From NCBI RefSeq assembly GCF_003003055.1, contig NZ_PVTV01000011.1, positions 620,001 through 684,000 of the forward strand: DNA of 64,000 bases. Direction: 5' to 3'. Of this stretch, positions 1 through 64,000 are shown one piece after another. Both the position numbers and the translations under genes were made by a program. Positions within the stretch are counted from its first letter, which is position 1; the number at the start of each line of letters is the position of its first letter. Source of the DNA: Jezberella montanilacus. Lineage in GTDB: Bacteria > Pseudomonadota > Gammaproteobacteria > Burkholderiales > Burkholderiaceae_B. Under the pieces are notes generated by a model. That model did not search any database and was not told the DNA's origin. It worked only from the letters and a program-made list of their open reading frames with translations.

Positions 1-572
1 CCTTATAGGGAACATGTTGAGTCTGTATGCCACCGAGCAGGCTGAAATTAACCCCAGTCATGTGTGCGCTAGAGCCTGTGCCGCTCGAAGCGTAATTCAG
101 CTTGCCCGGGTTGGTTTTGCCGTAGGCGATCAGCTCCTGCACACTGTTGACTGGCAAGGATTTGTTGATGAATAAGAATAGTGGCAAGGCTGCAAGCTTG
201 GTGACAGGGACGAGATCTTCGGGCGCAAAAGGCATCTTGTACAAATGCGGGTTAACCGAATAGGCCGCTAGAACACTCACAAAGGTGTAACCGTCTGGAT
301 CTGAGCGTGCGGCAAGCGTTGCCCCTACGTTGCCATTGGCGCCAGGCCGGTTCTCAACGATGATGCTTTGTTTGAGTCTTTGCGAAAGCTTATCCATGAC
401 GACGCGAGCCGCCACATCGGTTGAACCGCCGGGTGTGTAAGGAACGATCACTTTGATCGGTTTGGATGGCCAATCAGCGATGGTTTCTGCTGTGGCCAGC
501 GTGTTTGTCGCCATCGCGATGGCGCACAGCACGACTTTCAAGTCCGTTAAAAATATCTTAATTTTTATCATT
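1..572 (-). CDS. TctC/Bug-family periplasmic solute-binding protein (partial, C-terminus beyond left edge)
   Basis: Reading the minus strand from the ATG at 572 gives about 190 codons without a stop, running off the left edge. The product starts with a signal peptide (MIKIKIFLTD, then a hydrophobic stretch ending near ANTLATAE) followed by hallmarks of the Bug (Bordetella uptake gene) family: WPSKPIKVIVPYTPGGSTD near residues 40-58, ENRPGANGNVGA, and SSGTGSSAHMTG. Such proteins bind organic acids or other small solutes in the periplasm; many are orphans not linked to a TctAB permease, and no permease is visible here. The ribosome site AGGAGTGA lies 6 bases before the ATG, which supports this start. 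The substrate cannot be told from sequence alone. Family assignment is firm. Confidence 0.9.
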
Positions 573-719
573 TTGTCTCACTCCTGAGTAGTTATCACCT
601 TGACAATCAGCACTCTGAGCTTCAGGTGCCACCGAAGTAGCAATCGCGAATATTGTCTGAGAGCTTTATACCACCAAGGCAAAATCACTCATCTGGCGCT
701 TGGTCAGCCCTAAAATATA

Positions 720-750
720 TTGACACAGTCTGTAAAAAAGCTTTTAAGAT
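720..750 (+). promoter_or_regulatory. Possible sigma70-type promoter for the 805 gene
   Basis: A perfect TTGACA lies at 720-725 and a TAAGAT hexamer at 745-750, with a long spacer of 19 bases. The start codon at 805 is about 50 bases downstream. It lies in the 232-base gap between the divergent genes at 572 and 805; nothing else in that gap is recognisable. The long spacer makes this only a fair candidate. Confidence 0.35.
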
Positions 751-804
751 GCGACTATCAAGAAAAGCCAGCACCGTTAGCCGCCGCGACAACTCGGTCC
801 TTGT

Positions 805-1809
805 ATGGATATTTTTAAAATGAGCAGACGCGTATTTTTGCAAAATCTAACTGTGATTGCAGCTTCGGCTTCAATACAGGTAGGATCTGCGCTCGCAGCT
901 AATCCAGACAAGATCAGGAAAATCGGTTTTTTAGTACCAGGCGAAGGCTACGAAAGTGCTTGGGATCAACTCATTTTCAGTTTGCATAGCCTCGGTTGGT
1001 CACAAGGCAGGAACCTACAGATCCTGACGCGCAAAACTTACAGTCGCACCGAAGACACTGCGGGACTCTTTAAAGAGCTCATTGCGGCAGGCATCGAGCT
1101 GGTTGTCACGACTGGAGCCTCCGCTGCCAGAGAGGCGTTGAAGGTTCAAACAAGTATTCCTATTATTTCAGCTGGAATGGTCGATCCTTTGGCTGCTGGT
1201 CTTGTCACGAGCCTAGCGCAACCTAACGTCAATCTTACGGGCGTTTCAATTCTGTTTGACGACATTGCGCTCAAGTTACTGGAATTGGTAAAAGTGCTAG
1301 ACCCCACCGTAACGAAAATCGCAACCTTAAGTAACCCAACGAGTACGACAGCTTCTAGAGTGCCCGCGAAATTAACCACAGCTGCCGCTGAAATGGGCAT
1401 CAGCAATCAGGTATTCCAGGCCCGTGATTTACCGGCGATTTCCGCCGTTTTCGATCAAATGATCGCGAATGAACAGAAGTGTCTGCTTGTGCTTCAGTCT
1501 CCCTACTTTGTATCTGTTTGCAAGGAGATTGCCCAGATCGCCATTGAACACAAGATTATGTGCGTTGGACAAGTTGAGACTTGCGTACAAGGTGGTTTCA
1601 TTGCCAGCTATGGGGTCAACTACACAAAGATATTTGCTCAATCAGCAAACTACGTCGATAAAATCCTCAAGGGCAAAGCCGTCAATCAGCTACCAATAGA
1701 ACAAGCGGGTGAAATGGCAATCGCGTTGAATCGAAGTACATTCAAGGCACTCGATCTGGACATACCCCCGAATCTTGAAGCGATTGCAGGCAAGGTGATC
1801 GAAGGTTGA
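805..1809 (+). CDS. ABC_sub_bind-family (TrpX-like, PF04392) substrate-binding protein with twin-arginine signal
   Basis: This 334-residue protein has the layout of the PF04392 ABC substrate-binding family: a Rossmann-like start KIRKIGFLVPGEGY after the signal, LVVTTGASAAREAL, the core PIISAGMVDPLAAGLV, then NLTGVS, and near the end ILKGKAVNQLPIEQ followed by ALNRSTFKALDLDIP. The N-terminus carries SRRVFLQ near residue 7, a twin-arginine (Tat) export motif followed by a hydrophobic segment ending ALA at about residue 31, so it is probably exported folded. Start could be 805 or the ATG at 820; neither has a clear ribosome site. No ABC permease or ATPase gene lies nearby, so it is an orphan binding protein. 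A second member of the family lies at 4141, beyond a cyclase gene, which hints at a sensory role (inference). Confidence 0.85.
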   Translation: MDIFKMSRRVFLQNLTVIAASASIQVGSALAANPDKIRKIGFLVPGEGYESAWDQLIFSLHSLGWSQGRNLQILTRKTYSRTEDTAGLFKELIAAGIELVVTTGASAAREALKVQTSIPIISAGMVDPLAAGLVTSLAQPNVNLTGVSILFDDIALKLLELVKVLDPTVTKIATLSNPTSTTASRVPAKLTTAAAEMGISNQVFQARDLPAISAVFDQMIANEQKCLLVLQSPYFVSVCKEIAQIAIEHKIMCVGQVETCVQGGFIASYGVNYTKIFAQSANYVDKILKGKAVNQLPIEQAGEMAIALNRSTFKALDLDIPPNLEAIAGKVIEG

Positions 1810-2106
1810 TGGCATTCAAATCAGATAATTTGTGGGCTGCAATCACATATTTTTTTAGGCTGAAGACGCTGTTACCGTTTTACTGTCGCGTTGGTCAATT
1901 GTTCTCGCGTTCTAATCAGAACGCCTCAAGTATTTTTTCCTGCATCGTGAACCTTGCGGTTAGCCGGCCCCACTGGCGTATTTTATCTGGCGAGATAGGT
2001 AACGCCGGTTTGTGTACAGGCTAACAGGCTAACAGGCTTAGGTTCTGACTTGACCTTGGCTGACCCTAGGCAGGCGTATTTTTCAGCGAAATACTAAAAA
2101 GAAGAT
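1810..2106. other. Gene-free stretch of about 300 bases
   Basis: I see no convincing gene here. A 72-codon plus-strand frame that overlaps the end of the previous gene has no recognisable ribosome site and an unstructured product. The only feature is a short 8-base tandem repeat at 2016-2039. Confidence 0.5.
2016..2039. repeat. 8-bp tandem repeat, three copies
   Basis: The unit ACAGGCTA occurs twice and is followed by a third copy, ACAGGCTT. It lies in a gene-free region. It is short and could be replication slippage; no function is implied. Confidence 0.6.
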
Positions 2107-2295
2107 TTAGCGCTGTCGTTTCGGTGAGCGTCCACCGATTGGAGTGGGTAATGTCAAGACTGCCGCAACGCACAGCACTACGCCAAAGGCCAACAGCCCC
2201 AAGCAAAGCCACTCGTCATTCACTGCAAGCAGCACCGCGACTGGTAATAAAAGCACGAAGCCAGCGCTTATCAATACTTTTTTGTTCAGAATCAT
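2107..2295 (-). CDS. Small two-helix membrane protein, unknown function
   Basis: A 62-residue frame starts MILNKKVLISAGF at 2295 and contains two hydrophobic segments (about residues 6-24 and 28-48) separated by a short acidic turn (NDEW), ending in a basic tail SPKRQR. The ATG at 2295 is preceded by GGAG with six bases between, a good ribosome site, which favours this start over an in-frame ATG six codons upstream. I do not recognise a family. It lies on the opposite strand just before the adenylate cyclase gene at 2377, and the two genes are divergent. A plus-strand frame covers the same bases but encodes a Ser/Thr-rich product without sense. It is most probably a real small membrane protein. 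Confidence 0.55.
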   Translation of the reverse strand: MILNKKVLISAGFVLLLPVAVLLAVNDEWLCLGLLAFGVVLCVAAVLTLPTPIGGRSPKRQR

Positions 2296-2376
2296 CGTAG
2301 ACTCCAAGACCAAGACCCACTGCGTCGGACTAAGATAACATAATTTAGAGATAAACCCCTGACGTGTTGGCGCCGG

Positions 2377-4137
2377 ATGAAAATTAACCAGTTCAAGTTC
2401 TTAACCACACCTCCCTGGCGCCTTTTCCCCAAATACGCGACGCTCATTACCTTGCTGGTAACGGCTCTGCTTGCAATGAGCAGCGCAATCAGTATTTATT
2501 TTTCTTACAACGAAACATACAACCATCTGGCAAGCTTGCAAGTTGAAAAGTCCAAGGATGCCGCACACCGCATTGAGCAATTTGCGCTCGAGATCGAACA
2601 CCAGATTGTCTGGACAACGCTACCCATATCAAGCCGTGATGGCGATCAGATTGATCAAATGAGGATTGAATTTCTCAAATTGTTAAGAATGGTCCCTGCG
2701 ATAAGTGAAGTTGCCTGGATTGATTCCACCGGGCGCGAGCAAGTGAAAATATCCCGTGTTGCCATGGATCGCTTGCGCAGTAAAACTGATTTGTCGCAAA
2801 GTGAAAGTTTCCGCTCAGCGAAACTGGGCAAACCCTACTATGGACCAGTCTATTTTCTAAAAGATACTGAGCCCTATATGACAATCGCCAAGCCTGCTCG
2901 CGGTGGAGTCATCGTCACAGAGGTCAATCTCAAGTTTGTCTGGGATGTGGTGTCCCAGATCAGGATGGGCTTGGCCGGGCTGGCTTATGTTATTGATCCG
3001 ACTGGCACTCTGGTTGCTCATCCAGACATCAGCCTGGTGCTGAAGCATTCAAACTTGACTGAATTACCACAAGTTAAAGCGATGAGTTCAGCTCAGAACG
3101 TCATTGTTGGACATAATCTGCAAAATATTAGGGTGTTATCTGCACATGCGCCGATCGATCTGCTGAAGTGGACCGTCTTTGTCGAAATCCCTGAGCGCGA
3201 GGTACGACAGGCGGTGAATGCACCCGTTATGCGGTCCGTGCTGGTACTACTGGTAGGTTTATCGATCTCAATCCTTGCCAGTTTCTTTCTGGCACGGACA
3301 CTGACTCGCCCCCTTGGAATTTTGCAAGAAGGTGCCGCTCGCATCGGCGCGGGCGACCTTGATCGCCATATTGAGATTAAAACAGGCGATGAACTCGAAG
3401 TCCTTGCAAATCAGTTCAATAAAATGAGCGAGGATCTCAAGGCATCGTATTCGGATCTGGAAAACAAAGTTGACGAACGAACTCACGAACTTAAGCTGGC
3501 GCAAGATCGAAGCAAACACCTTCTGAATAACATGTTGCCAAGCGACATCGCTGATGAATTGACAGCCACTGGCACAGCGAAACCTGCACGGCACGAGTCG
3601 GTCAGCATCCTGTTTACAGACTTGAGCGGATTTACCCAAACAGCGGCGACCATGCCCGCAGACCGTATGGTCTTTGAATTAAATGAAATGTTCTGCGCCT
3701 TTGATGATATCTGCGACGAGCTGGGTGTTGAAAAAATCAAAACTATAGGCGATGCCTATATGGCTGCTGCGGGTTTACCCAAGCCCTGCGCAGATCACGC
3801 GCACAGATGTGTGATCGCTGGGATGCGGATGATTGAGTTCATTGAGCAACGCAATCACAAATCGCCATTCAAGTGGTCGCTGCGTGTAGGGATTCACTCA
3901 GGACCTGTCGTGACGGGAGTTGTAGGTAAGCGAAAATACGCCTTCGACATATGGGGCGACACCGTTAATCTCGCCTCACGCATGGAAAGCTCAGGTCAGG
4001 CAGGGCGAGTGAATGTATCTGCCTATACCTACGATCTAATACAACAAGAATTCGAGTGCGAATACCGTGGCAAGGTTTCGGCCAAAGGCAAAGGCGACGT
4101 CGACATGTATTTTGTCATGAGTAAGCGTCAAGTCTGA
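2377..4137 (+). CDS. Membrane-bound class III adenylate cyclase with Cache and HAMP domains
   Basis: 586 residues. A transmembrane helix at about 20-43 is followed by an extracytoplasmic Cache-type sensor domain (about 45-280), a second helix (about 286-306), a HAMP domain starting at TRPLGIL, a short coiled coil (YSDLENKVDERTHEL) and a class III cyclase domain from about residue 405 to the end. Catalytic signatures are present: metal-binding Asp in FTDLSGFT, the second Asp in KTIGDAYMA, and FDIWGDTVNLASRME with the transition-state Asn and Arg. The Lys in KTIGD and Asp in FDIWG are the adenine-specifying pair, so the product should be cAMP rather than cGMP. It senses a periplasmic ligand by its Cache domain; orphan binding-protein genes lie on both sides (805 and 4141). 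It is complete, with no missing key residue. Confidence 0.92.
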   Translation: MKINQFKFLTTPPWRLFPKYATLITLLVTALLAMSSAISIYFSYNETYNHLASLQVEKSKDAAHRIEQFALEIEHQIVWTTLPISSRDGDQIDQMRIEFLKLLRMVPAISEVAWIDSTGREQVKISRVAMDRLRSKTDLSQSESFRSAKLGKPYYGPVYFLKDTEPYMTIAKPARGGVIVTEVNLKFVWDVVSQIRMGLAGLAYVIDPTGTLVAHPDISLVLKHSNLTELPQVKAMSSAQNVIVGHNLQNIRVLSAHAPIDLLKWTVFVEIPEREVRQAVNAPVMRSVLVLLVGLSISILASFFLARTLTRPLGILQEGAARIGAGDLDRHIEIKTGDELEVLANQFNKMSEDLKASYSDLENKVDERTHELKLAQDRSKHLLNNMLPSDIADELTATGTAKPARHESVSILFTDLSGFTQTAATMPADRMVFELNEMFCAFDDICDELGVEKIKTIGDAYMAAAGLPKPCADHAHRCVIAGMRMIEFIEQRNHKSPFKWSLRVGIHSGPVVTGVVGKRKYAFDIWGDTVNLASRMESSGQAGRVNVSAYTYDLIQQEFECEYRGKVSAKGKGDVDMYFVMSKRQV

Positions 4138-4140
4138 TGC

Positions 4141-5124
4141 CTAGTGCTCGACCAACTCATCTGCAGCAATCCGAATCGAATCCGGGATTTGTATGCCAAG
4201 CAATCCAGCATTTTTTAGATTCACTGTCAATTTGATTTCAGAGGGTTGCTCAATGGGCAAATCAGCGGGCTTTGCGCCTTTGAGAATCCGATCAACATAA
4301 ACTCCAGCTCGAGCGTATTCGTGGGTCGGGTCCATTCCATAACTGAAGAGGCAACCATCGAGAGTCTCCTCGCTCATGCAGGACGTTGGCAATTTGTATT
4401 GTGTAGCTAATTCACGGATCAAGTCTTTGTTCGTCAGATTTGTGTTCACGGGAGCCTCAATCAACCCATCTAGTTGCTGATCGTGCGCCAACAGAAAACT
4501 CTTCTTGAAATCATCACGCTGCCTTACCTCGAGGAGCAGGACCTCGAGTCGCAGCGACTGACTCGCTAATTGCACTGCCTCCACGGAATTTTTACCGCTG
4601 GGTACCCTCGTATCGACTAACAGTCCGATGCGTTTCATTTTGGGCAGGATTTCGTGGAATATCTGTACGCGCTTGCTATCTATTTCGGTTTGAAAATCCG
4701 AGACACCCGTCACATTTCCTTCAGGCTTGGCAAGACTGCTAGCCATGCCGGCAGCAACTGGGTCGAACAGCGCAACCACAATCGGGATCGAATTGGTTAC
4801 ACTTTTAACAGCCTTTGCGGGCAGTCCATTTGCAGCAAAAATGACGTCTGGTTTTAACTGCACAATCTCGGCGGCCAACTGGGGCAACCGATCAGCGTCC
4901 CCTTCGGCACTGCGTTTGATAAAGGTAATATCTCGCCCCTCCACGTAACCAAGCTTCTTTAGACTTTGATAGAAACTGTCAAGCCTCGGCTGAATGCGAG
5001 CATCGCCAGCGAGTTCGAGGATGGCTACTTTCTTTAGCCTATCAGTGGTCTGTCCATGAACGCTCAGAGGTAGGGCCACCACAAACATTAATACTGCAAT
5101 GAGCCGTGTTAATTGAAGTTTCAT
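4141..5124 (-). CDS. ABC_sub_bind-family (PF04392) substrate-binding protein
   Basis: About 327 residues from the ATG at 5124 (an upstream ATG at 5139 is in frame but has no ribosome site; GAG precedes the chosen one weakly). A Sec-type signal peptide (MKLQLTRLIAVLMFVVALPL, cut after VHGQ) leads into the family pattern: KKVAILELAGDAR, KPDVIFAANGLPAKAVK, IPIVVALFDPVAAGMASSLAKP, NVTGVSDF, SCMSEETLDG and ILKGAKPADLPIEQPSE near the end. It is a paralogue of the 805 protein with a different export route. It is convergent with the cyclase gene and ends three bases after the cyclase stop. No permease or ATPase is linked. The ligand is unknown; a role as ligand-presenting partner for the cyclase sensor is inference. 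Confidence 0.85.
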   Translation of the reverse strand: MKLQLTRLIAVLMFVVALPLSVHGQTTDRLKKVAILELAGDARIQPRLDSFYQSLKKLGYVEGRDITFIKRSAEGDADRLPQLAAEIVQLKPDVIFAANGLPAKAVKSVTNSIPIVVALFDPVAAGMASSLAKPEGNVTGVSDFQTEIDSKRVQIFHEILPKMKRIGLLVDTRVPSGKNSVEAVQLASQSLRLEVLLLEVRQRDDFKKSFLLAHDQQLDGLIEAPVNTNLTNKDLIRELATQYKLPTSCMSEETLDGCLFSYGMDPTHEYARAGVYVDRILKGAKPADLPIEQPSEIKLTVNLKNAGLLGIQIPDSIRIAADELVEH

Positions 5125-5177
5125 TTTCGTCTCAAGCATTCGTTAACAAGTGAATGGACTGAAAAATAAGAAAGCAA

Positions 5178-5201
5178 AAAACCCTGACGAATCAGGGTTT
5201 T
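5178..5201 (-). terminator. Rho-independent terminator of tRNA-Ser
   Basis: Perfect stem ACCCTGA / TCAGGGT with a 4-base loop, extended by A-T pairs. Read on the minus strand it ends in a run of T, 10 bases beyond the tRNA 3' end, so it should stop transcription coming through lysC and tRNA-Ser. Confidence 0.8.
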
Positions 5202-5211
5202 AGGCGAGGTT

Positions 5212-5305
5212 TGGCGGAGGCGCAGGGATTCGAACCCTGGATGCAAGTTTTTGCTCACATACTCCCTTAGCAGGGGAGCCCCTTCAGCCTCTCGGGCACG
5301 CCTCC
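5212..5305 (-). tRNA. serX: tRNA-Ser (GCU)
   Basis: On the minus strand the acceptor arm GGAGGCG pairs with CGCCTCC; the anticodon arm CTCCC / GGGAG encloses CTGCTAA, giving anticodon GCU. A long variable arm is present, as expected for serine, the T arm holds GGTTCGAATCC, and CCA is encoded at 5212-5214. Total length is 94 bases. The gene symbol is generic. It follows lysC on the same strand. Confidence 0.95.
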
Positions 5306-5375
5306 AAACCAAGACAAGATTTTAGCACGGCTGGCTCTTATTAGCGGTCTTGTTGGATGAGCGACGCAAGGCGGC

Positions 5376-6638
5376 TCAGACCTTGACAGCTGCGATCTCT
5401 AATCCAAACGCCTTGTGCAAAGCCCTCACTGCGAGCTCCATATATTTGTCGCTAATGACAACTGACGTCTTGATTTCACTCGTCGTGATCATCTGAATAT
5501 TGATGCCCTCTTCAGCCAAAGTCTTAAACATTAAACTAGCAACCCCAGCATGCGAGCGCATGCCGATACCCACAATCGACACTTTCGCAACCTTGTCATC
5601 AGACAAAACATCACGCGGATTCACGCTGGCGGAGATCTTATCGTTGATCACGGCCAAGGTGCGAGCAAATTCGTTGCGGTGCACCGTGAAAGAGAAATCC
5701 GTGGTGCCATCAACTGACTGATTTTGCAGAATCATATCCACATCAATATTGGCTTCAGCAACCTGACCAAGAATCGAGTAGGCGATACCAGGCTTATCTG
5801 GGACACCCAATAGCGTAATTTTGGCTTCGTCGCGGCTGAAGGCGATGCCAGAGACAACGGCTGCTTCCATTTTTTCGTCTTCCTCAAAAGTAATCAGGGT
5901 GCCGGATTTCATTTCTTCGGCAAGCGGCATATCAGGGTCAGTTAGTGAGGATAAAACGCGTGTTGGAACGCGATACTTACCCGCAAACTCAACTGAACGA
6001 ATTTGCAGAACTTTGGATCCCATCGACGCCATCTCAAGCATCTCTTCAAAAGAGATAACACTTAAGCGGCGCGCGTCGGGCTCAACGCGTGGATCTGTCG
6101 TGTAGACACCATCCACGTCGGTATAAATGAGACATTCGTCAGCTTTCAGCGCTGCAGCGATAGCCACGGCAGACGTATCAGAACCGCCACGACCTAAAGT
6201 CGTGATGTGGCCCTCATCATCAACCCCTTGAAAACCAGTGACAACGACCACCATGCCCGCGTCCAGATCGGCGCGGATCCGCTGATCGTCGATTGAGGTG
6301 ATGCGAGCTTTCGTAAAAGCCGAATCGGTGCGTACAGGCACTTGCCAACCCGCATAGCTGCGTGCCTTTAAGCCTTGAGCTTGCAAGGCGATGGCCAGTA
6401 AACCACTTGAGGCCTGCTCGCCCGTTGCTGCGATCATATCTAGCTCGCGGCCATCGGCATCAGGCGAGAGATCTTTAGCCAAGCCCAGCAAGCGATTAGT
6501 TTCACCCGACATTGCAGAAGGAACAACCACCACCCGGTGGCCAGCGGCGTGCCATTTGGCCACACGCTTGGCGACGTTTCGGATGCGTTCGACAGACCCC
6601 ATCGAGGTACCGCCATATTTATGAACAATCAGTGACAT
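5376..6638 (-). CDS. lysC: Aspartate kinase
   Basis: 420 residues, the usual length of a monofunctional two-ACT-domain aspartokinase. It phosphorylates L-aspartate, the first step towards lysine, threonine, methionine and diaminopimelate. The kinase core starts with KYGGTS (residues 7-12), has TGEQASSGLLA and GRGGSDTSAVA for nucleotide and aspartate binding, and ITTLGRGGSD. Two ACT regulatory domains follow from about residue 265; VSIVGIGMRSHAGVA lies in the second and usually mediates feedback control by lysine and/or threonine. dapA, the lysine branch enzyme, is elsewhere in this window (33312). It is the last protein gene of the cysS-to-lysC minus-strand run. There is a 141-base gap to tilS that may carry its own promoter (a TTGACT lies there), but no clear pair of hexamers is visible. 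No strong ribosome site precedes the ATG. Confidence 0.96.
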   Translation of the reverse strand: MSLIVHKYGGTSMGSVERIRNVAKRVAKWHAAGHRVVVVPSAMSGETNRLLGLAKDLSPDADGRELDMIAATGEQASSGLLAIALQAQGLKARSYAGWQVPVRTDSAFTKARITSIDDQRIRADLDAGMVVVVTGFQGVDDEGHITTLGRGGSDTSAVAIAAALKADECLIYTDVDGVYTTDPRVEPDARRLSVISFEEMLEMASMGSKVLQIRSVEFAGKYRVPTRVLSSLTDPDMPLAEEMKSGTLITFEEDEKMEAAVVSGIAFSRDEAKITLLGVPDKPGIAYSILGQVAEANIDVDMILQNQSVDGTTDFSFTVHRNEFARTLAVINDKISASVNPRDVLSDDKVAKVSIVGIGMRSHAGVASLMFKTLAEEGINIQMITTSEIKTSVVISDKYMELAVRALHKAFGLEIAAVKV

Positions 6639-6779
6639 GATCTAAGACTTGAAACAAGACATGGGCAGATCGCCCAGACTTTTGGTTAGCGCGAAAATAA
6701 TAGCAAAGTCAAGGATTTTACCTTAGACCGTTCAAACCTGAGGCGGACACGCGGACGGGTCGTTACCAGAGTGCTGTGA

Positions 6780-7817
6780 TCAGCTGCTGACCAAAATCAC
6801 CCTACCGCGAACGCAACTCACCTTAATCGGGCCGTGTTGCCATTGCAAGCTGCGGTCATGCCCGAGCGCGTGCAACTGCCTTAATTGTTTAATGAGCTCG
6901 CCCAGCCTGCGTTCGCTGGGCATTTGAACGGCCTGCTTCTGCAACCAGAATCGCATCACCAGCTTTTGGCGCGTGGGGCTTAAATCTCGCCAGCTGCTCA
7001 AACTAAAACTTTTATCAGCTGAGTCGATATCCAGTTTAGACAGGTCATCTTCGGCGACCTCGTTAAGAATCTGCGTGGCCTCTGCGGCTTGGCGCGCATG
7101 GCGTGTCACTGCATCCACCCAGCTCGGCCAGCGTGACAATAACGCTGGGATCACTTTCTCACGCAGCGCGCCACGCGCATATCGCTCATCGCGATTACTT
7201 GGATCTTGAACGGCTTGCCAGCCAACTTCAGCTGCTAAGGCTTGAGCCAACCGCAAAACAACGGCTCGATCAATATCCAGCCAGGGGCGCAACAACCGCA
7301 AACCGTTGCGGATATGATCCGGTTTCATTGCGGCTAAACCTTGCACCCCGGTGCCTCTGAGCAAACGTAACAAAACAGTCTCTGCCTGATCTTGCTGATG
7401 GTGGCCGAGCAAGATAGCGTCGACGCCGTGTTCTTTCGCCATTTCAGCAAAGGCTGTGTAGCGAGCATCACGCGCAGCACCTTCAATACCAAGACCTAGA
7501 TTTTGATCGACTTGTACATGCTGAATGACTAAAAAAACGCCAAGGTCGTCAGCGATCTTTTTGACTGCTTGCACCCAGTTATCAGCTTCTGCGTAAAGCC
7601 CGTGATGAATATGAAAAATTTTGACAGTCACATCACATGTGTTAGCCACAGCAGTTGCCACGGCGGCCAACGCCAGAGAATCCGCACCACCGCTTAACGC
7701 GACGGCGACAGAGCTAGCTGGCGGTAGAACAGAGAACGCTTGCCGCACGGCGACTGCCAGTTCATCTGCCTGGGCGGTTGCAATCGCGCGATGAACGAAT
7801 TCAGGACTCGCGGACAA
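6780..7817 (-). CDS. tilS: tRNA(Ile)-lysidine synthase
   Basis: 345 residues. It converts C34 of the CAU-anticodon tRNA-Ile to lysidine, which changes its identity from methionine to isoleucine. The N-type ATP pyrophosphatase P-loop ALSGGADSLAL is at about residues 40-50. Further family signatures are HIHHGL, EGAARDARY and LGHHQQDQAETVLLRLLRGTG, followed by LRPWLDIDR. The protein is shorter than E. coli TilS (about 430) because the C-terminal domain is reduced, which is common in this group. It starts 20 bases after accA ends and is probably cotranscribed with it, an order typical of Burkholderiales. Confidence 0.94.
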   Translation of the reverse strand: MSASPEFVHRAIATAQADELAVAVRQAFSVLPPASSVAVALSGGADSLALAAVATAVANTCDVTVKIFHIHHGLYAEADNWVQAVKKIADDLGVFLVIQHVQVDQNLGLGIEGAARDARYTAFAEMAKEHGVDAILLGHHQQDQAETVLLRLLRGTGVQGLAAMKPDHIRNGLRLLRPWLDIDRAVVLRLAQALAAEVGWQAVQDPSNRDERYARGALREKVIPALLSRWPSWVDAVTRHARQAAEATQILNEVAEDDLSKLDIDSADKSFSLSSWRDLSPTRQKLVMRFWLQKQAVQMPSERRLGELIKQLRQLHALGHDRSLQWQHGPIKVSCVRGRVILVSS

Positions 7818-7837
7818 GCCCGCCCCCTATGACAAAA

Positions 7838-8818
7838 TTATTTTTTTACTTTGGCTGTTTTGATTTCATCGAAACGACCGAAAGACAACAAACGTTCAAT
7901 CCGATGATCGACTAGTTGCTGAGCGGTCATCCCAGACAATTGTCTGAGTGAATCACCCAAGGATCGACGAAGCAAGCGAGCCATCACACGGGGGTCACGA
8001 TGGGCACCCCCAATTGGCTCGTTAATCACTCTGTCGATCAAACCGAGTTCTTTCAACTGAGGGGCGGTGATATTTAACGCAGCGGCTGCCTCAGCTACTT
8101 TTTCCGGACTACGCCACAGAATCGACGCACACCCCTCGGGTGATATCACCGAATAAATCGAATACTGCAACATCATCACTGCATTACCGACAGCGATCGC
8201 TAACGCACCGCCTGAACCACCCTCGCCAATAATGGTTGAGATGATGGGTACCTTGAGTTCGGCCATGGCGTAAATGTTGTGCCCGATGGCCTCTGACTGG
8301 CCACGCTCTTCGGCACCCACGCCGGGATAAGCGCCGGGCGTATCGACAAAAGTGAACACAGGGAGGTTGAATTTCTCGGCGACACGCATCAGACGTAGCG
8401 CTTTACGATAACCCTCGGGGCGTGGCATCCCAAAATTACGCGCAGCACGTTCTTTTGTATCCCGCCCTTTTTGATGACCAATGACCATGCAAGGTGTGCC
8501 AGTGAAGCGCGCCAAACCGCCGACGATTGACTGGTCGTCGGCAAACATCCTGTCACCATGCAATTCGTGAAAATCGGTAAAAATCTCCCGAACATAATCC
8601 ATGGTGTAAGGGCGCTGAGGATGCCTGGCCACCAGTGTCGTTTGCCAGGGCGTCAACTTGTCATATATGTCACGCGCCAACTGCTGACTTTTTTGGCTCA
8701 GCCGGCTGATTTCATCGGAGATATCAACGGCAGAGTCAGCTTGAACGTACCTCAGTTGCTCGATCTTGCTTTCGAGCTCACTGATAGGGTGTTCAAATTC
8801 TAGAAAAGTCGTCGCCAT
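7838..8818 (-). CDS. accA: Acetyl-CoA carboxylase carboxyltransferase subunit alpha
   Basis: 326 residues, the standard length. With AccD it transfers the carboxyl group from biotin-BCCP to acetyl-CoA, giving malonyl-CoA for fatty acid synthesis. Recognisable stretches are [15 protein letters not shown] at the start, [66 protein letters not shown], the oxyanion-forming [15 protein letters not shown] and [13 protein letters not shown]. It sits between the glycosylase gene (17 bases upstream) and tilS, probably in one operon. Confidence 0.97.
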
Positions 8819-8834
8819 AAATTAAATATTGCCC

Positions 8835-9479
8835 TTAGTATTCAACGGGAACAGGATCAAGGCTGCGCCATAGGTACCACGTCGCTACCGTGCGCCAGGG
8901 CTGCCAAGCTTGCGAGACTTCTCTCGCCTCGAAGCGTGAAACTGGCTCACCGCTGAAGTAGTGTAACGAAATTGCTTTTAGCAAACCTACATCGTCAAGC
9001 GGTAAGACGTCGGGCCGTTGCAAATTAAAAATAAGAAACATTTCTGCCGTCCAGCGACCGATTCCCCGAATGGCGGTTAACTCGCCTATGACATCTTCGT
9101 CATCCATAGACGACCATTTCTGAGGATGCACAAGCTTATCGGAGAAGTGGACCGATAGATCGAGAATGTATTCTGCTTTGCGTTGCGACAAGCCGCAGCC
9201 ACGCAAACTCACTAGACCTGCCTTCTGCACGCTGGCAGGACTCGGTCGCTTGCCGCACTGCAACTGAAATTTCGCCCAAACAGAGTCCGCTGCTTTAACG
9301 GATATCTGTTGCCCGACAATCGATCGGGCAAGGGTTACAAATGGATTGCCGCGATTACGCAACCAGATATCAGGATGTTTCGGAATAATTTTGCGCAAGA
9401 TGCGATCTCGCTTCATCAGATGCGCGATCGATTCATCCCAATAGTCGGGCTTGAGGTCAGAGCTTGTGGTGATAGCCAT
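8835..9479 (-). CDS. DNA-3-methyladenine glycosylase II-like (HhH-GPD) protein
   Basis: 214 residues with the helix-hairpin-helix-GPD fold of AlkA-type base-excision enzymes. The N-terminal part has FVTLARSIVGQQIS (about 47-60); the hairpin LTAIRGIGRWTAEMFL spans about 135-150; the catalytic Asp lies in LPLDDVGL at about 162-163. There is no iron-sulphur Cys cluster, so it is of the AlkA rather than MutY/Nth type. It lacks the N-terminal domain of E. coli AlkA, as is usual for the short bacterial form. It should remove alkylated purines such as 3-methyladenine. It lies between cysS and accA on the same strand with small gaps. Confidence 0.9.
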   Translation of the reverse strand: MAITTSSDLKPDYWDESIAHLMKRDRILRKIIPKHPDIWLRNRGNPFVTLARSIVGQQISVKAADSVWAKFQLQCGKRPSPASVQKAGLVSLRGCGLSQRKAEYILDLSVHFSDKLVHPQKWSSMDDEDVIGELTAIRGIGRWTAEMFLIFNLQRPDVLPLDDVGLLKAISLHYFSGEPVSRFEAREVSQAWQPWRTVATWYLWRSLDPVPVEY

Positions 9480-9503
9480 TGAGATTTTGCTTGTTCTTTC
9501 TTC

Positions 9504-10994
9504 TTATGCTCGGCGCCACTGTGTCATACCACCAGGCTTGTCGTCCAGTTCTACCCCGGCAGATTTCAGTGTCGCACGAATCTGGTCGGCTTGGGCGAAA
9601 TTTTTGGCTAACTTGGCTTCGGCGCGAGCTTTGATCAACGCCTCTATTTCACGCTCTGTCAGGGCCTGATTCGGCTCAACGCGACTTTGCTCGCCCTGCT
9701 CTGCAAACTCTTCCATCGCACGGCGACTATAGCGGGTTGCGCTCTGAAAGTACGTCGCTGGGGCTCGTTGCAACAGGCCCAGAAGACTAGCCAAGGCTTT
9801 CATTTGCGAGGTAATGGCACCATCCTGATCCCGATTAGCCTGTGTAGCGAGTTCAAATAAGGCAGCCACTGCACCCGCTGTATTGAAATCGTCGTTCATG
9901 GCGTCACGAAAGGCGTGTGCGCTTGGCGAGGACCAATCTATCGTGACTGCGGTGTCAGCAGGCGGCACATTTTGCAAAGTTTGGTAGAGCCGATCCAAGG
10001 CACTTTGCGCGTCAACCAGATTATCAGGCGCATAGTTTTGCTGGCTTCGATAATGATTACGGACGATAAAAAATCGCAACATCTCGGCTTCGCGCGGATT
10101 CACTTCGTACGCAGCAGTGTTACCAGTCTGATCCGGCATCGAAATCGTTTGTCGTATGGTCTTGAAATTGCCCAAAGATTTGGACATTTTTTCGGCATCC
10201 ACCATCAACGGGCCGCAGTGCATCCAGGTATTTGCCAAGATCCCACCGAAAGCACCTTCGGTCTGAGCGATTTCGTTCTCGTGGTGCGGGAACTTTAAAT
10301 CTGGCCCACCACCATGTATATCCAGAGGGATACCGAGTAGGGCTTTGCTCATGGCTGAACATTCAATATGCCAGCCAGGACGCCCCCAACCATAGGCTGA
10401 ATCCCACCGAGTGTCTTCCGGCTCAGTGGGTTTGGCTGCTTTCCATAAAACAAAATCCATGGGATCGCGTTTGTTGACTGACACGGCAATGCGCTCGCCT
10501 GCACGCAGATCATCCAGGGATTTACCCGATAATTTACCGTAGCCCTCAAATTCTCTCACCGCAAAATTAACGTCACCATCTTCGCTTTGATAGGCCAGAC
10601 CATTCTGTTCAAGGCGCTCGATGATGGATAACATATCGCCCACGTATTGCGTGGCTCGGGGCTCATGGTCAGGGGCGTGAACCCCAAGTGCGCGCTCATC
10701 GGCATGCATGGCGTCAATATAAAACGATGTGACCTGGCTGATTCGCTGGTCGGTTTCAACCGCTTTTTTGATGATTTTGTCATCAATGTCGGTTATGTTG
10801 CGTACATAATTGACATTTAAGCCACTAACACGCAGCCAGCGCTGAATCACATCAAAGCTAACCATCATGCGAGCGTGGCCCAGATGGCAGTAGTCATAAA
10901 CAGTCATGCCGCACACGTACAAGCCGGCCTGACCGGGGATCACAGGAACGAAAGGACGTTTAGTTCGCGACAATGAGTCGTATATTTGCAGCAT
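9504..10994 (-). CDS. cysS: Cysteinyl-tRNA synthetase
   Basis: 496 residues, slightly longer than E. coli CysRS (461). Class I signatures are HLGHARM (HIGH motif, about residues 37-43) and KMSKSLGNF. The zinc site is formed by Cys of YVCGMTVYD near residue 28, Cys of [10 protein letters not shown], and His/Glu of [12 protein letters not shown]. The C-terminal DALR-type helical part is present, ending [12 protein letters not shown]. The charging substrate is cysteine; cysE, which begins cysteine synthesis, lies further right. It heads the minus-strand run to lysC and is divergent from the TPR gene at 11076, with an 81-base shared upstream region. Confidence 0.97.
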
Positions 10995-11075
10995 GTCAGA
11001 TCATCTAAAAAGCCCTAGCTTAAAAGCAGGGCTAAAATGCGGATCGGAGAGTATAGCAACTGAGGATGTGTCGAA

Positions 11076-12032
11076 TTGAATCTGCACCTTAAAACTGGTT
11101 TTTATCTGGGCCTGATGGTTGCGTTAAGTTGCGGGTGGACCAGCAGCCACTCGCAGAGCTCAACAACAAGCACCTACCAAAGTAGCGAATCCACTAGCCA
11201 GCAGCAGAGCTATGGCACCAATCAAAGCAATGATCCCGCCTACGGAAACAACCCAGCTGCGGCGGGCGGTCTTATTAAAGATTTAAATCCAATCAATTCG
11301 CTCAATGGTATGTCAGGTAGCGATGGATCGAAAATACCATACATCCCTCGCAAGCAATATTCTGAAATCTACGGTGAAATACCGCCTGAAAAAGGCTGGA
11401 AAGCCATGGCGACTGTGCTCGACTCGATCGCTCCGGCAACTGACACCCGCCTACCCCCCACCGCGACAGACCTGACTACCCGCTTCCAGTATCTTCTCGA
11501 TAATCAGCGTTACGCCGAGGCATTGAAAGAAATCGAAGATCGCTTAGCTGCTGAAAAACTTCGTAAATCTCCCGGGACGGATGTCCAGTTGATGTTCTTG
11601 TACGCCCGTGCGCTGGCGCTTGTCGGCAAGATGCCTGAAGCAGAGGATGTTTATCAAAAGATGACCGTTCAGTTTCCTGAACTGCCTGAACCCTGGAACA
11701 ACCTGGCTACTCTTTACGTCAAGCGCGGGCAGCTGGATCAAGCGCGGCGTGCACTTGAAATGTCTCTGATGATCAATCCGACTTACGGGATGGCACAAGC
11801 CAATCTAGGGGACATTAATTTGCTGTTGGCAATCCGTGCCTACGAAGTCGCTGCAGCCAGCAAAGTTGAGGGTGTTGGGGCAAAAATACAAATCGCCGAA
11901 CTGATTGCCAACCCACGACTATCTGGTGCCCGTGAATTAAGGTCGGCTCGATCAGTTTCACAAAAAAACATCAGCATCTTGACCGCTGTTGATGGCTTTC
12001 TCAGACAAAATTACATCAGCCAAAGATTTTAA
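11076..12032 (+). CDS. Exported tetratricopeptide-repeat protein
   Basis: 318 residues. The frame opens with TTG at 11076; GAGGA lies about 9 bases upstream and an in-frame stop lies just before it, so TTG is the only available start. A signal peptide (about residues 1-27) is followed by a low-complexity Ser/Thr/Gln/Asn stretch to about residue 65, then a linker and at least three TPR units from about residue 130 (ARALALVGKMPEAEDVYQKM, LPEPWNNLATLYVKRGQLDQARRALE, INPTYGMAQANLGDI). TPR proteins of this type act as assembly scaffolds in the periplasm. It lies six bases before the cyclophilin gene, so a shared transcript and a role in envelope protein folding are likely. The specific partner is unknown. 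Confidence 0.85.
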   Translation: MNLHLKTGFYLGLMVALSCGWTSSHSQSSTTSTYQSSESTSQQQSYGTNQSNDPAYGNNPAAAGGLIKDLNPINSLNGMSGSDGSKIPYIPRKQYSEIYGEIPPEKGWKAMATVLDSIAPATDTRLPPTATDLTTRFQYLLDNQRYAEALKEIEDRLAAEKLRKSPGTDVQLMFLYARALALVGKMPEAEDVYQKMTVQFPELPEPWNNLATLYVKRGQLDQARRALEMSLMINPTYGMAQANLGDINLLLAIRAYEVAAASKVEGVGAKIQIAELIANPRLSGARELRSARSVSQKNISILTAVDGFLRQNYISQRF

Positions 12033-12038
12033 TTCCCT

Positions 12039-12695
12039 ATGATCCAGCAAGCTATCAGATGTAATCATCTGCGCAACATTTTTCTGGCTATCGCAGCAGC
12101 AGCCGTGATAGTGGTCACCGGCTCGGCAAGCGCGGCAGACAGCTTTCCAATTTCAACCTCGAACTCATCAAAAGGTAAAAGTCCCATGAGCAACCATCCA
12201 CGTGTCCTGATATCGACCAATTACGGTGACATGATCATCACCGTTGACACAGACAAAGCGCCAAAAACAGCGGCTAATTTCTTGGCGTATGTAAAAGATG
12301 GCTTTTATGACGGCACCATTTTTCACCGTGTCATTGATGGTTTCATGATCCAGGGCGGCGGATTTGATGCCACCATGAAACAAAAGCCGACCCAGCCACC
12401 CGTAGAAAACGAAGCGAATAACGGCTTAAAAAATAACAAATACACCTTGGCGATGGCGCGTACGAGTGACCCGCACTCAGCAACAGCTCAGTTTTTTATC
12501 AATGTAGCCAATAACGATTTCCTGAACTTCAGTGCGCCGACGACTCAAGGTTGGGGCTATACCGTCTTTGGTGAAGTGACGGAAGGTCAAGATGTTGTCG
12601 AAAAGATCAAAGCAGTCAAGACCGCTAACAAAGGCCCTCACCAGAACGTTCCCGTCGAAAACGTGACGATCACCAGGGCAGCGCCTCTTGAATAA
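12039..12695 (+). CDS. ppiB: Cyclophilin-type peptidyl-prolyl isomerase with signal peptide and internal cytosolic start
   Basis: 218 residues. The cyclophilin core ([41 protein letters not shown]) catalyses proline cis-trans isomerisation. Its N-terminus is peculiar. Residue 50 (ATG at 12186) starts [15 protein letters not shown], which is how cytosolic PpiB proteins of Bordetella-type bacteria begin, and AAAGG lies about 10 bases before it. The 49 codons upstream encode a clean signal peptide ([20 protein letters not shown], cut near ASA-AD) and a Ser-rich linker. Many relatives carry a periplasmic ppiA followed by a cytosolic ppiB; this gene looks like the PpiA leader joined to PpiB. Either the long form is exported, or both starts are used. 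It overlaps lpxH by 8 bases. Confidence 0.85.
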
Positions 12696-13488
12696 AATCG
12701 TCCTCACCGGCTCTGTCTGGCTGGCGTCTGATGTTCATCTGGGGGCAAACACGCCTGCTACCTCTGAGGCCTTTAGAGAGTTTCTCAAACTGGCCGCTGC
12801 AGAGGCCGATGCGTTATTGCTACCGGGCGACATTTTCGATGCCTGGATCGGCGACGATGTGGCGCAAATGGCGCCTGCTTGGCTCGTGCAAGATTTAATG
12901 GCTTTAAAGCTACTCGCCAGCAAAATACCAGTCTGGCTGGGTCGCGGTAACCGTGATTTTTTAATGGGTGAGGCGCTGGCGAGCGGCTTGGGTGCAAAAT
13001 TGTTGCCAGATCAAGCGCTGATTGAAACCAGTGCGGGGACTATTCTGCTCAGCCATGGCGACGAGTACTGTGTCGACGATACTGCGTACCAGCAGTTTCG
13101 GGCAATGGTGAGAAACCCACTATGGCAAGCTGGCTTTTTAGCTAAACCAATACCCGAGCGACTCGCCATCGCTGCGCAAGCGCGTGGTGAAAGCATGGCT
13201 GCCAACCAGCAAAAGACCAGCGAGATCATGGATGTCAACGAGCAGGCGGTGAGCCAAGCCATGCAAACTACCGGGGTGAGCTTGATGATTCACGGCCACA
13301 CTCATCGTCCGGGACGCAACATTCTCTCGATCGACGGCAAACGTTGCGAACGTTGGGTTTTGCCGGACTGGGAGTGCGATCACGTGGCTGACGGTCAAAC
13401 CCCGCGCGGTGGCTGGCTGGTTATTGATGAGGACGGGTTAGCGCTTTATGACTTGGCAATGAACGATGAGGGCAATGGCGATCACTAG
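12688..13488 (+). CDS. lpxH: UDP-2,3-diacylglucosamine diphosphatase
   Basis: 266 residues. It cleaves UDP-2,3-diacylglucosamine to lipid X in lipid A synthesis, at the inner face of the cytoplasmic membrane. All five calcineurin-like metal motifs are visible: SDVHLG (Asp15, His17), [11 protein letters not shown] (Asp48), GNRDF (Asn88), SHGDEYC (His123) and HGHTHRPG (about 209-216). The frame begins with TTG at 12688 inside the end of the cyclophilin gene, an overlap of 8 bases that suggests translational coupling. A second, different member of this superfamily lies at 47951 and probably has another job. Confidence 0.93.
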
Positions 13489-13515
13489 TCGCCACTTCGT
13501 CTCGTTGGGTTTCAA

Positions 13516-14352
13516 CTAAGCGCGCGCGTAAAGTAACAGCCCAACGATCACCCCCAGCACGATCCGATACCAAGCGAATAATCGATACGTATGGCGCGAT
13601 ACAAAAGCTAGCACGGCTCTGACAATAATCAGTGCACTGAAAAACGCTGCTATAAACCCAACCACAATCGCAAGTAAATCGTGCTGCGACAACGCGCTCG
13701 CATGCTTGTAACTGTCATAAGCTGCAGCTGCCAACATGGTTGGCATCGCCAGAAAAAACGAAAACTCAGTTGCTGTTTTGCGCTGAATCCCCATCATCAT
13801 GCCTCCGATGATGGTTGCCCCCGCTCTTGACGTGCCGGGAACCATTGCCAGGCACTGGGCAAAGCCAACCATCAAGGCCTGCCTCCAGGACACTTCTTCG
13901 AGTCGGTTAGCAATGACAGGCATACCGGGTGCCTTGCCCGCGCCACGATCACGTTCGACCCAGAGCATAATCACGCCACCGACGACAAGCGTCACCACCA
14001 CGACCGCGGGGTTGAAAAAGAGCTCTTTGATCTTTTTAATAAAGATAAAACCAATAATCGCCGACGGTAAAAAAGCAATAATCAAATTGCGGGTAAACGC
14101 AAGTTCTACCGGATCGCGCTTGAAGGTACCGCCGATCAACTGAAACAGTCGCTGCCTGAAAATCCACATGACGGCCAGAATCGACCCCAACTGAATAACC
14201 ACTTCAAAAACCTTGTCAGCAGACGAGGCGAACTCAATGAAGTCACCAACAATAATCAAATGACCAGTGCTTGATACGGGCAAAAACTCAGTTAGCCCTT
14301 CGACAATACCGAGTAAAAAAGCTTTGATTAGTTGTACATTCAGTTCGGTCAA
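13516..14352 (-). CDS. uppP: Undecaprenyl-diphosphatase (BacA type)
   Basis: 278 residues with about eight membrane segments. It dephosphorylates undecaprenyl diphosphate so that the lipid carrier for peptidoglycan and O-antigen can be reused. The two active-site motifs are [16 protein letters not shown] at about residues 18-33 and [14 protein letters not shown] near 170-183. It starts within the last codons of the upstream TerC/CBS gene (ATGA overlap of 4 bases), so the two are translationally coupled. It is convergent with lpxH. Confidence 0.95.
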
Positions 14353-15932
14353 GATTGTTCTCCAGCTAACGCAGTTGAGTCTTCAGATATTTTCTCGATG
14401 AGCACTTGGGCGATTCGACGGCCATCAATCTGTTTCACTGAAAACCTGAAGACCCCATGCGGTTGTCCCTTAAATTCGCACGCATCCCCAGGAGACGGTA
14501 ATTGGCCGAATCGTGATAGCAGGTAGCCGGCGAGTGTCGTGTAATCCTCATCGTCATCGACCAGCCCTTCTGTTTCGAGAACCTGCTCAAGATGATGCAG
14601 ATCAGCGGCTCCGTCCACTCGCCAACGACCCGCCCCATCAGCAACAATATCGGGGAGTTCGTCCTCGTCAGGAAACTCACCTGCAATCGCCTCGAATACG
14701 TCGATCGGTGTCACCAGACCTTGTATGGTGCCGAATTCATCTGACACCAACACTAGTTGGCCTCGTGAACGTTTGAGCGTATCCATCAGGCGGATAATAC
14801 CAATCGTGTCATGCACGACAATCGGTTCGCGTAGATGATCGCGTTTAATGACACCCTCAGTGATGAGATCGGCCACCATATCTTTGGCTCGACCGATGCC
14901 AACGACTTCATCGAGCGACCCTCGGCACACAGGAAAAAAACTGTGAGGGGTCCGAGTAATTTGGTCTCGCAGTAATGAAGGATCTTCATCCAGATTGATC
15001 CAGGACACTTCAGTTCTGGGAGTCATGACTGAATGTACGCTTCGTTCAGCTAGCGTCAATACGCCGCTGACCATGTTGCGCTCCTCTACCCCGAAGGTCA
15101 GGCCTGGCAATTGAGTCGAATCGACCGGTACATCTTCGGGCACCTCATCCGGCAATCGTTTGCCCAACAACTTCAAAACTGTCTCAGCCGTTCGTTCTCT
15201 CATCGGACGACGGGCTTCAAGCTTGATACCGTTTCTGCGGGCAACCTGATTGAGGAATTCGACCACCACTGAAAAACCAATGGCTGCATACAAATAGTCT
15301 TTGGGCAGCTTGATACCAAAACTTTCGGCGAGCAAGGCAAACCCGATCATCAACAAAAAACCCAGGCACAGAACCACGACCGTCGGGTGCTCATTGATGA
15401 AACGCGTCAGTGGCTTTGCAGCAAGGATCATGACCACCGTCGCGGCAATCATGGCGGTGATCATAATCAACACATGATCGACCATTCCCACGGCCGTAAT
15501 GACTGAGTCGATCGAGAACACCGCATCCAGCACCACAATCTGAGTCACAATCACCCAGAAGCTTGCATAGACGCGCGAACGAGTCGGCCCCTGCTGTGCA
15601 CCTTCAAGGCGCTCATGAAGCTCCATGGTACCTTTAAACAGCAGAAACAAGCCTCCCACCATCAGGATTAAGTCGCGACCTGAGAAATCAAACGCCCCCA
15701 CGGAAAGCAACGGCTCTTTGAGTTGTACCAACCAAGCGATTCCGAACAACATCAGCAGGCGCAATAGGAGCGCAAAAGACAAGCCGATAAACGTAGCCCG
15801 ATCGCGTTCCGCGGGCGGCAGTTTATCGGCCAGTATGGCGATGAAAATCAGGTTGTCGATACCGAGAACAATCTCGAGAACGATTAGGGTAATGAGGCCG
15901 ACCCACTGCGTGGCGTCAAGCAGCCACTCCAT
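14349..15932 (-). CDS. TerC-family membrane protein with CBS pair and CorC/HlyC C-terminal domain
   Basis: 527 residues. The first about 240 form the TerC-type membrane domain with seven or so helices and acidic membrane motifs ([36 protein letters not shown]). A CBS domain pair follows from about residue 300 ([26 protein letters not shown]), then a transporter-associated CorC_HlyC domain at the C-terminus ([20 protein letters not shown]). The architecture matches YoaE/YegH-like proteins of E. coli. Members of the TerC family are linked to manganese or other metal export; the exact substrate of this branch is not settled. It overlaps uppP by 4 bases. Confidence 0.88.
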
Positions 15933-16009
15933 TGAGGGCTCCAGTAGTGACTAAGAAGGTAAATGTAAACGAAAAAAGCTGCAATTTAAAAAACGACAGC
16001 TCAATCGGG

Positions 16010-16816
16010 TCAAACGACTTTAGGTGCGTCAAGCGAAACCAAGCTTAACATCTGGATAAAAATCTTTGGTGAGGCTGCCAGCACGTTACCCTCTTGTAGC
16101 CAGGTTTGTTCTCCTTGCAGATCCCCGACGAGGCCACCCGCTTCGAGCACAAGCAAACTTGCTGCAGCCATATCCCATTGCTGCAAGCCCAGGCCACAGA
16201 AACCGTCAAGGCGGCCTGCGGCAACATAGGCCATATCGAGAACTGATGAACCGGTGCGACGAACACCCGCGCAGGATTTGCTCATTTCGGCAAACCGTCC
16301 CGTTAAGGCAGCTTCAGGCCCAGCAGAGCCGGGCCAATAACCGCCTAACAATGCATCGTGGAACTTTAGTTGCGAACTGACACGGATCCGGCGGTCATTT
16401 AGAAACGCACCGCCGCCGCGGCTCGCAGTAAACAATTCGTTGCGCGCGGGGTCATAAATGACCGCTTGTGATATCTGGCCTCGTTGCCGCAGCGCAATAG
16501 ATATCGCGTACGTCGGAAAGCCATGAATAAAGTTGGTCGTGCCATCAAGCGGATCGATGATCCATTCGTTATCAGCAACCGAGCCTTCCGTCTGCGCACC
16601 GCTCTGACCAGACTCTTCAGCCAGAAAGGCATGGTCAGGATAGGCGTCACTGAGAACTTCGATAATGGCAGCTTCAGCGGTTCGATCGACTTCCGTGACA
16701 TAATCTCGGGGACCTTTGCGTGCGACTTGAAGTCTGTCGAGATCAAGGCTGGCGCGGTTAATAATCGTGCCGGCGCGCCGGGCCGCCTTGATGGCGGTAT
16801 TAAGCATCGGATTCAT
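16010..16816 (-). CDS. suhB: Inositol-1-monophosphatase (SuhB)
   Basis: 268 residues, the usual length. Metal-dependent phosphatase hydrolysing myo-inositol monophosphate; the E. coli protein also binds RNA polymerase in rRNA antitermination complexes. Metal-binding signatures are EESG (Glu67-68), DPLDGTTNFIHGFP (Asp88, Asp91) and WDMAAASLLVLEAGG (Asp near residue 220). It is divergent from trmJ with a 39-base gap, an arrangement common in Burkholderiales. Confidence 0.95.
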   Translation of the reverse strand: MNPMLNTAIKAARRAGTIINRASLDLDRLQVARKGPRDYVTEVDRTAEAAIIEVLSDAYPDHAFLAEESGQSGAQTEGSVADNEWIIDPLDGTTNFIHGFPTYAISIALRQRGQISQAVIYDPARNELFTASRGGGAFLNDRRIRVSSQLKFHDALLGGYWPGSAGPEAALTGRFAEMSKSCAGVRRTGSSVLDMAYVAAGRLDGFCGLGLQQWDMAAASLLVLEAGGLVGDLQGEQTWLQEGNVLAASPKIFIQMLSLVSLDAPKVV

Positions 16817-16855
16817 GTGCGTCTTTCATTTTGTCAGGCTAAAACAGGATTTTAG

Positions 16856-17650
16856 TTGGTTTCTGATTTTCAACGCGTTCGCTTCGTCATGACCGAGCCC
16901 AGCCACCCTGGTAACGTCGGGTCAGCTGCTCGCGCAATCAAGACAATGGGCTTCCAGGAGTTGGTGCTCGTCAACCCCAAGATTGGACAAATATCGATCC
17001 AACCTGAGGCTGTAGCGCTTGCGAGTGGCGCCTCGGATGTACTTGAAAACGCAGGTATTTATAAACAACTGGGAGATGCATTAGCTCCCGTAACCCTCTC
17101 TTTTGCGCTCACCGCCAGATCACGCGACCTCGGCCCGCCAGCTTGCGATATCAGACAAGCGGCAATACTCGCAAAAAAACATCTCGTAGAGCATCCAGAG
17201 GGGATCGTCGCAATGGTTTTTGGGACCGAAAGGTCCGGCTTGACGAACGAACATATCGATCTATGTCATCGGGTTTGCCATATCCCCGCGAATCCTGAGT
17301 ACAGCTCGCTCAACGTCTCACAAGCAATGCAACTGGCGGCATGGGAAATCCGCTACGCGCTCACGAATGAGACCACACATAGCGCTCTGCCAGTGAAACC
17401 TGACGTAAGTGAGCACAAGGATCCAGGGCGTAAGCCAGCAACGAGTGATGCCATCCAAGCATTGTTGGCTCACTTAGAGCAAGCCTTGATTGAAGTGCAA
17501 TTTCTGGATCCCGAACATCCTAAAAAGCTCATGCCTCGCATGCGTCATTTGTTCAATCGGCTAGCCCTGACTCAGGATGAAGTCGATATGTGGCGGGGGG
17601 TCTGCACTGCTATGATTAAAACTGCAAGTCATAACGCTAGTCAAAAATAG
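16856..17650 (+). CDS. trmJ: tRNA (cytidine/uridine-2'-O-)-methyltransferase TrmJ
   Basis: 264 residues of the SpoU/TrmH (SPOUT) class, methylating the ribose of residue 32 in tRNA anticodon loops with S-adenosylmethionine. The N-terminal motif [20 protein letters not shown], then [16 protein letters not shown] and [17 protein letters not shown], forms the trefoil-knot cofactor site. The C-terminal helical extension ([15 protein letters not shown]) is typical of TrmJ rather than TrmL. The start is TTG at 16856, with AGGA six bases upstream; no ATG would keep the conserved N-terminus. Confidence 0.93.
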
Positions 17651-17729
17651 AACTCAGAGACAACAATACCTGCTTAGCGAGCGGGTTAATCGTTTAGCCT
17701 GTCATGCAGTGCGCTACGATCGGAACACT

Positions 17730-18470
17730 ATGTTTAAAACACTTCGCGAAAACATTGATTGCATTCTTGAGCGGGATCCCGCGGCGCGCAGCAAGCTCGA
17801 GATTCTGACCTGTTACCCAGGACTGCACGCGGTGGTCGCCCACAGACTGGCCCACCACTTATGGGGCGCTGGCTTTTTCTGGCTGGGGCGAGTGGTCTCC
17901 CATTTATCAAGAATCCTGACTGGGATTGAGATCCATCCGGGTGCCAAGATTGGACGTCGTGTGTTTATCGATCATGGCTTCGGGGTTGTGATCGGTGAAA
18001 CTGCAGAGATCGGTGACGATTGCACGATTTATCAGGGTGTCACGCTGGGCGGTACGAAACTCTACAAAGGTGCAAAACGTCATCCAACTTTGGGAAAGGG
18101 CGTTGTCGTCGGCGCCGGGGCGCAAGTGCTCGGGGGATTCGAGGTGGGTGATGGCGCTCGTATTGGATCGAACGCTGTGGTCGTTAAACCAGTCCCGGCT
18201 GGCGCAACGGCTGTCGGCAATCCAGCACGGGTTATTGAGGCGGATGAGTCCGAACATGGTTTGAAACCAAGCACGGATACACCCGCCTACGCGGTTGATC
18301 CGAGAGGCCCGGATCCAATTTCACAGGCTATGCAAGCACTCATCGCTCACGTGGCAGAACAAGACGCACGTATCGCCCAGCTCTGCCATGCGGTAGAAGC
18401 GATGGGTTCTCAGAAACAGACACCGCCCGACCCGATTGACACAGAAAAACTAAATAAAATGGTCGATTAA
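17730..18470 (+). CDS. cysE: Serine O-acetyltransferase
   Basis: About 246 residues from the ATG at 17730, giving [21 protein letters not shown], the usual beginning of this family; an in-frame GTG at 17709 is possible but less likely. It acetylates serine with acetyl-CoA, the first step of cysteine synthesis. The N-terminal helical domain is followed by a left-handed beta helix with [26 protein letters not shown] (about 75-100), catalytic His in this stretch, GVTLGGT, and GANVVV-type hexapeptides. The C-terminal tail after PARVIE is longer than in E. coli CysE and is where cysteine feedback usually acts. An inverted repeat overlaps its stop codon. Confidence 0.94.
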
Positions 18471-18490
18471 TTTGCCTTTAATCGACCATT
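18458..18490. terminator. Inverted repeat between convergent cysE and pcaJ
   Basis: A perfect 13-bp stem, AATGGTCGATTAA pairing with its complement, with a 7-base loop. It includes the cysE stop codon and lies six bases from the pcaJ stop. A short TTTT run follows on the plus strand. It should work as a terminator for cysE and possibly in both directions. Confidence 0.65.
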
Positions 18491-18496
18491 ACTGTT

Positions 18497-19135
18497 TTAG
18501 AAAACCAGCTCGAGTCCTGTCAAGCGTTTGAGCTCTTCCGGGCCTGCGCCCGAGACATCGTCCACCACACGAACCACCCCGCCCGGTTCAATTTGAAATA
18601 CAGCAACGTCTGTATAAACGCGTGAGACGCACTTCAAACCGGTGAGTGGGTAGGTGCATTGCTCGACCAATTTGCTTTCACCTGACTTGGTCTGCAGCTC
18701 CATCATGATGTAGACATCCTTTGCGCCGGCCGCAAGATCCATCGCGCCGCCCACGGCAGGTATTGCACCAGGCTCACCGGTAGACCAGTTAGCCAGATCA
18801 CCCCAGCGAGACACCTGGAAAGCACCCAGGACGCAGATATCGAGATGGCCGCCACGCATCATGTTGAATGAATCAGCATGATGAAAAAAGCTGCCACCCT
18901 TGAGTATGGTGACAGGTTGCTTGCCAGCATTAACGAGGTCGTAATCTTCTTCACCAGGCGCGGGCGCAGGGCCCATACCCAGCACACCGTTTTCACTTTG
19001 CAAGAAAATCTCTTTGTCAGCAGGCAAGTAATTTGCAACCTGCGTAGGTAAGCCGATACCCAGATTAACGGTCGCACCTTCAGGGATGTCTCGTGCCAGT
19101 CTCTGGGCAATTTGCTCTCGCGATATTCTTTTCAT
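18497..19135 (-). CDS. pcaJ: 3-oxoadipate/3-oxoacid CoA-transferase subunit B
   Basis: 212 residues. The catalytic glutamate lies in SENGVLGMGP (Glu48). NLGIGLPTQVANYL and FFHHADSFNMMRGGHLDICVLG are family hallmarks. With subunit A it moves CoA from succinyl-CoA to 3-oxoadipate (protocatechuate/catechol pathway) or to acetoacetate. Sequence character resembles PcaJ of aromatic degradation more than acetoacetate ScoB, but no other pca genes lie nearby, so the substrate remains open. It starts two bases after subunit A ends. Confidence 0.85.
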   Translation of the reverse strand: MKRISREQIAQRLARDIPEGATVNLGIGLPTQVANYLPADKEIFLQSENGVLGMGPAPAPGEEDYDLVNAGKQPVTILKGGSFFHHADSFNMMRGGHLDICVLGAFQVSRWGDLANWSTGEPGAIPAVGGAMDLAAGAKDVYIMMELQTKSGESKLVEQCTYPLTGLKCVSRVYTDVAVFQIEPGGVVRVVDDVSGAGPEELKRLTGLELVF

Positions 19136-19137
19136 GA

Positions 19138-19809
19138 TCAGGCCTTTTTGGTGACGCGAACCACACGGTGCACATACAAGCTCGGGGTGACGATTGCTTC
19201 AGGATCGAGCTCACCAAGCTCAACAATCTCGTCAACCTGGACGACAGTCATCTTGGCAGCTGTGGCCATAATGGGACCGAAGTTACGCGCAGTTTTGTTG
19301 TAAATAAGATTACCCCACCGATCGGCTTTATGCGCCTTGATCAGTGCAACGTCCGCTTTGATCGGACTTTCGAATACGTAATCCTCGCCGTCGATGTTAC
19401 GAATCTCTTTGCCTGCCGCCAGTTCGGTACCCACCGCCGTTCTGGTGAAAAAGCCCCCAATGCCAGCGCCCCCGGCGCGAATACGCTCGGCAAGCGTGCC
19501 TTGAGGAACAAGCTCAAGCTCGACTTTGCCCGAGCGATAGAGCCCATCAAAAACGTGCGAGTCAGCCTGACGAGGAAAAGAGCAAATAATCTTTCGCACT
19601 TTGCCTGCTGCCAAAAGCGCGGCAATGCCTGTGGTGCCGGAGCCCGCATTATTGCTTACGATGGTTAGATCGGTTGCACCTTGTTCAATCAAGGCATCAA
19701 GCAATTCGTGTGCTTGTCCCGCCCCCCCAAAACCACCCAAGAGCACAGTAGAGCCATCCTTCACGCCCGCCAATGCCGCTTGAAGGTCGTTTACGATTTT
19801 TGAGATCAT
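19138..19809 (-). CDS. pcaI: 3-oxoadipate/3-oxoacid CoA-transferase subunit A
   Basis: 223 residues. The CoA-binding stretch GSTVLLGGFGGAGQAHELLDAL at the start, LTIVSNNAG, the RQADSHVFDGLYRSGKVELELVPQG segment and KAHKADRWGNLIYNKTARNFGP are all typical of the alpha subunit of class I CoA-transferases, closest in character to PcaI. It forms a heterotetramer with the next gene. It is probably the first gene of a two-gene operon; the 118-base gap upstream to the MgtC-like gene shows nothing recognisable. Confidence 0.85.
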   Translation of the reverse strand: MISKIVNDLQAALAGVKDGSTVLLGGFGGAGQAHELLDALIEQGATDLTIVSNNAGSGTTGIAALLAAGKVRKIICSFPRQADSHVFDGLYRSGKVELELVPQGTLAERIRAGGAGIGGFFTRTAVGTELAAGKEIRNIDGEDYVFESPIKADVALIKAHKADRWGNLIYNKTARNFGPIMATAAKMTVVQVDEIVELGELDPEAIVTPSLYVHRVVRVTKKA

Positions 19810-19927
19810 AGTTGTCCGCTTAGTGATTTTTTATCATTGCCTGCGGTTTTTTACCAATACGCAGATTGTCGAGAAGCATACCGTATCGGCGTACTTTCAC
19901 CAACAGCGCTGTCACCAATGCTGCGAC

Positions 19928-20644
19928 TTATTCGGCAGCCTGGTGAGTCCAGAAAGCTTGGCTGACCGACGGTAACTCTGCCAATTCGGCGACGAGTTGA
20001 TCCAGCACTTGTTCGCTAACAGCGGTGGCAGACAATAATGCCTTGAGTTCGACCTCGTCATCGCCAAACGATTCAATCATGAGCTCTTGTATAGGCAAAC
20101 CCAAGGATTCAATCGATCTCTCAAGACGCTTCAGTGCATCTTTGCGTAGTGCCCGAGGTGCCACCACGGAGATCAGGTGATTGGTGTCGCCGCCTGAAGT
20201 ATTAATCGGTTGCCGGTTGATGAGACTGATCACAGGGCGCATCACCGTATTGGATGCCAAGATAAAAAACGTTCCAATGACCGCTTCACCAATCATATCG
20301 GCACCCGCGCAAGCTCCCACTGCGCCAGAGCACCAAAGCGTTGCGGCAGTATTGAGTCCTTTTACCCCACCATCTTCGCGCATGATGGCACCAGCGCCAA
20401 GAAAACCAATACCAGAGACAACATAGGCGATGATGCGGGTAGCACCCTCTGCGCCGAGCAAGCGATTGCCCAAATCTACAAATACCGCGGCGCCAACAGC
20501 AACCAGTATGTTGGTTCGTAATCCAGCCGTTCTTTGCCGGTATTGCCGCTCAGCTCCTATGAGACCGCCCAGGACAAAGGCCGTGAGCAGACTAACGAAG
20601 GTATCTGCCAAAGATACGGCGTCGAAATTTTGTATGGATTGCAT
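19928..20644 (-). CDS. MgtC/SapB-family membrane protein
   Basis: 238 residues. Four to five membrane helices make up the first 140 residues with family motifs [47 protein letters not shown] and [18 protein letters not shown] soluble C-terminal domain of about 80 residues follows, with an ACT-like look. MgtC proteins of pathogens inhibit the F1Fo ATP synthase and aid survival in low magnesium; the role of environmental homologues is less clear. It is divergent from the thioredoxin-like gene at 20835. Confidence 0.88.
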
Positions 20645-20834
20645 GGCCTTGCCTTTATCCCAGTTAAGCCCGCATTCTAAATCGGTCTTACTAAATCTTA
20701 GTTACTGTTCGCGAATCCGATAAAAATATGTAACCAAAACCGTATGCCGCACGAATAAAAGGTATGTTGAGGACAATACCCCGACAAATTCCCTGAATAC
20801 CCTTAGTCCAACACTGTTTATTAGGATATCTGTC

Positions 20835-21224
20835 ATGAAAATGCTCGCAAAAACTGCCCTGATCGTCGCCCTGTCGGCTATCGCGTCGCTGGCATTAGCT
20901 GGCGAAGTAAAACCGTTCAGTCAGCAAGAATTCGACACCCTGACGCAGGCTGGTAAACCGGTCGTTCTGGACATTACTGCGCCTTGGTGCCCGACTTGTA
21001 AAGCTCAAGCACCTATCGTCGATGCGCTCACGAAAAATCCAGCGTACAAAGATGTCACCCTACTGACGATTGACTTCGACACGTCCAAACCGACCCTGAA
21101 GTTGCTTAAAGTCAATCAGCAAAGCACTTTGATCGCTTTCAAGGGCACGCAGGAAGTTGCTCGTTCAACCGGCGACACAACGCAAGCTGGTCTTGAAAAT
21201 ATTTTCAAAAAATCCGTGAACTAA
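20835..21224 (+). CDS. Exported thioredoxin-fold protein
   Basis: 129 residues. A signal peptide (MKMLAKTALIVALSAIASLA, cut near LAG) is followed by a single thioredoxin domain with active site APWCPTCKAQAP (Cys52, Cys55). The CPTC centre differs from thioredoxin CGPC and suggests a reductant or disulphide-exchange role in the periplasm. AGGA lies 8 bases before the start. Its normal electron donor would be a CcdA/DsbD-type membrane protein, and the stump of exactly such a gene lies one base downstream (21226). The partner has therefore been lost, or is supplied from elsewhere. Confidence 0.88.
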   Translation: MKMLAKTALIVALSAIASLALAGEVKPFSQQEFDTLTQAGKPVVLDITAPWCPTCKAQAPIVDALTKNPAYKDVTLLTIDFDTSKPTLKLLKVNQQSTLIAFKGTQEVARSTGDTTQAGLENIFKKSVN

Positions 21225-21225
21225 G

Positions 21226-21387
21226 ATGGATTTTGGTCTGGGATCCTACGGATTAGGCTTGCTGGCGGGCGTGTTGTCGACCCTGTCGCCCTGTGTTTTG
21301 CCCATCGTGCCGATTCTGTTGGGATCTGCGACCCATGCTCACCCGCGAGCGCCAGTGGCCTTGGCCGGGGGTCTGGCCTTATCTTAA
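21226..21387 (+). pseudogene. Truncated CcdA/DsbD-type membrane electron-transfer gene (53 codons)
   Basis: The frame starts ATG at 21226, one base after the thioredoxin stop, and reads GLLAGVLSTLSPCVLPIVPILLG, the first membrane helix of the CcdA/DsbD family with the reactive Cys in SPCVLP, then AGGLALS and a stop at 21385. Complete members have about 230 residues and six or more helices, so about three quarters are missing. The 120 bases from here to mutS do not continue the family in any frame. The most likely history is a deletion joining the 5' end of this gene to the region upstream of mutS. The reading is too short for an active electron carrier. Confidence 0.8.
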
Positions 21388-21508
21388 TTGGCTGACACAA
21401 CTGACGACGCGCTTCTGATGCTCTGCTTTGACTTCAACCAAGCACACTTGACTTCGTTCCGTCAGTCTGGATGATTGGAAACTTTGGTCGGCAGGTAAAA
21501 TCGTTGAA

Positions 21509-24196
21509 ATGAACACCGCACCAGAGCTAACAGGCAATCGTCCATCTCCCTCACCTCATCCAGAAGCAGGGGATTCGAAACACACCCCCATGATGCAGCA
21601 ATACCTGCGCCTCAAAGCTGAGGCGGGGCCGTTGCTTTTGCTCTATCGCATGGGTGACTTCTATGAAATGTTCTACGAAGATGCCGAGCGCGGGGCGAAG
21701 TTACTTGGCCTGACCCTCACTCGTCGTGGTACCTCTAACGGCTCACCTATCCCCATGGCTGGCCTGCCCTATCACGCAGCCGAGGGCTATCTAGCCAAAC
21801 TGGTCGCGCAAGGTGAATCGGTTGCGATCTGTGAGCAGATTGGTGATCCGGCAACCAGCAAAGGGCCTGTCGAGCGCAAGATCGTCCGAATCGTCACGCC
21901 CGGCACTTTGACCGATGACGCGCTCTTACCCGCTAAATCTGATCGTATTCTTGCGTCTGTGTTTGTGCCACGCAAAGGGTATAAAACGCCTCGGGCTGGC
22001 ATCGCTTGGCTCAATCTGGCAAGTGGTGAGTTCAGATTATCCGAGTGCGCGCTAGATGCGCTGGATTCGGAGTTACATCGTATCGATCCAGCTGAAGTTG
22101 TGATCGCTGACGATGCCGAGCAAAAATTAACGCTTACCTGTTCAATTGCTAAAACCCCGCCCTGGCACTTTGAGGCTGAGCAGGCTCAGGCTACTTTGCT
22201 GAGTCACTTTAATACTCAGTCCTTATCAGGGTTTGATATCGATGACTTGCCCGTTGCACAATGCGCAGCCGGCGCGCTCTTGCGCTACGCAAGCCGCACC
22301 CAAACCCAAGCGCTCTCGCATATTCAATCTTTACAGGCAGATCGTGCCAGCCAGTATGTGCTGATGGATCCACAAACGCGTCGCAACCTTGAACTAACGC
22401 AAACCTTGGCGGGCGAAGACTCTCCCACTTTATTTTCGATTCTTGATACCTGCTGTACCCCGATGGGTAGTCGCTTGTTGCGTCGTTGGCTGCATCATCC
22501 CCTGAGAGATAATCCAGTCGTGCTACGACGCCAGCAATCGATTGCTTGTTTGCTATCGGTCAACATCACGCCAGCTGATTATCTTCATGCCCTGCCGCTC
22601 TTGCAATCGCTGCGTGAGTCTTTAAATAAATTACCTGATCTTGAACGCATAGCAACTCGGATAGCGCTCCTTTCAGTTCGCCCCAGAGAGCTCGCCAGCC
22701 TGCGGGATGCGTTGACCGCGCTACCTGTCATCCAGCAACAATTACTTAAGGCTGGTCAGCAAGACGAAGCGGGACAATACCTGAGCGCTCTGGCGTCGAC
22801 ACTTTTACCGCCTGAAGGACTGCATAGCTTATTGTCAGCTGCGGTCGCCCAAGAACCGGCTGCAATGGTGAGAGATGGCGGGGTCATCGCCCCCGGCTAC
22901 GATGCGGATCTCGACGAGCTTAGAACCATCTCAACGGATAACGGTAGTTACTTGCTGCAGATCGAAGCGCGCGAACGAGAGCGCACAGGGATCTCTACCC
23001 TGAGGGTTGAGTTCAACCGCGTGCATGGGTTTTTTATCGAAGTCAGTCGCGCACAATCAGAGAAGGTACCCGATGACTACCGTCGGCGACAGACGCTTAA
23101 AAACGCTGAACGCTACATCACGCCTGAACTCAAAGCTTGGGAAGACAAAGTCTTATCGGCTCAAGATCGTGCGCTGGCTCGCGAGAAAATGTTGTTCGAG
23201 GCCCTGCTCGAGCAGCTCACCCCAATGGTTTCTGCCCTGGCGGCCAGCGCCGCAGCGTGCGCTGAGCTGGATACCCTCGTTGCCTTGGCTCATCATGCAC
23301 AGCACCATAATTGGGTATCCCCTGAACTCGACGATAGACCTGGTATCGAAATCGAACTGGGCAGACATCCGGTCGTTGAACGAGCAATCGAAAGGTTTAC
23401 TCCCAATAGCTGCTCGCTTAGTGAGCAGCGCGCCATGCTGATCATCACCGGTCCAAACATGGGCGGTAAATCGACCTACATGCGTCAAGTCGCCTTAATC
23501 GCATTGTTAGCTCGGGTTGGTAGTTTTGTGCCAGCAAAGCGCGTACGCATTGGCCCTGTGGACAGGATATTTACCCGCATCGGGGCGGCCGACGATCTGG
23601 CGGGTGGGCGCTCTACTTTCATGATGGAGATGACCGAGGCGGCAGCGATCTTGGCTTCGAGTACAGCAAAGAGCCTAGTCTTGATGGATGAGATCGGTCG
23701 CGGCACCTCCACTTATGATGGTTTATCGCTCGCTTGGGCGATTGCTCAACGATTGCTCACACACAATCGGGCCTTGACCTTATTTGCCACCCATTATTTT
23801 GAGTTGACTCGTTTGCCAAACGAAAATGCGACGTCGGCTAATGTGCACCTGGCTGCGGCCGAATCCCCCTCTGGCATTGTGTTTTTGCACGAAGTCAGAG
23901 ATGGTCCGGCAAGTCGCAGTTATGGAATACAGGTTGCGCAACGCGCGGGCATCCCCGCGGCGGTGATCCGGCAAGCGAGTCGCGAGCTAGAAAGGCTAGA
24001 GTCTCAGGGTGCGCCGACCCCGCAGCTCGGCTTATTTGCGGTTAACGCCCGCGACGAAACGACACAACTCGCAGCGCAAGAAGAAGCCGCCACACTGGCC
24101 GCCTTGCAAACCGCTGTCGCCGCTTTAGACCCCGACACGCTGAGCCCGCGTGAAGCGCTCGATGCCCTCTATCAGTTAAAACACCTACTCAATTGA
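21509..24196 (+). CDS. mutS: DNA mismatch repair protein MutS
   Basis: 895 residues. The mismatch-binding N-terminus contains the Phe-X-Glu wedge motif in [14 protein letters not shown] at about residues 45-58. The lever and clamp domains follow, then the ATPase with Walker [20 protein letters not shown], signature [21 protein letters not shown], Walker [24 protein letters not shown] and ATHYFELT. The C-terminal beta-clamp/dimer segment is present (QLGLF near the end resembles a clamp-binding motif). It is intact, so mismatch recognition should work. It starts 121 bases after the CcdA stump and is followed by roxA 43 bases downstream. Confidence 0.97.
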
Positions 24197-24239
24197 CAAC
24201 CTGTTTACCCTCACGTTGTAACGATTTACGGAGCACCAC

Positions 24240-25418
24240 ATGAACCCGAATAAACCGCTAGCCCTGCTGGGCGGCCTCACCCCTGCCGAGTTCATGAAAA
24301 CCTATTGGCAGAAAAAGCCTCTGCTCGTGCGTCAAGCCTTCCCTGCGTTCAAGCCTCCGATCTCAGTGTCTGCGTTAAAGAAGATGGCAAAAGCTGATGA
24401 CGTCCAATCAAGACTGATCTGGCGTAATCACGGGCAATGGCAGATGGAGAACGGCCCGTTTGGTCGTCTCCCTAAAATGGCTGAGCCTGATTGGACTTTG
24501 CTCGTGCAAAGTGTTGATATTCATGACGACGCTGCTGCGTCGCTGATGCATCAATTTCGGTTTGTACCCGATGCAAGGCTTGATGATCTGATGATTAGTC
24601 TAGCCACAGCCGGTGGCGGGGTTGGGCCACATTTTGATAGCTACGATGTGTTTCTGTTGCAAGCAAAGGGCCACAGGCGTTGGCAGTTTGGGCAGCAAAA
24701 AGATCTGACACTCGTGCCTCATTTGCCCTTGAAGATATTGCAAGCCTTTAAACCTGACCAAGAATTTATTCTCGAACCCGGAGATATGTTGTATCTGCCT
24801 CCCCAGGCCGCGCACGATGGCGTGGCCCTGGACGAATGCATGACCATCTCGGTTGGTTTTCGGGCGCCTGACGAAGCGGCGCTGGCCAGTGGGATGCTTG
24901 AGGCAGCAGCTGATCAAATTCTTGCCCGACTTGGATTAAGTGCTAGTGCCTATTCAGACCCCGCACTGCCTGGGCCCTCCCTAGCCAATTTGTATAAAGA
25001 TCCTAAACAAGCCGCGACAGCGAAGCCCGCAGAATTGCCCGAACAGCTCATACAAGCTGCTGTGCATGCAGTGAGCAAGATCAAGTTTGATGAGGTCCTG
25101 GCAACACGGTTTTTAGGTTGCTGGCTAACCGAACCCAATCAAGCTGCCGTGTTCGAACCTCAGGATGACATTGACGAGGATTTCGGTACGCACTGGTTGC
25201 TCGATCGCCGCACCAGAATGCTCTATCGTGGCAATCAACTGTTCATCAATGGCGAAGTTGCGCCCTGCAAACCAGAACCAGGGCTGAAGCTTCTGGCGGA
25301 TCAACGAGTGTTATCAATGGACACAGGCGTCGCTGCACGCTTATCCGATCAAGCACTCGACGCACTGGAGGATTGGGTCAATGCGGGTTGGGTTCAGCTG
25401 GCTGAACAACTCACCTAA
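24240..25418 (+). CDS. roxA: Ribosomal protein L16 arginine hydroxylase (cupin, RoxA/YcfD)
   Basis: 392 residues, close to the E. coli protein. This 2-oxoglutarate/Fe(II) dioxygenase hydroxylates an arginine of 50S protein L16. The Fe ligands are His131 and Asp133 in VGPHFDSYDVFLLQ and His192 in PPQAAHDGVA. The opening KTYWQKKPLLVRQAFP and the HRRWQFG stretch are family hallmarks. The C-terminal winged-helix part completes the protein. AcGGAG lies close before the start. It is convergent with ureG, 32 bases away. Confidence 0.93.
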   Translation: MNPNKPLALLGGLTPAEFMKTYWQKKPLLVRQAFPAFKPPISVSALKKMAKADDVQSRLIWRNHGQWQMENGPFGRLPKMAEPDWTLLVQSVDIHDDAAASLMHQFRFVPDARLDDLMISLATAGGGVGPHFDSYDVFLLQAKGHRRWQFGQQKDLTLVPHLPLKILQAFKPDQEFILEPGDMLYLPPQAAHDGVALDECMTISVGFRAPDEAALASGMLEAAADQILARLGLSASAYSDPALPGPSLANLYKDPKQAATAKPAELPEQLIQAAVHAVSKIKFDEVLATRFLGCWLTEPNQAAVFEPQDDIDEDFGTHWLLDRRTRMLYRGNQLFINGEVAPCKPEPGLKLLADQRVLSMDTGVAARLSDQALDALEDWVNAGWVQLAEQLT

Positions 25419-25450
25419 AAGGGGTCAAGACCGGTTGACACTTGGCCGCC

Positions 25451-26065
25451 TTAAGTCTTCAGGCAGCCCGCTCGCTCGATAAACGCGATCACCTCATCCA
25501 CCCCATCACCTGATTTAAGGTTAGTCATGACCCAGGGTCGCTCAACACGCATACGCTCAGTGTCGTGGCGCATGACGTCAAGGTTGGCACCTACGTAAGG
25601 CGCCAGATCAGTTTTGTTGATGACGAGTAAATCGCTACGTGTGATGCCGGGACCACCTTTGCGGGGGATCTTCTCGCCACCCGCAACATCGATCACATAG
25701 ATCGTCAAGTCAGATAAATCCGGACTGAAGGTTGCCGCCAGGTTATCGCCCCCCGACTCGATAAAAATCAGATCCAGATCAGGGAAACGCTTTTGCATAC
25801 GGTCGATCGCTTCGAGGTTGATCGACGCATCTTCACGAATGGCAGTATGCGGGCAACCACCGGTTTCAACACCCATGATGCGCTCTGCGGGTAAAGCCCC
25901 CGCAGCCACCAGCAGGCGTTCGTCTTCTTTAGTGTAAATGTCGTTGGTCACTACCGCCAACTTGTATTGATCGCGCATGCGTTTGCAGAGCACTTCAACC
26001 AAGGTAGTTTTACCTGAACCCACTGGCCCACCGACGCCGACCCGCAAAGGATTTGAAGGCTGCAT
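25451..26065 (-). CDS. ureG: Urease accessory GTPase UreG
   Basis: 204 residues. SIMIBI-class GTPase that delivers nickel to apourease with UreD and UreF. P-loop [20 protein letters not shown] (about residues 11-30), nickel-binding [15 protein letters not shown] (Cys-Pro-His), [16 protein letters not shown], and [13 protein letters not shown] for guanine recognition are all visible. It is the last gene of the urease operon, five bases after ureF. Confidence 0.97.
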
Positions 26066-26070
26066 ATTTT

Positions 26071-26757
26071 TTAACTCCTGAATAGTCTGCTGTACTGGGT
26101 TTCGTGACGAGCGCTGGTGACTGCCAAGCCAATCGCGGCAGAGCCCCTATCGTCAGTAGAGAATTTTTTTGCGACGGTCATCGCCTCGGCCACAACGGGT
26201 TTAAGTTGATGTAATAAGCGTTGGCCGTCGATTTGCCCGAGAGGTACGGTTTTGACAGCAGCAAGTACTTGGTTCTCAAGCCAGCTCCACAAATAGGCGG
26301 TCAAGGCCATGTCCTCATCAACGCCTGATATGGCGGATAAGGCTGCGTGTGCTGCTGAGTATGCCCATTCGATATCACCGACCTGCTCAAGCAAGTCTGT
26401 GCCCTGCGGCCACTGTTTGAAGAGCTTGGCCATCGAATGCCCCATTTGCACTGCTTCGAGTTTCAACTCTGAGGTTTCACGCAACGCCATGAGCTGCTGG
26501 TTTAATTCAATCACTTGCTGCACATGAATTTCAATGGCGCAAGCTTGATAGACACCACGCCAAAGCGGTAGCTCTTGTCTAGCCAAGCTCAACAGCATCA
26601 CATCACTGATCCAGGTAAAAGCTTGTGCCGCACTGGTCACCCAACGATCTTCGACTGCCTGCTCGAGGCCTTGCGAATACGCAAATCCACCGACCGGCAG
26701 TGCCGGACTGGCCAAATGCAGTGCCGCCAGCAATGAATCGAGCTTACTTGCGGGCAT
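26071..26757 (-). CDS. ureF: Urease accessory protein UreF
   Basis: About 228 residues from the ATG at 26757. The family start [36 protein letters not shown], and later [18 protein letters not shown] identify UreF, which gates UreG GTPase activity in the UreDFG complex. The reading frame extends a further 70 codons upstream, but that part is only the antisense-like shadow of the His-rich end of ureE and is not homologous to UreF. The chosen start overlaps the end of ureE by 14 bases, giving translational coupling. Confidence 0.93.
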
Positions 26758-27364
26758 GAGCGGCGATGGACAATTGCTCACCCAGGTTGCCGCGGGCTTG
26801 ATCTTCAGCAGACAAGGCGTGGTCTTCGCCGTGGTGATGATGACTATGACCGCGCCCATGATCCGCACCATGCTCACCATGATTGCAATCTGGGCCGTGC
26901 ACGTGACCGGTTGCGTAGGCTCCACCCTCTGGCAAGAACGCCTGTTGCACGACCTCAACCTGAGCACCTAGACCCCGCACCATGTCGGCCAGCACCGAAT
27001 CAGGTTCGATATACACCGCATCAGCTGCCAACATCGCTTTCACATGCCGGTTAGCCAGGTGATAAACCACACGCATTAACTCAAAGGCATTGTGAGCCGT
27101 GATCTGATAAACCTCTTCTTCGGCAGCCTTGATCCATAGGCGCTCGCCCGCATCACCGCACAAGACATCCCCATGTTGCATCTGTTCGCCGCGAGGCAAA
27201 ATCACCGCAACCGCCCTGCCGTTAGGCAACATCGCCGCAAGTCTTGAACGCTGCCTATCCGCCCAACTGAGTGACAACACCGGCCAGGGCGCCGAGGCTT
27301 TATCCATCTCGGCTTGTATCTGAGGATCAGAAGCCGCGCGGCGGGTATTAAACATCAGTGCCAT
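26744..27364 (-). CDS. ureE: Urease accessory nickel chaperone UreE
   Basis: 206 residues. The N-terminal part has WADRQRSRLAAMLPNGRAVAVILPRGEQM, typical of UreE, followed by the dimeric metal-binding domain with YHLANRHVKAML (conserved His). The C-terminus is very rich in histidine (HGPDCNHGEHGADHGRGHSH and on), about 20 His and Asp/Glu residues that bind nickel in store. It supplies nickel to UreG. It lies between ureC (20 bases upstream) and ureF (overlap). Confidence 0.96.
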   Translation of the reverse strand: MALMFNTRRAASDPQIQAEMDKASAPWPVLSLSWADRQRSRLAAMLPNGRAVAVILPRGEQMQHGDVLCGDAGERLWIKAAEEEVYQITAHNAFELMRVVYHLANRHVKAMLAADAVYIEPDSVLADMVRGLGAQVEVVQQAFLPEGGAYATGHVHGPDCNHGEHGADHGRGHSHHHHGEDHALSAEDQARGNLGEQLSIAAHARK

Positions 27365-27384
27365 TTCTTTGGAGTCTCGCTGAG

Positions 27385-29097
27385 CTAAAACAAAAAGTAA
27401 CGCTGAGCCATCGGCAAAACTTCAGCAGGTGGGCAATCCAGCAACACGCCATCGGCATAGACCTTGTAGTTCTCAGGACTAACCGTGATCTTAGGCGTCG
27501 CATCGTTGAGCTTCATATCGGCCTTACTGATTTTGCGGATGCCATGCACCGAAGCGATTTGACGTTGCAAGCCTAAGCGATCAGGCAAACCTTTTTCAAT
27601 CGCAGCTTGCGACAGGAAGGTAATGCAGCTAGAGCCAATGGCGCTAGGTGCAGCACCGAACTGTGGTCGATAGTGAACCGGCTGCGGAGTGGGGATCGAG
27701 GCATTTGGGTCGCCCATTGCTGCCATTGCAATCATGCCACCCTTCACCACTGTCGAAGGCTTCACACCAAAGAACGCCGGCCGCCAAAAGACAAGATCCG
27801 CGAACTTGCCGACCTCAATCGAACCGATCTCGTGCGCCATGCCGTGAGTGATTGCGGGATTGATGGTGTATTTGGCAACATAGCGTTTGATGCGAGCGTT
27901 GTCGCTGGTCGAGGGATCAGAGAACCCGGGTTCACTCATTGACCCACGTTGCTCACGCATTTTGTGCGCAGTTTGCCAGGTGCGCATGATAACCTCGCCG
28001 ACACGTCCCATCGCTTGACTGTCAGAGGAAATCATCGAGAAGGCGCCAATGTCATGCAAGATATCTTCTGCTGCAATGGTTTCACGACGAATACGGCTTT
28101 CAGCAAAAGCGATATCTTCTGCAATTGATGCATCGAGATGATGGCAAACCATCAACATATCAAGATGCTCGTCAAGCGTGTTGATGGTGAAAGGTCGTGT
28201 CGGATTGGTCGATGAAGGCAATACGTTGGCCTCACCACAGACGCGGATGATGTCAGGGGCATGACCACCACCTGCACCCTCAGTGTGATACGTGTGAATG
28301 ACGCGGCCTTTGATCGCATCAAGGGTCGCTTCGACAAAACCTGATTCGTTCAAAGTGTCGGTATGAATGGCCACCTGCGTGTCGGTTTGATCTGCCACCG
28401 TCAAACAATTATCAATCGTAGCGGGCGTACTGCCCCAATCCTCATGCAGCTTCAAACCCACAGCACCGGCTTCGATCTGCTCTGTCAACGGCCCCGGCAG
28501 TGAGACGTTGCCTTTACCGAGCAAACCAACGTTGATGGGATAGGACTCCATGGCCTGCAACATGCGCGCCAAATGCCAGGGACCCGGCGTGACGGTGGTT
28601 GCAAAGGTGCCGGTTGCGGGGCCTGTACCACCCCCGATCAGTGTGGTGACGCCAGAGCTCAAGGCCTCTTCGATTTGTTGCGGGCAAATGAAGTGGATAT
28701 GACTATCAATACCACCTGCAGTGACGATCATGCCTTCGGCGGCAATGACTTCGGTGCCTGGCCCGACAACAATTGTGACCCCTGGCTGGATATCCGGATT
28801 GCCGGCTTTCCCTATCCCGCTAATACGACCGTTCTTGATACCGATGTCGGCCTTGACGATCCCCCACCAGTCAATGATGACGGCATTGGTGACGACGGTA
28901 TCCACACAATCAGCGCTCATGCGCTGGGATTGACCCATCCCATCACGAATTACTTTGCCACCCCCGAACTTGACCTCTTCGCCATAGATGGTGAAGTCTT
29001 TTTCAATCATGGCAACCAAAGACGTGTCGGCCAACCGCAAGCGATCACCGGTCGTAGGGCCGAACATTTCTGCATAAGCTTGTCTTGAAATCTTCAT
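27385..29097 (-). CDS. ureC: Urease subunit alpha
   Basis: 570 residues, standard length. It hydrolyses urea to ammonia and carbamate at a dinuclear nickel site. The ligands are His133 and His135 in [13 protein letters not shown], carbamylated Lys216 in [12 protein letters not shown], His245 and His271, and Asp359 in [12 protein letters not shown]; the flap histidine lies in [17 protein letters not shown] (His319/320). All are present, so the enzyme should be active. It overlaps ureB by 4 bases. Confidence 0.98.
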
Positions 29098-29405
29098 TTG
29101 TCCAACGCCCCCATCACCGCGCCCGTGAAACCGTAAACAATCCGGTCGCCCGCCAGAGCGACTAACTCAACTTCTCGCTCTTGCCCTGGCTCAAACCGCA
29201 CTGCCGTTCCCGCCGGGATATTCAACCTGAAGCCTCGTGCTGCCTGCCGATCAAATACCAAGGCCGCGTTGGTCTCTGCAAAGTGATAATGCGAGCCGAT
29301 CTGAACAGGCCGATCGCCCGTATTCGCAACTTTCACTTGAGTCACAGGGCGGCCAACATTGATCTCTATCTCGCCTGCTTGCACCATCATCTCGCCGGGA
29401 ATCAT
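29094..29405 (-). CDS. ureB: Urease subunit beta
   Basis: 103 residues, starting [20 protein letters not shown], with [20 protein letters not shown] and [18 protein letters not shown], the standard beta subunit. It overlaps ureC by 4 bases and lies 13 bases after ureA. Confidence 0.97.
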
Positions 29406-29418
29406 CTGAAGTCCTCGC

Positions 29419-29721
29419 TTATTGAATCGGTTGGTGAACGGTCACCAGTTTGGTGCCATCGGGGAAAGTAGCTTCTATCTGAATATCGGGGATCATCTCG
29501 GGGACGCCTTCCATCACATCTTCGCGGCCCAGTACATTGCGTCCCTCACTCATTAAGGCGGCAACGGTTTTGCCGTCTCGCGCGCCTTCCATAATGGCTG
29601 CTGAGATCAAAGCGATGGACTCGGGCACGTTCAGCTTCAAACCACGGGCGCGACGACGCTCAGCCAGCAGGGCTGCAGTGAAAATCAACAACTTGTCTTT
29701 CTCTCTCGGGGTCAGATCCAT
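29419..29721 (-). CDS. ureA: Urease subunit gamma
   Basis: 100 residues from the ATG at 29721, giving the normal family start [18 protein letters not shown] lies five bases before it. A longer in-frame opening at 29793 would overlap the end of ureD and add residues unlike Ure[22 protein letters not shown] and [21 protein letters not shown] are typical. Confidence 0.96.
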
Positions 29722-29740
29722 GGGGTCTCCGTCATTGAAA

Positions 29741-30628
29741 TCACGTCGCCCACAATCTAGGGGGCACCGCGGGTAAATTAAATACGAGGGCACGCAAATT
29801 CGCCCAAGTGTCCTGCAAAATAGCCTTAATCGCCAAGGGTGCCGTCAACAGTCGTCCAACAAGCAAGCGCGGGTGCAAAACCGTCCAGACAATTGTATCG
29901 TTGCTATCACGCAAGTTTTGTACCAACTCGTCGGTCCAGCTACGGTCACCGGGCAACACCGCCCATACCGTAGCAAACGCATGATAACCACGCAAGCCTA
30001 TGATTGACTCGAACAACGGATCTGCCCCGTTAAGCAGCAAACGATCATGCCAGATCAGTTCACCGTCCATCAGCAGCTTCACAGATTGCGCAAAGCGACC
30101 ATGGCAGAACGACTCACCTGACGCCTTGCGACCAAAAATCAAATGATCCCAACCCACCATCGCGGCCTGCGCACCGAGGTCGAACTGGATGTTCGAATCA
30201 ACGCGGGCTCTATCAAAAACGATGGTTTCTTGAGGCAACCATTCGAAGGACCCTTGGATTTGCATGTCAACCAGTTGAGTCGCGCGCCGCGCTGAATCAG
30301 AGCCATACCATTTAGCGGCAGAGGGTGTGGTCACTAAACCATGACAGACTCGATCTACCCCGCCCTGCACTTCTAAATGATCCCCGGCTGCAATCCCGCC
30401 GGGAGGATGCACGATAATGGCATGGCAAATACTAGGCCCTTCGGGATACAGCGCCTTTTGGATCCGCAGCGGGCCCAAATGCTGATGATTTAAGCGTGTG
30501 GCACCCGCTTTGGTCAGATCAAAATGCAAATCCAGTCTGGCGGTCCAAGGTGTATTCGTCAATACCGAGTTTGTCGAAGGCAAAGCCGCCTCTGACTGAA
30601 GGGCTAAAGGATCATCAGTCAAACGCAT
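29741..30628 (-). CDS. ureD: Urease accessory protein UreD
   Basis: About 295 residues. [40 protein letters not shown] and PSAAKWYGS are UreD family hallmarks. It forms the scaffold of the nickel-insertion complex on apourease. It is the first gene of the operon, 20 bases before ureA. ATG at 30628 is chosen over a GTG nine bases upstream; neither has a clear ribosome site. The 158-base region shared with chrA is AT-rich and should hold the urease promoter, but I cannot point to a convincing one. Confidence 0.92.
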
Positions 30629-30795
30629 GAACAACACCGGCAGCTACACCCATAAAATTTGTCAAAATATTAAATCGTCATCAGAAATCATTACTAGTAA
30701 ATTACTATCAATATGTAATCATGCTCATTATTTGATCAATACGCAAAAAGTTTTTTTGTTTACTTAGCAATGCACCAACTTGGATCACTGTAGCG

Positions 30796-32124
30796 ATGAG
30801 CCCCACCCCCACGGCAATCCCCTTCAAAGATGCGTTGATTTTCTGGTTGAAGCTGGGCTTCATCAGTTTTGGCGGGCCAGCTGGCCAAATCGCGCTGATG
30901 CACCAAGAACTGGTAGAAAAGCGACGCTGGATCTCTGAGAAGCGGTTTTTGCATGCCCTCAATTACTGCATGGTGCTGCCTGGGCCCGAGGCGCAACAAC
31001 TGGCGACTTACATGGGTTGGCTGATGCATAAAACATGGGGTGGCATTGTGGCTGGCACCTTATTTGTCTTGCCATCTCTGCTGATTTTGATCGGCCTTTC
31101 ATGGATCTATATCGGCTTTGGTCACACGGCTATCGTGGCAGGCCTGTTTTACGGGATCAAGCCTGCCGTGACCGCTATTGTGTTGCAAGCGGTTTACAGG
31201 ATCGGCTCAAGAACGCTCAGACATCCAATTTTATGGGTGGTTGCCGCATGCTCTTTTGTCGCAATTTTTGCGGCTAATACGCCGTTTCCCTTGATTATTC
31301 TTGCCGCGGCCATCCTTGGCTACTTCGGTCAACGCATCGCACCTTCAGCTTTCAGCGGCAGTGGCGGCCATGGTCAAGCCAAAGTGTCTTTTGGGCCAGC
31401 CATGATTGACGATGACACGCCTACACCAGAACATGCCAGATTCACCTGGGGTCGTGTCCTCACCGTGCTCCTCTGGGGCTTGAGCCTATGGGCAATCCCC
31501 ATGGCCTTTTTCACTTTGAGCTTAGGCTGGGATCACACGCTCACTCAAATGGGGTGGTTCTTTACCAAAGCTGCATTACTCACCTTCGGTGGCGCATATG
31601 CTGTCCTGCCTTACGTTTATCAGGGCGCAGTTGAATTTTTCGGCTGGCTAAGCCCTGCTCAGATGATAGACGGCCTTGCGTTGGGCGAGACAACGCCGGG
31701 ACCACTCATCATTGTCGTCGCTTATGTCGGATTTGTCGGCGGCTACCTAAAACAATTATTTGGGCCTGAGGCGTTGTTTTTAGCAGGGACGGCTGGCGCG
31801 CTGGTCGTCACCTGGTTTACTTTTTTACCGTCGTTCTTGTTTATCTTGGGTGGGGGACCTTTCATTGAAAGTACACATAACAACCTGAAACTCAGTGCAC
31901 CGTTGACCGCCATCACTGCTGCCGTTGTTGGCGTGATCCTTAACCTTGCGTTATTTTTTGCTTATCACGTCTGGTGGCCCAACGGTTTAAGTTCCTCGCT
32001 TGACTGGGCTTCGGCTGTGCTGACAATCGGAGCTTGCGTGGCACTCATTGCGTTTAAACGCAATGTGGTGCCTGTCATCCTCACTAATGGATTACTAGGC
32101 TTGGTCCTTAAAACAGCAATGTAA
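30796..32124 (+). CDS. chrA: Chromate transporter (CHR family), two-domain form
   Basis: 442 residues with two homologous membrane halves. The first holds KLGFISFGGPAGQIALMHQE, EKRRWISEKRFLHALNYCMVLPGPEAQQLATYMGW, the classic CHR motif; the second holds FFTKAALLTFGGAYAVLPYVYQGAVE, and LALGETTPGPLIIVVAYVGFVGG. Members export chromate from the cytoplasm; without chrB or a regulator nearby the physiological substrate could be another oxyanion such as sulphate. It is divergent from the urease operon. Confidence 0.9.
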   Translation: MSPTPTAIPFKDALIFWLKLGFISFGGPAGQIALMHQELVEKRRWISEKRFLHALNYCMVLPGPEAQQLATYMGWLMHKTWGGIVAGTLFVLPSLLILIGLSWIYIGFGHTAIVAGLFYGIKPAVTAIVLQAVYRIGSRTLRHPILWVVAACSFVAIFAANTPFPLIILAAAILGYFGQRIAPSAFSGSGGHGQAKVSFGPAMIDDDTPTPEHARFTWGRVLTVLLWGLSLWAIPMAFFTLSLGWDHTLTQMGWFFTKAALLTFGGAYAVLPYVYQGAVEFFGWLSPAQMIDGLALGETTPGPLIIVVAYVGFVGGYLKQLFGPEALFLAGTAGALVVTWFTFLPSFLFILGGGPFIESTHNNLKLSAPLTAITAAVVGVILNLALFFAYHVWWPNGLSSSLDWASAVLTIGACVALIAFKRNVVPVILTNGLLGLVLKTAM

Positions 32125-32155
32125 ACCTTGCAGCAGACCGGACGCTAACCGACGG

Positions 32156-33310
32156 TTAAATTTTGTCCGCCAGCACGGCCAACATGCGTTGAACGGTCGC
32201 GCTTTTATCGCGTTGACCATTTGCGTCAAACACGGTGATTTCCGTCTTCGAACCGGTTTGTGACAGATGCAATTTGTAGCTAGGTGCTTGACCAAGAGCT
32301 TTAGCGCCAAATAAACGCTCAAAAAAGCCTGGGTCTTCGCGCTTGACGCCAGTGTCGGAATCAACATAACGAACAAAGAAGTCACCTGCAGCGCGATCAC
32401 GATCGTCAACGGTGAACCCACCAGAATCGAGTGCAACACCCACGCGGCGCCAAGCTCGTTCAAACGAATCAGCCACAACCAGGCTGGTTTTATCACCTGC
32501 AGGCATGGTCACCGCTGGTGACTGCGGATTCACGCTTGCCTGAGCCATTTTCTTGCTCGCAACATCAACATCCTCGCCCAGGAAAACCATCAGGCGTGCG
32601 ATCATCGCTGCGTTCAGACCGGGATCTTCACGCCCGTTTTTCCAGACAATCGTGCTGTCAACGGATGCAGCAACGTGCTCCTCGACCATATGTTGGTGAG
32701 AAATATAAACCTCAGACCGATTGCCTGCGCGTTCAATGCGCGCGCTGAATTTGTCACGCGTACCGCTGTCATAAAGACTATCCAGCACGTTGCCAAGCAA
32801 CTGGCGCAGCGCATCCTGCGGGATCTTTGCTCGGTTCTCAGCCCAATTGGTGGTCATGAGACCCGCCTTAGGATCAGCCTTCTCAAGATTGAAGCCGTTT
32901 TCAGTGAAAAAATCAGCCACTCTCGAATACAACTGATCTGGCGGGATCGAAGTCGACAACCACCGCAGATCGCCATCGCGCTCAACGCGCACATCTTTGT
33001 ATTGTGGCAAGACAGCTGCCTGGGCAGACGAGGTTACGGCGGCACCGTCGGCTTTGGTCTGTTGCGCATACTGAGAGTAAGTTGTGGTGCCAGCCGGTGC
33101 TTTAAAACGCGGGTCGCCCGTCGCTTGCGTCAAATCGGGCGGAACACTCAACGGATCAGTCCGCACGACGCTTTTGTAGTTGATTGAATTGTTGCCGTCC
33201 AGCGTGCTTTTGAGATCATCAAAGCTAGTGCTGCTGCAGCCAGACAATGCAAGCGCTACCGAAGTCAATGCAAACACCGGCAAACGGCCAAACTGATATT
33301 TAAAAGTCAT
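32156..33310 (-). CDS. bamC: Outer-membrane assembly lipoprotein BamC
   Basis: About 384 residues from the ATG at 33310. Signal peptide with lipobox ALALSGC at about residues 17-23 anchors it in the outer membrane, where it is part of the BAM complex. SVPPDLTQ and YSQYAQQT lie in the conserved unstructured N-terminus (SVPPDL is typical BamC). Two helix-grip domains follow. An upstream in-frame opening within dapA is unlikely. It starts one base after the dapA stop codon; dapA-bamC is a conserved pair in proteobacteria. Confidence 0.92.
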   Translation of the reverse strand: MTFKYQFGRLPVFALTSVALALSGCSSTSFDDLKSTLDGNNSINYKSVVRTDPLSVPPDLTQATGDPRFKAPAGTTTYSQYAQQTKADGAAVTSSAQAAVLPQYKDVRVERDGDLRWLSTSIPPDQLYSRVADFFTENGFNLEKADPKAGLMTTNWAENRAKIPQDALRQLLGNVLDSLYDSGTRDKFSARIERAGNRSEVYISHQHMVEEHVAASVDSTIVWKNGREDPGLNAAMIARLMVFLGEDVDVASKKMAQASVNPQSPAVTMPAGDKTSLVVADSFERAWRRVGVALDSGGFTVDDRDRAAGDFFVRYVDSDTGVKREDPGFFERLFGAKALGQAPSYKLHLSQTGSKTEITVFDANGQRDKSATVQRMLAVLADKI

Positions 33311-33311
33311 A

Positions 33312-34220
33312 TTAAAGCAACCCCGCCTGAACCATCGCCGCTCGCAAAGGAGCATGAAACTGAGAACCTAACTCGACTAAAGGCAAGCGCAATCCAGCTG
33401 GGATACGACCCATCTGCGCCAGCGCCCACTTGACGGGAACCGGATTACCTTCAACGAATAATAATTTATTCAGCAAAGCTAACTTGCCGTTGATTTCTCT
33501 GACTTTAACAACATCACCAGCCAACGCGGCCGCGCATAATTGGTGCATGGCTCGCGGCGCAATATTTGCCGTGACCGAAATATTGCCGCAACCGCCGAGA
33601 AGGATCAATCCGGCTGCTGTCGCATCGTCACCACTCATGATCTGAAAGTCCGCTGGCAAATCGCGAATCAACAATGCACCGCGACCGATGTCTCCGGTAG
33701 CGTCTTTAATACCGATAATCCCGGGGATTTGCGCCAGGCGTAACACGGTTTCGTGAGCGAGATCAGCGACGGTTCTGCCCGGTACGTTATAAAGTACCGT
33801 GGGCATATCCACTGACTCTTGAATCTTTTTAAAGTGCTGATACATGCCTTCCTGGGAGGGCTTGTTGTAGTAAGGCACCACAGACAGGCCAGCATCCGCA
33901 CCGACCTGGCGAGCGTGTTCTGCCAAATGGATGGCCTCGCTCGTCGAGTTTGCGCCAACACCCGCAATCACGGGTAAGCGACCGGCAGCGTGTTGAACCG
34001 CTATCTTAATGAGTTCTGCATGCTCTTCCACATTGACGGTCGGCGATTCACCCGATGTGCCAACGACAACAAGCGCGTCAGTACCCTCTTGTGCATGCCA
34101 ATCGATGAGGCCGCGATAGCTGTCAAGATCCAGACTGCCGTCGGGATGCATAGGGGTGACCAAGGCCACCATACTGCCTTTGAAGCGAGGCCCTTGAGGG
34201 GATGTGCTTGACGAAACCAT
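33312..34220 (-). CDS. dapA: 4-hydroxy-tetrahydrodipicolinate synthase
   Basis: 302 residues. It condenses pyruvate with aspartate semialdehyde, the committed step to diaminopimelate and lysine. Schiff-base Lys172 lies in GIKDATGD, catalytic Tyr144 in LYNVPGRT, and GTSGESPT supplies the other part of the proton relay. It is intact and of normal length (plus a 10-residue N-terminal addition). Together with lysC at 5376 it covers two key steps of the same pathway. Confidence 0.96.
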
Positions 34221-34327
34221 GTTAGGGTCCAGAATAATATTTAGTGAGACTTGAAAGCGCTCACGTTATTTAATTTGACGGAGAGTTTAACGGATTGCGC
34301 CATGACACGAGAAAATATACACCTTTG

Positions 34328-34975
34328 TCACAGAAATAATCTAACGACGGCTTCGCCAAGCCTCAGCACCGGATCCAAGACCACCCAAAGGCTACCGGTC
34401 GCCAACAATACAATGACAATCAACATGCCATAAGGTTCAATCCGACTCAACTGCCAGGCGAGTCGATCAGGTAGCAAACTAAAAAGAATCCTACCACCGT
34501 CGAGCGGAGGGAGTGGAAACAAATTCAGAGCCATGAGCACCAGGTTGATTTTGATACCCGCCAGAGCCATCGCAAACCAGAATTCATCGCGATTACCCAG
34601 TTCAAAGAGCACTCGCTGACCAATCGCCCAAGCAATCGCCATCAGCAGATTTGCCATCGGGCCTGCCAGGGCGACCCACAACATGTCTTTTTTAGGATGC
34701 CGCAACCGCCCGAAGTCGACTGGAACGGGCTTCGCCCAGCCAAACAAGATTGGCGCGCCACCCGCTACGCCAGCCAAAATCAGCGTACCGATTGGCACGA
34801 GTAAAGTACCCACCGGATCGATGTGTTTCATCGGATTCAGGCTAACTCTTCCGGCTAGCGCCGCTGTCGGGTCGCCGAACAGGCGCGCGACATAACCATG
34901 TGCCGCTTCATGCAAAGTGATAGCAAAAATAACCGGCAAGGCGCAGATCGTAATGGTTTGGATGATTTCGTTCAT
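34328..34975 (-). CDS. Site-2-protease-type (M50) membrane metalloprotease
   Basis: 215 residues with about five membrane helices. Zinc motif HEAAHG at about residues 22-27 (HExxH) and the third ligand Asp in LFPLPPLDGGRIL near 160-172 identify the short M50B branch. No PDZ domain is present. These proteins are common neighbours of dapA/bamC in betaproteobacteria and their substrates are unknown. It follows the YciO-type gene by 12 bases. Confidence 0.88.
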   Translation of the reverse strand: MNEIIQTITICALPVIFAITLHEAAHGYVARLFGDPTAALAGRVSLNPMKHIDPVGTLLVPIGTLILAGVAGGAPILFGWAKPVPVDFGRLRHPKKDMLWVALAGPMANLLMAIAWAIGQRVLFELGNRDEFWFAMALAGIKINLVLMALNLFPLPPLDGGRILFSLLPDRLAWQLSRIEPYGMLIVIVLLATGSLWVVLDPVLRLGEAVVRLFL

Positions 34976-34987
34976 GAGATCTTTCGA

Positions 34988-35614
34988 TTATTCGAGTCCT
35001 AGCGCGGCGGGATCACCTTTTCCGCGCCGCACAATTTGAGGGGGTGACACAGTCAAGTCGATGACAGTCGTGGCCTCGCGAGGGCAAACGCCGGCATCAA
35101 GAACAGCGGCGAGTTCATGCTGATAGCGTTGCCTGATGTCTTCGGGATCAGTCAGCGGCTCATCGTCACCGTCAGGGATCAGCGTGGTGGATATCAGGGC
35201 AAACTGCGATTGTTCGAGCAGTGCATGGGCAATTGGATGATCTGGCACGCGAATACCAATGGTTTTCCGTGAAGGGTGGGACACGCGCTTGGGCACTTCT
35301 TTTGAGGCATCAAGAATGAATGTCCAAGGCCCCGGTGTTGCCTGTTTAATCATTCTGAATTGCGCATTGTCCAGCTTGGCGAATTGACTGATCTCGGTCA
35401 AATCACGGCATAACAAGGTCAAGTGATGCCTATCGTCCAATCCACGTAATTTGCGTAGTTTATCGGCCGCGTTTTTATCGTCAAGCCGAGCGACGATGGC
35501 ATAGCTCGAATCAGTAGGCACTGCAACGAGCCCACCATCGTCAATCAACTGAGCCGCCTGCTTTAACAGTCTGATCTGGGGATTTTGTGGGTGTAAGGTA
35601 AATAATTGAGCCAT
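34988..35614 (-). CDS. YrdC/Sua5-domain protein, YciO type
   Basis: About 208 residues from the ATG at 35614 (a GTG three codons upstream is also in frame). YrdC fold with VPTDSSYAIVARLDDKNAADKLRKLRGL, TPGPWTFILDASKEVPKR, and the IGIRVPDHPIAHALLEQ stretch. It resembles E. coli YciO, a paralogue of threonylcarbamoyl-AMP synthase TsaC. Whether it makes the t6A precursor is uncertain; the KxR/SxN-type active residues are only partly conserved. Confidence 0.85.
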   Translation of the reverse strand: MAQLFTLHPQNPQIRLLKQAAQLIDDGGLVAVPTDSSYAIVARLDDKNAADKLRKLRGLDDRHHLTLLCRDLTEISQFAKLDNAQFRMIKQATPGPWTFILDASKEVPKRVSHPSRKTIGIRVPDHPIAHALLEQSQFALISTTLIPDGDDEPLTDPEDIRQRYQHELAAVLDAGVCPREATTVIDLTVSPPQIVRRGKGDPAALGLE

Positions 35615-35682
35615 GACCGTCACGATACAACGAATTTCCGTTTTTCAAGCGGAAGCAGTAACGGTTAGAATATGGTTTGTGT

Positions 35683-35759
35683 GTCTCCGTAGCTCAATTG
35701 GATAGAGCACCCGCCTTCTAAGCGGGCGGTTGTGAGTTCGATTCTCGCCGGAGGCACCA
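35683..35759 (+). tRNA. argX: tRNA-Arg (UCU)
   Basis: 77 bases. Acceptor GTCTCCG pairs with CGGAGGC; anticodon arm CCCGC / GCGGG encloses CTTCTAA, anticodon UCU, which reads AGA and AGG. The T arm GAGTTCGATTC is normal and CCA is encoded. The gene symbol is generic. Confidence 0.95.
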
Positions 35760-35794
35760 ACCCCACCACCGACACTGCGGGCTCAACATTTGGA

Positions 35795-36562
35795 TCAAAC
35801 TCGTTTGGCCTTTCGATTTTTAATGAAAATGCCAAGATCGTCAGTGACCGGCACCATCGCGAGCGCCATCAATATCATCGCCACGGGCACCGTTGCCGCA
35901 TAGCCGAGATACCTAAAGCCCAAGGCGCCCAGTAATCCGCCCATAAAAAAACAACCAACCAACAGCATTAACACACGTAAACGAAAACGGTTTGCTCTGA
36001 CGGCAACGATCCCCGGCGCGTTTAATTGATTCCGGTAGAACAATTTCCCCAGCTCAATACCAATATCTGTGACCATCCCGGTGATGTGCGTTGTTCGAAT
36101 TTCAGCATGACTCAACTTGGTGATGACAGCATTTTGTAATCCCATGATGAAACATAACAACATCACGGTGGCCGAAACAAATAAGCCGTTGACTTGTGTC
36201 AGACGACCTCCGATGAGGCCAAAACAAAGCAATAAACCAGCTTCAACAAGCAAGGGCAGCGCATATTCGCTGTGCATCTGGTGCCGACGAGAATAATTAA
36301 CTAAAACAGCAGAGAAGGCCGCCCCGCAAAGAAACGACGCGAGCGCGCCCACACCGCCAAGCGCCAGGTCATACACCCCAAGAGCAAAATGATCGGCCAT
36401 CGCTGAAACGACGCCGGTCATATGCGATGTGTATTGCTGCACGGCTAAAAAACCACCCGCATTAATCGCCCCCGCGGCGAAAGCCAGAATAAAACCAAGT
36501 TGATTATCTGCCTCTTTAGTGCGTGTACGTCCAGTCAATCTTCTAGAATAATTTAACGGCAT
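35795..36562 (-). CDS. YoaK/DUF1275-family membrane protein
   Basis: About 255 residues from the ATG at 36562; a longer opening to 36628 exists but begins with a non-family stretch. Six or seven membrane helices with family traits: FAAGAINAGGFLAVQQYTSHMTG, then GLQNAVITKLSHAEIRTTHITGMVTDIGIELG. Function is unknown. The gene reads towards tRNA-Arg and ends 35 bases from it. Confidence 0.85.
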   Translation of the reverse strand: MPLNYSRRLTGRTRTKEADNQLGFILAFAAGAINAGGFLAVQQYTSHMTGVVSAMADHFALGVYDLALGGVGALASFLCGAAFSAVLVNYSRRHQMHSEYALPLLVEAGLLLCFGLIGGRLTQVNGLFVSATVMLLCFIMGLQNAVITKLSHAEIRTTHITGMVTDIGIELGKLFYRNQLNAPGIVAVRANRFRLRVLMLLVGCFFMGGLLGALGFRYLGYAATVPVAMILMALAMVPVTDDLGIFIKNRKAKRV

Positions 36563-36674
36563 CGTCAGCTTCTTGCGTAGAGTCCAATAGATACACACCC
36601 ATATCGTAAACCGTTGCAGTATCATCATGACACTTAATTTTGCATTTTTCTAAACCTGTCAAACCGGATTCCCG

Positions 36675-37430
36675 ATGGTCATCACGGCTGAACTCACTAA
36701 AGCATTCGCACCCACTGGCGTCTTGCGGGCTTCGCTCAACATGGGCAATCCCGTACTAGCCAATACGGATTCAACCGGTCAACCGTACGGCATGTCGATT
36801 GATTTGGCTCGCGCGCTCGGTGCCGAGCTGAACATTCCGGTTGAGCTCGTCGTGAATAAAACCGCTGGCAAATCAGTTGAAACCATGGAGTCTGGTCGCG
36901 CCGATATTGGTTTTTTTGCGATTGACCCCGCTCGTGGCAGAGAGATCGCTTTCACTTGGCCCTATGTCTTGATTGAGGGTTTCTATCTGGTTCGCGACGC
37001 TGACCCAATCACCAGCAATGATCAAGTTGACGTCGCCGGTAAAAGAGTCGTGGTGGGTAAAGGGAGCGCCTACGATCTTTTTCTGAGTCGCCATCTGAAA
37101 CAAGCTGAGATCGTTCACGCAGCCTCTTCACAAGCGGTTGTACCGACCTTCATCGAGCAACATATCGATGTGGCTGCTGGCGTTAAGCAGCAACTGCAAA
37201 TGGACACCAAAGGCATGAAAGGGGTTCGGCTTTTACCTGAACGTTTTATGGTGATTCGGCAAGCAATGGGGATTGCTAAGGACAGGGGCCCTCAGGCAGC
37301 CCTCTTCTTACGGCACTTTGTCGAGAAAATGAAAGCCCAAGGCTTCGTCAAACATTCGATGACGCGGCATAATATCGATGGGGCAAATGTCGCGCCCCTT
37401 GGCGATGCTGACAAAGACCCACTGGCTTGA
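36675..37430 (+). CDS. Family-3 solute-binding-like protein without signal peptide
   Basis: 251 residues of the periplasmic amino-acid-binding fold: GVLRASLNMGNPVLAN, PYGMSIDLARALGAELNIPVE, SGRADIGFFAIDPARGREIAFTWPY, then VVVGKGSAYDLFLSRHLK. The first residues MVITAELTKAFAPTG contain no hydrophobic segment, and no better start lies upstream in frame, so the product as read would stay in the cytoplasm. It may be a cytosolic sensor or enzyme-like derivative. It has no linked permease. It lies between the YoaK-type gene and cardiolipin synthase. Confidence 0.8.
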   Translation: MVITAELTKAFAPTGVLRASLNMGNPVLANTDSTGQPYGMSIDLARALGAELNIPVELVVNKTAGKSVETMESGRADIGFFAIDPARGREIAFTWPYVLIEGFYLVRDADPITSNDQVDVAGKRVVVGKGSAYDLFLSRHLKQAEIVHAASSQAVVPTFIEQHIDVAAGVKQQLQMDTKGMKGVRLLPERFMVIRQAMGIAKDRGPQAALFLRHFVEKMKAQGFVKHSMTRHNIDGANVAPLGDADKDPLA

Positions 37431-37449
37431 CCTGGCTCGCATCAAATTT

Positions 37450-38916
37450 TCAAAGATAAGGCGAAAACAGCCAAGCTATTTTGTTGCGCAATCTGGTCAA
37501 GAACGCTTGACCTTCAATCAACTCAAGTGTAATGGGTTCTGCGCTGGCGATCACTGAATCAATTCTCTCTTCAATTTTCTTGGCCAGACCTTGATCGAAG
37601 ATCTCAAGGTCGAGCTCAAAATTAAGTCGCAAACTTCTCGGGTCTATATTGGACGAACCAATGTAGGACCAGGCGCTGTCGATCGCACAGAGTTTAGAGT
37701 GATCGAAGGTCCCGCTGGCGCGCCAAACGCGGCAACCGGGCTCAAGCACTTGATCGAGTTGAGCCATCATTGCAGCACCCACCATTTTCAGGTTGTTTGC
37801 CCCGGGTACGACGATATCCACCACGACGCCCCGACGCGCTGCAGTCGACAAAGCCGCGAGCATCTGAGTATCCGGCAAAAAATAGGGCGATTGAATGCGC
37901 ACATGATGACGAGCCGCTGACAGCGCACCAAGCAAAATGCTGTGGTTGCTCGACAAACTCATATCGTCGGGTGCAGAGGGGACGCACCGGACGGGCACGC
38001 CTTGATCCGGGATCAAGGCTTCGTTAGAAAAAAACCAAGGCTCGCCCGTCAGAGATTCACCTGTCGTAAACGACCAATCTTGGGCAAAACTCAACATCAG
38101 TTGATGCACAACCGGCCCACGTACATCGAAGTGCGTATCCTGCATCGCCTCGACACCCATTACAGTTGCCGAGAATTCCTGCCGAATATTCATCCCGCCT
38201 GTTAGGGCGTGAACCCCATCAATAATCATCAGTTTTCGATGGCAACGCAGGTTGGCATAAGCAAGGCGTAAGCCAAAAAATGTTGTCATGAACAGCGCTA
38301 CTTTTACCCCCCCCTGTTCGAGCATTTTCGTGATGGTGGGACGAGAATATTTTGATCCAACCGAGTCGATCAAGACGCGAACCTCGACGCCTCGGCCCTT
38401 AGCATCAATCAGCGCTTGCGCAATACGAATACCAACCTTATCGTGGTCGAAGATATAGCTTTGGACTGCGATCGACCGTTGAGCACCTTCTATTACACTG
38501 ATCATCCGTGAGTAGGCTTCGTCACCGCTCAAGATCATTGAAATCTGGTTGTATCCCAGCAGTTGAAACCGGTTAACGGTATCGCCCAGTTTTTTTTGCG
38601 CTGCAAATTGGGGGGCTGAAAACGGCGCGACTGCTGTGACGAGCAGCCGATCGCGTATCTCTTCAAAGCGAAGCATATTGTCAAGCTGCGCAAGCACTTT
38701 TTGTTTTCGGATACGGTTAATACCGACGACAAAATAGATGACCGCCCCAAACAAGGGCGAAAACAGGATCACACCCACCCAGGCGATCGCTGCCCGCACA
38801 TCGCGCTTGGTCATCGCAGCGTGCACAACAGCGATGGCACTCACCACTGTCGTAAAAGCAAACAGCATATGCGGCCAGAAGCTGCTCATGACGGTCCCAA
38901 ATGTAGTCGCAAGCAA
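37450..38916 (-). CDS. cls: Cardiolipin synthase
   Basis: 488 residues. Two N-terminal membrane helices (PLDNc-type start with KRDVRAAIAWVGVILFSPLFGAVIYF) precede two phospholipase D domains with HKD motifs HRKLMIIDG (about residues 227-235) and HSKLCAIDS (about 406-414). It joins two phosphatidylglycerols, or PG and PE, to cardiolipin. The sequence is intact. Together with plcP, GT4 and olsB genes further right it makes the window rich in membrane lipid genes. Confidence 0.93.
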   Translation of the reverse strand: MLATTFGTVMSSFWPHMLFAFTTVVSAIAVVHAAMTKRDVRAAIAWVGVILFSPLFGAVIYFVVGINRIRKQKVLAQLDNMLRFEEIRDRLLVTAVAPFSAPQFAAQKKLGDTVNRFQLLGYNQISMILSGDEAYSRMISVIEGAQRSIAVQSYIFDHDKVGIRIAQALIDAKGRGVEVRVLIDSVGSKYSRPTITKMLEQGGVKVALFMTTFFGLRLAYANLRCHRKLMIIDGVHALTGGMNIRQEFSATVMGVEAMQDTHFDVRGPVVHQLMLSFAQDWSFTTGESLTGEPWFFSNEALIPDQGVPVRCVPSAPDDMSLSSNHSILLGALSAARHHVRIQSPYFLPDTQMLAALSTAARRGVVVDIVVPGANNLKMVGAAMMAQLDQVLEPGCRVWRASGTFDHSKLCAIDSAWSYIGSSNIDPRSLRLNFELDLEIFDQGLAKKIEERIDSVIASAEPITLELIEGQAFLTRLRNKIAWLFSPYL

Positions 38917-38960
38917 CTTAAAGCCCTCTCAAGACAAACATGCTAAAATTTTACTTCTTC

Positions 38961-39037
38961 GGTGGCCGTAGCTCAGTTGGTAGAGTCCCAGATTGTGATT
39001 CTGGTTGTCGTGGGTTCGAGCCCCATCGGTCACCCCA
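38961..39037 (+). tRNA. hisR: tRNA-His (GUG)
   Basis: 77 bases with the extra 5' G characteristic of histidine tRNA, opposite C73. Acceptor GTGGCCG pairs with CGGTCAC; the anticodon arm CCAGA / TCTGG encloses TTGTGAT, anticodon GUG; CCA is encoded. It starts 45 bases from cls on the opposite strand and ends 8 bases from the dehydratase stop. Confidence 0.95.
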
Positions 39038-39044
39038 CCGTCTT

Positions 39045-40784
39045 TTAGTAAATATCCGGTTCGGATACCGCTGCACCGAAATCGGTGCGCAAGAAATCGA
39101 AATCACAGCCCTCATGGGCCTGTTGTATGTGTTTCGAAAACATCCAGCCATAGCCACGCTCATAACGAGCCACAGGTGCTTTCCATTCCGCTTTCCTTCT
39201 GGCCAGCTCCTCGTCAGATATCTCGAGTCTAATTGCGCGCGCCGGCACATCAACGGTAATCAGGTCACCGTTTTGCACGAGCGCCAGCGGGCCGCCCACG
39301 TAGGATTCGGGTGAGATGTGCAAAACACAAGCGCCATAACTTGTTCCGCTCATCCGTGCATCGGATAAACGCAACATATCCCTGACACCCTGTTTCAATA
39401 GCTTTTTAGGCATGGGCAACATACCCCACTCTGGCATGCCAGGGCCACCGAGTGGTCCGGCGTTACGCAATATCAGTACATGATCTGCCGTGACGTCGAG
39501 ATCATCACTATCAATCACGGCTTTCATTGAAGGATAATCGTCGAAGACCAGGGCGGGACCTGTATGTTGATGCAAATGAGCCGGGCAAGCACTCGGCTTG
39601 ATCACACAGCCATCCGGGGCGAGATTACCTTTCAGAACAGCCAACGCACCTTCTGCGTAAATCGGGTGGTCGACAGGCCGGATCACGTCGTCGTTATAAA
39701 CCTCAGCGCCTTCAATATTTTCACCCAAGGTATTGCCGGTCACCGTCAAGGTATCGAGATGCAAGTGTTGTTTGATCCGGTTCATCAAGCCAGGCAAACC
39801 GCCCGCATAGAAAAAGTCTTCCATCAAATACTGATCGCCACTAGGGCGAACGTTAGCAATAACAGGAACAAACCGACTGAAGCGATCAAAATCATCCAGG
39901 CTGATCTCACAACCAGCCCGACGCGCTTGCGCGATCACATGAATAATGGCGTTGGTTGAACAGCCCATGGCCATGGCTACTGCAATGGCGTTCTCGAACG
40001 CAGCATGAGTCTGTATTTTTGCGGGGGTGAGATCTTCCCAGACCATGTCGACGATACGCCGTCCGGTATCTGCCGACATGCGGATATGATTCGAGTCAGC
40101 CGCGGGAATCGATGAAGCACCCGGCAATGTCATACCCAACGCTTCAGCAATCGCCGTCATCGTGCTGGCAGTACCCATGGTCATGCACGTACCGTGGCTG
40201 CGGGCAATACCACCTTCAATCTCAAGCCATTGCTTTTGATTGATCAATCCAGCGCGGCGATCGTCCCAGTACTTCCAGGCGTCTGAGCCGGAACCCAACA
40301 CTTTCCCGTGCCAGTTACCCCTAAGCATGGGACCTGCCGGCAAATATATTGCTGGGTAGCCCGCGCTCGTCGCCCCCATCAATAAACCCGGGGTCGTCTT
40401 ATCGCAACCGCCCATCAAAACAACACCATCCACCGGATGGCAGCGCAACAATTCTTCGACATCCATCGCTAACAGGTTGCGATAGAGCATCGTCGTCGGT
40501 TTCACAAAATTTTCGGCAAGAGATTGCGCAGGCAGTTCAAGTGGAAAACCACCAGCCTGTAGTACACCTCTTTTCACGTCATCAACCCGTTGCTTGAAAT
40601 GGGTATGACAAGGATTGATGTCTGACCAGGTGTTCACGACGGCAATCACTGGCTTGCCGGCCCAATCTTCTGGGCCCAGCCCCATTTGCATGACTCGCGA
40701 CCGATGCCCGAACGATCGTAAGTCGTCTGGCGCGAACCATCTTGCGCTGCGCAGATCTTCAGGGGCTTTGATACGTTTCGTCAT
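39045..40784 (-). CDS. IlvD/Edd-family sugar-acid dehydratase
   Basis: About 579 residues from the ATG at 40784, which is preceded by GGAGAC. Iron-sulphur dehydratase with cluster cysteines in SDINPCHTHF, LMGGCDKTTPGLLMGA and RSHGTCMTMGTASTM. The CDKTTPG and sequence around LRGNWHGKVLGSGSD match L-arabinonate/xylonate-type dehydratases rather than the true dihydroxyacid dehydratase of branched amino acids. The substrate cannot be fixed from sequence. It is followed by tRNA-His on the other strand. Confidence 0.85.
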   Translation of the reverse strand: MTKRIKAPEDLRSARWFAPDDLRSFGHRSRVMQMGLGPEDWAGKPVIAVVNTWSDINPCHTHFKQRVDDVKRGVLQAGGFPLELPAQSLAENFVKPTTMLYRNLLAMDVEELLRCHPVDGVVLMGGCDKTTPGLLMGATSAGYPAIYLPAGPMLRGNWHGKVLGSGSDAWKYWDDRRAGLINQKQWLEIEGGIARSHGTCMTMGTASTMTAIAEALGMTLPGASSIPAADSNHIRMSADTGRRIVDMVWEDLTPAKIQTHAAFENAIAVAMAMGCSTNAIIHVIAQARRAGCEISLDDFDRFSRFVPVIANVRPSGDQYLMEDFFYAGGLPGLMNRIKQHLHLDTLTVTGNTLGENIEGAEVYNDDVIRPVDHPIYAEGALAVLKGNLAPDGCVIKPSACPAHLHQHTGPALVFDDYPSMKAVIDSDDLDVTADHVLILRNAGPLGGPGMPEWGMLPMPKKLLKQGVRDMLRLSDARMSGTSYGACVLHISPESYVGGPLALVQNGDLITVDVPARAIRLEISDEELARRKAEWKAPVARYERGYGWMFSKHIQQAHEGCDFDFLRTDFGAAVSEPDIY

Positions 40785-40844
40785 TTTTATGTCTCCGGGC
40801 AAACACATTGAGTATTTAATGTCACTCGATCAAGCTGAACAAAA

Positions 40845-42419
40845 TTACTGCTGGCAAAACTTGGTTTTAAACGCTTGGTCTGTTGTGATTTTCCATACCA
40901 TCGCTTCGTTGTCTTCACGTACAAAAGGCTGCACATCCTTGATAAAGCCCCACGCTGGCCATTCATCTGCATCAGCACGTACCCAGAATACCCTATCGGA
41001 CGTTTGACACATGCGCGGTAGCACCGCCTCTGAATTGACCAACAGCTCACGCCCCAGATCAGGGTTGAACTGGGCAGCATCAGCCAGCTCGTTGCGCCAA
41101 TTGTCACGCTGCACTAAAGCGGGCCAGTTTTCAACAACCCAAGCTGGTTTGCGCATGCCCGCATACAGAGGCAGATCAAAAGGATAGCTCTTCAAAAATA
41201 CGAAGGTATCATCCGCCTGTAACTCACTCGCGATGCGTGCACCCATGTTGGCGCCACTATCCTTCTGGTTAAACCGAAAAATGATCAGCGTCGTGACACA
41301 AACAAACACTGCGATCACGAAACAGGTCATGACGCTGCGGCGAAGATGCTGACGGATCGCTGTCGTCGCTGAGTCAAGATAAGTGGTGACTACCTCAGCC
41401 AACAAGACAGCCAGCGGAAAAAGCACGGGCAGGATGTAGCCAATCAGTTTGGATGCTGGGATCGAAAAAAATATCGCCATCACCGCCAACCAGCACCACA
41501 TGAGACTATTCAGCTGAGAGTTTGACTGTCGCCAGAAAGATGGCGTAAAAAAACCGAACGCTGCAAGCGACCAAGGCAAGGTCATGGATAAAACCAAGGG
41601 AACGTAAAACCAGAAAGGTTGGGTGTTGTTGAAGCTCTCGCTCACAAAACGCTCAAAATGCTGATAAACGAAAAAATAATCGAAAAACCCAGCATACAAG
41701 TGTTGCATTAACGCAAACCAAGGCAGCATGACCAGCAAAAAGGCCAGTAAAGCCGGCGGCCAAAGCAATACGCCAAGCTTGCGCCAACGTCCTGAGAGGA
41801 TGAGCCAGAAAAAAAGTACTCCACCGGGCAAGACGATACCAATAAGCCCTTTTGCCAAGATCGACAGGGCCGCGAAGACACCAGCCCAGATCGACATTTT
41901 GCGCCAGGCTTGTCCTGATTCGTTGCGAAAAACAGCTTCAGCACCGGCCAGCACCGTCATGGTCATCATCCCGGCAACCAGCATGTCCAAGTTAGCGTAT
42001 TGCGCTCCCCCGTAAAACAGCGGCATCGTCACCAGTACACCCAATGTCAGGACGGCCACCCGAACCCCGCGATATTTACGCACAAAGAAAAATAGCGCCA
42101 TCGCCGCTATCCACGCGGCAAGCACAGGTGCCAGTCGAGCAGACCACTCGTGCGCACCAAAGAGGCCGAACGAGAGCTGCGTAAGCCAGTAGAACAACGG
42201 AGGTTTATGAAAATAGGGGAGACCATTGATGAGCGGGACCCAAGGACTATTCGCCCGCAACATATCCCAGGCCACACCAACATAACGCCCCTCATCGGGC
42301 AGGTGTAAAAAACGCATCCAGGCCAGGCAAGCCAGCCACAACGCAACTGCCGGTGCGAACCAACGCTCAGCATGCGGGCGAAGCGCTAGCGCCCATAGTT
42401 GTTCTAAAAGCTTCTTCAT
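40845..42419 (-). CDS. GT39/ArnT-like polyprenol-dependent glycosyltransferase
   Basis: 524 residues, with about 11 membrane helices. The N-terminal catalytic region has DEGRYVGVAWDML (first-loop Asp-Glu), NGLPYFHKPPLFYWLTQLSFGLFGAHEWSARLAPVLA, typical of the PMT/ArnT superfamily (PF13231), which transfers a sugar from a polyprenyl phosphate on the periplasmic side. The C-terminal soluble domain is small. ArnT itself modifies lipid A; without other arn genes the acceptor here is unknown. Confidence 0.85.
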   Translation of the reverse strand: MKKLLEQLWALALRPHAERWFAPAVALWLACLAWMRFLHLPDEGRYVGVAWDMLRANSPWVPLINGLPYFHKPPLFYWLTQLSFGLFGAHEWSARLAPVLAAWIAAMALFFFVRKYRGVRVAVLTLGVLVTMPLFYGGAQYANLDMLVAGMMTMTVLAGAEAVFRNESGQAWRKMSIWAGVFAALSILAKGLIGIVLPGGVLFFWLILSGRWRKLGVLLWPPALLAFLLVMLPWFALMQHLYAGFFDYFFVYQHFERFVSESFNNTQPFWFYVPLVLSMTLPWSLAAFGFFTPSFWRQSNSQLNSLMWCWLAVMAIFFSIPASKLIGYILPVLFPLAVLLAEVVTTYLDSATTAIRQHLRRSVMTCFVIAVFVCVTTLIIFRFNQKDSGANMGARIASELQADDTFVFLKSYPFDLPLYAGMRKPAWVVENWPALVQRDNWRNELADAAQFNPDLGRELLVNSEAVLPRMCQTSDRVFWVRADADEWPAWGFIKDVQPFVREDNEAMVWKITTDQAFKTKFCQQ

Positions 42420-42552
42420 TGAGTTATTTTGCCAAACAATGAGCGATTGTAGGTCAGGGTGTGCCTAGCGAGAAAAACAAGTACGATCCTACCTAATGAC
42501 AAGAAAGTGCGGCGTTTCAATCCAACGCCTCGGCTAAACGAAAACATTCACC

Positions 42553-43803
42553 ATGAGACGACCAACCCGTGAGATTCCAGCCCGTTGGCTCGCCAATATT
42601 CTCGGCGCTGGCCAGGTTTGCGCCTGGGGCTCGCTTTATTACAGTTTTCCCCTGCTCGCCGCGGCAATGGGTGCTGATCTGGGTTGGTCTAAACCTACCA
42701 TTTTTACCGGCGCTACGGTCAGCATGCTCGTCACGGCGGTGTTTACCTACCCGGCGGGTGTGGCAATTGATAGAGGTCACGGTCGGTGGTTAATGGCTGT
42801 TGCATCCGCCCTTGCTGCAGTCATGCTGATCTGGTGGTCCCAAGTCGACGCGATTCTCAGTTTTTATATACTTTGCGCGGGGCTGGGGGCATTGCAAGCT
42901 TGCATACTTTATGAGCCAGCGTTTGCTGTCATGGCAAAAAGGTCAGGCGCTGCCACTGCAAGACCGCTCATCACGATTATCACTTTGTGGGGTGGCTTTG
43001 CAAGCACGGTTTTTATTCCACTCGAACAATTTTTGCTCAATCAATTAGGCTGGCGTGAATCACTCGTGGTTTTAGCGGGAATCAATCTCTTGTGGGCGCT
43101 GATCTACTCGCGTTGTATTCAGCCTCAGTTTGATCATGAACATGCAACTCACAACGAGGCGCGCGAAGCGAACAAAGCACGGGATCGGGCGGTGGTCAAA
43201 GCAGCCCTCAAAAACAGCGTGTTCTGGTTACTGTTGGTCGCCATGACTCTTTATTCGGTCATGTTTACCGTATTTATTTTTCATGCTTACCCGATCTTGC
43301 AAGAAAAAGGTCTCAGCACGGACGATGTCGTGCTTGCACTGACAGTGTTAGGCCCAGCACAGGTTTTAGGCCGCGTATTGATCGCCTATCTGGCTAAAAA
43401 CGCGTCAATGCGCTTGCTCGGCTCGCTGATTGCTTGCGTATTTCCTTTTATTTTTGGGACACTCGCGGGCATTGAACGACCGGCCTTTTGGTTGGTCGCG
43501 TTACTGATCACTTGCTACGGCTTAGCCAACGGGATTTTTACGATTGTCCGGAGTCTACTGGTACCCGAACTGCTCAGCCGCCACGCCTATGGGGCCCTGA
43601 ATGGCTTGTTGACCGTTCCGACGATGATCGCCCGTGCAGTCGGTCCACTAGCAGCAGCGAGTCTCTGGATGATCAACAAGTCCTATCAAGTCGTCCTCGT
43701 GAGCGTTTGCTTGACCGCCATCCTATTTGCCTGCGCCTTCTGGTCGGCTAGTTGGGTAAGCCGCAATAAAGAATCTATTAACCGCCCTCTTACTGAAAGT
43801 TAA
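42553..43803 (+). CDS. MFS transporter
   Basis: 416 residues with 12 predicted membrane segments: WLANILGAGQVCAWGSLYYSFPLLAAAMG, a loop-2/3 motif GVAIDRGHGRWLM, and GPAQVLGRVLIAYLAK in the second half. It belongs to the MFS group related to oxalate/formate antiporter-like proteins of betaproteobacteria. The substrate is unknown. The amidase gene starts 7 bases after it, and the two may act together on an amide import and cleavage route (inference). Confidence 0.85.
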   Translation: MRRPTREIPARWLANILGAGQVCAWGSLYYSFPLLAAAMGADLGWSKPTIFTGATVSMLVTAVFTYPAGVAIDRGHGRWLMAVASALAAVMLIWWSQVDAILSFYILCAGLGALQACILYEPAFAVMAKRSGAATARPLITIITLWGGFASTVFIPLEQFLLNQLGWRESLVVLAGINLLWALIYSRCIQPQFDHEHATHNEAREANKARDRAVVKAALKNSVFWLLLVAMTLYSVMFTVFIFHAYPILQEKGLSTDDVVLALTVLGPAQVLGRVLIAYLAKNASMRLLGSLIACVFPFIFGTLAGIERPAFWLVALLITCYGLANGIFTIVRSLLVPELLSRHAYGALNGLLTVPTMIARAVGPLAAASLWMINKSYQVVLVSVCLTAILFACAFWSASWVSRNKESINRPLTES

Positions 43804-43810
43804 AAAAGCC

Positions 43811-45247
43811 ATGTCATCGATTATCGAGCTCACCGCAACTGAACTATCTCAAGCCATCCACACGCGTGAAGTGTCCTGCGTGGACGTCATGGATGCTTAT
43901 TTGACTCAGATAGACAGGCTCAATCCGACCGTCAACGCACTGGTCGGCTTTGCAGACAGAGAGGAGGTAAAAAAACTTGCTCAGGCGAGAGATAAGCAAC
44001 TCGATCAGCACGAGAGCATGGGTCCCTTACATGGCTTTCCTCAGGCTCCCAAGGATCTTGCCCCCGTGGCTGGCATGGTTACCACCAATGGTTCGCCCAT
44101 CTTCAAAGATCAAATCACTCAGGTCGATTCTGCTGCCAACGCAAGAGTTCGCGGGGCAGGTGCTATCTTTGTCGCCCGAAGCAACTCGCCCGAATTCGGT
44201 TTAGGGGGCCACACCTACAACAATGTCTATGGCACAACCCTCAACGCGTTTAACCAAAGCGTGTCAGCAGGCGGCAGCAGCGGTGGCGCTGCGGTGGCCG
44301 TCGCCTTAAACATGCTGCCCGTGGCTGATGGATCGGACATGATGGGGTCCTTGCGCACCCCTGCGGGTTTTAACAATATTTTCGGATTCAGGACATCAGT
44401 AGGATGCGTGCCGGCAGGCCCAGGCGACGAAGTTTTCTTTCAGCAATTCGGTGTCGTGGGTCCGATGGCCCGAAATGTGCCTGACTTGGCATTATTGCTT
44501 TCAGTTCAGGCCGGCTTTCACGCGAGCGTGCCACTGACCAGACGACAAGATAATCCCGAGCAATTCTTGCAACCGCTTGAGCAAGACATGACGGGAAAAC
44601 GAATTGGCTGGCTGGGTAACTTAGGCGGGCATTTGCAGACTGAAGCGGGTCTGCTGGAGACCTGCCAAAGCGCCTTACAGCACTTCGACAGCATCGGTTG
44701 CAAAGTGGAGGCCATCACGCCACGTTTTGATTTCGAACAACTTTGGCGTGCTTGGATCACACTACGCGGTTTTACTTTCTCTGGGGCACAAGCGAGTCTC
44801 TATCAGTCGCCTGAAAAACGTCTGTTACTTAAGCCCGAAGCGATCTGGGAGATCGAAAGCGGGTTGAAACTGACTGCGAATGAAGTTTACGAGGCGGCTA
44901 AAGTGCGCACGGCTTGGTATCAAACCTTAAGTCGTTTATTTGAAACTTACGATTTTCTGGTGATGCCCACTGCGCAGGTATTCCCTTTTCCAGCTGAGCA
45001 GCATTGGCCTGCCGAAATAGCCGGTACGAAGATGGACACCTATCACCGGTGGATGCAAGGGGTCATTATGGCAACTGCAGCAGGTTTACCTGCTTTATCA
45101 GCGCCTGCAGGCTTTGGGCCAAAGGGACTACCAGCCGGCATTCAAATCATTGGCCCGGCTCAGTCGGATTTTGAAGTGCTTAAAATGGCTCACGCTTACG
45201 ACTTAGCAAGCGGTTATTCGAAAACACGTAGCCCACTGCTCACATGA
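43811..45247 (+). CDS. Amidase (amidase-signature family)
   Basis: 478 residues. The Ser-Ser-Lys triad is visible: Lys in GFPQAPKDLAPVAG (about residue 82), cis-Ser in SAGGSSGGAAVAVAL and nucleophile Ser in GSDMMGSLRTPAGF. Hydrolyses an amide bond; the substrate is unknown. It follows the MFS gene and overlaps the start of the reductase gene at 45244 by 4 bases, so these three may be one operon. Confidence 0.9.
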   Translation: MSSIIELTATELSQAIHTREVSCVDVMDAYLTQIDRLNPTVNALVGFADREEVKKLAQARDKQLDQHESMGPLHGFPQAPKDLAPVAGMVTTNGSPIFKDQITQVDSAANARVRGAGAIFVARSNSPEFGLGGHTYNNVYGTTLNAFNQSVSAGGSSGGAAVAVALNMLPVADGSDMMGSLRTPAGFNNIFGFRTSVGCVPAGPGDEVFFQQFGVVGPMARNVPDLALLLSVQAGFHASVPLTRRQDNPEQFLQPLEQDMTGKRIGWLGNLGGHLQTEAGLLETCQSALQHFDSIGCKVEAITPRFDFEQLWRAWITLRGFTFSGAQASLYQSPEKRLLLKPEAIWEIESGLKLTANEVYEAAKVRTAWYQTLSRLFETYDFLVMPTAQVFPFPAEQHWPAEIAGTKMDTYHRWMQGVIMATAAGLPALSAPAGFGPKGLPAGIQIIGPAQSDFEVLKMAHAYDLASGYSKTRSPLLT

Positions 45248-46026
45248 CACACACTAGACCCAAAATTGCTCTCGTCACTGGTGCTGGCAAGCGTCTCGGA
45301 CAAACCATTGCAGTCGAGTTAGCTCGATCAGGTTGGGATGTTGCAATCCATTACGGCTCTTCTGCGCTAGACGCTGAGCAAACGGCCAACACCATCCGGC
45401 AACTCGGGCGACAAGCCATCACGTTACAGGCGGATCTTGAAAACGAATTTGCAGTGGCTCAGCTCGTGGCGCGTTGTCAGGCAGAACTAGGTTTGCCTGA
45501 CTGTATCGTCAATAACGCTTCGCTGTTCGATTACGACGACATCCAGCAATTCAGTTACGCCAACCTCGACAAGCACATGCGCATTAATGTCGCGGCGCCT
45601 CTGACACTTGCCCGATCGTTATTCTCTCTGCGAAAGGGGCTTGGACATCAATTGACTCATCCCGGCGTCATCATCAACTTGCTGGATCAGAAACTTGAGA
45701 ATCTGAATCCTGACTATTTGTCGTATACCTTGTCCAAAGTAGCTTTGGATAAGGCGACGATTTTGCTGGCCAAAGCACTTGCACCCACGTTGCGAGTCGT
45801 TGGAGTAGCACCTGGCGTGACCATGATGTCGAAAGATCAAACTGAAATCGGTTTCGAGGCATCCACGAAACTCACACCATTGGGCTACTCTTCAACCCCC
45901 GAAGATATTGCTCAAGCAGTTCTCTACTTGGCGACCGCTCATGCGGTTACCGGAACCACCCTCTTTGTAGACGGTGGCCAGCACTTGCAACCCATGGAAC
46001 GCGATGTCGTGTTTCTGACCCAGTAG
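45244..46026 (+). CDS. Pteridine reductase-like SDR (FolM type)
   Basis: 260 residues of the short-chain dehydrogenase family. Cofactor motif TGAGKRLG (about 12-19), the TGx3RxG form that marks pteridine reductases, catalytic Tyr161 and Lys165 in YTLSK. The usual catalytic Ser is replaced by an Asp (Asp148 in INLLDQK), as in PTR1/FolM enzymes. Together with folB 15 bases downstream it points to reduction of dihydropterin compounds. Overlaps the amidase by 4 bases. Confidence 0.85.
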   Translation: MTHTRPKIALVTGAGKRLGQTIAVELARSGWDVAIHYGSSALDAEQTANTIRQLGRQAITLQADLENEFAVAQLVARCQAELGLPDCIVNNASLFDYDDIQQFSYANLDKHMRINVAAPLTLARSLFSLRKGLGHQLTHPGVIINLLDQKLENLNPDYLSYTLSKVALDKATILLAKALAPTLRVVGVAPGVTMMSKDQTEIGFEASTKLTPLGYSSTPEDIAQAVLYLATAHAVTGTTLFVDGGQHLQPMERDVVFLTQ

Positions 46027-46041
46027 CATCATCCATCGCTC

Positions 46042-46443
46042 ATGAACTCAACACTTTTGACCCATCCTCACCTGGCAGACTGCCGAAGACTTTTTCTGCG
46101 CAATTTCGAGATCATGATGAATATCGGGGTGTACGAATCCGAAAAAAACGGACCACAACGCGTGTTAGTTAACGTAGACCTTTATGTGCCGCTCAGCGAC
46201 AACACGCCCACAGAAGACAAACTTCTCGAAGTGGTCGACTACAACCTGATGCGAAACACAATTCAAGCAATCGCTGCGACTGGCCACATTCATTTGCTCG
46301 AGACCTTATGCGATCGGGTTGCCGATAAGATCATGCAACACAGACTAATCCGAGCGATTGGCGTGTCAGCTGAAAAACCAGATGTGTATGCCGACAGTGA
46401 AGGGGTCGGGGTAGAGATTTTTCGTGTCAGATCAACAGCGTAG
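46042..46443 (+). CDS. folB: Dihydroneopterin aldolase
   Basis: 133 residues. FLRNFEIMMNIGVYESEKNGPQRVLVNVDL, DYNLMRNTIQAI and HLLETLCDRVADKI are FolB hallmarks. It cleaves dihydroneopterin to 6-hydroxymethyl-dihydropterin in folate synthesis. The C-terminus overlaps the end of dgkA on the opposite strand by 17 bases. Confidence 0.92.
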   Translation: MNSTLLTHPHLADCRRLFLRNFEIMMNIGVYESEKNGPQRVLVNVDLYVPLSDNTPTEDKLLEVVDYNLMRNTIQAIAATGHIHLLETLCDRVADKIMQHRLIRAIGVSAEKPDVYADSEGVGVEIFRVRSTA

Positions 46444-46867
46444 TGACCACTGGGGTCAGGATGGTGGCCCAGATGACCAAAGCGAGCAACAACGCCAAGA
46501 AGACAGCCGCTGAGCCAAAATCCTTCGCACGCTTAGACAGATCGTGCTGCTCAAATGAGATGCGATCGATAGCAGCCTCAACGCTTGAATTCAACAGCTC
46601 AACAACCAGTACCAGTAACAAGGTCGCAAACATCAAGGCCCGGTCAAGCCCGGTCACGGGAGCCCAAATTGCGATCGGCGACAGCACCAGAGCCAAGGTC
46701 AATTCTTGCCTGAACGCACTCTCTTCATTAAACGCAAACACTAGACCGCGCCAGGAATTTTTAGCAGCATGCCAGGCACGCGCCAAGCCACGATTACCTT
46801 TGTGTGGATTCTGATTGATGTTATACGGTGGCGGCGAGGGTGGTAATGAAGGCGGTATGGATGGCAT
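46427..46867 (-). CDS. dgkA: Diacylglycerol kinase
   Basis: About 146 residues from the ATG at 46867. Three-helix membrane kinase with NEESAFRQE, VVELLNSSVEAAIDRISFE and HDLSKRAKDFGSAAVFLALL. It phosphorylates diacylglycerol to phosphatidic acid. N-terminal Pro-rich 20 residues are unusual. It follows the GT4 gene by 10 bases, in the same direction as plcP-GT4. PlcP would release diacylglycerol; DgkA could return surplus to phosphatidate when phosphate is back. A longer upstream opening overlaps GT4 and is rejected. Confidence 0.9.
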   Translation of the reverse strand: MPSIPPSLPPSPPPYNINQNPHKGNRGLARAWHAAKNSWRGLVFAFNEESAFRQELTLALVLSPIAIWAPVTGLDRALMFATLLLVLVVELLNSSVEAAIDRISFEQHDLSKRAKDFGSAAVFLALLLALVIWATILTPVVTTLLI

Positions 46868-46877
46868 CAAGTCACCA

Positions 46878-47933
46878 TCAGTCTGTCGCCAGCATTGGAT
46901 TGGATTCAACAGGCGCGGGACGCAGGTAGTATTCGAATTGCTCAGTCGCAGCCCGCCATGAGAAGGTCTCAGCGTGCGCACGTGCGATCGCCCGGTCAAT
47001 ATGCAAAGCTTGCAAACAGGCTTCACGCAAATCGTCATGCATCACACCCGCACCAGAGTCGCCCAACACGTCGATGGGGCCAGTGACAGGGTAAGCGGCA
47101 ACTGGCAAGCCACAGGCCATGGCCTCAAGCAAGACCAAACCGAACGTATCTGTCTTACTTGGAAACACAAAAACATCTGCGGCGGCGTAGATCTTAGCCA
47201 GTTCGTATTTGTTCAGTTCACCAAAATACATGGCATCAGGATATTTCTTTTTCATATCCGACAGGCCAGGACCACCACCAACCACCCATTTGGTCCCTGG
47301 TAAATCCAACCTCAGAAATGCATCAATATTTTTTTCAACCGCTACCCGGCCGACATAAAGAAAGACAGGATATGGCGAACTATCGGGGATCAGTGAGGGT
47401 GCTTCAGATTCGTCTTCATTGGTCGGGAGCTTGAACACATCAAGGTCAACACCGCGTGACCACAAAACCGTATTGTCGATACCGTATTTCTCAAGATCTT
47501 GCTTAACGACCGAGGTTGGTGCCATGACCGCCATCGCAGGGCCGTGAAACCAGCGCAGAAACCGGTAAGTCCAGTGCAACGGGATATTGATTCGAGCTTT
47601 GACGTACTCAGGAAATCGTGTGTGGTAGGCGGTCGAGAAAGGTAATTTGTTTCTCACGGCATAATTACGCGCTGCAATCCCTAAAGGACCTTCAGTCGCG
47701 ATGTGCATGGCATCGGGTGCAAACGCTTTGAGCCGTTTGGCCAACTTAAGCCGAGGATAGACAGCCAGCGAAATCGTTGGGTAGGTCGGACAGGGGACAG
47801 TAAAGAATTCGTTCGGCGTGATCATGTCGACTTCGTGACCCATCGCGATGAGCTCGGTCAAAGTCTGCTTTAAGGTTCTGACCACACCGTTGACTTGAGG
47901 CTCCCAGGCGTCCGTGATGATTGATATTCGCAT
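46878..47933 (-). CDS. GT4 glycosyltransferase, probable diacylglycerol glycosyltransferase (Agt-like)
   Basis: About 351 residues from the ATG at 47933. GT-B fold: N-terminal MRISIITDAWEPQVNGVVRTLKQT, middle HIATEGPLGIAARNYA, FLYVGRVAVEKNIDAFL, and the donor-binding EX7E stretch KTDTFGLVLLEAMACGLPVAAYPV. Genes of this type beside plcP (named agt in alpha- and marine proteobacteria) make mono- or glucuronosyl-diacylglycerol under phosphate limitation. Here it directly follows plcP (overlap of plcP end is 4 bases upstream of the longer start) and precedes dgkA. The sugar donor is not knowable from sequence. A paralogue lies at 49789. Confidence 0.82.
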   Translation of the reverse strand: MRISIITDAWEPQVNGVVRTLKQTLTELIAMGHEVDMITPNEFFTVPCPTYPTISLAVYPRLKLAKRLKAFAPDAMHIATEGPLGIAARNYAVRNKLPFSTAYHTRFPEYVKARINIPLHWTYRFLRWFHGPAMAVMAPTSVVKQDLEKYGIDNTVLWSRGVDLDVFKLPTNEDESEAPSLIPDSSPYPVFLYVGRVAVEKNIDAFLRLDLPGTKWVVGGGPGLSDMKKKYPDAMYFGELNKYELAKIYAAADVFVFPSKTDTFGLVLLEAMACGLPVAAYPVTGPIDVLGDSGAGVMHDDLREACLQALHIDRAIARAHAETFSWRAATEQFEYYLRPAPVESNPMLATD

Positions 47934-47950
47934 GCTCTCGTTCTCTCGCC

Positions 47951-48820
47951 TCAAGATACTGAACTGGTCTGCTGACTGAACGAATCGAGCAGCGCGGGTT
48001 CAAGCTCTGGCACGACCTCAACAGGGCGCGCGGGCGCGCGCTTACCTGTTACCCCTTCAGGTACTTCATCGTGAACCGGGTCGCCGTGTATATGCGTCCA
48101 ATGGACTATTTTTAGCTCACCCTCATGGGTTTCGACAAGTGCGGTCAAGCTCTCAACCCAATCGCCATCATTGCAATAAAGCAAACCATCGATTTCTCTG
48201 ATCTCTGCGTTATGAATATGCCCGCAAACCACGCCATCGCAATGACGCATCCGTGCTTCACGTGCCATGATGTGCTCAAAATCAGTGATGAAACTGACAG
48301 CATTTTTAACTTGATGTTTTAGGTATTGTGAGAGCGACCAGTACTGAAACCCCAGGCGCACTCGAATCCGGTTGAAGTAGCGGTTCAAGAACAGGATAAA
48401 CGTATAAAGGCTGTCGCCAACATACGCAAGCCATTTAGCGTATTGCATGACACTGTCAAACAAATCGCCGTGAGTCACCCAGAGTTTTCTGCCATCAACG
48501 GTGGTGTGTATCCACTCTTCGACAACCTTCACCTCGCCAAAGGACATGCCGAAGAATTGACGAACACTCTCGTCATGGTTGCCAGGAATATAAATGACCT
48601 CTGTACCTTTGCGTGCCTTACGCAAAAGCTTTTGCACCACATCATTATGGCTTTGAGGCCAGTAGAAGTTTTTCTGTAGCCGCCATCCATCAATGATGTC
48701 GCCTACAAGATAAAAAGTATCGGCCTCATTGTGCTTCAAGAAATCGAGGAGGTAGTTGGCCTGACAACCTGGTGTGCCCAAGTGTATGTCTGAAATCCAG
48801 ATGGCGCGATAGTGATTCAT
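47951..48820 (-). CDS. plcP: PlcP-like metallophosphoesterase (phospholipase C type), LpxH superfamily
   Basis: 289 residues. Metal motifs are SDIHLG (Asp11, His13), GDIIDGW (Asp41), GNHDE (Asn81, His82), THGDLFD (His117) and GHIHNAE (His201, His203). The protein is often labelled UDP-2,3-diacylglucosamine diphosphatase, but a true lpxH is at 12688. Length, YFNRIRVRLGFQYWSLSQYLKHQVK and the neighbouring GT4 and dgkA fit PlcP, which strips head groups off phospholipids to give diacylglycerol when phosphate is scarce. A tandem Pho-box-like element lies directly upstream (48829-48884). No ribosome site precedes the ATG. The plcP call rests on context as well as sequence. Confidence 0.78.
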   Translation of the reverse strand: MNHYRAIWISDIHLGTPGCQANYLLDFLKHNEADTFYLVGDIIDGWRLQKNFYWPQSHNDVVQKLLRKARKGTEVIYIPGNHDESVRQFFGMSFGEVKVVEEWIHTTVDGRKLWVTHGDLFDSVMQYAKWLAYVGDSLYTFILFLNRYFNRIRVRLGFQYWSLSQYLKHQVKNAVSFITDFEHIMAREARMRHCDGVVCGHIHNAEIREIDGLLYCNDGDWVESLTALVETHEGELKIVHWTHIHGDPVHDEVPEGVTGKRAPARPVEVVPELEPALLDSFSQQTSSVS

Positions 48821-48828
48821 GAGTCGAT

Positions 48829-48884
48829 ATTACACCAGCTTATCGTGACAGCTAGATGGCAAAATCATTTCATTTTAATGACAT
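48829..48884 (-). promoter_or_regulatory. Tandem Pho-box-like element and -10 of plcP
   Basis: On the minus strand, TTGCCATCTAGCTGTCAC (48845-48862) matches 12 of 16 defined positions of the Pho box CTGTCATANANCTGTCAT. A second box ATGTCATTAAAATGAAAT (48867-48884, 11 of 16) starts 22 bases further upstream, exactly two 11-base repeats. Ten bases downstream of the first box is TGTAAT (48829-48834, 5 of 6 to TATAAT). Transcription would then start within about four bases of the ATG at 48820. Counts are by hand. Confidence 0.6.
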
Positions 48885-48895
48885 GTGCGCATTAT

Positions 48896-49744
48896 TCAAT
48901 CAAAGCGATACGTCACGCCGGCTTGAAACCGACTGGTATTAGCTTCATTCGCTGAGAACATCGTACCGAAGTTTGTGGCATTTCGCTGATAGGCGATCCC
49001 AAGATCCACCTCTTTTGTTGGCGAATAAATCAAGGCGAGCATGGCATACGTTGTCAGAGAGGGGTCGGGCTCATTGGGATTGGTGTTGACACCAACATCC
49101 AAGGCCAATTTAAACCTCGGGGCAAACTGCCAAACAGGCGCAACAGATACTGCATACAAATTCGTACGCTTGGCATCAGCGCTGAAACCAACCTGATAAT
49201 TGGGATCATACGGCGCCCTGAAATAACTGACATTGGCATGCACCTCAAGCGACTGCAGATAATAAGAAAAAATTGAAGTCAAGCCCGCGTTGATCGCGGA
49301 GTTTCCCAGACCATATATTTGCTGATCAACTGCCGCTGGCAATATCAGCATGGGTTTCAACGCAGCACTAACGCCGTGCTCGCCATCGCCCGCATAACGC
49401 CATTTCATTGCAAAGGTGTAGTTCCCGATAGGCGAGAAGCCACCTGAGGGCGTAGCGTAAAAAGTTGGGCTAAACGACGCGTCGAACGTATCGGTCAAAC
49501 CCCGCGCATACGCCAAGGGAAATCCCCGTGCGAGACCTGTTCCTTCGTAGTTTTCGCCAGTGCTGAAGCCATCCTCGGGGGTTACGGCTGGGCTGTATTC
49601 GCTGATTAAAAAGAAATACTGTTCAAGCTGATTACTGCCTTTAGCCACCGTGGCGGCATCATCAGTATTTAGAGGGGCATACGCGAATGCGCTGAAATTG
49701 ATTAAAAAAAAGACAAAAATGACAACAAACCGACAACCGAGCAT
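48896..49744 (-). CDS. Outer-membrane beta-barrel protein (transporter-like, MetA-pathway type)
   Basis: About 282 residues from the ATG at 49744, which is preceded by AAGGA with six bases between. Signal peptide MLGCRFVVIFVFFLINFSAF, then a mature start YAPLNTDDAATVAKGSNQLEQYFFL. Alternating hydrophobic/aromatic strands continue to a C-terminal TRFQAGVTYRFD, a typical barrel end. Similar proteins fall in PF13557 (putative MetA-pathway transporter). It lies inside the phosphate island between two GT4 genes, downstream of the second one by 45 bases, and could be its porin or a phosphorus-compound channel (inference). Confidence 0.75.
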   Translation of the reverse strand: MLGCRFVVIFVFFLINFSAFAYAPLNTDDAATVAKGSNQLEQYFFLISEYSPAVTPEDGFSTGENYEGTGLARGFPLAYARGLTDTFDASFSPTFYATPSGGFSPIGNYTFAMKWRYAGDGEHGVSAALKPMLILPAAVDQQIYGLGNSAINAGLTSIFSYYLQSLEVHANVSYFRAPYDPNYQVGFSADAKRTNLYAVSVAPVWQFAPRFKLALDVGVNTNPNEPDPSLTTYAMLALIYSPTKEVDLGIAYQRNATNFGTMFSANEANTSRFQAGVTYRFD

Positions 49745-49788
49745 CCAAACATCCTTCATCACTAACTTTAAAGGATTTATTTTAATAA

Positions 49789-50793
49789 TCAGTGCGCGTG
49801 AATTGGCTTGATTGCAGATAAAAACTGCTGAGTTGCAGCTGCCCAGGTGTATTTTTTCCCGAACTCTGCGACAGACTCACGATTGACTTTCAAGGCCTCC
49901 AGACAAGCTGTACGCAAATCATGATTCATGACTCCGCCTTGTGAATCGCCAAGCACGTCAATCGGCCCGGTGACCGGCAGGGCAGCAACAGGCGTCCCGC
50001 AAGCCATGGACTCGATCATCACCAGACCAAACGTATCTGTTTTGCTGGGAAACACCATCACATCAGCGCTGCGATAGAGTGTTGCTAAATCCGCACCCGA
50101 TAAAACGCCAAACCAACGAGCATCGGGGAACTTCTTTCTCAATACCTCAGCGCTCGGCCCCTCACCAGCGACCCATTTTTCGCCCGGTAAATCCAGCGAT
50201 AAAAAATCCTCGACGCTTTTCTCAACTGCGAGTCTACCCACGTAGAGAAACACGGGTTTGTCAGTGCGCGGCAGCTTCTCGCCAGTCGGCTCAAAGATCT
50301 CGCTGTCCACGCCCCTGCTCCAGATAACTGGTTTGGTGAAGCCTCTTGTCTTTAGGGTCGACAGCATTGCAGGGGTAGGGACAAGCGTTGCCACACCCGC
50401 ATTATGAAAGCGCTTGAGTAATGAATAACTCAGACCGACAGGCAAACCAATTCGCATCTGTACATACTCTGGAAACCGGCTGTGATAGCCGGTGCTAAAG
50501 CTCCAACCACGATCGATTGCGACACCGCGGATGGCCCAACCGAGAGGGCCTTCCGTTGCAATATGGACCACGTCGGGCGCAAATGCATCAATCACTTTTT
50601 TAACTGATCCACTTGTGACCAAGGGCAAGCGAATTTCAGGATACGTCGGGCACGGAATACTGCGAAACATAGAAGGATTAACAACGAGGACTTCGTGCCC
50701 CAGCCGTGTCAACTCTCTGGAAGTCATCTTCAAGGTACGAACAACACCGTTAACCTGAGGATCCCAGGCTTCTGTTGCAATCAATATTTTCAT
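49789..50793 (-). CDS. GT4 glycosyltransferase, second Agt-like paralogue
   Basis: 334 residues. MKILIATEAWDPQVNGVVRT, HIATEGPLGWAIRGVA, HSRFPEYVQMRIG, VFLYVGRLAVEKSVEDFL and KTDTFGLVMIESMACGTPVAALPV match the first paralogue at 46878 segment by segment. It starts three bases after PPK2 ends. Two paralogues in one island may add two successive sugars, or use different donors. The activity is unproven. Confidence 0.82.
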   Translation of the reverse strand: MKILIATEAWDPQVNGVVRTLKMTSRELTRLGHEVLVVNPSMFRSIPCPTYPEIRLPLVTSGSVKKVIDAFAPDVVHIATEGPLGWAIRGVAIDRGWSFSTGYHSRFPEYVQMRIGLPVGLSYSLLKRFHNAGVATLVPTPAMLSTLKTRGFTKPVIWSRGVDSEIFEPTGEKLPRTDKPVFLYVGRLAVEKSVEDFLSLDLPGEKWVAGEGPSAEVLRKKFPDARWFGVLSGADLATLYRSADVMVFPSKTDTFGLVMIESMACGTPVAALPVTGPIDVLGDSQGGVMNHDLRTACLEALKVNRESVAEFGKKYTWAAATQQFLSAIKPIHAH

Positions 50794-50796
50794 GGA

Positions 50797-51753
50797 TCAA
50801 TACACCGAAGGGACGTACATGTCTTGCGGAACTGGATGTCTTGTGTAGTCCGGGCTATGGACGCGCTCTGGCAAAACAACGGGGGCGTGCTCAACCTCTT
50901 CGTAGGGCACTTGTTGCAGCAAGTGATGGATACAATTCAACCGAGCCCGCTTTTTGTCATCCCCATCGACAATCCACCATTTGGCTTCAGGGATATGTGT
51001 TCTCGCCAGCATGACCTCTTTGGCCTGGGTGTAGTCCTCCCAGCGACGGCGAGACTCCAAGTCCATGGGACTGAGCTTCCACTGTTTTAATCTGTCGCGT
51101 ATGCGCATACTAAAACGCATATGTTGCTCGTCGTCACTGATCGAGAACCAGTATTTAATCAGAACAATGCCAGAGCTCACCAGCATCTTTTCGAAGTCAG
51201 GCACGGTCCTGAAAAATTCTTCATATTCTTCGTCGTTACAAAAACCCATCACGCGCTCAACACCTGCCCGGTTGTACCAGCTTCTGTCAAACAAGACGAT
51301 CTCACCGCCTGCTGGCAAATGCGGGACATAGCGCTGAAAATACCACTGAGTCTTTTCACGCTCGTTGGGCGCAGGCAAGGCGACAACCCGACAGACGCGC
51401 GGGTTCAAGCGCTGCGTGATCCGTTTGATTGAGCCGCCCTTGCCTGCTGCGTCACGACCTTCGAAGAGCACAACTACTTTCAGCTTTTTTGCAACAACCC
51501 AATCTTGCAACTTGACCAACTCGCCTTGCAGGCGAAGCAACTCACGGAAGTAAATGCGTCGTTCCACACTTCGACTGTCTACCTCCCCATCTTGGGGAGA
51601 ATCCATTAACAACTCATCGAGCATGTCGTCATCGATTTCCATTTCAAGCTCTTCATCGTAACTGTCGATAAGATCAGCACGGGCGCGCTCGGCGAATGTC
51701 TTAGCTGAGGCAGAGGGATCGTTCTGTGTATTCGATTTGCTTTTTGTCGTCAT
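50797..51753 (-). CDS. ppk2: Polyphosphate kinase 2
   Basis: 318 residues. PPK2 domain with Walker A VLFEGRDAAGKGGSIKRITQ (about residues 95-114), PRVCRVVALPAPNEREKTQWYFQRYV, and FDRSWYNRAGVERVMGF (lid). N-terminal acidic extension of about 60 residues. PPK2 class I enzymes use polyphosphate to phosphorylate nucleoside diphosphates. It is in the same direction as the alkaline phosphatase gene and is coupled closely to the second GT4 gene. Confidence 0.93.
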   Translation of the reverse strand: MTTKSKSNTQNDPSASAKTFAERARADLIDSYDEELEMEIDDDMLDELLMDSPQDGEVDSRSVERRIYFRELLRLQGELVKLQDWVVAKKLKVVVLFEGRDAAGKGGSIKRITQRLNPRVCRVVALPAPNEREKTQWYFQRYVPHLPAGGEIVLFDRSWYNRAGVERVMGFCNDEEYEEFFRTVPDFEKMLVSSGIVLIKYWFSISDDEQHMRFSMRIRDRLKQWKLSPMDLESRRRWEDYTQAKEVMLARTHIPEAKWWIVDGDDKKRARLNCIHHLLQQVPYEEVEHAPVVLPERVHSPDYTRHPVPQDMYVPSVY

Positions 51754-51814
51754 GGCGAAAGTGGTTGCAGTGATGTTGATCGTTAATGAGAATGGGCTTT
51801 AATCAAAAACCGAT

Positions 51815-52171
51815 TCAGTAGTCGTCCTCATCATCAGGCGACACGGAGCGGCTGTAGTCAATTTCAATAAACTGTGTTTTGGACAAACCGCTGACCAATA
51901 CACGACTAGCGAAGCTACGTCCGTCGGGCAATTGAATATCCAGCACGTATGCCCCTTTGCTGAGACCTGATACTTTAAAGAAGCCGGCTGAATCCGTCGC
52001 GACGCGTGGACCGTTGACAGAGCCGACTCGAAAATTAACCAAGGCACCTGAGAACACCTGAGTATCCGAGACATCGACTACTCGGCCCACGACATCCGTC
52101 GCACCGGCCGAACTCACGGCGACGACCATCAGGACGCCTGCAAGGATCCGAGCAAACCGCGACCCAAGCAT
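51815..52171 (-). CDS. Exported small beta-sandwich (carboxypeptidase-regulatory-like) protein
   Basis: About 118 residues from the ATG at 52171. AGGAGG lies 9 bases upstream, which decides this start over an upstream in-frame one at 52195. A signal peptide (LGSRFARILAGVLMVVAVSS) leads to one domain of the CarboxypepD_reg type: VVGRVVDVSDTQVFSGALVNF, PRVATDSAGFFKVSGLSKGAYVLDI. The tail is acidic (DDEDDY). It starts 18 bases after the alkaline phosphatase stop and probably is cotranscribed. It may be a substrate- or surface-binding partner for the phosphatase (inference). Confidence 0.75.
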   Translation of the reverse strand: MLGSRFARILAGVLMVVAVSSAGATDVVGRVVDVSDTQVFSGALVNFRVGSVNGPRVATDSAGFFKVSGLSKGAYVLDIQLPDGRSFASRVLVSGLSKTQFIEIDYSRSVSPDDEDDY

Positions 52172-52188
52172 CGCAACACCCCTCCTGG

Positions 52189-54495
52189 TTACCATCCTTT
52201 CAAATTACCCGCTGGGGACATGTCACTCTGAGCCTTTCCACCCAGCGCGCGAGCAAGACGAACCACGATAGACGTGTTGTCGTAATAACCTGCAAAATGG
52301 TGCGCTCCAGCGCCCTCAGCTGAGACCAGCACATCGTCACCTGCGTGTGGGGCGATATCGACGACGCCACCAGTCTTATTAGCCCCACCCTTCACATTCT
52401 GAGTGGGCATATTGCCTGTCATCAACAGCCCTTCCGGCTGTCGGGCTGAATCTGGCAGAGCCGCCTGATCGATCTTTTTACCATCAGCTGTTTTTCTCGA
52501 ACTATTCGGTTTGAGCGGTTGATAATTAGTCAAGAAAGTCGTGCTGTAGGTTGGACGTCCACCGTCTTCAATAATCAGTTTGATTGCTGGATCTGGATCG
52601 TCAGGAAAACCATCGCGATTAAGGTCTGCATAAGTCGGAAACGTCGCATCATTGAAGGTACCGATGGCATCTTGCAAGGCACAGGGCCGGTCAGGATCGG
52701 CGGCAGAACCAAGGGTCACCGGATAGTTGCCATTGGTCGTCTGGAAGCATTTGCCAGCAGCTTCAATCAGCGAGCCCGTCATCGCCACACCGATAATCGT
52801 TTGTGGTTGTGCGTGATCGGAAGTTGCCACGGTCAAAGCATGCTTGTCGTCAGAGAACCTGGCCACGGTGTTTTGCACACTGCGATCGAGCTCAATCACT
52901 TCATAAATTGCACGGTCATACTCAAGAATATGTCCCATTTTGTCAGACTGTGACTGCTCAACAAGTAGCATCCAGCCGCCGTCGCCACGTGGATTTTGTT
53001 GCTTGGCAAGCCCTTCAAGCACACTAATCGCTTTGTCGATCATGTCTTGCTTCATTGGCACTTTGCTAAAACAAGACGCGATCGTTGCACCACACGCGGT
53101 GCCGTAAGGCGGTGCAACATTCATCCCGATCTCTGGGTCACCCGAGTGCTTACCGCGAATCGTTGCTTTATTTCTCGCAACCAGACGATCCAGGACACCT
53201 GGGATATTGTCTGGCCCCAAGCCCGTCGACGTTTTACGGAATTCCCCGGTGAATACGCCAATAAGCTTTTTGTTGTTGGGGGCGTTACGGAGTTCGTCGA
53301 CATTATGCACAACGCTATAGCCCATTGCAGGCGCAACATTAGCGAGTAAGTCAACGTCTTTACGGCCAGCACCTTCGGGGTATTGATAAAAGCCCTGCAA
53401 CAAGGGATTGTTTTGCTTCATCCAGTGAACAGCACCTCCGCCCATCAAAACATCAAGGGGCTGAGATAATTCGGCCAAGGCAACGTTGCCCGTTTTCTTT
53501 AACTCACTCGCATCGTCGTAGTAGCCAATCATCTGCTGCGCAATGTTCAGATAGTTTCTGCGCGCACGATTATGAGCCTGAGCAGAGGCAGGGGTTGCAT
53601 CCACCAGAAAAGCATCGGTCACGACGCCGATCTTCCAGCCATGAACGCGCTTCATGTACTCAAAAATTGTTTCAATCCGCGGATTATCAAGCGCATCTTC
53701 TGGCGTGTTATCGATTGACACCTGAATGGCATTGTTAGATTGTTTGACCCCACTGATGATGCTGGCCATGCCTGGCGCAGAGTCAGTAATAATGCTGTCA
53801 AACGACGTCGTACGACTCATCCCCTGCACTGTCATCTGCTCAAGCGCCAAAGGCTCTGCGCGGCCTTCAACAATCGGCTTGCTAATCAGGCGAGCTGCTG
53901 TTCTCATCGGGACGCCCATGCCGTCGCCAAGAAAAAAGACCAGCTTATTCGTTGCACCGGCTGCGCGAGGATTGGGGGCTGCCGCAACTTCGTAAACGTT
54001 GCGCACAGACCTGGCTGTCCCATCGACGTTCACAACAGCCTCGACCAAGTAATGCCCGGGAGCGTCGAAGCTCATATTTCTGGCAGTCTCACCAAATAAC
54101 AACTCAGACTTCGGCGTGCCTGATTCAGAGCCTTTGCCTTGCTTCTGTATTTTCTGCGTAAACTGCGCGGAGACCTCTTTGCCGTTAATTTTTAGGCTGA
54201 CTAATTTAGGAGCCACCTGAGCGGGGATCTGTGTCTCAACACGCAAGTCAAAACGTTGGCCAGCGAACAAATCACTGCGCGTGGGGGGCATCATACGCAA
54301 GCCAGATTCGGACTCTGCGTTCATCGGGAAATCAGCTAATTTCTGATTAAAGTAGATTGGATCGGCCGCGTTTCTGGTTTTACCGTCGCCTGCAAACGGG
54401 GAATCATCGTCTTGACCTGCGATTGAAACCGTTGTCGTCAATGCGACGAGCAAGCATGCGAGAGCACGACCACCAAATCTGCTGTCTATCATCAT
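52189..54495 (-). CDS. Alkaline phosphatase with N-terminal Ig-like extension
   Basis: 768 residues, much longer than E. coli PhoA (471). A signal peptide (about 1-27) is followed by about 150 residues rich in beta strands (LFAGQRFDLRVETQIPAQVAPKLVSLKIN) and then the alkaline phosphatase domain: metal-binding GDGMG (Asp191), nucleophile Ser239 in TDSAPGMASIISG, EQSQSDKMGHI, TSDHAQPQT and GAHHFAG near the C-terminus, which supply the other zinc ligands. It should release phosphate from organic esters in the periplasm or outside. It lies directly downstream of a Pho-box-like element. PhoA, PhoX and PhoD classes differ; this one belongs to PF00245, so I leave the symbol open. Confidence 0.88.
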   Translation of the reverse strand: MMIDSRFGGRALACLLVALTTTVSIAGQDDDSPFAGDGKTRNAADPIYFNQKLADFPMNAESESGLRMMPPTRSDLFAGQRFDLRVETQIPAQVAPKLVSLKINGKEVSAQFTQKIQKQGKGSESGTPKSELLFGETARNMSFDAPGHYLVEAVVNVDGTARSVRNVYEVAAAPNPRAAGATNKLVFFLGDGMGVPMRTAARLISKPIVEGRAEPLALEQMTVQGMSRTTSFDSIITDSAPGMASIISGVKQSNNAIQVSIDNTPEDALDNPRIETIFEYMKRVHGWKIGVVTDAFLVDATPASAQAHNRARRNYLNIAQQMIGYYDDASELKKTGNVALAELSQPLDVLMGGGAVHWMKQNNPLLQGFYQYPEGAGRKDVDLLANVAPAMGYSVVHNVDELRNAPNNKKLIGVFTGEFRKTSTGLGPDNIPGVLDRLVARNKATIRGKHSGDPEIGMNVAPPYGTACGATIASCFSKVPMKQDMIDKAISVLEGLAKQQNPRGDGGWMLLVEQSQSDKMGHILEYDRAIYEVIELDRSVQNTVARFSDDKHALTVATSDHAQPQTIIGVAMTGSLIEAAGKCFQTTNGNYPVTLGSAADPDRPCALQDAIGTFNDATFPTYADLNRDGFPDDPDPAIKLIIEDGGRPTYSTTFLTNYQPLKPNSSRKTADGKKIDQAALPDSARQPEGLLMTGNMPTQNVKGGANKTGGVVDIAPHAGDDVLVSAEGAGAHHFAGYYDNTSIVVRLARALGGKAQSDMSPAGNLKGW

Positions 54496-54532
54496 CTTTC
54501 ACTTATACAAAAACGTCACTCAGGGATATTTG

Positions 54533-54575
54533 ATTTTAATGACCAAATATGACAAGCGAATGAAAGTGATGACAG
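54533..54575 (-). promoter_or_regulatory. Pho-box-like element and -10 of the alkaline phosphatase gene
   Basis: On the minus strand, CTTTCATTCGCTTGTCAT (54549-54566) matches 12 of 16 defined Pho-box positions. Ten bases downstream is TAAAAT (54533-54538), 5 of 6 to TATAAT. A further CTGTCAT half-site lies just upstream at 54569-54575. The start codon is 38 bases after the -10 hexamer. Confidence 0.65.
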
Positions 54576-54632
54576 TTTGTAATAAAAAATTTAACGAACA
54601 ACCAACAGAAATGTCGCGAGCGCAACAAATAG

Positions 54633-54669
54633 AAAACGGATCTTAGATATGAAATCTAAGACCCGTTTT
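54633..54669 (-). terminator. Rho-independent terminator after tRNA-Pro
   Basis: Read on the minus strand, a 15-bp stem (AAAACGGGTCTTAGA paired to TCTAAGATCCGTTTT with one G-U pair) and a 7-base loop, ending in TTTT. It lies 6 bases after the tRNA 3' end and would also separate pst transcription from the phosphatase promoter. Confidence 0.8.
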
Positions 54670-54674
54670 GATTT

Positions 54675-54751
54675 TGGTCGGGGCGGTGGGATTCGAACTC
54701 ACGACCCTCTGCTCCCAAAGCAGATGCGCTACCAGGCTGCGCTACGCCCCG
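54675..54751 (-). tRNA. proX: tRNA-Pro (UGG)
   Basis: 77 bases with CCA. Acceptor CGGGGCG pairs with CGCCCCG; anticodon arm TCTGC / GCAGA encloses TTTGGGA, anticodon UGG, which reads CCN codons. The gene symbol is generic. It lies between pstB and the alkaline phosphatase gene. Confidence 0.95.
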
Positions 54752-54817
54752 AAGCCTTGAACTATAACAGATTGGCAAAATTCTTGCCGACTGCTAAACC
54801 TGTTTATCGTTAAAAAC

Positions 54818-55612
54818 TTAGCCAAACCGCCCAGTAATATAGTCTTCAGTCTCTTTGCGAGAAGGTTTGACGAAAATCTGATCTGTTTCACCGAACTCCA
54901 TCAACTCGCCCAAATACATGTAAGCGGTAAAGTCAGAGCAACGCGCAGCTTGCTGCATGTTGTGCGTCACGATGACAACCGTATAGTCATTTTTGAGTTC
55001 AGTGATCAACTCTTCCACTTTTGCAGTAGAGATTGGATCAAGCGCAGAACATGGCTCATCAAGCAATAAGACTTCAGGTTTGATCGCAACACCACGAGCA
55101 ATACACAAGCGTTGTTGTTGACCGCCTGACAAACTGTGGCCGCTCTGGTTCAACTTGTCTTTAACTTCAGTCCAAAGTGCCGCTTTCGACAGCGCCCAGT
55201 GAACACGCTCGTCCATCTCCGCTTTAGGCAATTGCTCAAACAAACGCACACCGAAAGCGATGTTGTCATAAATGCTCATGGGAAAAGGTGTTGGCTTCTG
55301 AAACACCATCCCTACTTTGGCGCGAATTAGCGAAATATCCGTCTTTGTTGTGAGCAGATTCTCGCCGTCCAACAAAATCTCGCCTTCAGCACGCTGACCC
55401 GGATAGAGTTCAAACATACGATTAAAGGTGCGCAGCAAAGTCGACTTACCGCATCCTGACGGGCCAATAAAAGCAGTCACTTTATTTTCTGCAATGGCCA
55501 TATTCACATTGCGTAAGGCGTGAAACCCACCGTAGTAAAAGTTCAAGTTGTTAACCTGAAGCTTTGGCTTCAAATCGGTCATCGGAGTGCTCGCCGGTGT
55601 TGTGTTTTCCAT
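54818..55612 (-). CDS. pstB: Phosphate ABC transporter ATPase PstB
   Basis: About 264 residues. Walker [14 protein letters not shown], signature [14 protein letters not shown], Walker [15 protein letters not shown], and the PstB-specific [15 protein letters not shown] and [11 protein letters not shown]-like stretch ([15 protein letters not shown]). ATG at 55612 is chosen because AGGA lies six bases upstream; another ATG is three bases further. It powers import through PstCA. No phoU gene follows; tRNA-Pro and the phosphatase gene lie downstream. Confidence 0.96.
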
Positions 55613-55650
55613 CATGTATCCTAAAGATCGCAGCTTTAGCAGCCAGTCAA

Positions 55651-56544
55651 TTATTTTTTACCAAGAAAATTTCTTGCAATGATGTTTAACGCTAAGACCG
55701 CTAGCGTAATCAACGTTGCACCAGCCCAGGCGAGATCATTCCAATCCTTAAAGGGACTGGAGGCAAACTGATAGATCACGACCGGTAAGTTAGATAGTGG
55801 CTTGTTCATGTCCCATGACATGAATTGATTGTTCAAAGCAGTAAAGAGCAAAGGAGCCGTCTCGCCGGCGATGCGTGCTACTGCCAGCAAAATTCCGGTC
55901 ATGATGCCGCTTTTCGCCGATTTGTAGGACACCATGACAATCATCTTCCACTTAGGGCAACCAATCGCGAAGCAAGCTTCGCGCAAACCATTGGGTACCA
56001 GCATCAGCATATTGTCAGTCGTGCGCACGACGACGGGCACAACCAAGATTGATAGCGCAAGCGCGCCTGCCCAACCAGAGTAATGACCCGCGGGTGCCAC
56101 GTAGGCGGCGTAAATAAACAAACCAATCACGATCGACGGTGCAGACAGCAAGACATCGTTCAGAAAGCGTGTCGCTGGCGCCAACCAGCCACGCTGACCG
56201 TACTCTGCCAGATAAGTACCCGCCAAAACGCCGACGGGTGTACCAATCAGGGTACCCACCCCAACCATAGCCAAACTACCGGCGATCGCATTGAGCAAAC
56301 CACCTTGCGATCCAGGTGGAGGAGTCATTTCTGTGAACAACGCCAGACTTAACGATCCACCGCCCCGTACGATCAAGGTTTCAAGAATCCACACCAGCCA
56401 AATCAAACCAAAAATCAAAGCACTGACCGATAGCGCCAACATGATTTTGTTGGTGATGTACCGGCGCCTGTACACATTGTTGTGGGCGTGTATCGCACTT
56501 TCAACGGTTTTAATGCTGACATCGTTCTGTTGATGAGCAATCAC
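55651..56544 (-). CDS. pstA: Phosphate ABC transporter permease PstA
   Basis: 297 residues with six membrane helices. [53 protein letters not shown] and the EAA-like ATPase contact ALAIGCP-type [18 protein letters not shown] are family hallmarks. It starts inside the end of pstC (ATGA overlap, 4 bases). Confidence 0.96.
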
Positions 56545-57479
56545 GATTTCGCTCCTTCGGACTTCGCCATCCGCTGCAACATCAGCTTGGACGCAATGAG
56601 AACAACGGTCGTAATGAAGAAAAGGATCAGTCCAAGCTCAAGCAAGGCAGACTTCTGTAAGCCAGCCGCTTCATTAAACTGATTTGCCAAAGCTGACGCG
56701 ATGGAAGTACTCGCAGAGAAAACCGACGTTGGCATACGGAAAGCATTACCGATGACAAAGGTAACAGCCATGGTCTCACCAAGCGCTCGTCCCAGCCCCA
56801 ACATCACTCCTCCAATCACACCAGCTCTCGTGAAAGGCAGGACAACTTTGGACATAACTTCCCAGGTCGTGCCACCCAAGCCGTAAGCAGACTCTTTAAG
56901 CATTGGGGGTACTAATTCGAACACATCACGCATGACAGATGCGATAAAAGGAATGATCATGATGGACAGGATCAAACCAGCAGTAAAGATGCCACTGCCG
57001 AAAGGTGGGCCCGCAAACAGAAAACCGATACCTGGTATGGGGCTTAGCCAATCGATCAAACTGGGTTGAACATAGCGTTGAAAAAAGGGCACAAAAACAA
57101 ACAAGCCCCACATACCGTAAATAATCGACGGGATTGCAGCCAGCATCTCGACCGCCGTGCCAATCGGCCGACGTAACCAAGACGGGGCAAGCTCAGTCAA
57201 GAACACGGCGATCCCGAAAGAAACTGGGATAGCAATTAAAAGGGCAATGATTGAGGTTAACAAGGTACCAACAACCGGCACCAGCGCACCATAGATATCC
57301 TTGTTTGGGTTCCAGTCACTACGCCAGAAAAAGGGGATACCGTCGCGCAGCAAGGTCTCCTGACTGCCGATAACCAGCGAAACGAGGATTGCCGCTAGTA
57401 GGCTGAAGACGACAAAGGCAAAGAGTCGAGTCGTTTGCAAAAACAGGACATCATGCAAGGTACTTTGATTTTTTTTCAT
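56541..57479 (-). CDS. pstC: Phosphate ABC transporter permease PstC
   Basis: 312 residues. Six membrane helices; [67 protein letters not shown] and [21 protein letters not shown] are PstC hallmarks. It begins about 124 bases after pstS, from which it is separated by a hairpin. Confidence 0.96.
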
Positions 57480-57548
57480 TGGGTAAACACAATCCGCAAC
57501 TACAACGACGACGAATGCTGCATTCCAGACTTCATGTCTAAGTCGCTC

Positions 57549-57583
57549 TCAAGCCACGATTAACTTTGTCAACCGCGGCTTGA
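57549..57583 (-). terminator. Intercistronic hairpin between pstS and pstC
   Basis: On the minus strand TCAAGCCGCG pairs with CGTGGCTTGA (one G-U pair), a 10-bp stem with a 15-base loop. It lacks a T run, so it is more likely an mRNA-stabilising or attenuating element that keeps pstS message more abundant than pstCAB, a common arrangement. Confidence 0.5.
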
Positions 57584-57603
57584 TGATCGACTATTAGGCG
57601 TTA

Positions 57604-58644
57604 TTACAGCAATGGCTTGCCGTCAGCAGCTTTGAGAGTTGCCTTCCAGTCAGCTTTGATCTTGTCTGTCACTTCTTTTGGCAGGGGAACATACTCAAGG
57701 TCAGCAGCCAGCTTGCTGCCGCTATCAAAGGCCCAAGTGAAGAAATCGATCACAGCTTTGCCGTTCGCTGGCTTTTCTTGGGTCTTATAAACCAAGATAA
57801 ACGTAGCACTGGTAACAGGCCATGAAGCATCGCCAGGCTGGTTGGTCAGCACAACACCCATACCAGGTGCGCTATCCCACTTTGCATTGGCAGCTGCGGC
57901 AGCGAAAGTTTTCTGATCAGGCTGGACAGCTTTACCAGCGCTGTTGATCAGTTGAGTCCAGGCCAGGGCGTTGCCCTTAGCATAGGCATATTCAACGTAG
58001 CCGATCGAATTTTGCAGCTGACGGACATAGTTGGCGACGCCATCATTACCCTTGCCACCCTGACCAACTGGCCACTGAACCGATTTACCTTCGCCCACTG
58101 CAGACTTCCACTCTGGCGACACTTTGCTCAGGTAGTTGGTCCAACCAGCTGTGGTGCCCGAACCGTCTGAGCGATAAACCACAACGATGTCAGCCGCTGG
58201 CAACTTGACGTCAGCATTCAAAGCTTGAATTGCTGGGTCGTTCCATTTTTTGATTGTGCCCTGGAACACATCTGCCAGAACTTTGCCTGACAACTTCAAT
58301 TGACCAGGCTTAACACCATCAATATTCACCACAGGTACAGTACCGCCAATCACGGCTGGGAACTGCATCAGAGCCAGTTTGTCCAGTTGCTCACCTGGCA
58401 TTGGATCATCGGTCGCACCGAAATCAACTGTCTTAGCAGTGATCTGCTGAATCCCGCCACCTGAACCAATGGCTTGGTAGTTGACTTGGTTGCTTGTCTT
58501 AGCTTTGTACTCAGCAGCCCATTTCGCGTAAACAGGTGCGGGGAAAGTGGCACCGGCGCCGGTGATATCAACAGCAAAAGCCGTGAAAGCGGCAGAACTC
58601 AGGGCTACCGTAGCAGCGAGACGCACAAAGGCGGTCTTGATCAT
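57604..58644 (-). CDS. pstS: Phosphate-binding protein PstS
   Basis: About 346 residues from the ATG at 58644 with GAGG upstream; the reading frame extends 26 codons further but into the promoter. Signal peptide (MIKTAFVRLAATVALSSAAF, cut after AFA). Phosphate-binding loops GAGATFPAPVYAKWA, YQAIGSGGGIQQITAKTVDFGATDDPM and SDGSGTTAGWTNYLS are complete. It captures phosphate in the periplasm for PstCAB. A Pho-box-like element lies upstream. Confidence 0.96.
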   Translation of the reverse strand: MIKTAFVRLAATVALSSAAFTAFAVDITGAGATFPAPVYAKWAAEYKAKTSNQVNYQAIGSGGGIQQITAKTVDFGATDDPMPGEQLDKLALMQFPAVIGGTVPVVNIDGVKPGQLKLSGKVLADVFQGTIKKWNDPAIQALNADVKLPAADIVVVYRSDGSGTTAGWTNYLSKVSPEWKSAVGEGKSVQWPVGQGGKGNDGVANYVRQLQNSIGYVEYAYAKGNALAWTQLINSAGKAVQPDQKTFAAAAANAKWDSAPGMGVVLTNQPGDASWPVTSATFILVYKTQEKPANGKAVIDFFTWAFDSGSKLAADLEYVPLPKEVTDKIKADWKATLKAADGKPLL

Positions 58645-58699
58645 TTCTCTTACCTCGTCGTGGTTAAAATTGGGGTGCGGATACTCAACACGCACTCGC

Positions 58700-58733
58700 A
58701 TATTAGTCAGCCTGTATGACAAGTTTGTTACAG
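58700..58733 (-). promoter_or_regulatory. Pho-box-like element and -10 of pstS
   Basis: On the minus strand CTGTAACAAACTTGTCAT (58716-58733) matches 13 of 16 defined Pho-box positions. Ten bases downstream is TAATAT (58700-58705). The predicted leader to the pstS ATG is about 49 bases. The left half also belongs to a palindrome GTTACTGTAAC (58727-58737 on the other strand). Confidence 0.65.
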
Positions 58734-58751
58734 TAACAATCTAATCCGCAG

Positions 58752-60887
58752 TTAGTTGGCCGTTTGATTTGCCAAAATCAGCGCCTCATGAAGGCTGAAC
58801 GGGGGCTTACGATTTTTTAATTTAATGTAATCCCCATTTTTTTGCTGCAACCAGGCAAGTTGATTGTCATTGAGCGCAAAAGTGAATGCCTCTTGGATTA
58901 CCCGTTTTTTTAGTTTTTCGTCCAGAATCGGAAACGCCACTTCAACACGTCTGAAAAAGTTTCTGTCCATCCAGTCCGCAGAAGAAGCGTAAACACGCTC
59001 TTTCCCGTCTGCGTAAAAATAAAAAACCCTTGCGTGCTCGAGAAAACGTCCAATGATGGATCTGACCGAAATATTTTCAGATAAACCAGGCACACCAGCT
59101 CTCAAAGCACAGACGCCACGAACAATCAGATCTATTTGGACGCCAGCTGCACTCGCCTTGTACAACTCATCGATCACAATAGGCTCAAGAAGCGAGTTCA
59201 TTTTCGCCATGATGCGAGCCTTTTTGCCTGCCCTGGCTGCCCTTGCCTCGGCGCGAATCATGCGCACCATCGATTCATGCATGGTGAAAGGCGACTGCAA
59301 CAGCAACTTCAGCGTGCGCCGCTCGCCCAAGCCAGTCAGTTGCGAAAATACTTTATCCATATCTTCGCAGAGACGAGTGTCCGCTGTCAGCAAACCGAAG
59401 TCGGAGTACAGCGCAGCTGTCCGGGGGTGGTAATTACCGGTGCCTAAATGCCCATAGCGGCGAATGCGGCCTTTTTCGCGCCTCAGCACCAACGCCATCT
59501 TAGCGTGCGTCTTGTGACCGACCACTCCGTAAACCACATGCGCACCAACCTCTTCAAGCCTTGCTGCCCAGTTGATGTTGGTTTGTTCATCAAAGCGCGC
59601 CATAAGTTCAACGACAACGGTTACTTCTTTGCCTGCCTTCGCAGCAGCCAGTAGCAATCTCATCAGCTCTGAGTCTTCGCCGGTGCGATAGATAGTTTGT
59701 TTAATTGCAACAACCTCTGGATCGAGCGCCGCTGCCGTCAAAAAATCAATGACTGGCTGAAAGGACTGATAAGGATGATGAAGCAACTGATCGCCGGCAG
59801 CGATCGCTTCGAACAAAGCACCAGGGCGGGTCAAAGGTCGATCAAAGGGCGCAGGAATCGGCGCAACGTATTCAGGAAACAATAAATCGGGCCGATGAAC
59901 CGCCGAACAAATCTGCATCAGTCTTGAGAGATTGACAGGACCATTGACACGATAGGTGTCAGCATCAGACAGAGAAAACTCGTTTTGCAGATACTCCTCA
60001 ATATGCCGAGGCATCGTCTGATCGACCTCAAGCCGCACTGCAGACCCGAAATTACGTTGCGACAGCTCACCTTGCAACGCGTGCCGCAGATTGGTGACCT
60101 CCTCTTCATCCACAAACAGATCGCTGTTGCGTGTCACCCGCCACTGATAGCACCCTTGCATCTCCATGCCCGGAAACAATTCGCCTACAAAGGCACGCAG
60201 CAAGGAAGTCAGCAAAATATAGCCGTTCGGCTGGCCCGACACGGAAGGAGGCATTTTAATCAGGCGAGGTAAAGCGCGTGGTGCCTGCACAACGGCAATG
60301 GTCGACTTACGGCCAAAGGCGTCATGGCCCGACAAGGGCAAAATAAAATTCAGGCTTTTGTTGTAAACCCTGGGGAAAGGATGAGCAGGATCCAACCCGA
60401 TAGGCGTTAACAGCGGCATCACGTCGCGGGTAAACACCTCGTGCGCCCATTTGGTCTGAGCAGCATTCCAGTCAAACGCATGGTGAACCAAAATGCCTTC
60501 GGCTTTGAGTGCGGGCCAGACGGCATCTTCAAGCAAATCGTATTGTCGCTGCACCAACTGATGAACAGCCTGCTGCACGCGTTCAAAAGCCTGTTCAGCG
60601 CTGAAGCCGTCAGCGCCCGCTGCATTCGGGTATTGACGCAATTGTTCTTTAAGGCTAGATACCCGGATCTCGAAAAACTCGTCAAGGTTGGAACTAACGA
60701 TGCAGATGTAGCGTAATCGCTCAAGGGCAGGCGTGTCAGCTCGCTCAGCCATCGCAAGCACACGTTCATTAAACTTGATGAGAGACAACTCTCGGTTCAG
60801 CAATCTCGACTGGTTATCGGGGTCGCGTTTTGGGTCAGATTTGTTTCTGGAAGTCGTCGCACTTGTCTTATTTGTTCTGGTAACCAT
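58752..60887 (-). CDS. ppk: Polyphosphate kinase 1
   Basis: About 711 residues from the ATG at 60887; an earlier opening at 61016 adds a basic stretch not found in PPK1. LLNRELSLIKFNERVLAMAE opens the N domain. Catalytic histidines lie in GHKTHAKMALVLRRE and HARVFYFYADG, with RRYGHLGTGNYHPRTAALY between. It polymerises the ATP gamma-phosphate to polyphosphate. It is divergent from ppx and followed by pstS 107 bases on. Confidence 0.95.
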   Translation of the reverse strand: MVTRTNKTSATTSRNKSDPKRDPDNQSRLLNRELSLIKFNERVLAMAERADTPALERLRYICIVSSNLDEFFEIRVSSLKEQLRQYPNAAGADGFSAEQAFERVQQAVHQLVQRQYDLLEDAVWPALKAEGILVHHAFDWNAAQTKWAHEVFTRDVMPLLTPIGLDPAHPFPRVYNKSLNFILPLSGHDAFGRKSTIAVVQAPRALPRLIKMPPSVSGQPNGYILLTSLLRAFVGELFPGMEMQGCYQWRVTRNSDLFVDEEEVTNLRHALQGELSQRNFGSAVRLEVDQTMPRHIEEYLQNEFSLSDADTYRVNGPVNLSRLMQICSAVHRPDLLFPEYVAPIPAPFDRPLTRPGALFEAIAAGDQLLHHPYQSFQPVIDFLTAAALDPEVVAIKQTIYRTGEDSELMRLLLAAAKAGKEVTVVVELMARFDEQTNINWAARLEEVGAHVVYGVVGHKTHAKMALVLRREKGRIRRYGHLGTGNYHPRTAALYSDFGLLTADTRLCEDMDKVFSQLTGLGERRTLKLLLQSPFTMHESMVRMIRAEARAARAGKKARIMAKMNSLLEPIVIDELYKASAAGVQIDLIVRGVCALRAGVPGLSENISVRSIIGRFLEHARVFYFYADGKERVYASSADWMDRNFFRRVEVAFPILDEKLKKRVIQEAFTFALNDNQLAWLQQKNGDYIKLKNRKPPFSLHEALILANQTAN

Positions 60888-60954
60888 ATCAACTATTCTG
60901 GTGATTGTGCTTCGACTCTTTTTATACACCACTTTTAAGCGCGGCTTAATGATG

Positions 60955-60988
60955 TTGTCACATTTTGGTGGTTTAGTGAATCTATAAT
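60955..60988 (+). promoter_or_regulatory. Possible Pho-box and -10 of ppx
   Basis: TTGTCACATTTTGGTGGT (60955-60972) matches only 9 of 16 Pho-box positions, but a perfect TATAAT lies exactly ten bases downstream at 60983-60988, the same spacing as in the stronger boxes. The ppx ATG follows 27 bases after the -10. The -10 is convincing; PhoB control is uncertain. Confidence 0.4.
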
Positions 60989-61015
60989 CAGTGACTTTTA
61001 TTTTTATGGGTTGCA

Positions 61016-62503
61016 ATGGAACATCTTCTGGCGGCTGTCGACCTGGGATCGAATAGTTTCAGACTATCCATCGGTCGCGTATCGATGCAAAACGGCATCA
61101 AGCATATTTATCAAATCGATAGACTAAAAGAAACGGTCAGACTGGCAGCAGGGCTAAATGCCGCCAAAATTCTCGACGACGTATCGATCGAAAAAGCGAT
61201 TGAGGTTTTACATCGGTTTGGCGAACGCTTGAGAAGCTTCCACCCCGATCGGGTCAGAGCAGTCGCAACCAACACGTTCAGGGTAGCCAGAAATGTCCCC
61301 GATTTTCTTCCTCGTGCCGAGGCCGCGCTTGGTTTTCCCATAGAAGTCATTGCGGGCCGCGAAGAAGCTCGACTGATCTACACCGGTGTGAGCCACACCC
61401 TGCCGGCGTCGATCGATAAAAGACTGGTGATCGACATCGGTGGCGGCTCGACTGAGGTCATTATCGGTAAGGGTGACGAACCGCTGTTGATCTCTTCGCT
61501 TTATATGGGCTGTGTGAGCTACAGCCGGCAGTTTTTCCCTGACGGGGTGGTCGACGCCCACTCGATGAAAATGGCTGAAGTTGCCGCCAGGCGTGAACTC
61601 GAAGTCATCACCAAGCCTTACAGAAAAATGGGCTGGTCTGCTGCCTTCGGTTCGTCTGGCACGGCTAAGGCGCTGTTTGCCATCCTCAAAGAAGGAAACT
61701 TATCAGACACCGGCATTACCCTTGAGGGTTTAACCCGGCTACGGGACAAAATCATCAAGGCTGGGCGTGCTGTCCCGGAGGATTTGCCCGGGATGAAGAT
61801 AGAAAGAGCCGACGTATTACCTGGTGGCTTGGCCATCATGCGCGCTTTTTTTGATGAACTCCAGGTTGATCGAATGCAAACGGGCGACGGTGCCTTGCGT
61901 CTGGGCGTTTTAGTGGATCTGGCTGGTCGTGAAGAGGCGCACGACCGAAGGGATGAATCGGTCAAGGCGTTCATGCGACGCTATCAAATCGATGCGAAGC
62001 AAGCCTTACGCGTGAAAACCATCGCGCTAAATTTATTTACGGCACTTTTGCCAGAACGTACTGAGCAAGACGAGGTCCGTCACGCCTTGAGTTGGGCAGC
62101 TGACCTGCATGAGATCGGCTTATCGATTGCACAGGCGGGCTATCACAAACACAGTGCTTATATCCTGAATAATGCAGATATGCCGGGATTTTCACGTGTT
62201 GATCAATCGGCGATGGCGCTGCTAGCACTGGCTCATACCGGCAAGTTGTCTAAAGTACAAAGTTGGGTCAAACAACGTGAACAGTGGCTGGCTATTCTGT
62301 GCTTACGACTAGCTGTTCTTTTGTGCCGGCGCCGAATGGATATGCCTACCGTGCCCTTAAGTGTGAGTGTCAAAAACACGTCGATCGTTGTCAAGGTAGA
62401 CAAGAAATGGCTTGGCAACCATCCATTAACCGACTTTTCGCTGCATGGCGAAGAAGAAGAATGGTCCAAAGTTAATTTTAATTTCGAGCTGATCCCGGTA
62501 TAG
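61016..62503 (+). CDS. ppx: Exopolyphosphatase
   Basis: 495 residues. ASKHA-fold with AAVDLGSNSFRLSIGRV (phosphate 1), VIDIGGGSTEVIIG (phosphate 2), GREEARLIYTGV and the C-terminal HD-like domain (SWAADLHEIGLSIAQAGYHKHSAYI). It releases phosphate from polyphosphate and may also act on pppGpp. Divergent from ppk with 128 bases between. It is convergent with the olsB-like gene; a short perfect hairpin GAGGGC / GCCCTC at 62508-62522 lies between them. Confidence 0.94.
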   Translation: MEHLLAAVDLGSNSFRLSIGRVSMQNGIKHIYQIDRLKETVRLAAGLNAAKILDDVSIEKAIEVLHRFGERLRSFHPDRVRAVATNTFRVARNVPDFLPRAEAALGFPIEVIAGREEARLIYTGVSHTLPASIDKRLVIDIGGGSTEVIIGKGDEPLLISSLYMGCVSYSRQFFPDGVVDAHSMKMAEVAARRELEVITKPYRKMGWSAAFGSSGTAKALFAILKEGNLSDTGITLEGLTRLRDKIIKAGRAVPEDLPGMKIERADVLPGGLAIMRAFFDELQVDRMQTGDGALRLGVLVDLAGREEAHDRRDESVKAFMRRYQIDAKQALRVKTIALNLFTALLPERTEQDEVRHALSWAADLHEIGLSIAQAGYHKHSAYILNNADMPGFSRVDQSAMALLALAHTGKLSKVQSWVKQREQWLAILCLRLAVLLCRRRMDMPTVPLSVSVKNTSIVVKVDKKWLGNHPLTDFSLHGEEEEWSKVNFNFELIPV

Positions 62504-62527
62504 GCAAGAGGGCGTAGCCCTCATACC

Positions 62528-63307
62528 TTAAACGGAAAAGCCAAAATGCTTGCGGTATCTCGACCCCATCTCACTGACTGACAACAGCATCGGGAAATCC
62601 GCCGTGTTGAAATCCGGATCCCAAGCTGGTTCGCCACAAACTTTGGCGCCGAGTTTAAGGTAGCCCTTCAACAATGCGGGGACTTCTGCAGGAAGTTCAC
62701 TGTCGAGTTGTTCGACCGGATAGCGATGCAAAGGCTGGACGCGAGGCGTGCCAGCAGCTGTGACATCCTGTCGGACGTGGCGCCATACTTTAGCTGCCGT
62801 GTTGCCATCGTCACGCAGGCTCACGCTCGCGCATCCAAAAACATGCTCGTACTGGCCTTGCTTGAGAATCTCAGCCAAACCCGACCAGAGCATCATCAAG
62901 ACACCGCCGTGACGAAAGTCTTCATGGATACAGGCACGACCAAATTCAACCAATGTGTTTTTTATTGAACCCAGACCAGTCAGATCAAACTCAGACTCTG
63001 AGTAGTACCCACCGGCGCGCTTGGCTTGATGAGGTGTCAATACCCTGTAGGTGCCAACGACACGATCTGAATTAAGTTCACGCACCATCAGATGCTCGCA
63101 ATACGGATCAAAATCATCACGATCGATCCCATCGCTATTGTCACCGAGGACCGCACCGTACTCACCACTGAAGACGTCGTAGCGCAGCCGCTGAATCAGT
63201 TCTATCTCTTCATCATTCTGCGCCAAACCGACGACGAGGCCCGTTTGCTCATTGGACGATGAGGGAAGGGTAAACAGACTAGCAGCGCTTCGGACCAATT
63301 CGAGCAT
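62528..63307 (-). CDS. olsB: OlsB-like ornithine lipid N-acyltransferase (GNAT fold)
   Basis: 259 residues. RLRYDVFSGEYGAV, DDFDPYCEHLMVRE, VVGTYRVLTPHQAKRAGGYYSESEFDLTGL and LVEFGRACIHEDFRHGGVLMMLW are the run of conserved blocks of OlsB (PF13444), which moves a 3-hydroxyacyl chain from ACP to ornithine, the first step to phosphorus-free ornithine lipids. AGGAG lies nine bases before the start. A Pho-box-like element precedes it. The second enzyme, OlsA, is not in this window. Burkholderia species carry olsB near their pst/ppk/ppx genes, which fits. Confidence 0.82.
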   Translation of the reverse strand: MLELVRSAASLFTLPSSSNEQTGLVVGLAQNDEEIELIQRLRYDVFSGEYGAVLGDNSDGIDRDDFDPYCEHLMVRELNSDRVVGTYRVLTPHQAKRAGGYYSESEFDLTGLGSIKNTLVEFGRACIHEDFRHGGVLMMLWSGLAEILKQGQYEHVFGCASVSLRDDGNTAAKVWRHVRQDVTAAGTPRVQPLHRYPVEQLDSELPAEVPALLKGYLKLGAKVCGEPAWDPDFNTADFPMLLSVSEMGSRYRKHFGFSV

Positions 63308-63345
63308 GTTGCGTAACTCCTGTGTAATGGGAGTAGTGTGAAGCT

Positions 63346-63379
63346 GTCATATTTCAACAACGTTACCGTAACATGAAAG
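63346..63379 (-). promoter_or_regulatory. Pho-box-like element and -10 of olsB
   Basis: On the minus strand CTTTCATGTTACGGTAAC (63362-63379) matches 10 of 16 Pho-box positions; its first half is identical to that of the phosphatase box and its second half resembles the first half of the pstS box. Ten bases downstream is TATGAC (63346-63351). The leader to the ATG is about 32 bases with a good ribosome site. Confidence 0.5.
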
Positions 63380-63410
63380 TTTTGTGATCGCTAAGTTTAT
63401 TTTTAACTTA

Positions 63411-64000
63411 TCAGGCAGTTAAGTCCACTGCGGCAAGCAGTTGCACGCACGACTCGGCCAGCGCGTCATCATCAGCTTCGACCATTAACCTAAGTTTAGG
63501 CTCGGTACCTGACGCGCGGATCAACACCCGACCCCGCTCTCCCAGCAGGTGCTCCGCGCTTTCGCGCGCCAGTTGTAAGCCAACATGCTTAGCCCAATCG
63601 GATCCTGGTTTGAGTGGCACATTAACCATTTTCTGCGGATAAAGCTGCAAATCGGATATCCAGTCTGCCAGCGATCGGCCACTGCGCTGGAGCGCTGCTA
63701 ACACTTGTAGTCCGGCGATAATCCCATCTCCTGTCGTATGGCAATCAAGGCATAGCAAATGTCCCGAACCCTCTCCGCCCAATATCCAGCCGTGCTCTTT
63801 TAACTGCTCAAGCACGTAGCGATCGCCCACCTGAGCCCGCACAAACGGAATATTGAGTCGTTTCATCTCACGCTCGAAGCCATAATTCGTCATGAGCGTG
63901 CCCACAACGCCTGCGACAGGTCCTCTTGTCAGTCGCTCTCGTACAAGCGCAAACAACAGCTCATCGCCATTAAAGACTCGACCGCTCGCATCGACCATCT
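63411..64000 (-). CDS. glmM: Phosphoglucosamine mutase (partial, N-terminus beyond right edge)
   Basis: C-terminal about 196 residues. MVDASGRVFNGDELLF holds the sugar-binding region entry, GGEGSGHLLCLDCHTTGDGI is the sugar-specificity loop and RASGTEPKLRLMVE is the phosphate-binding loop. It converts glucosamine-6-phosphate to glucosamine-1-phosphate for peptidoglycan and lipid A. The active-site serine is beyond the edge. The olsB-like gene follows by 103 bases on the same strand. Confidence 0.95.
   Translation of the reverse strand, partial: MVDASGRVFNGDELLFALVRERLTRGPVAGVVGTLMTNYGFEREMKRLNIPFVRAQVGDRYVLEQLKEHGWILGGEGSGHLLCLDCHTTGDGIIAGLQVLAALQRSGRSLADWISDLQLYPQKMVNVPLKPGSDWAKHVGLQLARESAEHLLGERGRVLIRASGTEPKLRLMVEADDDALAESCVQLLAAVDLTA

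Follow-up and report, generated by a model that had tools for sequence, protein, structure and literature searches.

A likely two-part phosphate-starvation locus in Jezberella montanilacus that joins a family-wide phosphate block to a probably acquired plcP operon

Organization of the locus

Within the 64,000-nucleotide stretch of J. montanilacus DNA analysed here (the window), an island of about 17 kb (46427-63379) carries genes for phosphate uptake and storage together with genes for predicted phosphorus-free lipids. Its features, with the adjoining glmM, are:

46427..46867, minus: dgkA, diacylglycerol kinase (PF01219, 111 bits, over the curated cut-off)
46878..47954, minus: gt4b, GT4 glycosyltransferase, Agt-like (PF13439/PF00534)
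47951..48820, minus: plcP-like metallophosphoesterase, predicted phospholipase C (PF12850/PF00149)
48845..48862, minus: Pho box 5' of plcP (score 14.0, p ~0.0009)
48896..49762, minus: omp, predicted 12-strand outer-membrane barrel, without family match
49789..50793, minus: gt4a, second GT4 glycosyltransferase (PF13439/PF13692; 53% identity to gt4b)
50797..51753, minus: ppk2, polyphosphate kinase 2 (TIGR03707, 372 bits, cut-off 302)
51815..52195, minus: small CarboxypepD_reg-like protein (PF13620, 27.9 bits, below the cut-off of 32.3)
52189..54495, minus: phoA-type alkaline phosphatase, 768 aa (PF00245, 171 bits, over cut-off)
54549..54566, minus: weak Pho box 5' of phoA (score 9.2, p ~0.02-0.04)
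54675..54751, minus: tRNA-Pro(TGG) (ARAGORN), between pst and phoA, at the boundary of core block and insert
54818..55615, minus: pstB (TIGR00972, over cut-off)
55651..56544, minus: pstA (TIGR00974, over cut-off)
56541..57479, minus: pstC (TIGR02138, over cut-off)
57604..58644, minus: pstS (NF008171, over cut-off)
58716..58733, minus: Pho box 5' of pstS (score 19.1, not matched in 1 Mb of null sequence)
58752..61016, minus: ppk1, polyphosphate kinase 1 (TIGR03705, 923 bits, over cut-off; true start probably near 60860)
61016..62503, plus: ppx, exopolyphosphatase, Ppx/GppA family (TIGR03706, 310.5 bits, cut-off 307)
62528..63307, minus: olsB-like ornithine N-acyltransferase (PF13444, 113 bits; NF052554, 158 bits, cut-off 350)
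63362..63390, minus: two overlapping Pho boxes 5' of olsB, 11 bases apart (scores 11.4 and 9.5)
63411..63998, minus: glmM, cut by the window end (TIGR01455, partial match)

The genes named in a preliminary description of this DNA (pstSCAB, PhoA, PPK1, PPK2, PPX, a PlcP-like enzyme, two GT4 enzymes, DgkA and an OlsB-like enzyme) all lie where it placed them, and to these we add the tRNA-Pro(TGG), the omp barrel and the small CarboxypepD_reg-like protein, which it had omitted. Two of its details are revised: ppx is encoded on the plus strand, divergent from ppk1, and dgkA most likely starts in frame at 46867 rather than at 47038. As listed, gt4b overlaps plcP by four bases, an overlap that an ATG start at 47933 would abolish.

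The metal motifs of PlcP enzymes are DxH, GDxxD, GNHD/E, H and GHxH. The window protein carries a complete set on a calcineurin-like fold (DIHLG, GDIIDGW, GNHDE, THGD and GHIH), and its gene is paired with a GT4 gene and a Pho box; hydrolysis of phospholipid to diacylglycerol is its predicted activity. It exceeds the cut-off of no NCBIfam model, the best being LpxH-type (45 of 134 bits), a similarity too weak for us to retain an assignment as LpxH. Both GT4 enzymes carry GT4 family domains and score below the cut-off of the named glycolipid-synthase model NF053787 (85.5 and 64.9 versus 480 bits), so they are filed as Agt-like, not as Agt. The OlsB-like protein is named in the same manner, its best model, NF052554, being matched under the equivalog cut-off. 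The phoA product falls short of the NCBIfam PhoA equivalog (92 of 540 bits) and matches alkaline phosphatases in the PDB, and for ppx the full-length Ppx and GppA models score below their cut-offs. No Pfam or NCBIfam model matches omp, whose predicted structure has 12 strands (mean pLDDT 73) and fold matches that include the NanC porin (TMt 0.70, TMq 0.52). The small CarboxypepD_reg-like protein, predicted from its N-terminus to be secreted, has no homologue in the comparison loci at 1e-12.

An inherited block beside a variable interval

We examined 33 stretches, drawn from 33 of the 48 other genomes of the family; eight of them stop less than 2 kb beyond pstB, and two lack pstB. In a count that tests presence, not order, ppx, ppk1, pstS and pstB occur together in 30 of the 33, and 24 of these also hold olsB. 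The arrangement olsB-ppx-ppk1-pst, its order seen in separate comparisons, extends across the family. The same survey, of the kind proposed as a check in the preliminary description, finds plcP in none of the 33 stretches, although eight of these stop close to pstB.

The phoA-to-dgkA half of the island occupies the interval between tRNA-Pro and folB. This interval is empty in two of eight congeners (about 0.4 kb, with no frame of at least 90 aa) and holds other genes in the remaining six. GC and GC3 of the insert are no different from those of its surroundings; recent transfer as judged by base composition was therefore rejected, and any transfer would be old. There is no integrase among the scanned frames of the window, and a search allowing up to three mismatches located the tRNA-Pro end at a single place in the window, leaving no repeat at the far boundary. 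A repeat-family search likewise returned no tRNA-end repeat among the families recovered. We thus speak of an insert in a variable interval and reject an integrative element with a tRNA-end repeat.

The congener intervals, the family stretches and the PlcP tree together reject one ancestral unit. Where the preliminary description saw a single unit, we find a family-wide block and a separate plcP operon, probably gained horizontally, with the OlsA-like gene, phoBR and phoU unlinked.

Relationship of plcP-gt4b-dgkA to Polynucleobacter

Polynucleobacter species are lake bacteria. The Polynucleobacter set used here (L039-L056 and L119) was grouped by PlcP identity and includes G078 and MAGs whose titles read no further than beta proteobacterium or Burkholderiaceae. 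In the PlcP tree the window sequence lies among Polynucleobacter-type sequences (support 100/99), with an inner clade of 11 rows at 99/95, a placement predicted by horizontal gain. Grouping of PlcP with its own genus received a p-AU of 0.05 in a quicker tree of 73 rows and an AU p of 0.002 in a 48-row tree, the latter for a group named after the 73-row tree had been seen. The 48 rows are a subset of the 73 with near-copies thinned and the window PlcP cut to 255 residues. PlcP identity reaches 87% in the Polynucleobacter set (among the best 80 of 590 confirmed places) and is 67-70% to full-length own-genus matches (81 genomes searched, 49 matched). A quick tree likewise places gt4b with the Polynucleobacter set (SH-aLRT 92); gt4a forms a long branch. 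OlsB, PstB and PPK1 are nearest to the own genus. The closest ppk2, which speaks against the transfer, is that of congener G008 (79%), with Polynucleobacter at 76% or less. The congener intervals and the PlcP tree indicate that the plcP operon is probably a horizontally gained insert, and we infer a Polynucleobacter-like donor for its plcP-gt4b-dgkA core.

Polynucleobacter holds a more complete version of the island as one cluster. Its isolates L039 and L048 carry ppk2-olsA / plcP-gt4-dgkA-olsB / ppx / phoR-phoB-phoU-pst in about 12 kb, and L054 (titled Burkholderiaceae) alone has olsA, plcP-gt4b-dgkA-olsB, ppx, ppk1, phoR, phoB, phoU and pstB together. Of the 19 stretches of the set, which vary in length, 18 carry a linked OlsA-like gene, 10 phoR, six phoB, five phoU and five pstB; tRNA-Pro lies near plcP in 10 (anticodon TGG in all three checked). 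Homologues of omp adjoin pst in two genomes of the genus of G078.

Where a locus leaves 3.5 kb of space, the order plcP-gt4-dgkA is found in 14 of 17 members of the Polynucleobacter set and in 55 of 58 of the other named loci. The distance between plcP and olsB is 20 kb or less in at least 11 of the 42 genomes with both genes, spanning six families, and that between ppk1 and olsB in at least 32 of 63; for plcP and ppk1 the count is two of 46 (the window's genome and G050), also a lower bound. For a 3.5 Mb genome, a simple calculation puts the expectation under random placement at about 1%. One place was taken per gene and genome, with second matches dropped, and broken assemblies make these counts lower bounds.

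Pho boxes and regulators

The Pho box of pstS is unequalled in 1 Mb of null sequence. The chance per promoter of the plcP box is about 0.0009 under an intergenic null and 0.0004 under a whole-window null; the corresponding values are about 0.006 and 0.004 for the better olsB box, and 0.036 and 0.018 for the phoA box. No convincing box precedes ppk1/ppx (score 5.7; p 0.19 intergenic, 0.10 whole-window). With the matrix used for the family regions, the control gene folB has Pho-like scores above 9 upstream in four of eight regions, so that scores near 9, like that of phoA, carry little weight. The repeated Pho-box-like promoters of the preliminary description thus stand at pstS, plcP and olsB, are weak at phoA and fall away at ppk1/ppx. 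Over the whole window, four boxes score at least 11 against about two expected, a modest excess that was set aside; the case for Pho control rests on box position and conservation.

Among family pstS upstream regions, 28 of 30 score above 9, and ppk1 and ppx have Pho boxes in 30 of 31 and 29 of 31, respectively (both with the matrix applied to folB). Conservation was further counted in 19 Polynucleobacter-set, 62 other named and six own-genus loci, excluding genes with less than 150 bases upstream or less than 0.6 of the query matched. In the Polynucleobacter set, a box stands at -42 to -64 of plcP in 17 of 18 loci, as compared with one of 19 for the control gt4b and two of 16 for the control dgkA; boxes lie upstream of ppk2 and ppx in 11 and 14 of 16. 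At the second own-genus locus, boxes precede olsB (5/5), the GT4 gene (6/6) and plcP (only 3/6). In the other named group (Burkholderia, Cupriavidus, Ralstonia and others), a box no more than 200 bases from plcP occurs in just one of 62 loci. Pho control of ppk1/ppx and ppk2 appears likelier in relatives than in this window.

The regulators are encoded elsewhere in the genome (PhoB 361 bits, PhoR 385 bits, both over cut-off), as are phoU and an OlsA-like acyltransferase. The latter scores 160 bits to the OlsA model (cut-off 300) versus 96 to a PlsC-type domain (cut-off 103); its paralogue matched no OlsA model at 1e-10.

A proposed programme and its alternatives

On gene content and order, Pho-box sequences, phylogeny and the arrangements in relatives, we consider it likely that this is a two-part phosphate-starvation locus with a PhoB-run lipid swap. 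One part, inherited in the family, would be glmM-olsB-ppx/ppk1-pstSCAB-tRNA-Pro, and the other the operon-like insert phoA-(small protein)-ppk2-gt4a-omp-plcP-gt4b-dgkA, its plcP-gt4b-dgkA core derived from a Polynucleobacter-like donor. At low phosphate, PhoB would bind the boxes at pstS, plcP, olsB and perhaps phoA; Pst would import phosphate and PhoA would strip it from organic esters. PlcP would hydrolyse phospholipids to diacylglycerol, from which GT4b and/or GT4a could form glycolipid, with DgkA as the proposed return valve of this step, taking diacylglycerol to phosphatidic acid. OlsB and its unlinked OlsA-like partner would make ornithine lipid, while PPK1, PPK2 and PPX would buffer the freed phosphate as polyphosphate. 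Of the single lipid-swap programme first envisaged, PhoB-run phosphate uptake and phosphorus-free lipid formation is supported by the conserved Pho boxes; Pho control of polyphosphate in the window is not.

The plcP-gt4-dgkA operon might instead be ancestral to these Burkholderiales at a tRNA-Pro/pst/ppk locus; on this view Polynucleobacter and J. montanilacus would have retained it, whereas the congeners would have lost it or exchanged it for other genes. The recurrence of tRNA-Pro near plcP in the Polynucleobacter set, the nearness of pst, ppx and olsB in both groups and the uniform composition of the insert would fit such retention. We nevertheless regard it as unlikely, given that the window PlcP falls inside the Polynucleobacter-type set rather than beside it, that olsB is only 45-50% identical between the window and Polynucleobacter-set islands versus 74-82% to nearer congeners, and that plcP is absent from the 33 family stretches, eight of which stop close to pstB. 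Less probable still is a chance neighbourhood of two independent units with no shared programme, in which dgkA and the GT4 genes would serve envelope or LPS metabolism. The recurrence of plcP-gt4b-dgkA without other phosphate genes in stretches of Burkholderia, Cupriavidus and Ralstonia, the rarity of Pho boxes near plcP among the 62 other loci and the LpxH similarity of PlcP, weak as it is, point that way; against it stand the plcP boxes of the window and the Polynucleobacter set, the nearness of plcP to olsB in six families, and congeners that carry plcP with a different GT4 gene, phoX, phoU and olsB.

Building on the two-part locus, we suggest tentatively, as a possibility we hold with some doubt, that a ready-wired plcP-GT4-dgkA module with its own Pho box, ppk2, phoA and a Pho-linked barrel moves between betaproteobacteria and lands beside pst-ppk-olsB near tRNA-Pro, so that phosphate storage and lipid choice would be inherited together and work as a single unit. 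Lipid remodelling at low phosphorus is described as apparently weaker in freshwater than in marine systems, with a cyanobacterium cited (PMC13086504, 2026, in excerpt). The compact, Pho-boxed Polynucleobacter island, together with its apparent transfer into a second family, leads to the opposite prediction for these cells, namely that at low phosphate they exchange phospholipids for glycolipids and ornithine lipids and manage polyphosphate at the same time.

Comparison with known systems

In the part of the literature sampled, we found no published description of the island linkage, its recurrence or the transfer. The preliminary description rightly took plcP-agt and olsB for known phosphate-stress genes, their chemistry and Pho control having been published for other bacteria. 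In excerpts of the respective papers, PlcP-Agt is reported as Pho-dependent in Pseudomonas, with glycolipids formed at low phosphate in Pseudomonas aeruginosa (PMC8528852), and the PlcP, DagK, OlsA and OlsB set as Pho-dependent in Pseudomonas putida BIRD-1 (PMC5082522). P. aeruginosa (PA3219-PA3218, PA0842) resembles the window in having PlcP followed by a GT4 enzyme, a second glycosyltransferase in the genome and Pho boxes, whereas in the window both GT4 genes belong to a single operon-like stretch that also contains omp, ppk2 and phoA and is followed by dgkA, and the locus adjoins pst-ppk-olsB (PMC8528852, in excerpt). By locus tags, olsAB, plcP and ppk/ppx lie far apart in BIRD-1 and are mostly clustered in the window (PMC5082522, in excerpt). 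Marine plcP neighbourhoods also pair plcP with a glycosyltransferase and putative Pho boxes, and the excerpted account describes no linkage of plcP to olsB, dgkA, ppk or pst (PMC4796936).

The Polynucleobacter-set islands share plcP-gt4b-dgkA, ppk2, olsB and ppx with the window, and in some cases ppk1 and pst, near tRNA-Pro. They differ in that olsB ends the plcP operon there and sits with glmM in the window, and in linking the OlsA-like gene, which the window's genome carries elsewhere; the second GT4 gene, omp and phoA are present in the window by comparison with these islands.

Gene order at the locus

All of the genes that the preliminary description had named here were recovered by Pfam and NCBIfam scans, which place PlcP, GT4 and OlsB at the family level only. 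The minus-strand genes fall into two halves: a truncated glmM, an olsB-like gene, ppk1, pstS, pstC, pstA and pstB run up to tRNA-Pro, and phoA, a small CarboxypepD_reg-like protein, ppk2, gt4a, an outer-membrane barrel, a plcP-like gene, gt4b and dgkA follow it. The plus strand carries ppx, divergent from ppk1, and, past dgkA, folB, sdr and an amidase gene.

Features referred to in the text
54675-54751, minus strand, tRNA-Pro(TGG), between pstB and phoA
48896-49762, minus strand, outer-membrane barrel protein
60852-61015, divergent ppk1/ppx promoter
about 37555-38505, minus strand, 492-aa frame with two PLDc_2 matches

Spacing within the phoA-dgkA stretch is tight: phoA overlaps the frame of the small protein, 3 bases separate ppk2 from gt4a, and plcP touches gt4b. 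We therefore take the stretch as a putative operon that has a further promoter inside it, upstream of plcP. The PhoB and PhoR genes (G000:C3) and the PhoU gene (G000:C5) lie outside the window in the same genome. The PLDc_2 frame is perhaps a cardiolipin-synthase-like gene.

The first half is ordinary for the window's family, since its genes recur across family stretches and genomes. Of the 63 genomes that have both olsB and ppk1, 32 place the two no more than 20 kb from each other, and 30 of these 32 belong to the family. A search of 48 other genomes of the family supplied 33 stretches; ppx, ppk1, pstS and pstB are present in 30 of the 33 (24 of them also with olsB), and in 18 of the 33 the tRNA-Pro is at most 1 kb from pstB. 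None of the 33 contains plcP, with eight stopping less than 2 kb past pstB. In several congeners ppx adjoins glmM and olsB is located elsewhere.

Pho boxes in the window and its relatives

The window was scored with a matrix averaging E. coli sites and the pstS promoters of relatives, the window left out. The site before pstS scores 19.1 (0 in 1 Mb by chance on the stricter null, which is used throughout), and that before plcP 14.0 (per-promoter chance 0.0009). The pair of boxes upstream of olsB, offset by 11 bases, scores 11.4 and 9.5 (0.006 for the better one), a Pho-like site before phoA scores 9.2 (0.036), and the ppk1/ppx promoter reaches just 5.7 (0.19).

Upstream regions of the family were scored with the E. 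coli-site matrix and a cut at >9, which is exceeded for pstS in 28/30 relatives, for ppk1 in 30/31 and ppx in 29/31 (one shared upstream region), and for olsB in 7/14. The Pho-like site of the divergent ppk1/ppx promoter is weak in the window against >9 in nearly all 31 family stretches. The amidase (0/7) and sdr (0/8) controls stay below the cut; the folB control exceeds it in 4/8 regions, and scores near 9 are therefore little to be trusted.

We compared these with the Polynucleobacter set, 19 stretches of varied length grouped by PlcP identity. The region upstream of plcP reaches 9 in 17/18 of its loci versus only 1/62 other named loci, a difference that fits predicted Pho control of the plcP operon in Polynucleobacter and the window; the scan does not support such control in Burkholderia, Cupriavidus or Ralstonia. 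Within the set, ppx reaches 9 in 14/16 and ppk2 in 11/16, and the operon-internal olsB, gt4b and dgkA do so in 2/18, 1/19 and 2/16.

Linkage of phosphate and lipid genes elsewhere

All 19 stretches of the set carry plcP and gt4b, 18 each carry an OlsA-like gene, olsB and ppx, 16 dgkA and 11 ppk2; phoR and tRNA-Pro are found in 10 each, ppk1 in 8, phoB in 6, and phoU and pstB in 5 each. Two isolates (L039 and L048) share the order ppk2-olsA / plcP-gt4b-dgkA-olsB / ppx / phoR-phoB-phoU-pstB without ppk1, which is present in addition in a Burkholderiaceae MAG (L054). No ppk1 was detected anywhere in G078, a genome of the set, at the cut-off used. We further note that tRNA-Pro(TGG) lies near phosphate-lipid genes in the window and in the three set stretches checked (L119, L044 and L054), where tRNA-Arg(TCT) adjoins it.

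Five congeners carry a different island, which includes psd (phosphatidylserine decarboxylase):

phoU-phoX-olsB-psd-GT4-plcP: L120, L121, L123, L124 and L126, from genomes G014, G031, G005, G021 and G022

A phoB-like gene is present in 3/5 of these stretches and a phosphonate-binding protein in 4/5; L123 also contains an aminotransferase. Upstream Pho scores are at least 9 for olsB in 5/5 and, once a sixth congener (L122) is counted, for GT4 in 6/6 and plcP in 3/6. A third way to join polyphosphate and lipid genes occurs in six stretches of Thiobacillus-type MAGs (L094, L095, L099, L110, L111 and L116), where plcP is preceded at short distance by ppk1 in the same orientation and, in 5/6, followed by gt4b. 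Another genome (G050) has gt4a-plcP-ppk1-ppx-olsA with olsB nearby. Overall, plcP and olsB lie within 20 kb in 11/42 genomes with both, from six families, and plcP and ppk1 in only 2/46. The joining of the same functions in differing gene orders suggests that the linkage is under selection, rather than one inherited cluster.

Origin of the plcP operon

The tRNA-Pro/folB interval, which spans 8.2 kb in the window and contains the phoA-dgkA stretch, is without a frame of at least 90 aa (about 0.4 kb) in two of the eight congeners showing both ends and is occupied by other genes in six; Pfam finds radical-SAM and GGDEF genes and dehydrogenases in two of these. The genes next to tRNA-Pro in the congener G008 are one resembling carboxymuconolactone decarboxylase, the barrel gene (omp), CorA and ppk2.

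The window PlcP shares up to 87% identity with members of the Polynucleobacter set, versus 67-70% with full-length congener matches. In a careful tree of 48 rows it groups with the set (plus L063; support 100/99) and, within it, with ten rows (99/95). A tree forced to keep it with its own genus is worse by 39.8 log units (AU p=0.002). The group tested there was named after sight of a quick 73-row tree, which had given the same placement (AU p=0.05). GT4b also groups with the set (SH-aLRT 92, quick tree) and DgkA has its nearest relatives there; those of OlsB, PstB and PPK1 are congeners. The locus is thus probably a common family block joined by a transferred lipid-switch operon, and we consider it likely that this two-part, Pho-linked locus, its function predicted, took its plcP operon from a Polynucleobacter-like donor. 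GC and GC3 of the insert show no difference; any horizontal gain would therefore be old.

Vertical descent of an ancestral plcP operon, lost or replaced in congeners, is improbable. Some family stretches are too short to show plcP, and the closest ppk2 found, at 79% identity, is that of G008; both points make transfer less sure and vertical descent likelier. Beyond transfer itself, that a lipid-switch module travels ready-wired between betaproteobacteria and landed here beside pst-ppk-olsB is a tentative and less likely proposal, which the same two points weaken.

The outer-membrane barrel

The barrel protein has no family match in the Pfam and NCBIfam scans. AlphaFold models it from nine sequences with 12 strands (mean pLDDT 73), and Foldseek ranks porins, among them the 12-strand NanC (TMt 0.70, TMq 0.52); a distant relative is Phenol_MetA_deg-like. 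Homologues occur in 15/300 genomes of the order, its own counted; the closest of those retrieved is in G008 (52%). Two at 46-47% in the genus of G078 (L189 and L190) adjoin phoR-phoB-phoU-pstBACS, one with CorA as its tested neighbour. Pho-box scores upstream of these two are 11.9 and 13.3, and upstream of the G008 and L049 (Polynucleobacter set) barrels 3.5 and 5.1. We read the protein as a predicted Pho-linked outer-membrane channel; phosphate or organophosphate as its substrate is a guess.

Comparison with known systems

The locus is real and non-random; its partial Pho control and its function are predicted. Among the open-licence matches listed, we found no published account of plcP-olsB-polyphosphate linkage or of plcP-operon transfer, and it is this linkage and apparent transfer that would be new. 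Already known are Pho-dependent PlcP, DagK, OlsA and OlsB in Pseudomonas putida (excerpts of PMC5082522) and Pho boxes before olsB, described in Burkholderia sensu lato (21/43 genomes with a first matrix) and in Acinetobacter (excerpts of PMC7814305 and PMC11828411).
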